Assembly (NCBI GenBank): GCA_030272155.1
Contig: CP126197.1
Coordinates: forward strand, 1,364,001-1,428,000
Direction of reading: 5' to 3'
Length of the DNA: 64,000 nt
From: Tetradesmus obliquus
Lineage: Eukaryota; Chlorophyta; Chlorophyceae; Sphaeropleales; Scenedesmaceae
Shown: positions 1 to 64,000 of the stretch, in pieces
Position numbering within the stretch: the stretch's first letter is position 1
How the letters are laid out: each line of letters opens with the position of its first letter
Made by a program: the position numbers and the translations under genes
The notes under the pieces: generated by a model
What the model saw: only the letters and a program-made list of their open reading frames with translations
The model's database searches: none
Told to the model about the DNA's origin: nothing

Positions 1-2316
1 GTCAAACGTGCCAGCGGCATCCCTCCAACCTGCGGGCGCCCAATGACAAGCCTTTCAGCCCTGCATAACAGCTGCGAGCACTGCAACTCTGCAGCTCTTC
101 AAACAGTGCCTTTGAACCTCGTGAAGCTTCTTTGATCAGTGGGTGGTATTCTGCAATAGCCAACAATCCAGTGCCAAGGTACATTTGTGTGGAACTGATG
201 CATGGCAAAGCACATGCAGCTATGTGCAGAACACCTCCGTTGCATTGAGAACAATTGGGTAACCCTGGCATCACATCAACACGCCAAAGCAGCATGGCAC
301 ATATGTAAAGCCGCAGCGGGCCACCTCTGTAGCCCCTACGGAGCCAAGTGCATCAAACAGCAGCAGCAACAAGCAGGTGCACTGCCACCTGGCGGCTCTG
401 CAGTTTTGCAAGCAGTCTCGACAAAACAACATGCAGCCACAACATGGTATCAGTGCCTTTCAGACGGCCTTTGAAGCAGCCAAGCCCATCAACCTTGGCA
501 ATGAGCCACAGGCAGCCCAGCACAACTTGTGGCTGAACCAGCAGTGCCCATATAACAAGGCTCCCCGCATCAACAGTATACGTTTGTCAACAGCATATTT
601 TCTGCAGGAGAATGCACGCATAGGCAAGGGTTCAGTCCAGCTGCTTCAACAAGTTGCGTGTGTCAGACAAGCCCCCATCAGATACATATGAGTCACAGTT
701 GACGTACGTCTAATCAAGCTGAGTTGCAAGGAAGCAAAACAAGCGCCAAACATTGTGGCCATGCATTTCGGCAGGCAATACATCCAAGGCAGTTGTGTGA
801 CTGTACCGCCAGGCAAATAGCAACAAGCACTTCCCCATGCATGCAACAAGGGTGCAAACCTGTACCCACACCAACATCACAAGATGACCAACCATGCATC
901 CATACATACATGCAATCTGACTTGCATGAACTTGAATACGCTGCCAGATATTTAGTGACCATGCATCACGGCATGTAATGATGTAAGGCAGTCGTACAAA
1001 CACACGCACAGACCGAATGCAACAAGCAGTTCACCATGACGGCCACATAGCTTAGTCAACAACCATCACCACCACCATTTGGTAGCACACCAGCCGCGCT
1101 GGTATGCAAAATCCCAATGCGCTGCCAAACAAGGTTGCTTTGCTCAGAGCACAGTGGCCACAAAGCTCCATCACTGCCAAAGCATCAAACGTTTGAATAG
1201 AGGGCTGGCATATGCCATGCCTCACGCCATGCGTCATGCACTGAGGAGCAGCAGCAGCAGCATGCCGCTAACTTTGTACAGCAATACACACAGCAAAATT
1301 GTGCAGCAAGTATGTGCAGCAACTGCTGTTTAGTAAACAACGCAACAACAAGCACATCGCCAACATGCAAGCATGCACAAAGTCATCGGTGACTTCCACC
1401 ACGAAAGTCAAACCACCCACCGCTGTAGGCCTGGCATTAGCAGCGGTCGGGGTGCTGCTACCTCTGCACAGAAACACATACAGAAATTATGTGCAGCAAA
1501 TGCTGCCGAGTTGTCAATGCAGCAGCAAGCACTTCCAAACACTGCAAGCATACAACAAGCCATTTGTAACCTGCAGCTGGCATGGTTAGGGGCGGTGCTG
1601 AAACCGGTGCATGCCATACAGGGCAGCAATGGTGCTACAGCTTTACAGCAAGCCTGGACACGTCTCAAAACATCTCATGGCTCACAGCAAACAGTCAAGC
1701 AATAAGTAGTTTAGCAACATCGCCGTCAGCAGCATCACTGGTCAAGCTCAGTGACGAAAGGCACTGAGCCACACGTTGCTCTGTACTGTGATACTGAGCC
1801 AGTGCGGCATCATGTAGAGGCTACGGTAAGCCTCAAAACTGCATGTCCCGACGCATGTCGCAGCAAAGCAGCATCATGATGCAACATCTCAGTTCTGCAA
1901 CACTTCACTCAGCAGCATCACCAATCCAGGATTGATTGCCGGTGGCCAGACGCACTGATCCAGCCGGCACTGCGCCACACATTGCTCTGTACTGTGAACA
2001 TGTGATGCGCGTGGAAAGCGCGTCAAACATGCGGTGCACAGTATTGCACACATCTGCTGGTGTTGCCAAGTCTGTGACTGCAGAGCTGCACAGGAATGAG
2101 CACAGCAAAACGCACCATCGGACGAAAGCATGCAGCTGAAACGCGGGCACCCACCATGAGTTGCAACTGCGCAAGTCGTAAACACCAGTTATGCCCACCA
2201 TATTCTCATCCGTACAACCAACCATGAGTCAGACACACAGGCCATCAAGGGCTACCGGAACACTATCAAACAGCCGGCTGCTGCTACACAATGCAGATGG
2301 CTCGGGTGGGGTGGTG
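1..2316. other. Intergenic arm of a segmental duplication
   Basis: No coding exon can be supported here; the open frames are short and lack plausible splice context. From about 413 onward the sequence matches 7223 onward at an offset of about 6.81-6.87 kb (for example around 413/7223, 701/7534 and 1013/7881). This is the 3' flank of modular gene A, duplicated with that gene. A CAG run (about 2385-2405) lies just upstream of gene A's last exon. Confidence 0.6.
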
Positions 2317-5300
2317 TCAGGCGGCAGCAGCCAGCTTCCTGAACGGAGTGCCGACAATGATTCCATCAGCAGCCTGGTCAGCCTGGCAGCAGCAGCAGCA
2401 GCAGCGGCATGCGTAAGGTTGGGTCACGCTGTCAACAAGTAGAGGCTTGGACACATCACCGCTTGAACACATTGAGAACCAAGGCATGCACTGTCACAAA
2501 GCTTACAAGTAGCCTGTGCGTGCAGACAGCAACGTGGCTTCAGGTGTGCCAACGCAGCAGACAGAGGCTGCAGCACGCAAAAAGCATTGCAGGCAGCAGT
2601 AACACCCGTCAAGCCCTCACCTCAAACTTCTTGTAGGCCGACTGCAGCAGCGGGTTGGTGACTGCCTTAGAGCGGTCCTCCAGCTCCCTGTCGCTGGTGT
2701 CGTCCCTGGCCAGCAGCCGCCTGAAGGGCAGCGCATCAGGCCTGGCATCAGCCTGCAGCGCATATGGGCAGGGATAACAAAACATAGAATCACCGTGCTG
2801 TTTTGTGACAGAGGGCACCAGGCTATTTGCTGGAGTAATCAGGGAGCACCGTGCAAGAGCTGCTGTAATATACAACAGCAACGTGAATGCTAGTGCTGCT
2901 CGTTGTTCAGCGGGTTGCCTTGTTGCCGAGAGGTGCGGCAGCAGAGGCTGAGAATGACATTACTGGCTGTCTTGATACTGATCTGGTGCTGCTTGAAACC
3001 TGCGATCAGTTAGCAGCACTGGCTGCGGTTACATGTCAGCGCTGCCTTTGAGACAGGCACAGTTTGAGCTGCACATGCCCAGGACATATATACAGCGTCC
3101 ATCTTTATGCCGCTTTGTAAATGGCGTGCAGAGGTGGCCAGCCCGTGCAACGCACCTCCAGTCTCTTGACTGCCGCGGCCAGTGTGGGGTTGGTGGTGAG
3201 TGCTGAGCGGTCCTCCAACTCCCTGTCGCTGGTGTTGTCCCTGGCCAGAGCAGCCAGCAGCCGCCTGAAGGGCAGCGCATCAGGCCTGGCATCAGCCTGC
3301 ATGGGCAAGAACATGGTTGGAATCAGCATACAGCGTAAGGAGGTACTAGGCTACATGCAGAACGAAGCAGGGACCATCGTGCTCAACCCTAGAATGATTC
3401 CGATGAATGAACAGTAGCGAAGAGACTTCCAGCACTGCTTGTTGTTAAGCAAGCACATTGGAACTTCCAGCCAGGAAGACTCGCCGCACCAGCAGTTGCG
3501 GTTCAGGCAGTTGTGGCTGTCATACTGAGCAACTACTAACACCGCATCACCCGCAGCAAATGAGCATGTGCAAGATCTGCAATGGTGTCTGCTAGCAGCA
3601 CAATACTGCTGCCACACACGACGGCTGCCTCTTTGGTATGCGCACCATGTGCCACAGATGTGCAAGATCTGTAATGGTGACTGAATGCATGCTAATGTGC
3701 ACACTGTGGCTGCTTATCACTTTGGACAGCCCATGCAACACACCTCCAGGCTCTTGACTGCCGCGGTCAGTGTGGGGTTGGTGGTGAGTGCTGAGCGGTC
3801 CTCCAGCTCCCTGTCGCTGGTGCTGTCCCTGGGCAGCAGCCGCCTGAAGGGCAGCGCATCAGGCCTGGCATCAGCCTGCATGGGCAAGAACATGGTCGGA
3901 GATAGCAGACAGCGTCAAAGGAGGTGCTAGGCTACATGCAGCAGGAAGCAGGGACCATCGTGCTAGACCTTATAATGGTTTTAATGAATGCACAGTAGCG
4001 AAGAGACTTGCAGCACTCTTTGTTGTTCAGCAAGCAAATTTGAACTTCCAGCCAGCCACGAATGCTCGCTGCAACAGCAGTTGCGTCCCAGGCAGTTGTG
4101 GCTGTCATACTGAGCAACCAACACCGCATCACCCGCAGCAAGTGACCAGCACATCACTGGTGCCACACATGACGGCTGCCTCTGCGAAACATGTGCCGCA
4201 GATGTGCAAGATCTGTAATGGTGACTAAATGCATGCTAATGTGCACACTGTGGCTTCTGCTTATCACTTTGGCCAGCCCCGTCAACGCACCTCCAGTCTC
4301 TTGACTGCCGCGGCCAGTGTGGGGTTGGTGGTGAGTGCTGAGCGGTCCTCCAGCTCCCTGTCACTGGTGTCGTCCCTGGCCAGCAGCCGCCTGAAGGGGA
4401 GGGCGCGGTCAGTAGAGGAACCAATGGCGGCAGTAGCCTGCTATACAGGGCGTGACAGGTTGCAGCAGCAGCAGCAGCGGCGAAGCAGCAGGTCACATGG
4501 TGTGACTTGAAAATGCAGTTTGAAGTAGCTACTTCTATAGATGCTGTGTGGTGCTGCTGGCACACATCAGCATACAGTTTGCACGCAGCCTGCAACTACA
4601 GGGCAGCTTGACGCAGCCAGCATGACAATGATTTTCTGTAAACGATTGATTGCAGCCACAAACACGCTCCATGCACAGGCAAAAAGTTCATGTGCTGTGT
4701 GTACCGTAGCTCAGCTCCAGCCAAAGGGCCTGGCTTGCAGTGGCCCCGTGTGCATGTGTGCATGCATGCCAACTTCACAGCAACCTTGGATGCGTGTGCA
4801 TGCCATACAAAAGGCGGCACCTACCTCAATTGTCTTGTAGGCAGCCTCAAGTGTGGGGTTTGCTGCGGCCTTTGAGCGGTCTTCAAGGTCCCTGTCAAAG
4901 GTGGGCGTGCTGGCAAGCAGTTTCCTTGCTGCAGCTGGCTGCAGCAGCACAGGCGGAGGCAGCCTGCCAAGGGACAATGGCCCAGATGCAGTCTGGTGCT
5001 GCAGAGAAGCCTGCAACAACATTAGCAGCGGTAATTTGACACTTGAGTCAGTGCTTGGGTGGTGTAGAAGCTGATGGTGGTCAATGCTTGCTGGTCAAAG
5101 AACCAGCGTTCAGGCTGGTAGTTGGCTGTAGCTACCTGCAGCTGTCAGCGTACACAAGCAAAATGCACAAACCAAACTGCGCGAATTGAAAAATATGCTG
5201 AAATTACCTGCGTTTGTTTGTTGGACGCAACAGGCCTGGCTGTTACGGCCAGCAGCGTCATGCTGCACAGGATCAGCGCAGCAAGGGCTGCAGAGCTGGC

Positions 5301-5318
5301 AGTGGAGCGAAAGGCCAT
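2317..5318 (-). CDS. Modular secreted protein A (7 phase-0 exons, tandem modules)
   Basis: Exons in transcript order: 5208-5318, 4825-5010, 4291-4437, 3744-3875, 3156-3296, 2621-2752, 2317-2382 (stop at 2317-2319). Every exon is a multiple of three, ends in GAG or CAG before GT, and starts at codon Ala after AG. The predicted protein is about 304 residues. Exon 1 encodes a signal peptide (MAFRS, then a hydrophobic Ala/Leu core, then AVTARP). Exons 2-6 each encode one module with the core LPFRRLL (or AARKLLA), then D-R-E/D-L-E-D-R-S, T/A-N-P-T/L-L and a final LE or FE. The last exon is a short module ending in PFRK followed by alanines. I do not recognise the family. A secreted or wall-associated role is inferred only from the signal peptide. 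Start choice: this ATG opens the only hydrophobic leader and is conserved in paralogue B. Its introns are themselves partly duplicated. Confidence 0.8.
3399..4160. repeat. Duplicated exon-plus-intron unit inside modular gene A
   Basis: Intron sequence at about 3399-3590 (including the stretch from AGTAGCGAAGAGACTT onward and the region near 3530 containing ACCGCATCACCCGCAGCAA) recurs at about 3978-4150. The modules at 3156-3296, 3744-3875 and 4291-4437 flank these copies. This indicates that module number grew by duplication of an exon together with its intron, in a unit of about 580 bp. Confidence 0.7.
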
Positions 5319-5393
5319 GCTGACTAGGTTTCCTTGCTTGCACAGTATAAACTTGCAAGCTCCAAATACGCAATTATATTGTTTGTAAATACC

Positions 5394-5404
5394 TTTATAT
5401 ATAA
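5394..5404 (-). promoter_or_regulatory. TATA-like element upstream of modular gene A
   Basis: The reverse strand reads TATATAAAG here, about 75 nt upstream of the gene A ATG, a plausible TATA position for a short 5' UTR. No equivalent lies at the same offset in gene B, where a TATAAAAG-like string occurs near 12283-12291. The call is therefore weak. Confidence 0.3.
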
Positions 5405-5570
5405 GCTGTTTGGAGTTTGTCGGTGCGCGCGATTTGTGTTGTTGCGAAAGGGCGGTGGTGCTTTGTTCCTGTACCTGGCGAATTCCTTGCTTATAGGTGT
5501 TCAACATGAAGTGTGCTGCTATATAGACTGTGTCAGGGGATTAGCTTCGCGCTGCTGCCTTTTAGATGGG

Positions 5571-5663
5571 GGCCGGCGAGAAGTAATCGGCGAAAGTAAC
5601 GTCTTCACGCAGGTCACTTGAAGTTCACCCGACGGGCCTTAGATCAGCTGAGCCCAAAACCGC
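5571..5663 (-). promoter_or_regulatory. Conserved upstream block of gene A (93 bp)
   Basis: The block begins GGCCGGCGAGAAGTAATCGG on the + strand and recurs upstream of gene B at 12338-12430 with about 10 mismatches and no gaps by eye. It lies about 250 bp upstream of each start codon. It is visibly better conserved between the paralogues than the sequence between it and the ATG, which suggests a shared promoter or upstream regulatory element. It could instead be an untranslated first exon. Confidence 0.5.
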
Positions 5664-6688
5664 CGAGACGGTTTTTTTTCAGACGGTCTAGAGGTCTCTA
5701 TCGTTCATAAAATGCATTCGAATTTGCAATATTAGCTGTGGTAGGGAGCCGCTTTGCCGCCTAACCACGTGCCTCTGCTGCTAGCGGCACTGGCACCCGG
5801 ACAGCGCCTGCAGGCTAGGTGCTGGACAGCTGTCCAGCTTCAAGCAGTGCTACATCCCAGGTTGTTGCAGCAGCCAGCCATCGTCAGCTCATTTACAGGT
5901 TTTATCCAACTTCAATACCTCTGAAGCCATAGCTACATGTCTTGAACTAAGCAGGCATTAGCCCCGCGCCTCGCTGGAGTGGAGAATGCATTGGAAGCTT
6001 CCTCAAGGCCACTGTAAAGGCGGGGAAAAGGTATGTGTCAAAATGTGTGTGTTACAGCAGAAATTGCTGCAGCAGGACAATAAACATAAAAATCTACATA
6101 ATTTGTTGTCTAGTTGGGGCAGCACTGACTTGCATGTCTGCTGCAAGATCCCTGCTGACTAGATCCAAACCACTCTTCCAGGCCGACCCAGCACGCCAAC
6201 ACCAGCAGCCTCAAAGTGGCCTGAAGTGGCCTGGTTTTGCAAACAAAACAAACACAGCAGTCAAATCAGCAGGAAGCATGCCAACCTTTCCCAGCTGTCC
6301 ATGCTGTGGCCCAAAAATCAAGTGCTTTGCAGCCACATTTTCTTTTGCAGCCACATGCAGCACCCCCAGCCAGCAGTTGCCAGCTCAGACACTGTTCTGG
6401 CAGAACACAGGCAGCAGCACCGCAACGCCACAGCAGACGCAAGCACCAGCCGCACACACACTCACACCAGGGCCTTACATGCACAAGTGCTCAGCACAAG
6501 TTGTAGGGCATTCAAGGCAACAGATAGGTTTGTGATCTATTTCGTGGCTGCGGCTAAAGGCGGAGCTTGTGTGACTGCTGCAGCTGTGCTGTGCACTGCA
6601 TGTGGTTGCTTTGGTCAGCTGTACTTGCTGTGGCAGCCTTGCCTGCTGCTTCGTGCAGTCTATATTGACCAATAGTACGGGAATGTAC

Positions 6689-6777
6689 ATTACATTACAT
6701 TACATTACATTACATGCTCCACTCAACGAGGAGTGGGAACCCCAGTCAGGAGCCAACGAGAGGCTCATAGGGGGAGG
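6689..6777 (-). mobile_element. 3' fragment of a non-LTR-type element with (TAATG)n tail
   Basis: On the minus strand a body (GAGCCTCTCGTTGGCTC, then GGGGTTCCCACTCC and a short hairpin CCACTC/GAGTGG) runs into a tail of TAATG repeats. The same body plus tail occurs on the + strand at 10674-10803, and a diverged body copy lies at 58866-58924. A fixed 3' body with variable 5' length and a short-unit tail is typical of LINE or SINE 3' ends. Family identity is unknown. Confidence 0.5.
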
Positions 6778-7904
6778 AAACATCGAAGAACAACTCATCA
6801 ACCAATGTAGTATGACTGGTTGGGTAGCTGTTTTGTATTGTGCATGCGACTAAAAATAAGCACTGCCGCGGCACATGAATGCAGCTCAGCAGCGTTCATG
6901 TGTTAATTACAGATATTTGCCGTGACACATGCTGATGCCTACAGCCAACGACTTTGTTAGGACTGGTGCATGACCCAGCATAGGTGCCCGGGCATATCAA
7001 GGCCTGTACAGCCGCTGCATTGCGGCCGAGTGCATGAAACCAGAAGAACAGCAAGCTGCACAAGCATCTGTACTGTGACCAGACAGGACTCTCAAGTGAG
7101 AAGCAGTTGTGAAAAGAAACATGCCGTGCAAAACGGTTCCAGCAAGGCATGTGGGCCTTTTGCAGCAGCCACAACTCATCATTAATGCCCCAGTTTTGCA
7201 CTGGTACTGGCCGCTGCATTCGCAGTCTCGACAAAACAACATGCAGCCACAACATAGTGTCAACATGCATTCAACAAAAAATTGTAAACGACCTTTGAAG
7301 CAGCCAAGCCCATCAGCCTTGGCAATGAGCCACAGTCAGCACCGCACAACATGTGGCTGAACCAGCTGTGCCCATAGAACAAGGCTCCCCACACCAACAG
7401 TTTGTTTGAACAACAACATGTGTTCTGCAGGAAAATGCACGCATAGGCAAGGGTTCGATCCAGCTGCTTCAACAGCATGCGTATGTCAGACAAGCCCCAA
7501 TGTACACCCATCAGATACATATGTGTCACCGCTGACGTACATCTAGTCAAGCCGAGTTGCATGGAAGCAAAACAGCGCCTGACATTGTGGCCATGCATTT
7601 CAGCAGGCAATACATCCAAGGCAGTCGTGTGACTGTACCGCCAGGCAAACAGCAACAAGCACGTCTCCATGTACCATCAGGCAAACAGCAACAAGCACTT
7701 CTCCATGCATGCAACAAGGGTGCCAACCTGTTTCCACACCACCATCACAAGATGACAAACCATACATCCAAAAATCCGTGCAACCTGACTTGCATGAATT
7801 TGAATACGCTGCCAGATATTCGGTGACCATGCATTACGGCATGTAATAATATAAGGCAGTTGTAGAAACACACGCACAGACAGAATGCAACAAGCAGTTC
7901 ACCA

Positions 7905-8044
7905 ATACAATACAATACAATACACTTTCGGGACTGAACCCGACCCCGGGCACTAGCCCAGCGAGCCGCTAGTCCGCTCATGGGGGATAGTAGTAATTGT
8001 GCCCAGTCTTTCCTTCGTTGTTTGGGCGGTCGAAACCACCCGCG
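7905..8044 (-). mobile_element. 140-bp retroelement fragment with (TATTG)n tail, inserted in the duplicated flank
   Basis: Relative to the paralogous flank at about 1013-1060, exactly this stretch is extra. It is bounded by a possible 5-bp duplication CACCA (7900-7904 and 8045-8049). On the minus strand it ends in TATTG repeats (7905-7925). The body is GC-rich, has a B-box-like GGTTCAGTCC, and reads open in one frame (WFRPPKQRRKDW and on), so it may be a tRNA-type SINE or the tail of a LINE ORF. The insertion postdates the segmental duplication, or the other copy lost it. Confidence 0.55.
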
Positions 8045-8765
8045 CACCATCACCGCCACGTAGCCTGGTCAACAACCAATAGCACTGGTAATGCTACCAT
8101 TGTACCATTTGGCAGCACAACAGCTGCACTGATTTGCAGCCACTCAAATGTGCTGCCAAACAAGGCAGTGCAAACAAGGCGGCTTTGCGTGAAGCACAGT
8201 AGCCACCATGCACAATGGCTGACAAACCCACCAAACAGTACAACACAGGGCTGCCATGCCAGTAGCATGTGCAGCGGCAGACTTGCCGCTGACTTAGGAC
8301 AGCAAAGTGTCGCAGCAAAGCAGCATGCAACCAGTCTCCATCTCAATTCTGCAATACTTCACTCAGCAGCATCAGCAATCCAGGATTGATTGCCAGTGGC
8401 CAGAGGCACTGAGCCAGGCGGCACTGCGCCACACATTACTTTGTGCTGTGAACATGTGATACGGGCGCGTTGCACAGTATATTTGACATATTCCTGCTGA
8501 TGTGCGCAGTCTGTTGCTGCAGAGCTGCACAGGAATGAGCAAATCAAACACGCACCATTGAACAGCAGCAGCCATGCAGCTGAGACACAAGGATCCACCA
8601 TCCCACGCAACTGCACAAGCCATAAACAGAAGCTTTACCCACCCTGATGCTGGCCCATGTAACCATACAACCATCAACTGTCAAGCGCACATGCCAGCAT
8701 GGACCGCAACACTGTCAAACGTCTGGCTGCTGCTGTACAATGCAGATGCCTTGGTTGGAGTGGTG

Positions 8766-9052
8766 TCAGGCGGTAGCAGCCAGCTTTCTGAAAGGAGTGC
8801 CAACAATGATGCCATCAGCAGCCTGATCAGCCTGCGAGCAGCAGCAGTAGCAGCAGCAAGCACAAGGGTCCGTCAAGCAATTAACAAGCAGAGGTCTGGG
8901 CACAGCATTAACATACCCAGCACGAGGTCTGCACAGCTACAAAGCATCGCAGTTGCCATGTGTATATGCGCAGCCGATTGGTTGCAAGTGTCTCAAGACT
9001 TCATTGCAGAGGGCCGTACTGGCTGCAGCGCACAAAACGCATTGCCAACGGC

Positions 9053-9133
<81 letters not shown>

Positions 9134-11347
9134 GGCAGCGGCAGCAGCAGCCTCACCTCAAATTTCTTGTAAGCCGACTGCAGCAGCGGGTTGGTGACTG
9201 CCTTTGAGCGGTCCTCTAGGTCCCTGTCAAAGGTGGGTGTGCTGGCCAGCAGCCGCCTGAAGGGCAGCGCATCAGGCCTGGCATCAGCCTGCAGCGCATG
9301 CGCAGTAATTTCAGACCCCCAAGTCAGGAAAGGTATTAGGCTACTTGCAGGAAGCATCAAATGCCGTACCACAAAGTGTGAAGATATACCACCCCAGAAT
9401 GAGTTCCAGACTGCAGCTGATTTGGCAAGCAAACCTTGACTTTCAGGTGGAAAGACGTGCCAAGGTAGCAAAGCTTCCCCAAGCAGTTCTCAGGTTCACT
9501 TGTCCAGTTTCGGGCTACGCTGTGGAGCAACATCTCATGACCTGACCAGCCCCAGCACGCACCTCCAGGCTCTTGACCGCAGCGGCCAGTGTGGGGTTGG
9601 TGGTGAGTGCTGAGCGGTGGTCAAGGTCCCTGTCGCTGGTGCTGTCCCTGGCCAGCAGCCGCCTGAAGGGCAGCGCATCAGGCCTGGCATCAGCCTGCAG
9701 CACATATGGGCAGGGATAACAGAACATAGAGTCACAGGGGGTGCTAGGTTACATGCAGGAAGAGTCGTGGACCATCCTGCAAGTGCGTGCTGCATGTACA
9801 CCGCTAAACTGAATTCTCTGCTTGCAAGCAGCAGCTGCTGCTCATAAGCGCTGCCACTGAAGCATGCACTGCTTCAGCTGCATTCACCAAAACCCAAGCA
9901 CACATTCTCCAGCCATTTGTCACTTTCTCTGATGTGGTGTAAAGGCCAGCCCATGCAACGCACCTCCAGGCTCTTGACTGCCGCGGCCAGTGTGGGGTTG
10001 GTGGTGAGTGCTGAGCGGTCCTCCAGCTCCCTGTCGCTGGTGCTGTCCCTGGCCAGCAGCCGCCTGAAGGGCAGGGCCGCAGCCTGATCACAGGCAGCAG
10101 CAGCAGCAGCAGCAGCAGGTGAGAGGCTCTGGGCAGGAGATGTAGCACAGCCGACGCGAAAGCTCGAACTCAACAGCAGCCTCACATTGTGTGCTGTTGG
10201 CCGAGCACTGCAGAGCCATTTACATTGCACCAGGAGCGCAGCACACCTGCACTGAGTAAGCTCATATACTGGTATAACACCACCACGCACAGCAGAAGCA
10301 GCTTACAGCACACGCACATGGATGGCGGCATCTGAGGCCTCACCTCAAAATGCTCGTAGGCCTGCTCCAACAAAGGGTTGGCAGTCAGCAGAGCTGCGTG
10401 GTCCTGGCGTTCTGTCTCCTTGAATTTGCGGTCACGATCAGACAGCAGCCTCCTGAAGGGGAGGGCCTCCTCAGTGGTGTCGCCAGTGGCAGCAGTAGCC
10501 TGGGCATACCGAGGTTGACAGGGTTGCAGAGCAGCAGCGGGAGCAGCAGCAGCAGCATGATGTGAAGCGATCGCCATGCATGCTCTGGAGTGGATTCAGT
10601 GTGTTGCTGGCACAGCAGACGCGTGCTGCACCATGTTACAGTAGTGCACATCACGAATTACACATGCATATGTTGGCTCTTGACTGGGGTTCCCACTCCT
10701 CGTTGAGTGGAGCATGTAACGTAATGTAATGTAATGTAATGTAATGTAATGTAATGTAATGTAATGTAATGTAATGTAATGTAATGTAATGTAATGTAAT
10801 GCATATGGGGCTGCACCCACCTCAATGGTTTTGTAGGCAGCCTCAAGTGTGGGATTGGTGACGGCCTTAGAGCGGTCCTGCAGGTCCCTGTCAAAGGTAG
10901 GCGTGCTGGCCAGCAGCCGCCTGAAAGGGGTGCCGGCAGTGACACCATCAGCAGCCTGGTCAGCCTGGCAGCAGGAGCAGCAGCAGCAACGACATTAGCA
11001 TGATTAGTGCTGACTCTGGTAAGATTTTGGGCACAGAAAAGCATGCACAGACCCAGCTCCAAAACCTCCAGTGCTGCAATCATCAGAAGCAGCATGTGCA
11101 TGCTCACAGCGATTCAGCCTGCCACTTGTCAACGCAGCAGCTGCACAGGCTGCAGCACATTGACAGGCACTGCCGGCAACAGCAGCAGAGTAATATGCCC
11201 TCACCTCAAACTTCTTGTAGGCAGACTGCAGCAGCGGGTTGGTGACTGCCTTCGAGCGGTCCTCCAGGCCCCTGTCAAAGGTGGGCGTGCTGGCAAGCAG
11301 CCGCCGGAAGGGAGTGCCGACAATGACACCATCAGCAGCCTGGTCAG

Positions 11348-11391
<44 letters not shown>

Positions 11392-12086
11392 GGACGGCAT
11401 CAGCACGAGCAATGGCAGCAGCAGGATGCTTGATGCAGTCGGGTAAATGTCTGGGCACAGCACAGCATTATCAAACACAGCACCAAAACATTCACTGCTG
11501 CAATGCATCAGAAGCATGTGCTCACAGCGATTCAGCCTGCCGCTTGCTTGTCAATGCAGAGGCCGCACAGCCTGCAGCACAATCAACGCATTGCCGGCAA
11601 CAGCAGCAGAGTAAGATGCCCTCACCTCAAACTTCCTGTCAGCAGACTGTAGCAGCGGGTTGGTGACTGCCTTCGAGCGGTCCTCCAGGTCCCTGTCAAA
11701 GGTGGGCGTGCTGGCCAGCAGTTTCCTTGCTGCAGCTGGCTGCAGCAGCACATGCGGTGCCGGCCCACGCACAGCCTGGCGGTGCAGTGCAGCCTGAAGG
11801 AACAGAAACAACAGCAAACATAGTTTTTAGAACTTGAGGGAGTGAATGTCTTCTGTAGCTAGTGTGTAATGGTCAGCGCTTGCTGGTCAAAGAACCAGCG
11901 TTGACAAAGGCAGTTGGCTGTAGCTAGCTGCAGCTGTTGGCATTCACGAGCAGCTGGCACGAACACATACGATGATGTGATCACCTGCGTTTCTGTGTCC
12001 TGCGCGATAGGCCTGGTTGCCGTTGCGAGCAGCGTCATGCTGCAGAGGATCAGGGCAGCAAGGGCTGCAGCCGAGCGAAAGGCCAT
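8766..12086 (-). CDS. Modular secreted protein B (9 phase-0 exons, paralogue of A)
   Basis: Exons: 11985-12086, 11626-11793, 11205-11348, 10821-10964, 10344-10499, 9964-10083, 9563-9694, 9157-9288, 8766-8831 (stop 8766-8768). All are phase 0-0; the predicted protein is about 387 residues. Exon 1 repeats the MAFRS...LILCSMTLLA signal peptide of gene A. Seven full modules follow, then the short terminal module ending PFRK plus alanines. Module types are mixed: two begin ADQAADG...GTPFRRLL, two begin ADARPDALPFRRLL, one begins ATAATGDTTEEALPFRRLL with a charged DRDRKFKETE insert, one is shortened to AAALPFRRLL, and the first is the AARKLLA type. Module count and order differ from gene A, so exons were gained or lost after the locus duplicated. 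The family is not recognised. Confidence 0.8.
9053..9130. repeat. (CAG)n microsatellite, about 26 units, intron of gene B
   Basis: An almost perfect GCA/CAG run lies in the last intron of modular gene B, just downstream of the donor at 9157 in the sense direction (CTG on the sense strand). It is one of the two longest trinucleotide runs in the window. Confidence 0.95.
10674..10803 (+). mobile_element. Non-LTR-type 3' end with long (GTAAT)n tail, intron of gene B
   Basis: The body GTTGGCTCTTGACTGGGG and the hairpin CCACTCCTCGTTGAGTGG are followed by about 17 GTAAT units (10717-10803). Orientation is antisense to the host gene. It is the same family as 6689-6777 but shorter at the 5' end. It sits in the intron between exons 10821-10964 and 10344-10499. 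Confidence 0.6.
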
Positions 12087-13609
12087 GCTGACTAGGCTTT
12101 CTTGCACGTGCAGAAGAACTCTATGTGAATGCCTCAGATGAAAAGGACAAATGGTTTTTTTTTCACAAAAGCTGTTGGGTTGTTGTCGGGGCTCTTTCTA
12201 TGTGTTGTTACGAAAGGGCGCGTTGTGCTCTTGTTCTACTCGACGAGTTCGGGTGTATATGGTGCTTCAGAATAGTGTGTCCTTTTATACAGAGAGTTGT
12301 GATTGCTTTAAGCATGGGCTCCTTGTGCTTAGATGAGGGCCGGCGAGAAGTAATCGGCAAAAGTAACGCCTTCACGTCGGTCACTTGAAGTTCACCCGTT
12401 GGGCCTTAGATTCGCCCAGCCCAAAACCGCTTAGACCACCCCGCAACACTAAGGCTTTTCGAACTGTGTCGTAACTGCCAGCACTGCAAGGCTGGCCTGT
12501 TGCTGAAATGTATTGAAATGGTTACAGCAAGTGGCTATGTAGCACACTGTTACAGCACATACAACCCTCCACAACCTTGGCATGCATCATGCAACAAGCT
12601 AGCCGCTAGCTTGTTGAGTGACTCAACACGAATTCTGCTGCAGTAAGCAACAGTCAGACGCCATGATGTCTGTCAACTGCACCTTTGTAGCAAAACGTTC
12701 AATATACAGGAGCCTAACTTGATCCGCCAGTCTTCAATCCACCACTGCTTCAACTTGGTGGCTGCTGCTGCTGCTGCTGCTGCAGCGGTCCATTTGCCAA
12801 GCTTCCAACAACACAGCAGCATGGTGCGCGTGCAATGCTGCTGCAACAATACTGCTTTCAACATCATCCAGATATCATGGCTTTTGCAGCCTGCAAATGC
12901 AGTACTTGAATAGTGTGCACAATATCACCTAATAGTATGAGTCACTTGGCAAGACTCTACGTAAAGCTGAAGGCACTGCCCCCCGTATATGGGTATGTCA
13001 CCAGTGACAGCTTCTTGGTGTGCACAGCACATGAGCCGCTCAGTGGATGCACAGCATGTGCACCTGTTGCAACAAGATAATGCATTCTTCACAATACCCA
13101 GCATGCTAATGGTAGATGGATCCTTGTGAATTGCTACCAGGCGGCTGTGCAACTGTATACTTTGACATTTGGCTATGCAAGGTGTGCTGCGCTTTGCTAC
13201 GCTAGCATGCAACTGTACAAAGCAATGCACACACGCCTGCAAACAGATGAGCCGATTTCATTGAGCGTCGGCATCGTGCACTAGGCAACCGACGTAAGCG
13301 CAGCACACAACAACAGCAACAATAGATTAATAGATACCCCGTGCACAGCTGCATGCACCCGCACGCATTGCTGCATGCAACCCCAAGCACTGCTGCTTGC
13401 AATCCGGCAGCAGTAACACACCTCAAACCCGCAGCAGCCGTCAAACGGCCGCATGGTGATCTCGTAGCTCAGCACTGTTCAGCATTTTGCTCATTGACTG
13501 GCCAGCTACTTTTAGGGATCATGCAAACAGAGCAGCAGGCGACAAATGCAGCACACTGTGTCCATGTGGTTTTCTGTTGCTTCCGTTGCTTGCCACTGCC
13601 CCAGAATAG
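12087..13609. other. Intergenic: gene B promoter side and 3' flank of the TBL-like gene
   Basis: The region has the gene B upstream block at its left side and a short GCT repeat at about 12764-12783. Otherwise it is low-information AT/GC-mixed sequence. One short spliceable minus-strand stretch near 13430-13470 (reading YEITMRPFDGCCGFE between AG and GT) lies downstream of the TBL-like stop and could not be joined to any gene. Confidence 0.5.
12338..12430 (-). promoter_or_regulatory. Conserved upstream block of gene B (93 bp)
   Basis: Ungapped counterpart of 5571-5663, again about 250 bp upstream of the start codon. It keeps TCACTTGAAGTTCACCCG and GGGCCTTAGAT intact. The shared block ends at nearly the same base in both copies, which also marks the 5' boundary of the segmental duplication. 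Confidence 0.5.
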
Positions 13610-16291
13610 TTAGAACCGCAGCTTGCTCGGCAAGCACACAAACTGCCCCGGACCAAGCGGCGCCGGCGGTGCAGAAGGCGCATCTCCTTGCACACGGGAG
13701 CTTCCATCTGCTGCTGCTGCTGCAGCAGGCGCAGCTGCAGGCCCAAGGTCTGTTACCCCAGGGTAATACAGATCTGGGTTTTCGTCCGCCTGCCGCCGCC
13801 GCTGCTGCTGCCGGTCTCCGAAGCTGGTGCTTGCTGGCGTTCTGCCTGACACATCAGAGTCTGCAGGGTCATACGCCGATTGCAGCGGCCGCCGCCCTGT
13901 TGCTGCTGCTGCTGCTGCAGGTGCTGCAGCTGCTGCTGGTCTGCTGACCGGCCAAAACATCGGCCACCTCACCGGTGCTGCTGCTGCTGCTGCTGGCGGC
14001 CGCGGCGGCGGTGCCGCTGCTGCTGCTGCTGCTGCTGGTGGTGGTGCTGCTGGCTGCGCCTGGCGCGCTGCTCCAGCAGTCCCAGTCAGAGGCATGGGGC
14101 GCCGATCTGCAGCAGCTGCTGGTGGCGGTACTGCAACCAGGCCAGGTGCCGCTGCTGCTGATGATGATGTTTCTGAGGGAGCAGCTGTTACTAGTGGTGC
14201 TGGCGTTGGTGCTGCTGCTGCCGCTTCAGTAACTACTGCTGCTGGCACTGTGGATCTGGTTGCTGCTGCTGCTGCTGCTGGCCCCAGCAGAGGCTGAATG
14301 CCTGCCTGGCCCTTACGCAGTGTCTCATACAGGTACCACACCCAAGCCTGCAAACATGCAGAAAGACAAAGCACGCCGACAGGCAAATACAGCAGCGTGT
14401 TGCAGCATGAACACACAGGGATGCAGCAGCGTGCAGGTTTCAAACAGGTACCACACCCCAGCCTGCAAATATGCAGCAGCACGAAGCATACCGGCAGGCA
14501 ACTGAGCAGCATGTTGCAGCATGAAGGTATGCAGCAGCGTGTAGGGAAAGCTGGGTGGTACAGCTGTGCTGCAGGTAAAAGAGCAACCAGAACTTGCATA
14601 GCAGCGTTGCAACCACCACTGTATGCACCTCAAGCAGGCATTGGTTTGAATGATATGGTTTAACAAGAAGGCAGTTAACAGATTCCGCCCACCACCAACA
14701 AGAGTGCAAACTGATATGCGTACCTCAGGCAGTCCTGGGTGGCAGTAGTGGCTGCAGTCCAGCTGCTATTGCATTTGAAGCCAGAGTATATAGAAGCACA
14801 CATCATTCATGCCAAAATCCGTACGATGCTAGATGCTAAAATGCTAAAATGCTAAAATGCTGAAATCCATACCTCCGGCAGCCCTGGGTGGCAGTAGTGG
14901 CTGCAGTCCAGCACCGTAGTGAAGCGGCCGGCCGGGTGGTTGTCGTGCAGCATCACACTCATGTTGAAGCCTGCAGATATAATAGGCAGATCGTACCTGC
15001 AAGGATTGCACAGCACACAGCAGTACAGCACAGCACATGTAGTGTGAGTTGCTTGGCTACAAACTTCCTTTTGTTGGTTGTTGTGCAGTAGCAGACTCAT
15101 GTTGAAGCCTGCAGAGATGATGGGCAGGTCGTACCTGCAAGGATTGCACCACAATGCACCCCAGCACAGCATGGTGAGTGCTGGGTCTAGCAACTGCATC
15201 TGAGGCCTTGACATGCACTTGTGCTCTGTCTCTCTGCTTCAAAGTTGTTCACAAGCTTAAATATTCTCAAACACTCACAGCTTTGTGCAGCTATTCCCCA
15301 AACCGTGTGGTTGCACGTTCCGGGCCTGCTGCTCGTGCTGTAGGCTCTGCCGACACTGCACTCACAGCTCTGGCGGTGTAAACACAGCAGTTGCATGGAA
15401 ACATACTGCTGCAGCACATACACAACTGCTGCCATGACAGTAAGCTGCTGCCCCCGCCGCTGCAGTTGCGGCCAATAGCCCTGTGCTGCTGCCGCTGCTG
15501 CACAGTGCTGTCATCGCCATGGAGCTGCGCCGCTGCTGCTGCACCCCCGGTGCTCAGCTCACTTTGAAAGCACGTAGACAGCAGCCTCCATCAGAGGCGT
15601 CCCAAGTGCCCATTGAGTGCGCTTGTCTGCTGCTGCGGCTGCGCTCATTATCAGCTCGCCGGTTGCTGGAGAGTAAGCATACCCTGCAGGACAGCGCAGC
15701 AGCACAGCGACACAGGTGCAGATACTGTTGGCTGCACTGTTAGTGTAATGCTCCAGCAGCACGACGTTTTCACTGAAGCACAGCTGCCGTCAGCCTGGCT
15801 GCTCTGCTGTTGGTGCTGCGCACCCTGCAGCACCACACACAAGATACGACTGACACCCACAATATACTCTACAGCAAAGTGTACACTCGTATGCACAGCC
15901 TTCGCTGCAAGTGGACAGTGGAAACATATGCCAACCACACCACACACCAGCAGGTTTGTCCCTGCTCACCCTCCACCTCCCAGCACAGTGTACGCACACC
16001 CCTTCATGCAAGTGTTACAGCAGTTACGTCCAATGCTGCCATATACGGCACACTTGCAGGTGTGTCCATGCTCACCTTCCACCTCCCAGCACAGTGCACA
16101 CACAGCCCTTCATGCAAGTGTTACAACAGTCATGTTATATGTTGTCATACATGTGATACGGCACACGATTTGCCAGCAGGTGTGTCCAAGCTCACCCTCC
16201 ACCTCCAGGCACTTCTTGTTGGCTTTGTCTTCTGGGTGAATCGCTGCACTCTGCCGAAACAGTAGGTGCGGCCACTCACCCTTGGTGGACT

Positions 16292-16341
<50 letters not shown>

Positions 16342-18405
16342 CATATTGTATATGCATTGGCTGGAGTGATGTCAATAGGATCGCAGGAGCACAAGCATGT
16401 TGATGTGATGGGTTGCACAGTAACGGCAGCACCAGCAGCCGCACTGAAACGAAGGCCAGCAAAAGCCATGGGCTGTTCTGTTTTCCTCACTACCACAACA
16501 CCCTGACACAAGACAGTGCCGCATATGCTTCCAACCATGCAACAACGTGATTTGTGTGCTGCCGCCACAAGGTAACAAGCACAGGCTACTATGTATCATG
16601 ATAGCTGTTTCTCAATGGGCATGTTGTCACCTGATAGTATCTGCCCAGGTTATGCATTGCTGTGTAGTAATCGCTCCAGTCGCCGCTGCTGCGGCGGTGC
16701 CACGCCCCAAAGTTCACTATGAATATGTCACTCTTCTGAGCAAAGTTCTTGCGGAGCAGCGGCAGCACGCCCCCTTCAGCGATCTGCAGGCATGAAGCAG
16801 GAGCAAGTAGTGCAGGCGATTGTTGAAAAACCTTGTACGTTGTCGTGATGCAGGTAGCAGCACAGGCAAATGCACCAGCCGCATACGAGGCTGCTACACG
16901 TGCGTTATGCAATGGTCAGCACACGCTCAGGCACAAGCACACAGCGCTGCCTAACATACTTTGGTGGCAGGCACCACTGATATGGTTGCAAGTTTGATGC
17001 AGCGCATTCCTGTGCGATTGACCGGCACCGCCTCCACCATGCACCCACGGTACAACTACATATGCTGACTCCGAAATGCGCGAAATCAAGTAACATTTTC
17101 TTGCTTATTCCTCTGTGATTTTATCCAGGTTTGTGCCCAGCACCGCCTCCACAATGCAGATCCAGCACATCTGCACTTGCTGATCCAAAAACACACAGAA
17201 TATTCAACTATCTGCGGCTTACCTCAGTGTTATTCACCAGGTTCGTTCCCAGCACCGCCTCCACAATGCAGATCCAGCACATCTGCACTTGCTAACCTAA
17301 ACACACGCACAGAACATACAACTGTCTGCGGCTCACCTCGGTGTTATTCACCAGGTTTGTGTGCAGCACCGCCTCCACCATGCACACCTGGCACATCTGA
17401 ATTACTTGTAGAAGTGAAGACCAATAGCGCGTTTGAAGTAGGAACTACAGCACCAGAGATGATGTTGTTTCCGTTTAATAATGAACCACTCAAAACAACA
17501 CGCAGATGCCGCCACAAACCTCGATCTTTGCGGCTCACCTCTGTGTTATTGACCAGGTTTGTTCCCAGTACCGCCTCCACCATGCATATCCTGCCGCCTC
17601 CCTGCCCCAGCAGGTGGATGCAGTTATTCAAGCCCTCCTTCACCGGCTGCCTTAGCAGCAGCAAGTTCTCCTCAGCCACAGGGCTAGCCTGGCACTCTGT
17701 GTGGTCCCAAAAGTCAATGAGGAAGCACTGCAGTGCCCGGTAAAATGTTTTGCCATGGGAATCTCCTAAAAGCCAGGTGGTGCGGCCTCTCAGGTAAGGC
17801 AGCAAGTCACAAGGGGAGAGGTCTAAGATGCCGCCACCTCCGAGATTCTTCACAAGGTCTGGGCAGCGAAAAGGGTGTGAAACAGTGGCGGTACAGGTTT
17901 TTATGAAGTATAGGTTGGTGTCAATGCAGGTTGCGCACTCGTCAGAATGCATCAAGCAAACAACTCCTGTTGCTGATACCGTGTTTGGGTGAAGCTCAAG
18001 GGGCATATGACAATTGCTGCTGCTAGTGCCAGTGCCATGCCTGCAGCAAGCCGGGGTTGAAGGCTTTGATGACGTCTACTGCACCTGCGTAGCTGCTGGT
18101 TGTCCAAGCCAGGTTGCAGGAGGGCTGCTGCTGCTGCTGCTGCTGCTGCTGCAGAACTGACTGTACTGGCAAAAACAAACGTGCTGCTGCTGCTGCTGCT
18201 GCTTGTGGCATTTGCTGAAATCCTCATTATGGTTGCTGTCTCACCATAGCTGCGCTTGGCTTGCTCTATGGTGCAAATGGCCCAGGCTGGCCCAGGCTTG
18301 TACTTGCACCGCCTGTGCAGCTGCTGTTTGTCCCAGCAGTGCTGCGCATGCTGCTGCTGTGTGAGCTTTCCTGGCAGAAACACACTGCCTACTGCTGTGC
18401 ACTGT

Positions 18406-18439
<34 letters not shown>

Positions 18440-19014
18440 GCTGCTGTGGGCAGTGGTGCTGATGCCGGTAGAGACCTTTTGATACAGGTCTCTAGCAGTG
18501 CTTGCATCCTCACCATAGCTTCGCTTGGCTTGTTCCGCAGTGCAAATGGCCCAGGCTGAACCAGGCCTGTACTCACACCGCTTGCCCCTGGTGAAAGCAG
18601 CAAGCAGGTAAGGATCTAGTTAAGAGACTCTGATTGATTTTTCTCGAAGCTTGCATCATTGCATGTTGGTAACAACCAGGGGCAACGGGAAGTCAGGGAT
18701 GAAGAGGCATGTTGCTGCTGCTGCTGCTCCTGTCAGGTGCAACCACACAGCTGCAGGCAGCGTACAGCATACATCTAATTATTATACTTCTGTACGTTTA
18801 GCGACCTTACGTACCAGAAGTCGTCTCTTGGCTGGCAGCCTGAGAAGCTCGTGCAGCGGCCTGCTTCATACAGCCCACCAAACAGCATAGGCTTGCTGCC
18901 AAAACCATACTGCACCGGACACGATTCCTGCCCCCAAGCGACGTGATCAGCAGACAGAAGCAGCAGCAGCAGCAGCGCCACAGCAAGTGTGTACGCGTTC
19001 GGACCTAAACTCAT
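13610..19014 (-). CDS. TBL/PMR5-like SGNH (PC-esterase family) secreted protein
   Basis: Exons: 18811-19014, 18514-18580, 17539-17858, 16631-16783, 16196-16289, 15563-15683, 15317-15355 (least certain), 14873-14996, 13610-14347. All phases agree; about 619 residues. Residues 8-22 are a hydrophobic Leu-rich leader (signal peptide or anchor). A Cys-containing segment (CPVQYGFG...GRC...WYRCEYRPGSAW) precedes the GDSH motif at about 122-125 in WLLGDSHGKTF. NFGAWHR follows. The C-terminal D-x-x-H is at about 363-366 in DCSHYCHPGLPE. GDS plus DxxH are the catalytic marks of the TBL/PMR5 acyltransferase-esterase family, which acts on wall polysaccharides in the secretory pathway. Residues 375-619 are an Ala/Pro/Gln-rich tail not expected in the family. 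The acyl substrate cannot be read from sequence. Confidence 0.78.
14435..17390. repeat. Splice-junction duplications in the TBL-like gene
   Basis: Partial copies sit in introns. 14435-14475 is the 5' part of the last exon (AG then a VWYLFET reading), upstream of it. 15070-15140 is the 5' part of exon 14873-14996, and 14727-14765 is its 3' part. 15960-15985 and 16072-16100 are the 3' end of exon 16196-16289. Four copies between 16980 and 17390 repeat the 3' end of exon 17539-17858 (CMVEAVLGTNLVNNTE-like). In each case 5'-part copies lie upstream and 3'-part copies lie downstream of the intact exon. Confidence 0.8.
16292..16339. repeat. (CAG)16 immediately upstream of an acceptor (sense CTG)
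   Basis: On the sense (minus) strand this is (CTG)n running directly into CTGCAG and then exon 16196-16289. The repeat therefore occupies the place of the polypyrimidine tract. The same arrangement recurs elsewhere in the window. Confidence 0.85.
18248..18306 (-). repeat. Near-complete duplicate of TBL-like exon 2
   Basis: The stretch reads KYKPGPAWAICTIEQAKRSY and ends in a good donor, mirroring exon 18514-18580 (EYRPGSAWAICTAEQAKRSY). Here the AG would be one base too far upstream, so a frame-preserving splice from exon 1 is not possible. It is probably a decaying exon copy rather than a mutually exclusive exon. Confidence 0.6.
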
Positions 19015-19595
19015 CGTTCACTGCCATGCTCTGGATTGTTTTGGTGATATATGCACGTAGTCAAACCGGTTGTTTGTGCCGCTGCAAGCGACGCAGCCGG
19101 CTACTTGACCACCACCTTTGACACAAGTGACACGGCGTATCGTCTTGCTAGTGACACCGCGTGCTAGCATCGCAGGTGGGATCGCACACTTGCAGAATAG
19201 TCCTTCTTATTAGAAGCAAAGCACGTCACTGCCAGTCATCTGCCGTCCGCAGCAGCACAGTGCTCGCAGTACATAAGGTGGTCCCTGTCTGACCAATTGC
19301 CAATCAGGCATTAAGAATGCACCACCCTGCGCCATCTTTGCAGCATATACCAGCCACGCCCCTCTGCAACTGCCTACAACTACACCTCGTTGAAGCTGCA
19401 GGCTGCAACACGCCTGTGGTTGACTCTTGCCTGCCAGACAGGCAGGGCGCCCATTCACAAATGCAGTGGCATCACCCGGAAGCGCCCTGTCAGAATCACA
19501 CAAAAAGGCACACGCTGCTGCAAATAGGCAACAGCTTCCATGTGGCAACCAACCGACCTGCTTAAACCCCCTCAGCTGAGCCCAACTAAACCGCC
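19015..19595. other. Intergenic, TPR 3' side to TBL-like 5' side
   Basis: A short spacer of about 580 bp between two genes on the same strand. It must hold the TPR-like gene's 3' UTR and the TBL-like gene's promoter. No convincing TATA or other motif was seen. Confidence 0.5.
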
Positions 19596-21602
19596 TCAGG
19601 GTGGCCCCCCAGGGGGTGTGGTGCGTGCCCTGCCCCTGCCCCGGCCCCTAGCAGCACCCCTGGCGCCCCTACCCCTCCCTGCAGGCGACACACCCCTGCC
19701 TGGTGCTGCTGCTGTTGCTGCTGCTGCCGGTGTGCCACTAGCCGCACCAGCAGGCGGCGTGGCAGCAGCAGCAGCAGGGGAGTCGGCGCCAGCTGGCGTG
19801 GCGGCTTCCGCTGCTGCTGCAGCAGCGGCAGCAGCAGCTCCTGCAAGTGCAAACTGAATGGGAGTGTGCTTGCGGCCAGCCCCGCCACCACCACCCTGCG
19901 ACTGCTGCTGCTGCTGTGAATGCAGTGGGCGTGCATTAGGCGAGCGAGGGCCGTCGCCGCCGGTGCTGCTGCTGCGCATTGCCACTGCTGCAGCGCCTGC
20001 GTTGACGTCACTGCTGGCACCTTCCGTTACAGCTGGCGTGTTGGCCGCTGACTGGCGCTTGCGAGCCTTGATGACCTTCTTGGCTGGTGCTGCTGCTGCT
20101 GCTGCTGCTGCCTCCTGCTGCTGCTCAGGGGCCCCTGCAGCATCAGGCTCTGCAGCTGCAGCAGCTGCCGGCTCTGGTGCATCTGCAGCCTGCTGCTGCT
20201 GCTCAGGAGCGTCCTGCTGCATGCTGTCATCATCCCCAGCGGCAGCGGCAGCAGCAGCGGCTTCCTCATCATTGCCTCCACCAGCTGCAAAAAGAAACAT
20301 GTCCAGGGCATCGCCATCATCCGGCTGCCACCTGTCAGTGCCTGCATCACCCTCACCCTGCTCTTCAATAAATGCCGACGCGGCGTCCACGGGGTCCTGC
20401 TGCTGCTGCTGCCGCCGCTGCTGCTGCTGCTGTCCTGTTGCAAGTGCCAACAGTTCATCTAGGGGGTCCTGCTGCTGCTGTGCCGCGTCCTCAAGCTTCT
20501 GTGTAGCCTCCAGCACTGCTTCACCCTCCTCATCAGCTGCAGCGGCAGCAGCAGTAGCAGCAGTGTCCTCGCCAAGGTCGTCACTGCCGCCTGGCATATC
20601 CTCCTCATCATCCTCGTCATCACCTACATCCTGCGTCTGCTGCTGCTGCTCTGCATCAGCAGCAGCTCCAGCGTCACCAGCTGCAGCTGCTGCTGCTGCG
20701 GCTGCTGCTTCGTCTGCAGGCTCCTCATTGAGTGCTGCTTCTGGTGCCGGGGAGGTGCCCTGAGGGGCAGCAGCAGCAGCATCTTCACCATCCTCTGCAA
20801 CATAACCAGTAGCAGCAGCAGCGGCGGCGGCAGCAGATAGTGAGGCAACCGGCAAAGCAGGTAGTCGCATAGCTGCCGCAGCAACGTGCACCACGGCAGT
20901 GCACCACTGCATCCAGCTGCCACCACAACTGCGCTAGGCCAACATACGCCGAGCGCTGCTATCGGCAAGCTGACGGTGGTTTACTCTCTGGCCGGCTTGG
21001 CATGACCTTGTAAACACTCCAGCTCAAATCACCATGCTGTTGTCATTGGCAGGTAGATCAGCAACGGACCCAAACCAACCCAAACTCAATTCTACAATAC
21101 CCAGCCCGTGTGCCATACCTTCCATGGCCTCGGCCCCAGCCTCCTCCTCTTCACCCTCCTCCTGGCCCTGCTGCTGGTCCTCACCCTCCTCACCATCCCC
21201 TGCAGCCTCCTGTGCTAGGCTCTGCTGCTGCTCAGCCTGCTCTGCAGCAGCATCCTGCTCCTCTTGCTGCTGCTGCTGCTGCTGTGCATGTTCCTCAGCT
21301 GCAGCTGCATCACCCTCAGAGGGCATGTCCTCATCCTCCTCATCCTGCTGCTGCTCCTCCTCTTCCTCCTCCTGCTGCTGCTGCTGCTCATCCTCACCCT
21401 GCTGCTGCTGCTCCTCTGCACTCGGTACTTCCCCATCCTCCCTGCCAGCATCCTCACCCTGCTGCTGCTGCTGATCTGCAGCTGCTGCTGCTGCAGCAGC
21501 GTCCTGCTGCTCTGGCTGCGCAGATGCTGCCCTGCCCCTGTCCCCGCCTGTCTCATCTCCATCCAGCAAGCCTGCAAGCTCATCCTCTTCTTCTTGAGCC
21601 GC

Positions 21603-21646
<44 letters not shown>

Positions 21647-24600
21647 CAGCCTGCTGCTGCTGCTCAGCAACCTCCCCTTCCTCCTCAAACTCTTCCTCCT
21701 CACCCTCCTCTTCAGCACCAGCAGCAGCATCTTGCTGTTGCTGCTGCTCTGTAGCAGCAGCAGCAGCAGCATTGGCTGGCTCCTGGGTGTCCACATCCAT
21801 GCCTTCAGCAGCAGCAGCAGCTGCTGCAGCAGGCTCCTCTGCTGGCTGCTGCTCCGGCTCAGCTTGCTGCTGCTGCTGTTGTGCTGCACCAGGCTGCACG
21901 CGTGCACGCTTAGCAGCCGGCTGCACAGCAGCAGGAGATGCAGCAGCCACAGGAGGAGCTGCTGCTGCTGCTGCAGCAGCAGCTTCTGGCTGCTGTGCTG
22001 ACTCTGCAGCTTCTGTGGGTGCAGCAGCTCCTGCAGCACCTTCGGAGGCTTCTGCCTTGATCTTGCGCTTGGCTGCTGGCTTAGGCGGCGCCTGCTGTTG
22101 CTGCTGCTGCTGCTGCTGGGGTGCTGCTGCCTGCTGTGCGGCTGCTTTGCCTGGGGTGTAATCGGCTGCACCTGCACGAAGCTTTGGCGCTGCTGCTGCT
22201 GCTGCTGCTGCTGGGGCTGCTGCTGCTGGGGCTGCTGCTGCTGCTGGCAGCAGCACGTCTGCTCCTGCACGCACAGCAGCCAGCATGGATTCATACTGTG
22301 CTACCTGCTGCTTCAGCACCTCCAACTGCTGCCGCAGCTGCTGCACCTCCTGCTGCTGCTTCGCCAGCTGCTGCTTGGCTGCCGCCGCAGCGCGCTGCAG
22401 CTGCTGCTGCTGCTGCTGTTGTGCTGTTGCCAGCTTCTGCTGCAGCTCCTGAGCCTCCTTTGCTGCTGCTGCTGCCTTTTCCCGCTCCTCCTTGAGCTGT
22501 TTGCCGAGGTTGCCCCTGCCTGCTGCCAGCTGCTTCTCTGCTTCTTCTTTCCCAGCTGCTGCTGCCGCCAGCTGGCCCTTGAGCTCCTCCAGCTCCTGTT
22601 TGACAAAATAACAGAAATAACAAGATGACAACATAAGATACAGTTATGATCAGAGGGCAACGCACTGCAGCGGGATGCTACGAAGCACGGGGAAAGCAAC
22701 AGACAGCTGTGGAGCACTGCATGTCTGGAACCGGTTGCTGCACTTCATGGGCCGTTCACCATCCCAGGATGCAAAAAAGCAATAACCGCAGATCCAGCAG
22801 TGCAACAGCAGCTTGCTGGCACGTGACACCTTTGCATGCAGCCTGCCTGCGCACCTTCTTAGCTGCCTCATTCTCGCGCTTGAGCCTGCCGGCAATGGCC
22901 TGCAGCTGCTTCTGCTGCGGTGCTGCGGCAGTGCTGGCGCTGCTGGCTGCTGCCTGCGCTGCCTGCAGCGCTGCCTGTGCCTCCTCCAGCTGCTTCTGCA
23001 GGTGGCAAAGACGTCACACATGCGCAGATGCAGAGCACAGAGAACACAATGTCAGCAGGCGGCGAAACATGTAAAAGTCCCTGCAGCGCTGCTTCTGTAG
23101 GTGGCAAAAACAGATGGACAGGCGCAGCACAGCAAACAGAGTTTCAGCAGATGGGACGTGAAGGACGGTAACATGACTGCATGCTGTTGACTGGGAATTA
23201 AGAATCACTGGAGTCATTTCTTGTGGCGCCGCACCGCACCTGCAGCTGTGCCTTTGTTTATCCTCGCTGGTATAAAGACCGTCAGCATGGCTTGTGAACA
23301 TTCAAGCCGAGCGTATGAAAGTCAAGTGGCCATCCTACTAGCGCTGTTTGTGCCGCACCTGCAGCTCTGCCTTTCACAATGCCTGTGTTATTGGCAGCCA
23401 TGAGATCCATCTCCAGAGAAGAAGAATATAAAAATGCATGTATCATCATGTTAGTTCCTTGTTGCCGCATCGCACCTGCAGCTCTGCCTTCTCCTTGACC
23501 ATGTCTTTGTTCTTGGCCTGGATCTTCTTGGCCGTGTTGGTGTTGTTGCGGTGCATGTTCTGCAGCGACTCGTGCTTGGCCTGCAGCTCAGCCAGTGATG
23601 CCTTTGATGCCTCCAGCTCAGATGACGATGCCTCGGCGGCAGCCTGGCAGCAGCAGCAGCAGCAGCAGCAGGTGGTTGAGCCAATGACGCTTCTTGACTC
23701 TTGTTGAGGCCGCTGACCTGGCGTCGCTCACCAGCCAGCGCCCGCTGCCCTGACTCAGCCTGCTTCCAGCAGCAGACCAAACTCCGCTGTGCACAGCCAC
23801 ACACGCACCCTCTGGCCTCACACACAGCTCACAGCACTGCATACCCAAGTGCACATGCCGGCAGCTCAGCCTGACCCCTGCCCCCGCCAACTCCCAATCA
23901 ACGACATTGAATAGTCGGCTCACCTGCGCCTCAGCCAGCTGCTGCTTCAGGCCCTCTTGGACCTTGCTCAGGCCGCTGACCTGGCGCCGCTCTGCAGCCA
24001 GCGCGTCAGCCCCAGCCCTGCCCCACCCCTGCCCCTGCGTTGCCTCTCCCTCAAAGCCTCACCTGTGCCTCAGCCAGCTGCTGCTTCAGCGCCTCTTGTG
24101 CCCTGCTCAGGCCGCTGACCTGGCGCCGCTCAGCAGCAAGCGCCCGCTGCGCTGACTCAGCCTGCTTCTGCAGCTCAGCCAGAGCAGAGGCCTTGGCTGC
24201 TGCCTCAGCTGCTGCAGCTGCGGCCTCCTGCTGTGCTGCTGAGAGCTGCTCGAGCGCTGACGCGTGGTCGGCCTGCAAGAGGAGAGGGAAAAAGCAGGTG
24301 TGATGCGTGGCGCAGCGGTGCACGAGGAGTCAGAAAGGCACAGGCTGCGGAAAGCTGCTCGAGCGCTGACGCGTGGTCGGCCTGCAAGGGGTGGCAAGTG
24401 TGATGTGCAGCAGCGGTGTATACATGTGATTCGCAAGGCGAAGGCATGCAGAAAAACGACATAGCACGGTCGCAACGCACAGCGTGCAGTCACCACGGCC
24501 AGTCACAACACAAGTATGTCCGCTGGCATCAGGCTCAGCAGCAGCAGCACCACAGCTGGGCGCGTCTGCAGGCCCTTGTAAAGCTTTGCTGGCAAACATG

Positions 24601-26234
24601 ACAGGGCGCACCTACTTGTTGCAGTCTCCCCGCACCCACACCCACCCACACGCACAAGCGCACCTGCAGGCTCTCGTACAGCGCCTTGTCCACCGCCTGG
24701 TGCTTGCATGCAAAAGGCCAGCAGAGGAACACAGCATGTAGCATCCCGCACACATCAACTCACTTCTTGCTGTCCCCCACCCAAACACACAATCACACCT
24801 GCAGGCTCTCGTACAGCGCCTTGTCCACCGCCTGGTGCTTGCGAGCAAGCAGCCAGCAGAGGCACAAACCATGTAGCATACCCACTCCAATCAACTCACT
24901 TCTTGCAGCCCCTTCCCCAAACACAGTCGCACCTGCAGGCTCTCGTACAGCGCCTTGTCCACCGCCTGGTGCTTGCGCGTGAGGTGTGTGGCCTGGCGCT
25001 CCCAGGTGTCAGCCTGGCGCTTGGCCAGCTCCAGCTCACCCTTCGAGGCCTGCAGCGCGGCCTCCAGCTCACTACAAAGATACACAAGAAACACATGATT
25101 GTAAATCAGTCACATGGGAGTGTCATGTGGCGCTTGGCCAGCTCCAGCTCGCCCTTGGAGGCCTGCAGCGCAGCCTCCAGCTCACTGCAGCAAGATACAC
25201 ATAGCAGGCAAAAAGTTGCTGAGAGCGGTGGTGGAGGGCTGGAGTAGTGAGAAAGCAGCATGGCGCTTGGGCAGCTCCAGCTCACCCCGTGAGGCCTGCA
25301 TCGCGGCCTCCAGCTCGCTGCGAAGATACAACATATTCACAAATAGGAATGTTAATCAGTCATGTGGGAGTGTCATGTGGCGCTTGGCCAGCTCCAGCTC
25401 ACTACAACAGGGACATACAAGCAGTGCAGAATGTCGGTGGTAGCGTTGGTGAAACAGTTGAATGGTGCTGCGGCAGCTCCAGCTCACTCCGAGAGGCCTG
25501 TAGCGCTGCCCCCAGCTCGCTGCAGAATGCATGTTTAACACACAGGAGACAAGCGGTAAAGTCGGTGGCAGTGATGGTTGAAGGGCTGTGAGGCGCTTGG
25601 CCAGCCCCAGCTCGCCATATGAGGCCTGCAGCGCGGCCCCCAGCTCACTGGTTGGTAGACAAAAACAGAAACAGGCACAAGAATTGATGGTGGAAAAGAA
25701 ACGTGAGGGAGGAGCCGTGCGGCAACGCTGACTGCAGAGAGGACGCAGCCACCTGATGGCTTGTGTGCCTGTACGCAGCTGCATGTGCTCTCTGAGGTGG
25801 CAACCCTGACCGTTCAACCAACAGCCAACAACAGCACATTGCTCGAGGCCCAGCATACAGCGTGCCAGCCAAGCTGCCTTTCGCCTTTGTGAGGGACGCG
25901 CCAGCCGTGCTCACCTCACGCGCGCCTGCATGGGCGCTAGCGAGTGCTGCAGCTGCGGCAGGCGCACACAACTTCTGCACACTCGCAGGCAACAACAACA
26001 CACGCGCACGCGCACAACACAATACATCAGGCTGCAGGCCTTGAGGAGGCCAGCAGTGCTCACCTCACGCGCGCCTGCATGGGGGCCAGCGAGTGTTGCA
26101 GCTGCCGCAGCTGTGCACGTGCTGCATCTGCTGCTGCTGCCGCCTTCTGCTCCATCTGGATCAGCTGCACGTTGGCGGTGTCTTGTGCCACCAGCTTGCT
26201 GCGCAGCTGCTCCAGCTCACGCACCTGTGCAGCA

Positions 26235-26274
<40 letters not shown>

Positions 26275-27215
26275 GCAGGCGGTGAGGCAATGAAGCCACA
26301 GCGGATGTGTAGCATTGAGTCTGCTGATGCACAGGATCAGGATGCTCGTCACAAGTTGTGCGGTACTGACGCGTTGCCACGCACTCGTACAGAGGCAGCA
26401 TAAGCAAGCATGCACGCACGTAGCTTCATCTGCATCATGCTTGATCCAAAACAGCCGCCCGGCAGCCGCATTGCAAGCATCTCACCGCTTCCCCGCTGTC
26501 GCGCTCCAGGCGTGTAACCTGCCCATGCAGTTCAGCCACCATTGCATTGGCAGCCGCCAGCTGCCAAGACTGAAACAGCAGTGAAATACACATCTCATCA
26601 ACAATCACAAGCATCTCACCGCTTCGCCGCTGTCGCGCTCCAAGCGTGTGACTTGTCCATGCAGCTCCGCCACCATCGCATTGGCAGTCGCCAGCTGCTG
26701 CAATGACACCCAAAAACCTTATACACCAACATAAAATTCAAGTCAAATGTAAGATGAAATCTCACCGCCTCGCCGCTGTCGCGCTCCAAGCGTGTAACCT
26801 GCCCATGCAGTTCCGCCACCATCGCATTGGCAGCCGCCAGCTGCCGCGCCTGCATGTCGCGCAGCCGCCCTGCGGCAGCGGCTTCGGCCTGCGCTTCCTG
26901 CCGCATGCGGTCTGCTGCCTGTGCGCGCTGCGTGGCTTGCTCCAGGGCCTTCACCACTGCCTCGGCTGCAGCAACAGCAGCACAGGCACAGGCACAGCAA
27001 TTGAGCGGTGTGCACGTGTGAGTAAAGTGGATGACTGTACGTACCTTGTGTATACATATTCAAGAGTAGTGTGGCTGTCGGTGCGTGCAGCCACTGTGCA
27101 GAAGCGGCAGCGTTTTCGATGCGCAGGATCCCCAGCAATGCATTGCGCTTAAGATGCTCACTGAACTGCGCCGCGACGCTGACCTGGCAACACAGGCTGC
27201 ATGCACTTGAAACAC
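19596..27215 (-). other. TPR exons 23-31 (coordinates and acidic poly-Q tail)
   Basis: Exons 27045-27215 (start chosen by phase, the least certain), 26766-26965, 26064-26224, 24933-25071, 24063-24272, 23476-23643, 22855-22995, 21119-22595, 19596-20794. The two last exons (1,477 and 1,199 nt) are unlike the other, short ones. They encode the low-complexity tail, rich in Q, A, E and D, with runs of up to about 15 glutamines coded mostly by CAG. The stop is at 19596-19598 after a Gly-Arg-rich end. Confidence 0.75.
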
Positions 27216-30200
27216 CTGGCAGCAGCAAACGCCGCAGCAACTCACTGTCCGCACTCAGTGCGAAGCCACCAGCCTGACTCTCCGCCAGCTGCCTCAGCTG
27301 CACATTCATCTCATCAGCGCCGACTGCATGTTTGCCAGCAAACTGATGATTAAATAGGGTCATCACTCACCTGCAGCGCCAACCTGGCGACACCACAGTC
27401 TGCATACAGTCTAGTACACATGGCACCAGCAGCACCAGCACCCAGGCCTCCAAAGGAACAACACACGCGCAGCACCCAGCGACCAAGCCACTCACTGTCT
27501 GCACTCAGCGCGAAGCCGCCGGCCTGGCTCTCCGCCAGCTGCCGCAGCTGCACATTCATCGCATCCAGCGCCGACTGCAGATTTGCGCAGCGCCCCTCCG
27601 CCTCCGCTCTCGCAGCAGCGGCCGCAGCCACTGCCGCCGCAGCCTCCTCTGCGCCGCGCTGCTGCGCCGCAAGCGCTTGACCTGATGCGTCTTGCGCAGC
27701 GCCCAGCTGTGCTTGCAGCTGCGCTGCGTGCTGCTCGGCTGCCTCCAGGGCTGCCAGGTCTGTGTTGCGTGCGAGGATCTCTGCAGAGTACTGGTCGCGC
27801 AGCTTCTTGTGGTCCGAGTGGGCTTGAGACAACTGCGGGCAGTGAGTAAGCGCAGAGCAGACAGCAGTAAGCAACAACGCGCAAAGCACACGCGCGAAGC
27901 AGACACAGCACTGGTTGCGCAGCTTCTTGTGGTCTGAGTGGGCTTGGGACAGACGCAGGCACAGAAGGCAGCAGAAATCAAGCAGAAGCAGGCGGCAGTG
28001 AGCAAGCAAGGAGCAGAGAGAGTACTGGTCGCGCAGCTTCTTGTGGGCTTGGGACAGCTGCGGGCACAACGCAACAAGTCGGCGCAGAGCAGACGGCAGT
28101 GAGTGACCACATGAGAAGAAGACAGAAGTCTGTGTTGCGTGCGAGGATCTCTGCAGAGTACTGGTCGAGCAGCTTCTTGTGGTCAGAGTGGGTTTGGGAG
28201 AGCTGCGGGAACAGAAGGCAGCAGCAACCAAGCAGAGAGCAGGCAGCATGATTCAGCAGGCAGCAGACAGACGATGGCCGCACAGCTGCTGGTGATGGGC
28301 ATGGGCTTGGCGACAGGTGCGGGCAGATCGCAGAGACTCAGCGCAGAGAGGGCAAGTCACGCAAGCACGCAGTCGCAGAGCGCCTGGCCATTGCCTGTCG
28401 CACCTGCGTCTGCAGCTGTGCCGCCTGCTGCTGCGCTGCCTGCGCCTGCTGCGTGAGGCGCGCCACCTCGCTGCTGCTGCGGCTGCGCTCCTCCTCAAGC
28501 GTGGCACTGAGCTGCGTGCGCTCCTGCACAACACACGCACCGCAAAACAAGACAGCAGCGTCACCAACTAGTGAACAGACATCAACGCTTCAGCAGCGAT
28601 TGCTGCAGAAAGTGGCGCGGTGACTGCCGGGGGGGGGGGGGGGGGGGGGGCGGCGGCTGCTGCAGCTGACGGGCCGGCTTGTAGGACTGACTGCCTTGCA
28701 TCAGAACCAACATGGGAGGGCTGTACGCTGCCGAAGAAAGCATCACGCAACACCCACCAGACACACGTACAAGCAGACCTAAGGCCGGCCTGTATGCACT
28801 CCAGCATGCGCTAGCAGCCAGAAACAAAAGGAGAGCAGGCAGCCTTGCTGGGTCCTACTGCTGCTCACCGCAATGGCTGCTGCAAGGCGCGCCTCAGTGC
28901 CCTGCAGCTGCTCCTGCAGCTGCACGGCCGACTGCTGCGCCTGCGTCTGCTGCGCCTGCGCGTCCTGCATCTGCTGCTGCAGCTGCGCGCGTGCCTTGCT
29001 CGCTTCCTGCAGGCGGGGTTGCACCACAGGCAACAGCCATACTTAGCATCGTAAACAGCAGGTCGATTCACGCTTGGTAATAGCAATACCAAGCTGCTCA
29101 TCATTTAAAACATTACACATCAGCTGAGATGCCGCACGGATGCTGGCAACAGCACCATCAGTTGTTTGTTGCACCGCCTCCTGCGCCGGCCATACAGCCA
29201 CCAGCTTGCTGGAGACCTCTCCAAAAGCACCCTCTCGCATAACATCGCGGCCATGTCCTGCTGCACGATCACCAACCACCAGCTCTCAACCAGCCGCCCT
29301 TCCTGCTCAGCATCATAGCTCTCCTGCTCCTTCAATTGCGCAACAACATCATACACAAATCTACTACCAGAACCAGCAAAACCCTCACCTCCACAGCCTT
29401 GCGCACCGTCTGCTTGTACTTTTCACTCTCAGCCAGCCGCCCTTCCAGCTCTGCTGCATAGCTCTCCTGCTCCTCACATGTACAGTAACCAACAACCAGC
29501 AAAGACAAACAAACCCACCTCGACAGCCTCGCGCAGCGTTTGCTTGTGCCTCTCGCTCTCAGCCAGCCGCCCCTCCAGCTCTGCTGCATAGCCCTCCTGC
29601 TCCTCACGTGTGCAGTAACCAACAACCAGCAAAAACAAACAAACCCACCTCGACAGCCTCGCGCAGCGTCTGCTTGTGCTTTTCACTCTCAGCCAGCCGC
29701 CCCTCCAGCTCTGCTGCATAACTTTCGCGCTCCTTGAGCCGGCCCTCAAGCCTCTGCAGCGCAGCCTCCTGCTGCTGCTGGCTGCCCGCAGGCGCTGCAG
29801 CGGCACGCGCAGCCTGCATATACACAAAAACGCAGAACGAAGCGCAGTGGGCAGGTGTATGAGTGGCAAGTGAGTGACATGGAAAGCGGCCTGCTGCTGC
29901 TGGTGCCGCAGCAGCATGCGCAGCCTGCACGCCAGCAGGGCAAGGGACAAACCGAGCAGCAAGCATTTGTTGTGAGTTGTGTGCAGGCTTATGCAAGGTG
30001 ACAGCGCGCACTGCAGCTGCTTTGCCATGCTTCAATTGCTTGCAGGAGACATGATGCGCAGATGCAGCCTGCCTCCCAGCACCGCACAATCCTGCTGATA
30101 CTGTCATAAGAGTGCCAACCACGCACCTGCTGCTGCTGCTCCTGCTGTAGATGCTGCAGCTGCTGCTTTGCGGCGTCTGCCTCTGCCTGTGCTGCTGCAG

Positions 30201-30282
30201 CAGCAGCCTGCGCTGCCTCCAGCTGCTTCTGCAGCTCAGCAGCCTGCGCCTCAGCCGCGGCAAGCTTGTCTGCAGCAGGAAC

Positions 30283-30314
<32 letters not shown>

Positions 30315-33300
30315 ACGATGCTGAGACACAACATCATTGTCTCCTCAGCGGGACAAGAAGCCCAGCACCCAGCATCTGCAGAGTTTGTAGGCTTCAGCTG
30401 GATACGCTGTTCGTCCACCATTGACGTACAGCTGTACAAAGCACTTGAGCTGCGGATATACTGCGGTACTGATACAGAAAGTCCCGCCTCTGCAACCTGC
30501 GCCACACCCTGCACCCTCGCCGCTGGCTGCCTTTGCCGCCGCCCGCTGAACAATGGTACACTTGTGCTGCTGAAATGTACGCAGCCACACACCCTCAACC
30601 TATAACAGCGCTTGCAACCCCCACCACCCCTTTCAGCCTCACCACTAGCTGCCTTTGCTGCCGCCTGCTGCTCCTGCAGCAGCGACTCCAGCTTGGCCCT
30701 GCTGGCTGCAGCCTCACGCAGTGAGGCCTGCTCGCGCGCCAGGGAGCCCTGCAGGTCTGCCACACTCGCCTGCACGCAAGCATACACACAGGCATCAGCA
30801 CACACAGGCATTAGCACATGCAGGCATTAGCACACGCAGGCACCGGCATGTGGCCAGGCGACAGCGCCAGCGAGCCCTGCAGGTCTGCCACGCTCGCCTG
30901 CACCCATGGCAGCAGATGAAAGCACAAGCAGGCATCAGCATATCGCCACACGGCAACGTCTTGCTGGTTCGCGACACTCGCCTGCATGCGAGCATGCATG
31001 CCGGCTGATGCAGATGATCAGCACACGCAGGCATCAGCACACGCAGGCATCAGCACACGCAGGCTTCAGCATGTGACCAGGCAACAGCGCCAACAAGCCC
31101 CGCAGGTCTGCCAGACTCGTCTGCACGCACTAAACAAAGGAGTCCAAGCAAGCATCCGCATATAAGCAACAAAATGGTCAACAAACAGCCAGCCGGCCGC
31201 ATCAACCTCGCCGCCAGATGTTACCGCGCCAAGCACCTGCAGCTGTGACAGAGACGGCAACAAGCAAAGGCGCTCGCAGCTGCACAGATAATCGCACCCC
31301 AATGCTCTCCCAGAAAAATCCCGCGCCAGCTACGCACCTGCAGCTGTGCGGCCTGCGCCTCAGCAGCGCGCGGCTCCTTGCCGGCCACAGCCTGCTGCGC
31401 CGCAAGCTCCGTTAGCGCAGCGGTGCAGCTTTCAGCAGCCTACACCATCTCCAACCACTAGAAGGGGTCACCACCACAACCACCACCAGCCACACACCTG
31501 CATCTGTGCCTCCTTCGCCTCACAAGCAAACACACACCCGGCGGCCCTGGCCCTACATCATCCCGCCCCACTAGCAGTAGCCACTATCACCGCGCACGCA
31601 CCTGCAGCTGTGCAGCCTGCGCCTCAGCTGCGCGCTGCTTCTCGCCAGCCACAGCCTGCTGCGCCGCCAGCTCCGTCAGCGCAGCGGTGCGGCCCTCAGC
31701 TGCCTTGCGGCTCTCTGCCTCTGCCTCTCCCTTGGCTGCTTCTAGCAGGCTGAGGCGCGTGGTGGCCACCAGCTGCTGCCGCAGCGCTGCCTCGTGCTCC
31801 TGCTGCACGTGGCGCAGCTTCTCGTGCGCCTGCAAGATAAATCATGGTGTGGCAGAGTGGCAACAGATGTCCATCAGCATAGGGTGCAGGGCGCAGTGCG
31901 CAGCGCTGCCTCGTGCTCCTGCTGCACGTGGCGCAGCTTCTCGTGCGCCTGCATAATAACAGCATGAAGAGACATGTGCAAAACGGGTGCAGCAGAAGGT
32001 GAGGGGTGACAAGTGAGCCACACGGTTGTGGCCACCAGCTGCTGCCGCAGCGCTGCCTCGTGCTCCTGCTGCACGTGGCGCAGCTTCTCGTGCGCCTGGG
32101 CGGGCAAAAGTGTGTGCAAATTGCGTGCAAGGCACGTGCAGCAGCAGCGTACGGGTCAGGAGTGGGGAGTGAAGAGTGAGCTGCACATGCGTGTGGCTGC
32201 AGCTGCACAGCACGCCTCACAACCAGACAAGCCTTATTAGCTCAGAAACATCCTGTACAACATCCTGCACAAGCCAAACGGTTACGTGTGCAGGCTGGAG
32301 TTGATGTCTGGGCACTACGGGAAGGACTAAAGGGGTGGATTGGCGCCTAGAGGAGAACGAATGCGCTGTGCTGCACTTTGGCATGCATGCCAAAAACCAA
32401 GTATACACATGGCACGCACCGCATCCACCTCCTCCCGCAGCCTCGCATTGGCGCGCTCAATGCTGTCCTTGACCTGCAGCGCACACAAGCACGGCAGAGG
32501 CGCGTCAGCTCCTGCAGCTGGCCTTCCAAAACACACAACTAGCTGTAGGCGCACAAAATGATGCTGCACAGCAATTGTTTTGAACTTCTGCAGCGCAGCT
32601 GGCCCAAGTGCAGGACGTCTGTCCCACCGCAGGCCCCTATACTGAACATGTGTTCACAACATGCCCACAATCATCAGCTGCATGCGGGCCCGCACCTGCC
32701 GCAGGGACTCCTCAAGCCCTCTCATGTCAATCATGCGAGCTGCACAATTTGCCACAGCATGCTGCATATGCATTCCATAACCCCTTCACACTCATCCGGC
32801 ACCGCACCTGCCGCGTGTGGTCCTCATGCCCTCTCTTGTCGTCCATGCCAGCTGCGCACATGGTCACGGCATGCTACCTACAACTTCATCACAGCTACAC
32901 ACTCACTCAGCACCGCACCTGCCGCATGTGCTCCTCATACCCTCTCATGTCATCCATGCGCAGCTGCAGGTTCGAAACCTGCGCCCGCTCCACCATCAGG
33001 GCACCACGAGCCTCTGCAGCCTCGCCCCTCGCAGCAGCCTCTGCACTACGCGCCTCCGCTAGCTGCTGCCGCAACAACCCAATTGTGTTGTTTGCGTCCG
33101 CATGCGTGCTCTCCAGCTGCTGCTGCACGTCCGCCAGCTGCTGCTGCAGCGTCGCGAGCTGCTCGTTGTTGGCCGCTGCCGCTGCTGCTGCTGCCGCAGA
33201 GTCTGCGGATGGGCCTGCGCCGCTGCCAGGACTGCGCTGCTGCTGCTGCTGCCCTGGGCGGGTGCGATGCTGCTCGATCTCTGCTGTCAGGCGCGCGCAC

Positions 33301-36300
33301 AGCTGCAAGCAGAAACAGCAGAAACATTTCATTGGACAATGACCAGCAGCACACATGGAGATGTGGCATGGTCTTGCCAGATGGTTTCATTGAAAAGTCG
33401 CAGCAATGAGTAGCAGCAAAACAGGCGCCTCTGCAGCACGCCTGCTTGAGCCGCTCCATCTTTGCCTGTAGCGTGGCCTGCTTAACATCAATGCGACCAC
33501 ATGCATACAGCACACGTTTTTCCAGCAAGCCATTTACACGCGTAATGCAGTCCCCGTTTGCCCGGCACACCTGCTTGAGCCGCTCCGTCACTGCCTGTAG
33601 TGTGGCCTGCTGGACACCAATGCGACCACATGTAGGCAGCACACACTTCAACAGCAAGGCGATTACAGAGACACTCAAAGGCTGCAGCACATCAACCCAA
33701 CCCAGCCCCTTGTGCCCCGCCCACCTGCTTGAGTCGCTCTGTTTTTGCCTGCAGCGTGGCCTGCTCGCCACCAATTCAAGCACATGCACACTGCACACAC
33801 TGTTCCCAGCAAGGCAACTTTAATGACAACCAAGGTTGCAGCAATACACGCGCATTCCAGGCCCCTCTGCCACACACCTGCTTGAGCCGCTCCGTTTCTG
33901 CCTGCAGCGTGGCCTGCTCTCCCTCCCAGCGCTGCCTGTACTCTGCCGCCACTTCTTCGCGCGTGCGCTCAGCCTCAGCCGCCACTGAGCGCGCAACGAC
34001 CTGCAGCTTGGTGTTCACTGCCACCAGCTCCTGCAGCATGCAGCATACACGACGTGCAGCAGATTGATTTAGGCGCTCACAAGTGTGCTGCCACTGAGCG
34101 TGCAACGACCTGCAGCTTGGTGTTGACTGACACCAGCTCCTGCAGAATAAAAACACCAGAACATGGACACGTTGGTATACAAGGTGGAGGGGAAGCAGCA
34201 TGCATGCAACATGTGTGCACCAGCGTTGCTGTGCATCTGCGCTGGTGTTACTGTCAAAACTGTGCAGCACTACATCATGCACTGCACTGGCAGCGCCAGC
34301 CAGCAGCCAGGCAGCCCACCTGCATGCCGCTAGAAAGTTGAAGACGCTGCATTGCTATCAGTGTGACTGGTGACAATGCGAGCCATGGTAAGTAGGTACC
34401 GTTCTCCCTGATGTGCCACACTCCATCATTGCTGCATGTCAGCCCACCTGCATGCTGCTGAAGCTGATGAGGTTGCTGCATCAATTTGATAGTTGAAATG
34501 CAAATCATTGCGTGTAACCACTTCTCTTGCTGTCTCTCTTTTACACTACGCTATCATGCATGTCAGCCCACCTGCATGCTGCTGAAGCTGATGAGGTCGT
34601 TGCTGATCACATCCTGCGCAGTCAGCCGCCCGCCGTGCTGCGGTGTGCCGCCAACAGGCATCTGCACCTGCAGCCAGCAAAGCAGCAACAAGAGCAGCCA
34701 AGCAGATTCTCAGAAGCAGATCGCCGCAACAATTTCATGATACAGACAGTATGGTTCAACCATGGCTGCAGATCCTGCTGCTATTCCTCCTGCTGCTGCT
34801 GCTGCTGGTGATCAACGGCCTGCTGCCCTGCAGCCTTCTCCCGCCAGCTGCTGCATAGGTGCATCAGAGCATGCTCACAACGGGCAGTTGTTGTCAACAC
34901 ACGACACTAAAATGCTGCTGCACCTGCTGTTGCTGCTCCTCGCCGGCCAGTCCTGCAGCCGCTCCGTCTCCGCCAGCAGTGCAGCAACCAAAGCATAATT
35001 TCATGCTAAACATGTTGACGGGATGCCTCAACGCAAGAGCTGTTCAGTGCTACTGGCATTGCTGCTGCTGCTGCTCACCGGGCGTCCCTGCAGCCGCTCC
35101 GTCTCTGCCAGCAGCACCGCCAGCTGCCGCTCCTTGTCTGCCAGCGCCTGGCGCAGCAGGCCCAGCTCGCGCTGCAAGTCATTCGATTGCGCAGCGGCCT
35201 CACGCAGCTGCACACACAGCAACAGACACAAAGCTTCCATGAGATAAAGCTGAAGAGTACATGTGCTCCTTGTCAGCCAGCGCGTGGCGCAGCAGGCCCA
35301 GCTCGCGTTGCAAGTCATTTGATTGCGCAGCCGCCTCACGCAGCTGCACAGGCAGCGCACACAACACACACACACACACAACTATGGTCAGAACATGGTG
35401 GTGTGCAGACCTTTTTGCTGCCAGCCCCTGGCGCAGCAGGCCCAGCTAGCGCATGCAACAGATACAACACACATGGTTGCGCTGAACGCCAAGATCAGTC
35501 TTGCAAAACAGAAAGAACGTCTGACGCAGCAGCACAGCTCTGCGCTGTAGTTTGGAGGGTCCCGCGATAGACAGCGCAGGCTCGCAAGCTTGCAGCTTGA
35601 CACCCGTCTGCGACAACGACTGCTGATGAAGCATAGATTGTACGGGCATGCACCGCATGGCAGCAGCTGCACCTGTGTTGACACACCCACCTGTGCCTGC
35701 AGCATGCACCTCGGACCAGCTGCTGACTTCAAACTTCAAACGTCAATAAAACCAACCTGTGCCTGCAGCATGCGGCCGTGGCCCTGCGCCTCCGCCAGCT
35801 CCCGCTCCAGCGCCGCATGCTGCGCTGCCAGCGCCTCGTGCTGCTGCTGCTGCTGGCTGGCCTGCGCCATGCGGCGCTGCACGCTGCTGCACAGTGCGTC
35901 CAGCTGGCGCTCAAGGTGGCGGCGCGAGCTGTGCTCCCAGCGGAACGCGTCGGCCTGCACCAGCCATGAATAACAAATACGACACGGAGATGCAACGTCA
36001 ACTTTGTAACATGTATGCAAAGCGAGCCCAGCTAACGCTCCAGATGGCGGCGCGAGCTGTGCTCTGAGCGGAACGCGTCGGCCTGCAACATTGACAAATT
36101 ACGTCATGACATGCCAAAGCACCTGGGAGCGCCCGGCACACCGGCCCTCAACAGTTCCCAGCAGTCACAGACTGAGCAAATGTCGTGATGTTGGACGCAT
36201 GCTTTATGTCAGGCACGAGGACAGACAGGGCGCAAGGTTGCAGGACTGGACAACAAAGACTGAAGAGTGACACAGGCGTTCACCACTGAGGAAGCATAAC

Positions 36301-36942
36301 TGCCTGCAGCCGTCACAAAACGCCGTTCCTGCTGCAGCAAGCGACTCACCATGTCTGCATACATGTGCACCAAGTCCTCATACGTCTTGCCCTGCGCATG
36401 CAGCGCCGCAGCAATCTGCGCTGGCGCCTGGTTGGCCACCGCTGCAGCTGCTGCTGCAGAGCCTGCTGGCGTCGCTGCTGGCATGCCTGCTGCTGCTGCT
36501 GCTGCAAAGCCAGGGGTGCCTGGGCTGCCAAAGCCGCCTGCTGCTGCAAGTGCTCCGGGCGATGTGGGCCACTGGCCTGCTGCTGCGCCTGCACAGTACA
36601 CAAGTGACATGCCAGCCACAGGTCAGCAGATATGCAGCCTGGTACGGCGCACCAGCAGTGCAAAGTGCTGCACTGCCCTACTCCACCTGTCTGCAGCGCA
36701 CCTGCACCCTGCATCTCTGCAGTGCCCTGCGCCCACCCTCAAAAACCATCAATAACTTCATAGTTCTGTGAACATAAACAGACTTGAAGCTACGTGTTGC
36801 GCACCTGCTGACCCTGCCAGCGCCTCTAGCTGCCGCTTGCGTGCCTCCGCCAGCTCCTGCTGCTTGGCTGCCAGCTCCTGGCTGGCACGCAGCGTCTCCT
36901 CATGGTTGGCCTGCGGGGTGAAATGGAAAGGGCATTGGCAGC

Positions 36943-36984
<42 letters not shown>

Positions 36985-39923
36985 GGCAGTGAGCAAGCAA
37001 GCCACGTCTCCTCGTGGTTTGCCTGCACGTGGGGATGCAACGGAGACTTTGTTTATGTGCAGGCAGGAGTAGCAGCAGAAGAAAGACAGCAAGCAACAGC
37101 GGCAGCCGGCGTGTGCGCGCATGCGGTTGCAATGACACGCTTGAGCGCCATACACAACCTCACTGTCTGCGATAGTCAAAGTGCCAATGACAACAAGCCT
37201 AGGCAGTATGCATGTTGGTTCACAGCGCTGTTGCTGATGCTCTTTCAGCCCCTGGCGTGGCTGTGCTGCGGCATCTGTCACACAAGCCGCACCTGTGCAA
37301 TGGCCAGTGCTGCGTTGCTTGCCGCCAGCAGCTGCTCCAGCTCTGCCATGCGCGCCTGAGCCTGACCCAGCTGCTCATTCGACCTGCAAGCAAACATAAA
37401 TGGAGATAGAGATAAGTTAGAATGAGCATTACGCCATATTTGAGCTTGCTAGTTTGAAGTTTGGAGTGCTGCAGGCGTGCCTGGATGCCTCTGTAGTGCG
37501 GCACAACAATGCTGCACTGCAGTATGGTGTGGGAACACACCACCGGCACTGCTGCTGTGTGGCATGCAGCACGCCGCTGCTGCTTTGCGACATGCTGCTG
37601 CTGCTGCTTTGCGCCATGCTGCTGCTGTTGCTGCTGCTGCCTTGCGCCATGCTGCTGCTGCTGCTGCTGCTTTGCGACATGCTGCTGCTGCTGCCTTGCG
37701 CCATGCTGCATCAGCACTCACAGTTGCGCTGCCGCGCGAGCCGCCTCCAGCTGCTGCTGCATGTTGGCCTGGCTGCTGGCCTGCAGGCTCTCCCGCTCAG
37801 CTTGGCTGGTGGCAAACTCGGTGTACTGCAGCAGCAGCAGCAGCAGCAGCAGCAGTGTACGATGTGCTGTTGCAGGAGAGGGAACACAAGACAGGATCAA
37901 GGTGAGGGTTGGAGCAGAAGTCCACACTGCAGGACAGAGCAGCTGCCTGCTGAACACAAAATGCATATGCTTGCTGAACGCATATGCTTGCTGACCGAGA
38001 TGAACGCGCCAGAACTGCTCCTCATTGCGCATCAGCTGCCGCATCAATGCATCTAGTTACAGAATGAGCGCAGTTTGTTCATAAGTAGTTGGTTCAGCGT
38101 GACGCACCTGCTTGTAGAGCTCCTCGTTGCGCTTCTTGTACAGTTCCTCAGCAGCCATTAGACGTGCGCAGTCAGCCTCCCGCTCTGCCAGCTGCGCCCG
38201 CAGTTGCCGCAGCTCGCCCGCATGGCTGCTGCCCAGCTGCCGCGCCTCTGCCTGCGCTGCCTGCTGCCGCTCCATCAGCTGCTGGTACGTCTCCTCGATG
38301 TGCGCAAAGCGCTGCGGCACAACAGCAGGAAAACACAGACAGCAGTTAGCAGCATGGTACATGTATGATTTCAATGTTGTGTTTGCTGCTGCTCCATCAG
38401 CTGCTGGTACGTCTTCTCGATGTGTGCAAAGCGCTGCGGCACGACAACAAGCAGGATCGCAGCAGTGAGCAGGACATGGCCTGGCCTGGCGGTGTGCATG
38501 AGATTCATTGTTGTGTTTGCTGCTGCTCCATCAGCTGCTGGCACGCATCCTCGACGAGCTCAAAGCGCTGCGGCAGGAGCAGCGCAGCGGCCAATTCAAA
38601 AAGTTGCCAGCAGCACGCGTGTGTTGCTGATGCTGTGCATTGTTGCTGCTGCTGTGACCCTTGGCAGCAAGCACCAGCTGACAGCAGCACGACTGACAAT
38701 GCATGCAAGCACACACACAACTGCGCATGCGCGAGAGGTGGGCGTTGCAACCACCACCACCTGAACGCAGCTAAACCAAACCACAATCCGCAGCATCGCC
38801 CCATCAGCAGCACAACATCAGCAAACCTGATCCAACGCCGCACCTGCTCCTGCGCCTTGTACTTGTGCTCCCACTGCGCTGCTTTTCCTGCAGCCTCCTG
38901 CCGCTCACTGTCTAGCCGCAGCACCTCGCTGCGCAGCTTGGCTGCCTCAGTCAGCAGGTTGGCCACCTGCTCCACCTGCTCATCCCTGCTGCTGCGTGCT
39001 TGCAGGAGAGCGTCCTGCAGCTTCTGGTTGTCTGCTGCCAAGCTGGCAGCGCGGCTGGATGCGTCCTGTGATGCTGAGGTGGCTTCGCTGGCTGTTGCTT
39101 GCAGCTGCTTGTTCTGCGCTCGCAAGCTGCAGAGCTCCTGCAAGGAAAAGGGCGGCAGACACCCCAGCAAAGGCCGGTGGTTGATTGATGGGGTGAGACA
39201 AGGCAGGCTGAAAGTGTGCTGCTCAGGAGCGCGGTTGTCATGCGTGGTTTGAGATGCTGCTGATGTTGCTGGGATGTGCCTGCACCTACTGCTGCTGCTG
39301 CTGCTTCTGTTAGGCTAACCACCAGGAGCCTAATCTATACTGCTGCTTGAACCTGAGAAGCCCCTGAAACTCTCTCACAACTCTCTTGTGTGGCAGATGA
39401 CCACAGTGCGATTGTACAGCTGTTTCTGCTGCTCACCTTTGACAGCACCTCCACCTCAGACGCCTGCTGCTTGTGCTCCTGCTGCAGCTTGGCATAGTCG
39501 CTGACAAGCACCTGGAACCGACGCTCATAGTCCTGCAAACATGTATGTGCAAGCGGGGATAAGCGCTTTCAGTGGTGGAGCATGCTTGCTGCCAGCTGGA
39601 TGCATGCTGTGTTGCTGCTGTTGAGGCAAATTTTGCAGCAGGCCGCTGAGCAGCTGCCTCAGCAACCAGCAGCGCGGCCCATAACATGCTGTAGAGCAAT
39701 GCTGCTTGACCCGCACCTCCAGCAGGTTGTCTGTGGTGATCCTCGCAGCATCGGCCTGCAGCACCAACAACAGCAGCAGCAGGACCTCAGCAGCTGCTCA
39801 CCGTGGAGCAACATGAACGGCAAGCGCGAGCTTCACAACACCGATAGAAAGCGCCATTACCTCTGCTCTTGAAGCAGCGAGCTGCTCCTCCAGCTCGCGA
39901 ATCCTGGCCTGGCCCGTGTCCAT
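19596..39923 (-). CDS. TPR: Nuclear pore basket protein TPR/NUA (Mlp1-like), 31 exons
   Basis: The hand-built model joins 31 exons with consistent phase to about 2,457 residues, matching the 2,000-2,400 usual for TPR/NUA. Residues 1 to about 1,700 are almost continuous heptad-type coiled coil. Diagnostic positions match the family in order: a GKTYEDLVHMYADM segment (about 399-412), a RELGLLRQ...QLAVLLAETERLQG block (about 490-519), then AQDVISNDLISF (about 537-548). These correspond to TPR's 'L-Y-x-x-Y', 'I-x-V-L-L-x-E-L' and 'VISxHLVSY' region. Residues from about 1,700 are Gln/Ala/Glu/Asp-rich and acidic, as in TPR tails, and end in a basic Gly-Arg stretch. Expected role: filament of the nuclear basket, docking mRNP and spindle-checkpoint proteins. 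Start: the first ATG with a coiled-coil frame and a good donor 63 nt on; the N-terminus is shorter than in other TPRs, so an upstream exon may be missing. Confidence 0.8.
28629..28650. repeat. Poly-G run of 22
   Basis: An uninterrupted G22 on the + strand within a TPR intron (between exons 20 and 21). It could form a G-quadruplex on the antisense strand. The exact length is uncertain because homopolymers are error-prone. Confidence 0.85.
30785..31075. repeat. Short-period CACACGCAGGCAT-CAG minisatellite patches
   Basis: A unit of about 16 bp resembling CAGGCATCAGCACACG is repeated about three times at about 30785-30845 and again at about 31020-31072. Both patches lie in the intron upstream of TPR exon 17, between duplicated copies of that exon's 5' part. 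Confidence 0.7.
35079..39923 (-). other. TPR exons 1-11 (coordinates)
   Basis: Exons 39861-39923, 39717-39755, 39437-39532, 38844-39137, 38108-38311, 37722-37825, 37293-37383, 36805-36910, 36350-36588, 35757-35954, 35079-35207. Each is bounded by AG and GT on the minus strand. Phases: exons 1-5 end in phase 0, exon 6 in phase 2, exon 7 in phase 0, exon 8 in phase 1, and exons 9-11 in phase 0. Exon 9 contains an Ala/Gly/Pro-rich linker followed by the conserved tyrosine segment. Junction residues complete sensible codons throughout. Confidence 0.75.
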
Positions 39924-41340
39924 GTTGCGTTTTCCTTGCACCAGATGGTGCTCTGTCAAAAAATCTTTCAGCTACTTTCCGGCATGCTGTTTTGTCACCA
40001 AAAACGAAACCAGTGCGCTGCTACAGTGGACTGACAGCGATCTGGTTCAAGTTCAGCTCGGCCCAGTCTGTAACCCCGGCGAAATGCCTCTGTACGCCCT
40101 CAAATCGATGGATCAGCACCAGCAAGGTAAGTGAGGGCGGGTACCTGAAACCTGTGACACACGGGGCACAGTTGTTATCTGTCCCTTTTCAAACTTGCAA
40201 GTCGAGAAACACCTCTTCTGCCACTGTGTTGTCAGCGAACCTGCAGCATTTGCACTTGGGTGTCCAGAACATGCATGGATGCCAGCGAGCAGCATTGCAG
40301 CTCGTCTTGGCACAGCGCGTGGCTTGTTGTCACCAGCACAGCTGTGTCCAACCACTACTGCGTGGTGGCATTGCTGCAGTTGGTTGAGCGCTGAAGCAGC
40401 ATATATACCCTGATGTGCACATTCAACATCAGTAAACGAAGCAGCAGTAGCCAGCAGCAGTTGGAGGCCCCTAGGGAGCGGCACCCTGCCAGTGTGCCGC
40501 ACACACGGCGGCGGCCCGGCGCTTGATTCCACAGCTGTGCAATGCACAGGCCTACAGAGTTTGCAATGGACTGCCAGCATCCTGGCTAAGCGATGAGAGG
40601 CAATTGATGGTACGCGTGGGACCAGATGAACTCCAGCAAGCTGCACTCTGGGGTGTTCTCACGAGTGTATGCAAGCTAGCCTGGCAAGTGGCACTTGCTG
40701 CAGTTGACATGGCACCACTGGTCATGTCTCCAGTAGCCAGGCCGTGCAGTACCGTACAATTACAAATTTAAGAAGGTTTTTAAGAACCTTCAGACGTTTT
40801 GAGCAGTTCACCAGGCTCACGGTGCCCAAGGCACGAGCAGTGACACAGTGCTGGTGTCAGGGCGACTGCCATCGTGTCAGTGACCATACCACCCACATGC
40901 AAGTCCGTTGACATCACGTTATAGCATGGCAAGTACCGTACCCGCTTACTTGTAGACCCGTAAACGGTGCTCTCGTTTCACAGCTCGGACTGTTCCGTGC
41001 TTTCACCACATCGTCGCAAGCAGTGATCGAACGCACACGGCAACATCAAGATTGCGCACTTCGTTTTATCAGTCTTTGCCGTGGGTAGCAACGCAGCAAC
41101 CTGGGCAGCAGAGTCACTCCCTGATGGTGCGTGCTGGGTGGCTTTGCTACAGGTGCTTTAAAGGGTGTACAATGCGCTTCATGCAAAACAAATGGCAACA
41201 TCAGGGTCTTACACACTAGTTGGTACTAGCAGCATGGCTTTCTTGCAGCACATAGGTGTGCAAATGCCATGTTGGGGGTGTTGGCCTGCTGCTGCTGCTC
41301 GTTGCCCCGTTCTGACCTGGCAATACCCCTGCAGGGTTAC
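39924..41340. other. Divergent promoter region, TPR (minus) and secreted Cys protein (plus)
   Basis: About 1.4 kb between two head-to-head genes. No coding exon is supported. It contains a hairpin-like AAGGTTTTTAAGAACCTT at about 40772-40789. No certain TATA box was found for either gene. Confidence 0.5.
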
Positions 41341-42446
41341 ATGATGTCCTACAAACACAGGATGCAAGCAGCAGCATGCTGCTTCCTGCTGCTAGCAGCA
41401 GCTGCAACAGTGCAAACAGCAAATGCTGCAGGGCCTGACAGCTTCGTCGGCAGCCTGGCAGGCCACGTGCAAGTCCGTGATGCATGGCATGCAGCAGCAC
41501 CAATCAGCAGGTATGATACTTGACCAACTACATTCATGTCAAGTGTGTTCTGGGGCATGTGCATGCAGAGCTAGGCTGTCACAGAGTCCCCTGCATTCTT
41601 GCTAGGCAACAGCAGCGTACATAGGCATTGGCACAGAGGCACAGCTCACATCACCTGCAGTTGCAGCTGCAGCTGAGCCTGCATCCTGCACACATGCAGC
41701 TAGCAGTGGTTGATGCAGGTCTCTAACTGCCAGCAGAAATTACTGCCCAAACATGTCGCCAGTAGTCCAGAGGTTAGTCCCGCCATGCTGTGTCAAGGAA
41801 GTCATAGTGTGTGTTGCTTTGTCAGCAGGCTTGCAGCATTTGGTAAGGTCACATCAGCACACCAGTGCTGCCCGACACCCTGTTGAAGACATGCACTCAG
41901 CCTGCTACCGCTGTCTTCCACCTTCCCTGCAGCGCTTGGATGCATGTGCCGGACTCTACACTGTCAGCAGAAGCCACATCCACAGCAGCAGCAGCAGCTG
42001 CGGCCACGATTGAGATCGGCCAGCTCAGCTCCGATGCAGCTCAGCGCCGCATGATGCTGGCTCAAACAGCCGCCCCACTAGCAGCAGCAGCTGCAGCGCA
42101 GAAGTGCAAGGACTACTCAAAAGACATGAACCAGCACACGAAGGACGGCTACAAGCTGCGATGGAAGGCCTTTGCTGACAGCTGCTCGGCGGCTTGCAGG
42201 AAACAGTCTGTGGTCAAAGTGCCAGATGGTGTGTACAAAGTGTACTGCGAGGTGCAGAGCTGCAGCTGCACACTGGTCAATGAGTCAACAAAAAAGAAGT
42301 ACGGTGGCGTCAAACTGGAGTATGCTGCGCCTCGTGCAAGCGATGGCGCCTTTGTGGCGGCGTTCTTTGCGAAAGGGGAGTTGTACCCGACAGCAAAGGC
42401 GTGCGAGAAGTGTGCCGGCCCATACAGCTTCTGCAGGAATTGTTAA
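41341..42446 (+). CDS. Small secreted Cys-rich protein, unknown function
   Basis: Two exons, 41341-41510 and 41933-42446, join in phase 2 to about 227 residues. The leader MQAAACCFLLLAAAATVQTA is a clear signal peptide; the ATG at 41341 gives a short N-terminal extension and the one at 41362 starts directly at the leader. The acceptor CCTTCCCTGCAG is strong. A poly-Ala linker and an acidic/Met segment precede a C-terminal half with about 11 cysteines (CKDY, DSCSAAC, YCEVQSCSC, CEKC, FCRNC), which suggests a disulfide-rich extracellular domain. I do not recognise a family. It is transcribed divergently from TPR. Alternatives are a wall protein or a lectin-like protein; neither is shown. Confidence 0.65.
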
Positions 42447-43911
42447 TTCCTGTTCCGTGATTGATGTCAGCTGCATTGCAAGCATCTGCATGTTGTGTTC
42501 ATGATTTTGCATTTGGGTTTGACGCTTCACCTACCAGTGGCTGTGCACATAGGCTTGCAAGCAGCAGGGCTGCTAGGCCATCACGCATGCACAACGTGGT
42601 GTACGTTCTCTCACCTTGCTTCCAAAATTGCCATCAGCTCACTGCTGCTGCAGTGAACACTTTACTGGTGAGCTGGGCATGTGTATCTTCCATACAACGG
42701 ATGAAGCCCTTACTTGCAATTGCGTGAACGCATGTGCCATGACATATGGCTCAGCCCCTTGATTCAAGGTTGACTGCTGAATGTGCGTATCTGTGTTGAA
42801 GTGCATTTCCATCCATGCCTCAGTGTGCGTGCATACACCATGGCACAGTAGCCGCGCGGTTAGGGTAGAGATTACTTGTAACTGTTGCCGCTTCATTGGG
42901 GCGCGGGGCCGATGGCGTTGATGCTATGGCTTGATGGGTAACATGATGATGATGAGTGACTTCGGATAGCAGGGGTGGGGGGGGGGGGGGCAGGGGCCTT
43001 CCTTGCGAGCCCTGCGTGGTGGTGCTGTGCTCTGTGATAACACACGTTGTGTGTAAAATGACGAATTTTAGACAAAGCCAGGATGCCGAAGCACGCTGGT
43101 GTGTGTTTGGACAGCTGCAGCCAGCTGTGTCGCATCGCCGCAATGTGCGCTGAGCTGCTTGCATTATATGCTTTGGTGCTGAGCAGCGGCTGCACCGCCT
43201 GCTGCAGTAACTTCCTTGTGTGCAGGTTAATCAGCGCGGGTGCTGATTACCAAACAGGTTGTACTAAGTTTAAGGTTGGGACCAAGGTAACACACTCGTG
43301 CTTCTAAGAGGTCTGATGACATTAAATTTACAGCCTGACAGCCAGTCGCATGCTGGCCAACTAGGCTGGTTATTCTGCGTGGATGCTTGCCACAGCTCTG
43401 TGGCGCCTGCATGACAGCTCATGTCCCAGCCTGCCAGGCACCCAGTCACTGAGTGGGTGACCTTTAACTGGCCGCGATGTTGCAAATCTTGGGCTGCTGC
43501 TGTTGTATGGAACCCTGGTGTAGGGACAGATGGAAATAGCATCGCTTAAGACCTGCTCAGGGCTGGCAGCTCCTCATAAGACCCGGTTAAGCGTGAGGAG
43601 TTGAAGCTGACCTGGCACTGCCAGGCACAGTGGGCTAGGTCTTGTGGACTGTTAGTCTGGCGGGGGCTCCACCCGTATCTGTGCTGGTCCACAGGCTGAG
43701 GCTTGATGTTTTGTTTATACTTCAGCTTGTCTGTAGGTGCTGAGTTTGCCAGGAGAACACTAGGGGCTTCGGCTCCAAGTCTGAAGTCATCAAAGTGCAC
43801 GAAAGGCCCGTCGAGGCTGTCGAGAACGCTTTTTTGTGACTATTATAAGCTTAAGCTGCTGTCGGGCAGCCAAGCTTGCAGCAGGGCCTTAGCTGCCCCT
43901 TGAAAGCAACC
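42447..43911. other. Intergenic, upstream of SERINC
   Basis: No exon can be supported. It contains a G14 run at 42977-42990 and mixed-composition sequence. The 200 bp before 43912 presumably contain the SERINC promoter. Confidence 0.5.
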
Positions 43912-46431
43912 ATGTTCGTGGCTACATATCTAGGCTCGTGCGCTGCCAACATGGCAGGGTACTGTGCATGTTGGACATGCACAAACCTTTCGAAGGCCTG
44001 CATGAAGCGCAGCGCACGGGTGGCCTACAGTTTCCTGTTCTTCCTGGCCATCGTCATCTCCTGGATCATGCGGGACTTTGCCAGGCCACTGATAGAGAAG
44101 ATACCATGTACGTCTGACCGCCGAGGCAGCTCTCTGCACGGCTGCCTCCTGCTGTAGCTCTCCTGCATCTTGTGCTTGCACCTGGTGCTGCTGGTGCTGC
44201 TGCTCAACAGCGCGGCATGCTGGAGCGACTTGCTTTGTCTACACCCTTTTGCTCACATCAGTGCTGCAGTGCAAGCAATCAGCAGCTGCACTCCTGCTGC
44301 ACACTTTGCAACAGCAGCAGCATGCAAACCACCGCTGTTACCCTCACAGCCCACTTTCACTCACAGACATACTCTCTACCCTGCTCTGCTATTCTTGCTA
44401 TGTTTCCTGCAGGGATCATGAGGGCAGCTACTGGCTTTGAGCCCAGCGACAAGTGGTTTGGGCAGCAGGCAGTGTACCGCATCAGCATGGGGAACTTCCT
44501 CTTCTTCGGCTGCATGTCTGCGGCTCTGCTTGGCGTGAAGTACAAGGGGGAGCGGCGCGGGCAGCTGCTGCAGCACGGCAACTGGGTCATCAAGCTGGTG
44601 GTGTGGATCGCCTTCAACGCACTGCCATTCCTGTTCCCCAATGGGCTGGTGCAGGCGTACGGTGCGTGCGGGCGCGCTTTGGCTCTTGTTTCGCAGCAGC
44701 AACAGCAGCAGCAGCGGCAGAGCGCCGCAACAGTGTTTGGTTTGCATGCAGCTGGTTAAGCAGCGACAGCAGCAACAGCAGCTGGTTGAGCAGGAACTGT
44801 GGCAGTGCGGCAGCGGACTGCAGCAGCAGTGCGCAAAGGACACCAGGCACCAGGCTCAGGACACCGTCAAAAGCTTGCATGTGGAGCAGCGGCAGCATGC
44901 CGCCACATGGTCATGCGCTTGCTAGCAGCAGCAGCAGCAGCATTCACAGAATGAGCAGCATGCTGGTGCCGCATTGCTTGCTCCTTTTGGTGGTGCTGAG
45001 CTGTACCTCGTGGCTCTAGAAACGCCCCTTGTGCTCTGGGTGCACTGCTCACTGTGTGTTCTGCAGCACATCTGAGACCAGCAGCGCTATGTCACCAACA
45101 TACCCCTTGCTGCTGCTGCTGCTGCTGCAGGCTGGGCCGCGCGCTTTGGCAGCGGCCTCTTCCTCATCATCAGATGATCATCCTTCCCATAACTCATCCA
45201 CAGCTTGCACAGTGCTTCCAGCCCACACATGATCCTCTGCTGGTGCTGCTGCTGCTGCTGCTGCTGCAGGCTGGGCCGCGCGCTTTGGCAGCGGCCTGTT
45301 CCTCATCATCCAGATGATCATCCTGCTGGACTTCACGCAGTCCTGGAACGACGCCTGGGTGGCGCACGGCGAGCAGGACGAGCGCTGGCTGTACGGCCTG
45401 CTGGGCCTGACTGTGACATGCTTCGCTGGCGTGCTGGCGATTTCAGGTGCGGCGTGTGGTTTTAGCTACTCGTTATGCAGGACATCAGCATCATGCGGTC
45501 TACATGTGCTCAATTTGTGGCTGTACGGCCTGCTGGGCCTGACAGTGACATGCCTTGCTGGCGTGCTGGCGATTTCAGGTGAGGCGTGCGGCTGCAGATC
45601 ATTCTTTTCAGAGGGTTGCTGTCGTCTCCAGCTGTGCAGTGCGTGTGCAGCTGCGCAGTGCGCGTGGCTTGTGCTGCTAGCTTGACCGGCCTCTGCTACG
45701 GCTGCTGCCGTACGTGCTGTGCAAGTTGCTGTCGCTTGAATGGGATAGTTTGCTTACTTGCTGTGCACGCTCAGACTCATGTGCTCAACTAGCTGCGCCC
45801 ATACGGCGCTTCAAACTTTGCTTTGTCCATGCCACTTACACATAACATCTCCTTCCTTCCTTCCTGCTGCACCCTGCAGGCGTGCTGTTCTACTTCTTCA
45901 AGCCCGCGGGTGCCGGCTCCTGCTCACTCAACGTCTTCCTCATCACAGCAAGCCTGCTGCTGTGCATCGGCTTCTCCGGCCTATCCCTATTGCCCATGGC
46001 CCGCAACGGCAGCCTCTTCCCAAGCAGCACTACCGCGCTGTACATAATGTACCTGTGCTACAGCGCGCTGCAGAGCGAGCCGAGGGACTATGAGTGCAAC
46101 GGGCTGGGGCACCGGCTGAATGCGGCGAGTGGCAGCACGCTGGTGATTGGCATGCTGGTGACGCTGCTGTCAGTGGTGTACTCGGCGCTGCGCGCAGGTG
46201 CGTGGGTCTGCTAGCTGCCTGATGTTGTGATTGTGTAGGTTGCTGATGGACATGCTAGTGGTGCACTCGGCGTTGCGTGCAGGTGCGCGGTTGCGACAGC
46301 TGTCCGGTTGTTATGTTGTGGTCATACAACCATACGTGCTAGCAGTCGCGGAGCAGCAGGTGTTTGGGTGGATACATTGTCTAGTTGACAAAGCTCCCCG
46401 TGATAGTTGCGGCATCGCTTTGCTGACTGGG

Positions 46432-46470
<39 letters not shown>

Positions 46471-46664
46471 AGGCTCCAACACAAGCTTCTTCATGCTTGA
46501 TGACGAAGATGATGCCAGCAATGACGGCGCCATGGGCACACCGCTGACTGGGTGCTGCTGCTGCTGCTGCTGCTGCCGCTGCAGGCTCCAACACAAGCCT
46601 CTTCATGCTGGATGACGAAGATGACGCCAGCGATGACGGCGCCATGGGCACACCGGTGACTGCT

Positions 46665-46703
<39 letters not shown>

Positions 46704-47254
46704 AGGCTCCAACACAAGCCTCTTCATGCTTGACGACGAAGATGATGCCAGCGATGACGGTGCCATGGGCACAGCGGTGACTGCTTGCTGCTGCTGCTGC
46801 TGCTGCTGCAGGCTCCAACACAAGCCTCTTCATGCTCGATGACGAAGATGACGCCAGCGATGACGGCGCCATGGGCACTCCCCTGATCGACGCCGAGGCA
46901 GTGGCGGGTGCAAATAACACGCTCGCTGAGTCATCATCAGCACCCGGCCAGGTCAGCGCGAGCCGCGAGGGCACTGCTGCTGCTGCTGCTGCTGCTGCCG
47001 ACAGGTCAGCGATCGAGGACTATGCGCCGATCAGCTACAACTATGCCTTCTTCCATTTGATCTTTGCGCTGGCCAGCATGTATATTGCTATGCTAATGAC
47101 AGGGTGGGGTGCTGTTGAGCAGGAGAGGGACCGGCTGGATGTGGGGTGGACGAGTGTGTGGGTGAAGACGGGAGCGGAGTGGGTAACAGGGCTGCTGTAC
47201 AGCTGGACACTGATCGCACCTGCGATGTTCCCTGACAGGGACTTTGGCTTCTAA
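43912..47254 (+). CDS. SERINC: Serine incorporator (SERINC/TDE1) family membrane protein
   Basis: Exons 43912-44107, 44413-44661, 45270-45446, 45880-46197, 46812-47254 are all joined in phase 1. The predicted protein is 460 residues, typical for the family. The N-terminus carries ATYLGSCAAN, a Cys-rich CACWTC, RSARVAYS and SWIMRDFARPL. Later come FLFFGCMSAALLGVK, LIIQMIILLDFTQSWND and, at the C-terminus, VWVKTGAEW with SWTLIAPAMFPDRDF. All are SERINC landmarks in the right order, with about ten hydrophobic segments. The family sits in endomembranes or plasma membrane; roles in serine-lipid synthesis and lipid scrambling are reported for animal members. An upstream in-frame ATG at 43876 would add 12 residues. 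Exon 5 carries an acidic DDEDDASDDG loop. Confidence 0.9.
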
Positions 47255-47490
47255 GGGTTTTAATGCTGGAGTGCTTTCGGTGGCGCTGGCTGCGAAGTGG
47301 GTGACTGGCATGCTGTGTAGCTGGGCGCTGATCGCACCTGCGATGTTCCCTGACAGGGACTTTTGCTTGTAAGCGTTTAAGGCCGAAGTGTTTTTGGTGG
47401 CGCTGGCTGCGAAGTGGGTGACTGGCCTGCTGTGTAGCTGGGCGCTGATCGCACCTGCGATGTTCCCTGACAAGAACTTTGGCTTTTGAT
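45128..47490. repeat. Splice-junction duplications in SERINC
   Basis: 45128-45180 repeats the 5' part of exon 3, and 45517-45600 repeats its 3' part with donor. 46240-46290 repeats the 3' end of exon 4. Three copies (starting near 46471, 46583 and 46705, about 110-120 bp each) repeat the CTG tract, acceptor and first ~24 codons of exon 5. Two copies (about 47280-47370 and 47395-47490) repeat the last coding segment after the stop codon. Confidence 0.85.
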
Positions 47491-50400
47491 GCTGCTGCTG
47501 CTGATGATGATGCTGGTGCGTTGGTGCTTCTGATGGGTCTGGTGGGTTTGATGCTGCTGGGTGGGGTGGATGAGGCTGGAGGGGTGCGTGTGCATTGTCG
47601 CAGCAGGGAGTGTGTGGGTGATGATGCCAATTTGTGCATGGCTTGGTCGAATGGTGTTAGTGGGTGAGCCAGCTGGTGGGTGTCAGGAGCAGCTGCAGCT
47701 GGTGGCGCGCGTGTTGACGCACGTATGCATTGGGATAAATGAAACCACCGCAGTTGGCGCTGGCGCTGGCACTGTAACATACTGAGGCTGTTGCATCGTG
47801 CTGCTGCGATACTAGTGCATGCCTGGGCGCTCTCTTTAATACGCACACGGCTATTGACCAAGCACACTGCTGCCGCAACCATGCTTCTTCACATGCTGGT
47901 TCAGCTTTGTGTATGTGGGCCTCTAATGCGGTCTTGTGGTGGCTCATTTTCTATACAGCTGTTTGACATTGGCCAAGTAGTATGTCCCCGGCTATGCACT
48001 GCCATGTCCTCAGCGCCTATTACGTAGCACGTGCCTAAACTGCTGCAGGGACTCCAGAATACGATTCTTGCGATCTGGCTGTCTGACGACAGCTGTGTAA
48101 CATGTAGGCTTGTTGGTTACCAGAAATCTAGTTTCAAGCAAACATGTAGATTCAAGTACTGGCGGTGGTTGCTTACAACATGCAAATGCATTCAGCTCTT
48201 CAAACTACATCCTTGAGATGCTGTGCAGCAGCCATGAACACTCACACAGGGACAACTGTACACAACAGCCTGCAGCTGCCAACAGGGCAGAGACAACGGC
48301 CCTCTCTGCCAATTATAAAATGATAGAGCACCTGCTAGTTCTGCCAGAACCCGGGGCTCAGTGCTGCAGTATTCAGTCCTGATCCGTCAGCAGCGGCTGT
48401 TGCCAAATCAACACCAGCATGCCACCCGGTGGCAGCTACTAAACTAGTACGTGTCCTGAAAGCAGGCAGTGAGCTCTGTTATTGACTTCGACACTCTTCC
48501 ACTCCGTAACAACCCTGGTGTACTACGCCAGCTCAACATGCAACTCAACAGTCGACTTTGCAACTGGCAAACCGGCTGCAGACATGCAGCACAACATAGA
48601 TTGTGTTTGAAGCATGTACCCTGTGCACACTGACCACCAGTCGACGGCTTAATCAAAAGCTTCTGCTGCCAGCACACCATGCCATGAGGGCCTCAACCCC
48701 TCCGCTCACTTCAGACACACATGCAACGTCCCTCATAAGTTGGACAGGTGCTGTTGCATGTGCCAGCTGGCACCTGTTGCTACCCATGCATAGGCTAGCC
48801 TGGAGGCACGATCTACTACGAGTGGTGCAGCCCAACACATAAATCCAACACTGCCCTCCACACTGAAACCATGGTGTCATTCGGAAGTGTACGAACAAGA
48901 ACAAAGCGTGCCGTGCCACACATGGCGTGCGTGCTTCTGGGGCAGCACCACACCAGAAGCAGTACAAACACATTGCATTGAACCGGACACGGCAATTAGT
49001 CAAGCAAACAATCAGCGAAAGCAAGCATGGCAGTGTGCCCAAACTTCATTGTGCCCTTGTGAGCTGCATTGAAACAACATTCCAGACAGGCTGGAGCCTG
49101 CAACACGACAGAGCTCTACAGGTGTCTGCTGTATCTATGAACTGACAAGCACTTTCCACACATAAGGTGTGGTGGCTGCCGCAGAAACTGAGCTGCAGTC
49201 CTGCCAACCCAAACTGACGATCAGCCTGCGGGGCATGCTACAACAAGAGCAGTGCCTGGGTAGCTAGCTGCATCAAGGCTGCAGCAATGCAGCTGGCTGC
49301 TTTTTAAGTGCCAGTATCCCAAGTAGCTTTTCAAAACGTGGCTCCCAGAGATACGTGCAAGCTGTGGGGCAAAAACAGCCACACAAGTAGCACTGGAGCG
49401 CAGCATGCCACAAGGGCAACATATTACTGAGCTACGTCCAAGGGCAGTGCATATTGGCTGCACATAGCAAGCGAAAACACAGCTGACACACACAGCCTGA
49501 TTGTCCGCACCCACAAAGAGAGTCTGCTACGCTTCAAAAGTGACTAGCCATTCACCTATCAGGAATGCACAGCATGTCAGCAAAGGCTTAGCATGCGGAA
49601 AGGTATGCCAAGCTTTAGGGCATAGATACAGCCACCATATTACTACTTGGCGGCAGTAGCACCATCAGTATGCCACCAACTACGCCATGCATAACACCAA
49701 GCAACAGCACATAGCAGCAAAAGGCATTGCGGCACCTGAGCAACCTCACAAGTGCTGCATCGACTCTAGAGCAGTGCTGACCTCACGAAGGCGCAAGCAA
49801 AGGAGCACGGTGCGTATGATTAATACCGTGTATCATGGGAGCGCCGCAATGGGCAGCAGCTCAACCAGGATACAGCACAGTGCAGACATCCACACCCTGG
49901 CTTTCAGGAGCAATAAATACAACTCTAAAACACGCATGCAAGGCAACAACTGGTGACTTCTATCAGGCACAGGCGTCAGCCTTCATGCCTTTGCTGAGCA
50001 AGGCAACGCAACAACAGCTCTAGATGCATCTACGAGGTAGTAGCCCAACTGTGCTGAGCAACACCAGAAACGACGCATAGCTGCATAATCCTCGTAACAT
50101 CATGAACAACCTAAGCAGCGGCACAGCCATTTGAAGCGGTGCACATTTACTCTTCGCGCAACCTCTAGCAGCATGGTGCATAGTGAAACAATGCAGTGGC
50201 AGCGAGGCAAGGGGCAAAGGTCAGGCAGCCTACAGCAGACGATGCACATACTTATTACAGTCGCACGGGCCTGAAGCACAACACAATCTAACAACAAGCA
50301 TGCAAGGCAACAACACGTTTCTCCTAAACAGCCAAACAATGCAAGCAGTACTGGTGTAAGCCAGGCACAGCAACAGCACTGTGTTACTGAGAGGGGCCTA

Positions 50401-52217
50401 AGAGCCAGTAGGAGCCCCACAGAGGGCACTACTAGCGCCCATAGCTAGTATCTATAGTGCATCCGAGCGCAGGGGCTGCAGACACGCCGAAAGCTGCTGT
50501 GCTTTTCATCATGTAACACAGCACCTGTCCCGCTGCATTACTGAGGCAAGCAGAGAGCATGCAGAAGCCCCACAGAGGGCACTACTAGTGCCCATAGGTA
50601 GTTTGTAAAGAGCACAGGACCTGCAGACGCTCCCATAGCTGCTATGCCTTTAGCTCACACAACAAAGCAACTGGCGCACTGCAACATAATGTAGTTTCAA
50701 GCCGGGTAGCATTTCAACAGGCACACTCTGCACAACATGCACACCAGTGCAGACGCACATGCTGGCTCAAAGTGACACACAACTATGCTGTGGGGTTCTG
50801 TGGGCTGCCAAACAGACTATTGCTGAGCAAAGTACCAGTATGGCTGCGTGGAAAGGAGAACATTGGGTTGCATGTGGCTGCAAGACCGCCACACAAAGCG
50901 CTGAGGGGTGCAGAAAGAAGCCTTCTTTCTTCTGAGAAGACAAGCTGTGTGCTGGAACAGCCAATTCACCCCAAATGCATGAGAACGGCCTTGCCAAAAT
51001 TCTGCTGTACAACGCGTAGCTGTGCACACAGCAACTGGCATGAGCATGCGTCGATGTGCATTGGGTTGCTTCCGCATGTAGCAGGCATTATGCACGGGTG
51101 GCGTCTGCCGAGTGATTGAAACAGCAACACAACAGTAGATGCTGCAGCATGTACACGCGCGCTGACTTTAAGTGCGCATGCTCAGCACAACTTCTCAAGG
51201 TAGCACATGCAGCAGCAGCAGCAGCAGCAGCATGTATTTAGATTGGTTCTGCACAGCCATTGAGCAGGGTGCTGCCAGTACCTAACAAAGGCTGTAAGCC
51301 TGATATGCAGTTTCCTACCAAACAAACAGCAAGAGTTGAAAGGGATGTTCCTCTTCAACAGCAGCAATGACAACAACACCAGCAGCAGCCAGCCCGCCGA
51401 GCATGATGCATCCAACAGCTGGAAAAAACCTGGCAACCCCACTAACTACGATCAGCAACTGAACCACCAACATTTAACCAGTACACGACACAGATCGTGT
51501 ACTACGCTGTGCAAGCGGTGATGTCAAGGCTGCTGCCAGAAGTCGATGCTGCTGACAGCACATGCCTCTCTACCATGCAGCGGACCATAGCATGGCTTAA
51601 CACAGCACAGACTGTGCTACCCAGCCATGATGACACCTCCAGTCAGGCAGCGTGGGCTGCACAGCACCACTCGCCTTTGCAGCTGCACACACCACGGCAT
51701 ACCACAGCACACTGCTATGCGGGCTTTACACCTCAACGCCAACACCATCTTGCAAGCAGCAGCGGCAGCTGGTGATGATGGTGAAGATGGTGGTGGTTGT
51801 GGCAACGTTGTGCCACCAATGCCTGGCGCTGCTGGGATGGCATTCCGAATGTGAGGGCCTCACAGTGCCACCCCTCCCCTGCTCGCCAGCCCACCGCTGG
51901 CCCTTCTCACAGTACCACCCAACCCCTCCCCACGCCACAGTACAACCTTCTCACAGTACCACCCCACCCCACCCCTCCCCTCCCAACCCCACCCCACACT
52001 GCCACCCCTCCCTTCTCACAGTACCACTCCTGCCCTCCTCGCCAACCCACCCACTCCTCAACAAACAGAGGGCAGAGACTCCAAGAACCAGGAAAGTACA
52101 GCAAGCCCAATGCCAACCTTCTCTGGGCCTGCTTCACAGCGTGAACTTCCTGCTGCACAGCGCGAACTTTCTGCTTCACAGCGCGAACTTTCTGCTTCAC
52201 AGCGCGAACTTCCTGCT
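47255..52217. other. Gene-poor interval between converging SERINC and NRPS-like genes
   Basis: Apart from two copies of the SERINC 3' end (to 47490) and a 21-bp tandem repeat (52142-52217), no exon could be supported on either strand. Open frames are short and lack consistent splice context. A direct repeat of about 40 bp (AGCCCCACAGAGGGCACTAC...) is seen near 50412-50452 and 50567-50607. A C/A-rich, CACCCC-rich stretch lies at about 51870-52040. Confidence 0.5.
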
Positions 52218-52225
52218 TCACAGAG
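52142..52225. repeat. 21-bp tandem repeat overlapping the stop codon of the NRPS-like gene
   Basis: About four units of TTCACAGCGCGAACTTTCTGC, the last spanning the end of the final coding exon (stop at 52218-52220). Each unit carries a TGA on the minus strand, so the stop-codon segment itself seems to have been tandemly duplicated into the 3' UTR. Confidence 0.75.
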
Positions 52226-55200
52226 CAAACTTGATGGAGGGCATCGCCAGGCTTGCAGGCACGCCCTGCCAGGTGGCACCAGCAGGCACAGTCTCCCCCT
52301 TCATCACCTGCACACAGGCAGATAGGCAGACAACAGCGGGAGAGGTTGATCAGCTCATCGTATACGAACCTTACGGTGACAGTCGCATTGCAGTATGACG
52401 CAGTGTGGCACCAGCCGGCACCGTCTCGCCCTTCATGGCCTGCACACCAACAAACAGATCACAGCACCGGAGGTTCCTCAGGTGGCTCAGGTTGCCTGAT
52501 GTCCCCAACCCCACTCACCAGTGACATCTCCCGCAACGTGGCGTGCTCCTCCATGGCCGCATCCGGCAGCACCGCAAGCATGTGAAGGCCCAACAGCGCA
52601 CTAGACTGGCTGATGCACAGGCAACAGCAATCCCGGGCTTGTAGTAATAGGCTCACCAGCATCATGATGCCGCAGGGCGTGTTGCTGCAAACAAGGGTGT
52701 GCATTGTGCTCTACGGTGCTCACTCTCCTTTTCTGGTCTCAGACCATGTGTTCTTGTTGTGGCTCATACCATCTAAGATGGTTCCAGGACCCACATGTAA
52801 CTATGAGTGAGTGAGTGACTACCCAGGCCGCTCTGCAGCTCCTGGGTAAGTTAAGGCTAAGAGGGTGTGTATGGCCAGGGGCAGCGCCCCTGGGCTCCAC
52901 ACCCTCTACCTGTCCACTTGCGCCCTAGGGCACAAGCGGGGTGTATCGCTGTCGTGCGCTCATCTAAACCGTGGCTTTTTGCGGTGGTCTGGCTCGCCGG
53001 TGCCGTGCTTTCGTTTCTTTGCGGGGTTTGGGTTTGGCTGTGCTGGTCTTGCGCCCGTACGTTTCCTTGCTGCCGTCATGATCGCCTTACGTTGCCTCCA
53101 TATCTTCTGCATGTTGGTCACCGCTGAGAAGTGCAGTTTCTTTGCCAGTGTTGCTAATCGTGGTCCTTCTACCCCTAGTTGGTGTTCCATTGTGTCTATT
53201 GTCTCCTTGTATATCACCCCAGTCACCCCTAGTAGAATCGGCGCAACTGTAATTCTGCAGTCTGGGTCGTGTGTAGCAAACAGCTCTCTCAGCGCGGCAT
53301 GCTGGTCCTGTGCGCGTTGCCGCTGGGGTTCTGGGTCTGTGTCTTTGCAGTATTTGATCTCTGCAATGACGTAATTCATCTGACTGCTCATGCCGTCCAT
53401 CTTCTGCATCAGAATGTCAGGGATGCTGCCTGTGTAGGCTTGCAGTGCACTGCGCAGAGCTGGGGGCATGTTTGTGGGGAGGTCAGTGTCTCGCAGGTAG
53501 CGGTTACATGGCAGGCGTGCTGGGACTTCGCCGTCTGGCCACCGTCTTCGGATGCCCACGTCTGTCAGCAAAATAGCACTAGCGCCTGAGCTTTTGTATA
53601 TTGCTTCCACAATCAGGGACCCTGCTGCATTGTGGCGGCCGGTGACAGTAGTAGATAGCCTAGGGCATCCGCTGATGGCATGGTGGCAGCTGTCTGTGTC
53701 GCCACACCTGAGGGGGCACATGGGACTCTTTACCACATACATGTAACTATCCCCTCTCAAACATAGCAGCACCCGATGCTCCCTTGCTCTGTGCTACCCA
53801 CATTGCCTGCCACATGCAACCGCCAAACACATGTACAACAGCTCACCAGTGACATCTCGCGCAGCGTGGCGTAGTCCTCCATCGCAGCGTCCGGCAGCAC
53901 TGCGGACAGCGCGCCAATCGTGACCTGCTTGCCGATCGTGATGGGCCGAACCTTGACGTGGCGAGCCTCCACTGTGTGTGTCAGCAGGAACGCTCCGTCT
54001 CCGATGACAGTGCCGTCTCCAATGGTGACCTGGTGGTATTCAGCCAGCACACGCCGGTCAAAATAGAAAAGAAAGAGGCAGGTTGAGGCAGGCAAGTTAA
54101 GGCAGGCAGGTTTTGAACCTATGCAATTGGTACGTGTATGCAGGGCAGTGAACGGGCAAAACAAAATGCAGACATCGTAATGTTGGATCTGGTAGGTGAC
54201 ATGCATCACAACTCAAAGCCAGCAACTTTGCAGGAAGGCACACGGCTGCAGGGCCGAGCCAGGCGCTGGCTAAGCATGCATGATGAACGATCCGCGTGCT
54301 CTCCATTGACAGCTTCGGGATGCAGCTGCATCACTTAGGGACGGCTAGGGACAATATAGGCACAGGTTAGGGATGCGTGCCTCGCCACAGTGTCCGATGC
54401 TGACCATGTAACACCATGTAACACGGCATGTAACACCTCTATCTATCTATGACAGTTGTGTCTCCAATGCTGACCTGGTAACACCATGTAACACCATGTA
54501 ACAACCACTATCTATCTATGACAGTTGTGTCTCTCATGCTGACCTGGTCGTACTCTGCCACCACGCCGCCCAGGCAGAAGACATCCTTGCCCACTGTGCT
54601 GCCCATGGCGCGCAGGTACCAGTTGTACAGCTGCACAGGCAAACAGGCAGGCAGGCAGGCAGGCAGACACATGTTCGCCCCATCTTCAATCTTTTTCTAG
54701 GCAGAAGACGTCCTTGCCCACTGTGCTGCCCATTGCGCGCAGGTACCAGTTGTACAGCTGCAGACAAACAGGCGGGATGGGAGGGGAAGCAGCACGGGCA
54801 GCCAGGGCAACATGACATCAGAATAAGCAAAAATGCTACAAATCTGCCCAGGCAGAAGACATCCTTGCCTACTGTGCTGCCCATGGCGCGCAGGTACCAG
54901 TTGTACAGCTGCAGACAAACAGGCGGGATGGGAGGGGAAAAAGCAGGGCAGCCAGGGCAATATCTGACATCAGATTCTGATGATCAGAATAGGCAAAATG
55001 CTACAAATCCACCCGTGCAGAAGACATCCTTGCTTACTGTGCTGCCAATGGCTCGCAGGTACCGAGCTGTGCAGCTGCAGGCATGCACAAGGCAGGCAGA
55101 CAGGTTGGGGCAGGCGGTTTGAGGTAGGCAAAAGAGAAAGACACGTGTAGGCAGGGGGGGGGGGCAGGCACCAGTTGTACAGCTGCAGGCATGGAAGAAA

Positions 55201-57990
55201 AGGCCGGGTTGGGGCAGGCAGGCGGGTTGAGGTAGGCAAACAGGGAATGGCACTGTAGCCACTGTAGGTAGGGCAGCAAATGGGGATCGCAAGGCACGTT
55301 GAGGGCATCTGGCGGTCTGCAGCAGAACCATGCTGCCTGCACACTGGCCTGAAAAGACTTCGCCAGGCCCAGCATGTGATTGGTTCTCTCTCACACAATC
55401 ATGTCCACAGCAGACACGCACCAGTGAGCCCTTGAACCCGTTGAAGTCCGCGTACAGGTGCACGTTGATGCACAGCAGCTGTCAACACGCCGCGCTCACC
55501 CCAACATCCTAAACAATTGGAATTGCTACTGCCAATGTGTACAAACGCACAATGCACTCACCAGTGAGCCCTTGAAGCCGTTGAAGTCCGCGTACAGGTG
55601 CGCGTTGATGCACAGCAGCTGCCCCCCCCCCCCCCCAACATCCCTAAACAATTGGAATTGCTACTGCCAATGCACAATGCACTCACCAGTGAGCCCTTGA
55701 AGCCGTTGAAGTCTGCGTACAGGTGCGCGTTGATGCACAGCAGCTGCCAGCACGCCGCGCCCACGCTCTTGAAGATGGGCCGCATCCCGGCACTGTTGGG
55801 CATCAGCAGCCACTTCAAGCCTGCCAGGTACGCCAGGAACACGCTGAAGCCAAACACCAGGAAGAACGGCGCCCAGGCAGCTCCCAAAAAGTAGCCGTAA
55901 TGGAAGAGCACGTAGAAGCCAAGGATTGCGGCTGGCAGACTCATCATGGAAGTGGTTGTCACGAAGATGGTGTTGGAGAAGGCGATGTACAGCACGTTGT
56001 AGAGGGCGTACTGCCAGCGGGGAAGCAGGCGGGAGGCCGCGGACTCAAACTTGCCGGAGGCAAGGCCGGCCTCCACGTCAGCACCTGCACCGCCAGCCCT
56101 GCAGAGTAATTGAAAAAGGCACACCAGATGCATTTGAACGTCTGTGATTGGTTCAAGATGTTGTACAACGCGTACTGCCAGGTGAGCAGCAGGCGGGATG
56201 CAGCTGCCTCGCACTTGCCGCCTCTACATCAGCGCCTGCGCCAAACCCCCTGCAGCAGATGAAACTACACAATACACATAGCCACGCCAGTGTATCACCT
56301 GGTGTTTGGGTCCAGCAGAGAGGCTGATGACCAGCATAAAGCTGCAAACTATAAGCTTATTGAGCTATGAATCGGTGCAAAGCTTAAACCAACAAAAAAC
56401 TTCCCCCAGTCGACAGCAGGGGCAGCAGTGCCACCTCAGCTTGAAGCCCTGCATGGTGTTGGAATGATCCTCACAGTGCTGCCCAGCAACTCAGTGTGCC
56501 AAAACCTACAGAAGCTTGTTTAGACCGCCAGCTGTTGCCTGACTCTCACCTCAGCTTGAAGCTGCCCAGGGTGATGGAGTAGTCCTCGAAATGCTGATCA
56601 GCAACTCAAAACTGTCAAAAGCTGCAAAGCTTGCTGAAGCAAGATGCATTTTCACATCCTCACCTGATTTTGAATCCTCCCAGGGTGATGGAGTAGTCCT
56701 GAAATTGCTGTTCAGCAACTCAAACTGTCAAAAGCTGCAACAGCTTGCTGCAGCAACATGCATCATCATATCCTCACCTCAGCTTGAATCCTCCCAGGGT
56801 GATGGACTAGTCCTCAAAGTGCTGGTCAGCAATTGTTAAGGCCAAAACACTGCCAAAGTGTGTTCTTAATGTACATTGCTGCCTCATGCTCACCTCAGCT
56901 TGAAGCCTCCCAGGGTGATGGAGTAGTCCTCAAAGTGCTGGTCGGGTGCGCCATAAGTGAACACGCCCAGGCAGGCGTTCTTGCCCACTGTGGTGCCTGG
57001 CAGCAGCGTGCAGTCGTTTGTGACGTCACAGGCCTCTCCCAGCACGACTGGGGCGGTGCGGCCAGAGGTAGCTCCAATGACAGTGACCATGCTGCAGGCA
57101 GGCGACAAAAAGGTTGGCAAACCACTCTTAGTGTTTGAATGTTGCAGGAGCCACACACGCCTCCCTAAGCACCACGGGGGCTGTGCGGCCAGGCGTGGCA
57201 CCAAAGACGGCCACCATGCAGCAGGTGGGAAGCAGTCAGTCAGAATCAAAGGTTTCAGAACAACAGTTGCCGATGTCAGCTGTTTGCGATGAGGCACATG
57301 CCTCTCCCAGCACCACAGGGGCGGGGCGGCCTGAGGTAGCTCCAATGACAGTGATCATGCTGCACTCAAGTCAGGTGGACAGTGTGGGCAGGCAGGAAAC
57401 CCAGGTGTAAATGCACACTAGTTCATATGATCTGTTTGCAGGACGCCACAGGCCCCTCCCAGCACCACTCAAGCGGTGCGGCCAGGCGAAGCGCGCATGA
57501 TTTGTGACCATGCTGCAGGCAGGCAGGCAGGCAGGCAGTAATACTACAGCGGCACACACAGATACCAAAGCACCATGAACTGGCAACTCCCTGGCAGCAG
57601 CCTCACCTGCACATGCTCGCAGTGTCCTCCACATAGAACAGCTCAAACTAGCTGCAGCGCAGACGGCCGCCTCCATGACAGTGCATGCCAGGCGTTTTCG
57701 CCGCACGTACCCTGTTTACAGGAAGAAAACAAGCTGTCAGCTTTTGGCGGCAGCGTTACCTGCACATGCTCGCGGTGTCCTCCACTTGAAAGAGCTCAAA
57801 CTCGCTGCAGCGGAACATTTCACTGAGCCAGCACTGCCGGCCAATCTTGGCCCCCAGCGCCCGCAGCCAGGCGTTGTAGATCTCTGTGGAGGTGAACTGC
57901 CAGATGATGGACTGGAAGGGGCCAGCAATGAGGCACTTGAAGAGGTGGCGGCGCCATGCCAGCCACAGCCCGCCTGTTAGTTAAGCAGGA

Positions 57991-58073
<83 letters not shown>

Positions 58074-58350
58074 TCAGGGGGATGGATGGATCAATGCGCA
58101 TACATTCATGTGATAATGCAGTTGCAACGCCAATTTTTTTGGGTGCTGGTGAACTGCCAGATGATGGACTGGAAGGGGCCGGCGATGAGGCACTTGAACA
58201 GGTGGCGGCGCCATGCCAGCCACAGCCCGCCTGTTTGTTCAGCAGGTGCAGCATTGTGGGCATCAGCCGCAACAGCAAGAGCAGCAGCAGCAGCAGCAGC
58301 AGTAGCTGTGTTGGTTTGGGCGGCGGTAGGGCAGCATGACCAAAGCAGCT

Positions 58351-58398
<48 letters not shown>

Positions 58399-61300
58399 CG
58401 CAACACGCAGCTTGCGGCACGGCTCACCGTTCTTCATCTTCTCTTCGGTCGTGTGTGGCACCAGCAGCCACTTCAGCGGGATCATGCTCCACATGTAGAT
58501 GGTAGATGACACAAAGGCCGCGCCAGGAGCAATGAGCATCGAAAAGGCCATTGTCCACCAGAGCTTGTGGCAAGTGTCATAGATTGGGCCGCTGCTGCCG
58601 AGGCCTTCGGTGTAAGCACCGCCGATCCAGCAGGTGCGGGAAGCAATGATGACGTCGTGCCAGCTGTCGTAGTGCTGGCCCACAAACATCTCCACAAACT
58701 TGAGCCTGCACAAAGGTCACAAGAGATGCACGAAAGTACGTTATGCATATCACCAGCCTCAGGTTTAAAGCTGTGGCATCCAGCTGCCGTAGTGCTGGCC
58801 CACAAGCGTCTCCACAAAAAAGAGCCTGCATAGGCAGCAGAGGTGCATAGTTGTTACGTTACGTGACACACTCCACTCAACCAGGGAGTGGAAACCCCCA
58901 TCCAGAGCCAACGAAAGGCTCATAGTTGCTCCATGTGAGACTGAATCGACTTACTGATGAGGTTGCAGGTGGTGGCGACAAGCTTGCAGACTGATGCCTG
59001 GTCAACGCTGCAGTTCAACCCCAAACTATTGAAGTTTGCCACTAACCCTCCAGTATTCAAACCCTGATCGCCTCACCAGATGAGGATGCTGGGCACGATG
59101 CCCAGCCAGGCGAAGGGCTGGCAAACAAACAACTGATCAAACAAACCCTAAACGTACAACAAAACTAAAACACCCTATACCCTGAACTCTAAGCAGCTCA
59201 CCAGAGGTGCATTGGATGTACAGCTTGTTGCACACGTTTCTAGCTCAGCATGGGTTTGTTGTTGTGTGGTAGGGTCTTAATGGGCATGGCCAGCCTAAAC
59301 CCTTAGATTTGACCCCCGAACCCCACATATCAGAACTCTAAGCAGCTCACCAGATGAGGATGCTTGGCACGATGCCCAGCCAGGCGAAGGACGACACGAA
59401 GACCAGCAGCAGCACCGTGGCCATGCACAGCCACAGCGGCAGAACCTCGTGCTCGTTGCGCACCCTGGCATGCGCCTCCGCATCTGTTGTTTGGCCATGC
59501 AAAAAGCAGTAGCAAAAGCAGCAGATGTTCAGTTTACTGGCAAGGACAGCCCATCACGCTTGCTGTGCACCCTGGCGTGCCTCTCAGGTCTGTGGCGGTG
59601 TGTGCAAAAAGTGGTAAAGCAGGCAGCAGCACATTGTTGGGTGCCTGCAGTTGCAGCACAGTGGCCATGCACAGCCACAGGTGCAGCACCTCGTGCTCGC
59701 TGCGCACCCTGGCATGCGCCTCGGCATCTATAAAGATGCACAACAAGTTGTGGCAAGGCAGCATCACAAGCAGCAGAAGATGTTATTAGTTTGGGTGGCA
59801 AGTTGACTTGCAGATGCAGCACCTCGTGCTTGCTGCGCACCCTGGCATGCGCCTCCGCATCTGTTGTTTGGCCATGCAAAAAAGCAGCAGCAAAAGCAGC
59901 AGATGTTCAGTTTGCTGGCAGGGACAGCCCATCACGCTTGCTGCACACCCTGGCGTGCCTCTTGGGTCTGTGGCGGTGTGTGGAAATAGTGGCAAAACAG
60001 GCAGCATCACATTGTTGGGTGCCTGCAGTTGCAGCAGCACCGTGGCCACGCACAGCCACAGCGGCAGCACCTCATGCTCGCTGCGCACCCTGGCATGCGC
60101 CTGCGCATCTGTGGAGGATTGGCCAGAAGTGGAAGCAACAAAAGACAGTCTGTTAGTATGGTGGTCCGGTCGACTTGCAGGTGCAGCACATTGTGCTCGC
60201 TGCGCACCCTGGCATGCGCCTTGGCATCTGTACAGATGCACAACATGTTGTGGCAAGGCAGCATCACAAGCAGCAGAAGATCTGATTAGTTTGGGTGGCA
60301 AGTTGACTTGCAGGTGCAGCACCTCGTGCTTGCTGCGCACCCTGGCATGCGCCTCCGCATCTGTTGTTTGGCCATGCAAAAAAGCAGCAGCAAAAGCAGC
60401 AGATGTTCAGTTTGCTGGCAGGGACAGCCCATCACGGTTGCTGCACACCCTGGCGTGCCTCTTGGGTCTGTGGCGGTGTGTGGAAATAGTGGCAAAACAG
60501 GCAGCAGCACATTGTTGGGTGCCTGCAGTTGCAGCACAGTGGCCATGCACAGCCACAGGTGCAGCACCTCGTGCTCGCTGCGCACCCTGGCATGTGCCTG
60601 CGCATCTGTGGAGGCTTGGCCAGAAGTGGAAGCAACAAAAGACAGTCTGTTAGTATGGTGGTCCAGTCGACTTGCAGGTGCAGCACATTGTGCTCGCTGC
60701 GCACCCTGGCATGCGCCTTGGCATCTGCACAGATGCACAACATGTTGTGGCAAGGCAGCATCACAAGCAGCAGAAGATCTGATTAGTTTGGGTGGCTAGT
60801 TGACTGCAGGTGCAGCACCTCGTGCTCGCTGCGCACCCTGGCGTGCGCCTCAGCATCTGTGGAGCACAAGGCAGAAGTAGAAGCAGCAAAAGACAGTCTG
60901 TTAGTATGGTGGTCTGTTTGACTTGCAGGTGCAGCACCGTGTGCTCGCAGCGCACCCTGGCAGGCGTTGCGGCATCTGCTGCGGCGTGTGCTTTAAGCAG
61001 TAATACAAGCAGCTGCAATACAAGCAGCAGCAGCGGGTTGTGTGAGTTGCTGGTGCGTGGCAGAAGGCCACACTGCAAGGGCAGCTGTTGCACTAGCTAT
61101 CTTCAGCACCATCAGTTGTTCTGCAGCCTATTATTCACACATGCTCGTGCCTCCACCTGAGGGCCCTGCAGGCAGGCGCTGCGAGATGGTGCGGGGGCGT
61201 CAACATGCAGCCATCAGGCATCATTGGCGCATACCTCACACCCTGGCAACACACCCTCTCAGCAACCAGATAAATGTGGCTGGCGCAGCTCAACACACCT

Positions 61301-63754
61301 GTCAACACACCTGACTGCCTGTCACAGTGTCGCCTAGTGAACAGCTTGGCAGAGCTGCAGCTGCAGACCTCAGACCAACATGAGCAGCAATGCAGCAGCC
61401 CTGTTTACCACAAGCATACGCGACCTTTCACCTGAGGGCCCTGCAGGCAGGCGCTGCGAGGTCGTGCCTGGCGTCATGATGAAGCCATCAGGCACCGCAG
61501 TGCCATGGCTGGCGATGCTGGTGGGCATCATGGTCACTCCCTTGCCGATCTTCACGCGGCCCACAACCTGCAAGCAAGGTTGCAGAAAAGGCATTTCAAT
61601 GACATGACATAGCACAGCGCCGGGTGATGCTGGTGGGCATCATGGTCACTCCCTTACCGATCTTCACGCGGCCCACAACCTGCAAGCAAGGTTGCAAAAA
61701 GGCATTTCAATGACATGACATAACACAGCCGGGGGATGCTGGTAGGCATCATGGTCACTCCCTTGCCGATCTTCACGCGGCCCACAACGTGCAGCACATA
61801 ACAAACAACAGCAGTTTGTTGTCAGCAGGAACGCAGAAAGGCATCGCCGTGCGGTGTGAGTTCATGCTGGTGGTCACCATAGCCGCAATTGCGCCGATGT
61901 TCACGTGGCCGACCTGAGCACAAAGCGAGCACGAAGTGGGCATACAGTGTTGTTTGTAGGATATCTCAGGGCGTGCACATTAGGCAAGTGTGTTTCCTGC
62001 TAGACAGGTTGCACCACAACAAGTGACACTATAGCCTTCGTGGTGTGGCCGCCTCAGGCTCAAGTTAGTGTGCTCTTGATGATCAGCATAGGCAGTATCA
62101 ACAGCCAATTGTTGGCTGCATGCAGCGTGTGCATTGCTCACCATGGTGCCCCTGCCTCCCGGCTCCGCTGCTGCGTGGAAGCTGGAGCCGTCAATGAAGG
62201 AGTCAGCCTCGATGACTGGAGCAGCAGCAGCAGCAGCAGCAGCGTGCAAATTGACGTGGGTATCCTTGCTGCGTGGCATCTGGAGGATGCAATGCAAGCG
62301 TGCAGCAGCAGTGGCACCAACAAGGAGGTAGCCGCGCGGAAGTCAAGCGCACAACACGGCCGCCCGTCACAAACACTGCAGCCAAACGTCTCTCCTGGGG
62401 GCTGTTATCAACAAAGAGCACAACTAATAAAATGCATAGCGCTATCAGCCACCCACCTGTGTTGTCTCCAATCTCCACCATGTCCCAATCTCCAATGTTT
62501 GGCGAGTCGATCGCCACATTCCTCCCAATCTTGCAGCCCAGGGCGCGCAGGTACCACACAAACATGGGCGTCCTCCGCACCAGCACGTAGATGTATGACA
62601 GGCTGAACCTCACTGTGCTTCGCACCAGCCACCACTTGACATAATACAGGCTCCATATGGCGCGTGTGCCGGGCTTCTGCCTGCCCAGCAGGGCCCACTT
62701 GAAGGCCACTGACCAGGCCAGCAGGGTGAACATGCCGCCGGTGGCCAGGGTGAACGCGTAGAGCGGTACCAACAGGATATGCGGACGCCGCAGCGCAAAC
62801 AGGTACACAGCCTGCAACCAAATACAGCCAGCAGAGCAGGGCAGCACAGCAGCAAGGCAGCATTAGCAGCGGCCAAAGGTTTGTTGTTAGGTCTGCCCAG
62901 CAGGGCCCATTTGAAGGCCACTGACCAGGCCAGTAGGGTGAACACGCCTCCGGTGGCGAGGCAGAAGGCGTAGAGCGGTACCAGCAGGATGACCGGACGC
63001 CGCAGCGCAAACAGGCACACAGCCTGCAAAAGAGAACGAAAAGGACAGAGCAAGGCAGCACAACAGCATCAGCAGGAGCAAAAGCAGTCGAGTTTAGCCT
63101 GCACTGTAGCCCCCACCTGAACGCGATGGATCACTCTAGAATGTTGCCTCACCTTCACAAATCAACCAGCATCTCACCTCCAGGAGGCCGCATGCGAGAT
63201 GGATTAGCCCATCATGCCTAGCAGGACCAGCCCGCCAGCCTGCAGCTGCATGGTCTTGCAAGCACCAAACTTCTGCAATCACATTATGAATGACACATTG
63301 AACGTGACATAGCGTAACATGTGACATGTCACACTCGCCTCCAGGAAGCCGCAGGCGATGACGTATCCCAGCATTCCCAGCAGGAACAGCCCACCAAACT
63401 GCAGCGCAGTCGCCAGCCACACCGGCAGCGCCCTGCTGCCAAATCCTTGACTCCCATAGCCTCCATCCTCCTCTTCTTTGAAGCATGGCAGCTCGCCAAA
63501 CCCTCCACCTCCAGCAGCAGCAGCAGCAGCAGCAGACTGGCCCATGCTTGCCCAGCCTTTGTTGCACAGGCTGTTGCGGCTGTCTGCGCTGCGGTCTGCT
63601 GCTGTGGAAAAGCTGTTTTGGTAGCAGGATCCGGCCCCAATCATGCTGAAGCTCCCCTGGCGGGAGGCGACGTCTGTGAAGGCATACTTGCCGCATTGGG
63701 ATTCGATGGCGGCTGCCATTGCCGTTACAGTTGAATGCTGGTAGATCAGCAGGC
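52218..63754 (-). CDS. Pls/PosA-type NRPS-like protein, C-terminal membrane/LbH region (5' end outside window)
   Basis: Exons: 63339-63754 (starts in phase, preceding exons beyond the window), 62457-62811, 62142-62215, 61432-61567, 59351-59483, 58428-58705, 57760-57973, 56894-57091, 55687-56098, 54544-54630, 53847-54029, 52218-52307. Phases close at all 11 junctions, giving about 858 residues. Several hydrophobic pairs of helices alternate with left-handed beta-helix hexapeptide segments: GCKIGRNVAIDSP...IGDNTVIE, then VKIGKGVTM, then VIGATSGRTAPVVLG, and finally VTIGDGTVIGDGAFL with the end VMKGETVPAGATWQGVPA. This layout matches the terminal domain of Pls/epsilon-poly-lysine-synthetase-type NRPS-like enzymes (TIGR02353-like), normally preceded by adenylation and carrier domains. 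Those, if present, lie beyond 64000. The product is unknown. It could instead be a stand-alone acetyltransferase-like protein. Confidence 0.8.
52405..52570. repeat. Partial copies of the last two NRPS-like exons
   Basis: 52405-52445 repeats the AG plus 5' part of the final exon (AMKGETVPAGAT reading) just upstream of it. 52518-52570 repeats the 3' end of exon 53847-54029 (DAAMEEHATLREMSL) with its donor, downstream of the intact copy. The LINE insertion separates the latter from its source. Confidence 0.8.
52805..53738 (-). mobile_element. 5'-truncated LINE with restriction-like endonuclease-type C-terminus
   Basis: The element is flanked by a perfect 12-bp duplication, ACATGTAACTAT (52793-52804 and 53739-53750). 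On the minus strand it ends in an ACTC-type tail next to the first copy. The retained ORF (stop near 52960) has a CPLRCG...H...GC zinc-knuckle-like motif followed by PDI...EIKYC. That looks like a PD-(D/E)xK core, as in LINEs with a C-terminal endonuclease, and the ORF ends in a basic KKRKH tail. The 3' UTR holds the hairpin CCAGGGGC/GCCCCTGG. It lies in the last intron of the NRPS-like gene in the sense direction. The reverse transcriptase part is missing, so it is a dead copy. Confidence 0.8.
54685..55210. repeat. Four 5'-part copies of NRPS-like exon 54544-54630
   Basis: Copies near 54700-54770, 54850-54915, 55015-55085 and a short one near 55165-55190 contain the acceptor and the LYNWYLRAMGSTVGKDVF-like start, with GGCAGG-rich spacers. 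All lie upstream of the intact exon in the sense direction. Some have drifted (RAIGSTVSKDVFC). Confidence 0.85.
55421..57680. repeat. Junction copies around exons 55687-56098, 56894-57091 and 57760-57973
   Basis: 55421-55480 and 55557-55620 repeat the 3' end and donor of exon 55687-56098 (INAHLYADFNGFKGSL), and 56155-56260 repeats its 5' part. Four copies (about 56430-56810) repeat the 3' end of exon 56894-57091 (SITLGGFKLR), and three copies (57135-57530) repeat its 5' part. About 57595-57680 repeats the 3' end of exon 57760-57973 (ELF-VEDTASMC). A C16 run sits at 55622-55637 beside one copy. Confidence 0.8.
57993..58240. repeat. (CAG)~26 tract plus 5'-part copy of exon 57760-57973
   Basis: 57993-58071 is a long CAG run (CTG on the sense strand) just upstream of the acceptor of exon 57760-57973. 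Further upstream, about 58150-58240 is a well-preserved copy of that exon's first ~33 codons (GLWLAWRRHLFKCLIAGPFQ). It runs out into non-coding sequence without a donor. Confidence 0.85.
58866..58924 (-). mobile_element. Diverged copy of the CCACTC-hairpin non-LTR-type fragment
   Basis: It matches the body of the 6689-6777 and 10674-10803 elements (GAGCCTTTCGTTGGCTC and a CCACTC...GAGTGG hairpin). Next to it lies a degenerate GTAAC-type tail (about 58855-58865). It sits in an intron of the NRPS-like gene. Confidence 0.5.
59351..60975. repeat. Array of about nine (plus three diverged) 5'-part copies of exon 59351-59483
   Basis: The intact exon reads DAEAHARVRNEHEVLPLW and continues into a membrane helix. 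Its first ~17 codons recur near 59677, 59808, 60057, 60170, 60308, 60552, 60674, 60805 and 60925, with weaker ones near 59550, 59930 and 60430. Spacing alternates between about 120 and 250 bp inside a higher-order unit of about 490-500 bp. Only the downstream-most copy continues into the helix and has a donor. Confidence 0.85.
61620..61916. repeat. Three 5'-part copies of NRPS-like exon 61432-61567
   Basis: Copies near 61630-61682 and 61740-61790 keep the VVGRVKIGKGVTMMPTS-like start. The one at about 61870-61916 has drifted (VGHVNIGAIAAMVTT). All lie upstream of the intact exon. Confidence 0.85.
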
Positions 63755-64000
63755 CTGCAGCACAAACAAATAAATCTTGAAGTTACATGGCATCAGGCAT
63801 GGCCTGTGAATGCGTACTTGCCGCATTGGGATTCGATGGCGGCAGCCATGGCTGTTACTGTGGAGTGCTGGTAGATCAGCAGGCCTGCAGTATAACAAAT
63901 AAATCTTGAAGTTAAATGGCATCAGGCATGGTCTGTGAATGCGTACTTGCCGCATTGGGATTCGATGGCGGCGGCCATGGCTGTTACTGTAGAGTGGTGG
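62890..64000. repeat. Junction copies at the upstream edge of the NRPS-like region
   Basis: 62890-63026 duplicates the first ~45 codons of exon 62457-62811 (AVCLFALRRP...FKWALLGR) with acceptor but no donor. About 63177-63245 repeats the 3' end of exon 63339-63754 with a normal GT donor. About 63790-63890 and 63910-64000 repeat that exon's 5' part (LLIYQHSTVTAMAAAIESQCGKYAF). Confidence 0.8.

Follow-up and report, generated by a model that had tools for sequence, protein, structure and literature searches.

Introners are one known case in which the insertion of new sequence shapes introns. Intron gain can also proceed through tandem duplication of an exon segment bearing AGGT, as set out in the part of that report drawn on here (PMC3443670), and small tandem duplications result when Pol alpha-primase/CST fills in staggered breaks that are then end-joined, according to the portion of a second report considered (PMC8355091). 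In Chlamydomonas and Volvox, tandem repeats are enriched near intron-exon junctions, as described in the section of the survey used here (PMC3887541). Among the open-licence papers listed in literature searches, none was seen to describe junction-centred arrays of ~125-bp units. Such arrays, which place partial copies of exon edges with their splice sites (decoys) in introns, are found in Tetradesmus obliquus, where the phenomenon is real, is spread over a sample of the genome, and is for the most part explained by tandem duplications that geometry and selection have filtered.

The sequence examined amounts to 304 kb of the T. obliquus nuclear genome (104.66 Mb in 17 contigs), comprising the window, a continuous stretch of 64 kb, and 24 loci of 10 kb each taken at round coordinates from the same genome. 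Self-comparison of the window revealed dense direct repeats at a spacing of ~105-155 bp and multiples thereof. Repeats were collected with a diagonal scan (offsets 30-799, low complexity masked), which was used in place of BLAST with a low mismatch penalty and complexity filter because the latter missed most of them; in dinucleotide-resampled copies of four 10-kb loci the scan gave 0 hits. Its yield was 58 arrays for the window, a density of 9.06 per 10 kb, and 78 for the 24 loci (3.25 per 10 kb), or 136 across the 304 kb. Exon and intron models were taken from a self-trained HMM gene finder rather than from the deposited annotation (median exon 144 bp, median intron 304 bp; consensus donor CAG/GTGAGT and acceptor TGCAG/G), and comparison with other proteins covered SERINC, MCM5 and the NRPS-like gene. 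The tract preceding acceptors in the 304-kb sample resembles a CTG/TTG trinucleotide run ending in TGCAG, a place where microsatellite and acceptor signal overlap. Two loci with short-unit arrays and tiny exon parts, L018 and L025, were excluded from the codon-position, spacer-class, spacer-match, array-flank and splice-site-score analyses, and were kept in the positional-rule, exon/spacer identity and array-class counts and among the decoy-bearing junctions.

The SERINC-like gene of the window carries both kinds of decoy, donor-type (copies of an exon's 3' edge) and acceptor-type (copies of its 5' edge):

43911..47252, plus strand: SERINC-like gene, start codon read by eye, PF03348 matching exon by exon
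44413-44661, 45270-45446, 45880-46197 and 46812-47251, plus strand: intact SERINC exons from the HMM models
45108..45184, plus strand: acceptor-type decoy of exon 45270, with (TGC)n-AG and ~55 bp of the exon's 5' part
45518..45591, plus strand: donor-type decoy of exon 45270-45446, with 61 bp of the exon's 3' part and 13 bp of intron
46257..46282, plus strand: donor-type decoy of exon 45880-46197, more diverged
46441..46811, plus strand: three acceptor-type decoy units that precede exon 46812 (period 106-121)
47174..47485, plus strand: 117-bp-period array spanning the stop codon, 2.7 copies in all, that runs into the 3' flank

The decoy at 45108..45184 has a 1-bp deletion and lies 139 bp upstream of its intact copy, and that at 45518..45591 has kept its GT and lies 132 bp downstream. 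In the array at 47174..47485 the first copy is the intact end of the CDS, so that the same geometry appears without any splice site. The intact edges match P0001, P0002, P0004, P0005 and P0010, relatives without the copies; P0002, which has a transcript-like ORF name, is colinear across the SERINC junctions, and P0007 is without 16 residues at one junction.

Decoys are also found along the NRPS-like gene at the end of the window:

53616..64000, minus strand: NRPS-like (Pls/PosA-type) gene, C-terminal part, running past the window
54699..54908, minus strand: acceptor-type decoys of the exon ending at 54630, at distances of 127 and 278
55422..55618, minus strand: two donor-type decoys of exon 55687-56098
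56435..56827, minus strand: four donor-type decoys of exon 56894-57091, period 114-116
57154..57560, minus strand: acceptor-type decoys of the exon ending at 57091, two listed and a third seen by eye
57613..57659, minus strand: donor-type decoy of exon 57766-57973
58143..58230, minus strand: acceptor-type decoy of the exon ending at 57973
59648..60988, minus strand: complex array of acceptor-type decoys of exon 59351-59483 with a 500-bp higher-order duplication
61623..61788, minus strand: two acceptor-type decoys of exon 61432-61567, period 112, the outer with CAC instead of CAG
62893..63023, minus strand: acceptor-type decoy of exon 62457-62811
63788..64000, minus strand: acceptor-type decoy units of exon 63335-63754, period 130

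All four decoys at 56435..56827 have kept AG/GTG, and the nearest contains an in-frame TAG. The decoy at 55562-55618 was miscalled as an exon by the HMM gene finder, and P0121 and P0122 hold one copy only. P0121 is OEZ85_012770 of T. obliquus, from a second assembly, and P0123 is OEZ86_007554, a model of the window's NRPS-like gene; we read the OEZ86 and OEZ85 locus-tag series as two sister strains of T. obliquus. P0121 contains AVCLFALRRPLILLVPLYAFCLATGGVFTLLAW, which matches the decoy at 62893-63029 (AVCLFALRRPV...AFC...GGV) rather than the live exon (AVY...PHI...AFT...GGM), and these decoy-specific residues imply that the decoy exists in the second assembly. P0123 covers part of the gene and includes an extra repeated stretch that resembles a translated decoy. 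On our reading the translated copies in the deposited NRPS-like models of both strains are annotation errors, and decoys thus seem to mislead annotation; if those models are right, decoys are sometimes translated.

The remaining decoys listed individually belong to two further minus-strand genes:

19599..39923, minus strand: long coiled-coil-like gene, with 23 listed decoys at 16 junctions
24664..24831, minus strand: the 33-bp 3' edge of exon 24933-25071 copied twice, both copies called exons by the gene finder
25128..25650, minus strand: four acceptor-type decoys of the exon ending at 25071
33422..33806, minus strand: donor-type decoys of exon 33878-34030
14437..15149, minus strand: decoys of the TBL-like gene, acceptor-type at 14437-14462 and 15075-15108, donor-type at 14724-14763

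The copies at 24664..24831 have an identical exon part and diverged spacers. Gene names had been proposed in a sequence-only reading of the window, and they fare unequally: SERINC is borne out by the PF03348 matches and by 99% identity of the protein to T. obliquus A0A383VJK9, and NRPS-like is confirmed by protein comparison; TBL-like has weak support from a PF13839 match below the cut-off (E 0.0014); and for the gene named TPR the long, coiled-coil-like reading frame stands, the TPR label itself being that reading's alone. Two other predicted minus-strand genes, at 2612-4390 and 8996-12038, consist of whole exons repeated in tandem, many of them 132-144 bp long with a length divisible by three, and encode a repeated LEDRSKAVTNPLLQSAYKKFEAD-like module; the gene at 8996-12038 gave no Pfam match. 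Whole-exon duplication is apparently tolerated in both.

Across the whole window, the scan and HMM models list 51 decoy rows at 36 junctions, a count that includes one row with a 5-bp exon part and takes decoy 55422 twice, its neighbour having been miscalled as an exon; the SERINC copies at 45108 and 46441-46811, found by eye, lie outside these rows. The pattern first described as about 40 copies in four genes is real, the count given here being for the whole window. The 36 junctions correspond to 0.240 of twice the predicted intron count. The 24 loci hold 35 decoy-bearing junctions, or 0.097 of twice the predicted intron count, with at least one in 14/24 loci, which makes the window ~2.5 times richer than the sample. 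Over the 304 kb, 71/472 junctions bear decoys (39 donors and 32 acceptors), with one decoy at 40, two at 19, three at 7 and four at 4, and a single junction with eight, the short-unit array of L025. Extrapolation to the genome gives ~15,300 decoy-bearing junctions (bootstrap 9,200-21,800) and 34,000 arrays (24,900-43,600). The unusually active local duplication proposed for the window holds for the genome sample as well. Long satellite-like arrays of other periods were also seen, at L016 7337-9898 (30), L027 16-6039 (279 and 345) and L015 1-1135 (191 bp), and L029 has two predicted two-exon genes of 404 aa at 1315-3233 and 4997-6915, identical in their first 80 residues and probably a recent tandem gene duplication.

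The earlier description held that copies of an exon's 5' part lie upstream of the intact exon and copies of a 3' part downstream, as products of tandem duplication across junctions, and on both points the larger sample agrees. Among 133 straddling pairs, in which one copy lies across a junction and the other is non-exonic, 126 obey the rule, donor-type copies being downstream in 73/78 and acceptor-type copies upstream in 53/55, which is the order predicted for a tandem duplication, with direct, adjacent copies of which the outer is truncated and the inner is joined to the exon. That the opposite order might prove equally frequent had been considered; in the 304-kb sample only 7/133 pairs show it. 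Three of these seven are miscalled, since they depend on mini-exons (42, 54 and 60 bp) predicted in the coiled-coil gene, each in fact a copy of a neighbouring exon; the other four are at L016, L022, W 4291 and W 15977.

The further claim of the sequence-only reading, that the rule shows one complete exon must survive, is overstated, since the order follows from tandem geometry alone. A tandem copy spanning an acceptor would read intron-edge-intron-edge-rest, with the truncated edge always upstream, and donors would be the mirror image; because the inner copy is always joined to the rest of the exon, the positional order is geometrically inevitable. A toy script encoding both geometries, which serves as illustration and not as independent evidence, returned 1.0 when copies arise in tandem and 0.501 when they are inserted into either of the flanking introns. 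The rule speaks against dispersed insertion and distinguishes tandem from dispersed copying, nothing beyond; it is no evidence of selection, is silent on which exon had to survive, and makes the apparent strictness a case of geometry, not selection. Weak evidence for selection comes from the arrays lying fully within predicted exons, where 7/7 periods are divisible by three (33, 42, 54, 102, 240, 240 and 753), four of the seven being from the single locus L015 and gene prediction favouring open frames.

The repeated unit consists of some 25-90 bp of exon and the adjoining intron, including the splice site, with a nearest-copy period of 123 bp (sd 20) and an exon part of 49 bp (sd 18; n=58). 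The smallest period falls within 95-165 bp in 71/97 junction arrays vs 16/39 others (p = 0.0007), the latter made up of 1/7 exon, 3/8 intron and 12/24 intergenic arrays. Periods leave remainders of 0, 1 and 2 on division by three in 32, 37 and 42 cases, those of the form 3n+2 being seemingly over-represented in the youngest decoys by an eye count, which was given no weight. Period and exon length show no correlation (rho -0.16, p 0.23), and exon-part and spacer lengths are anticorrelated at ~-0.46, a value worked out by hand from three standard deviations and to which the 190-bp cut adds. The homology block ends shortly past the splice site, with a median intron extension of 17 bp for donors and 8 bp for acceptors; repetition of the whole unit is visible in some arrays (61511-61793, 63658-64000), and many nearest pairs have spacers that are diverged or fail to align. 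Arrays touching a junction number 97 vs 8 purely intronic ones, with 43% at junctions when random 125-bp units are placed on repeat-collapsed structures, and we judge this excess to be partly, not wholly, a detection bias, intron-only arrays being harder to detect and junction copies remaining detectable longer since one copy is constrained. What is unusual beyond geometry is how frequent the arrays are, how sharp their period is, how strongly they favour junctions and how well the decoys are preserved.

Recurrent short tandem duplications, tolerated where they cross exon boundaries, have probably left these decoy edges in introns. Short local duplications would arise repeatedly, and those within exons would mostly be removed; a duplication across an exon/intron or stop-codon boundary would leave the intact edge in place by geometry and so be tolerated, adding one decoy. 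Such a decoy would carry a plausible GT or AG, usually with no partner site, and would define no exon, the spliceosome pairing the sites that flank complete exons. Further units would be added by new duplication or unequal exchange, and spacers would decay fast and decoy edges more slowly, the nearest decoy being on average closest to the live exon. Candidates for the step at the DNA level are end joining after staggered breaks have been filled in, and unequal exchange.

Three observations are left unexplained by duplication of a plain neutral kind: the exon part is ~90% identical where the spacer is often unalignable, even in the youngest pairs; junction arrays outnumber intron-only ones; and the period is sharp. 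Nearest real-decoy pairs (n=57) have an identity of 0.896 in the exon part, detection through which biases the pairs toward high exon identity, and 0.613 in the spacer, for which random spacers give a baseline of 0.482 (sd 0.064). Local spacer similarity exceeds z > 3 in 26/58 pairs and, from young to old classes of exon-part similarity, in 8/20, 11/22 and 7/16 (periods >190 and spacers <20 bp omitted); this flat share of alignable spacers suggests that similarity in the exon part reflects more than how long ago the duplication occurred. Past the homology block, z > 3 is reached on the exon side in 2/49 pairs and on the intron side in 14/49 (pairs with >45 bp of intron, spacers <25 bp or a distance >175 omitted), and the above-random similarity of intron side and spacer implies that the unit included intron, which was then lost faster. 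A spacer test of a 'copy plus filler' arrangement gave z > 3 for 11/35 internal and 4/23 terminal spacers of multi-decoy arrays and for 14/37 terminal spacers of single-decoy arrays.

It is possible, though we would not call it probable, that the live edge and its decoys exchange sequence through gene conversion or unequal exchange in the common exon part. Decoys would then stay exon-like as spacers drift, and near-identical decoys would be purged of amino-acid changes, being able to write them into the exon. Consistent with exchange, divergence is two-tiered between decoys too (0.821 in the exon part and 0.649 in the spacer, n=40), and mean identity to the exon is highest for the nearest decoys, at 0.903, 0.872, 0.872 and 0.869 by rank (n = 68, 29, 10 and 4); detection via the exon part inflates its identity, however, and no conversion tract was directly observed. 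Codon-position counts, from the 111/123 decoys left after omitting exon parts <24 bp or not fully inside a predicted exon, bear on the same question. In 28 triples (~503 sites for each copy), polarised changes at positions 1/2/3 number 6/5/36 in the live copy, which is coding-like, and 43/34/43 in the second decoy, which is even, and those in the nearest decoy, at 21/23/44, are intermediate. Among pairs at least 94% identical, position 3 holds 46/61 differences (p = 9e-5 vs the half expected of a neutral decoy), or 41/55 with one decoy per junction (p = 4e-4). This silent excess, as exchange would have it, falls with divergence, to 99/176 (88-94%), 129/269 (80-88%) and 65/141 (below), but position 3 over all identity classes holds 339/647, near half.

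The silent excess of the youngest class is equally compatible with an origin from another allele. Young decoys may have been born from, or be linked to, a different exon allele and display standing silent polymorphism rather than decay, an explanation we put forward tentatively and as an unlikely one. Position-3 differences in young pairs run both ways (17 GC to AT and 17 AT to GC), with older pairs leaning to GC loss (46 to 26 and 89 to 55), and the annotated NRPS-like proteins of the two strains differ in amino acids, both of which fit; the price is that divergence between allelic introns would need to exceed that at silent sites by far. Carrying exchange further, exon edge and intronic ghosts might form one recombining family, fed genome-wide by a ~125-bp junction-centred process, whose decoys would be refreshed from the live exon, might write back, and would be amino-acid-clean while nearly identical. 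We regard this extension as doubtful; were it true, introns would serve as a local reservoir of exon-edge sequence open to selection.

Many decoy donors and acceptors were expected from the first description, and they are found: GT is retained in 56/64 donor decoys and AG in 44/48 acceptor decoys (100/112 in total), and scores exceed the 5th percentile of real sites for 86% of donor decoys and 75% of acceptor ones, detection by similarity across the junction favouring retained sites. Some decoy scores at least as high as the real site at 25/38 donor and 12/31 acceptor junctions. At the cut edge of acceptor-type decoys, donors scoring >0, 2, 4 and 6 occur in 7, 4, 0 and 0 of 38 (null 28, 16, 7 and 2%), and at the cut edge of donor-type decoys, acceptors at the same thresholds occur in 25, 17, 9 and 5 of 60 (null 30, 20, 12 and 5%), a slight excess of weak acceptors (score > 0; p 0.04). 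A reading of the decoys as complete exons was accordingly not supported, their cut edges giving little sign of a partner site, and none beyond chance in acceptor-type decoys. Over residues 2-583, MCM5 in L030 aligns to solved MCM5 across four decoy-bearing junctions, with the intact edges used, and in the genes checked (SERINC, MCM5 and NRPS-like) the exon-flanking sites appear from the alignments to be those used, in keeping with the suggestion that splicing picks the proximal site. Exon definition may be what shields splicing from the decoys.

That the decoys are functional, as alternative exons or regulatory splice sites under selection, is improbable. Retained splice sites, the silent bias of the youngest decoys, the excess of weak acceptors at donor-type cut edges and the translated copies in deposited protein models would each fit, but partner sites are few, second decoys change evenly over codon positions with silent bias in the youngest class only, periods are spread over all three remainders, decoys of conserved genes contain a frameshift and a stop, and the copies are absent from SERINC relatives and solved MCM5. 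Least probable of all is an assembly artefact in which haplotypes or repeats were wrongly placed in tandem, a concern raised at the outset and prompted again by the allele-like youngest pairs, against which stand the many copy ages (identity down to <80%), up to four decoys per junction apart from the one short-unit array, three stretches essentially unique in a genome-wide search that skips very common words (own place and one 72-bp match at 78%), and, answering it in one case, the window decoy 62893-63029 in another assembly's annotated protein.

Should the sample be representative, ~15,000 junctions with a mostly intact decoy GT or AG would constitute a natural large-scale test of how the spliceosome ignores strong sites. 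These arrays, for which recurrent tandem duplication is our preferred reading, differ from introners in that no family common to the loci was seen: 98/116 spacers are unmatched elsewhere in the 304 kb, 39 of them matching nearby only and 59 nothing, and 18/116 match another locus or sequence >1 kb away. Together with the three stretches searched genome-wide, this gives no support to introner-like or mobile-element spacers. The repeat survey, which took in plants as well as green algae, shares with the present case green algae and repeats crowding intron ends; the part of it considered here scanned units of 1-50 bp, a range outside which ~125-bp exon-edge units fell (PMC3887541). Intron gain from AGGT segments, as far as the portion of the report drawn on describes it, is likewise an in-gene tandem duplication whose extra sequence is spliced out, but there the copies become the ends of a new intron, whereas here an existing intron grows with the copied sites inside it (PMC3443670); gain of that type was rejected for these arrays, the cut edges having little partner-site excess and the used SERINC sites lying outside the copies. 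Break fill-in, in the part of its account considered, similarly leaves short direct copies beside their source, there from complementary overhangs (PMC8355091), whereas in T. obliquus the period is sharply set at ~125 bp, splice junctions are preferred, and the copies accumulate.
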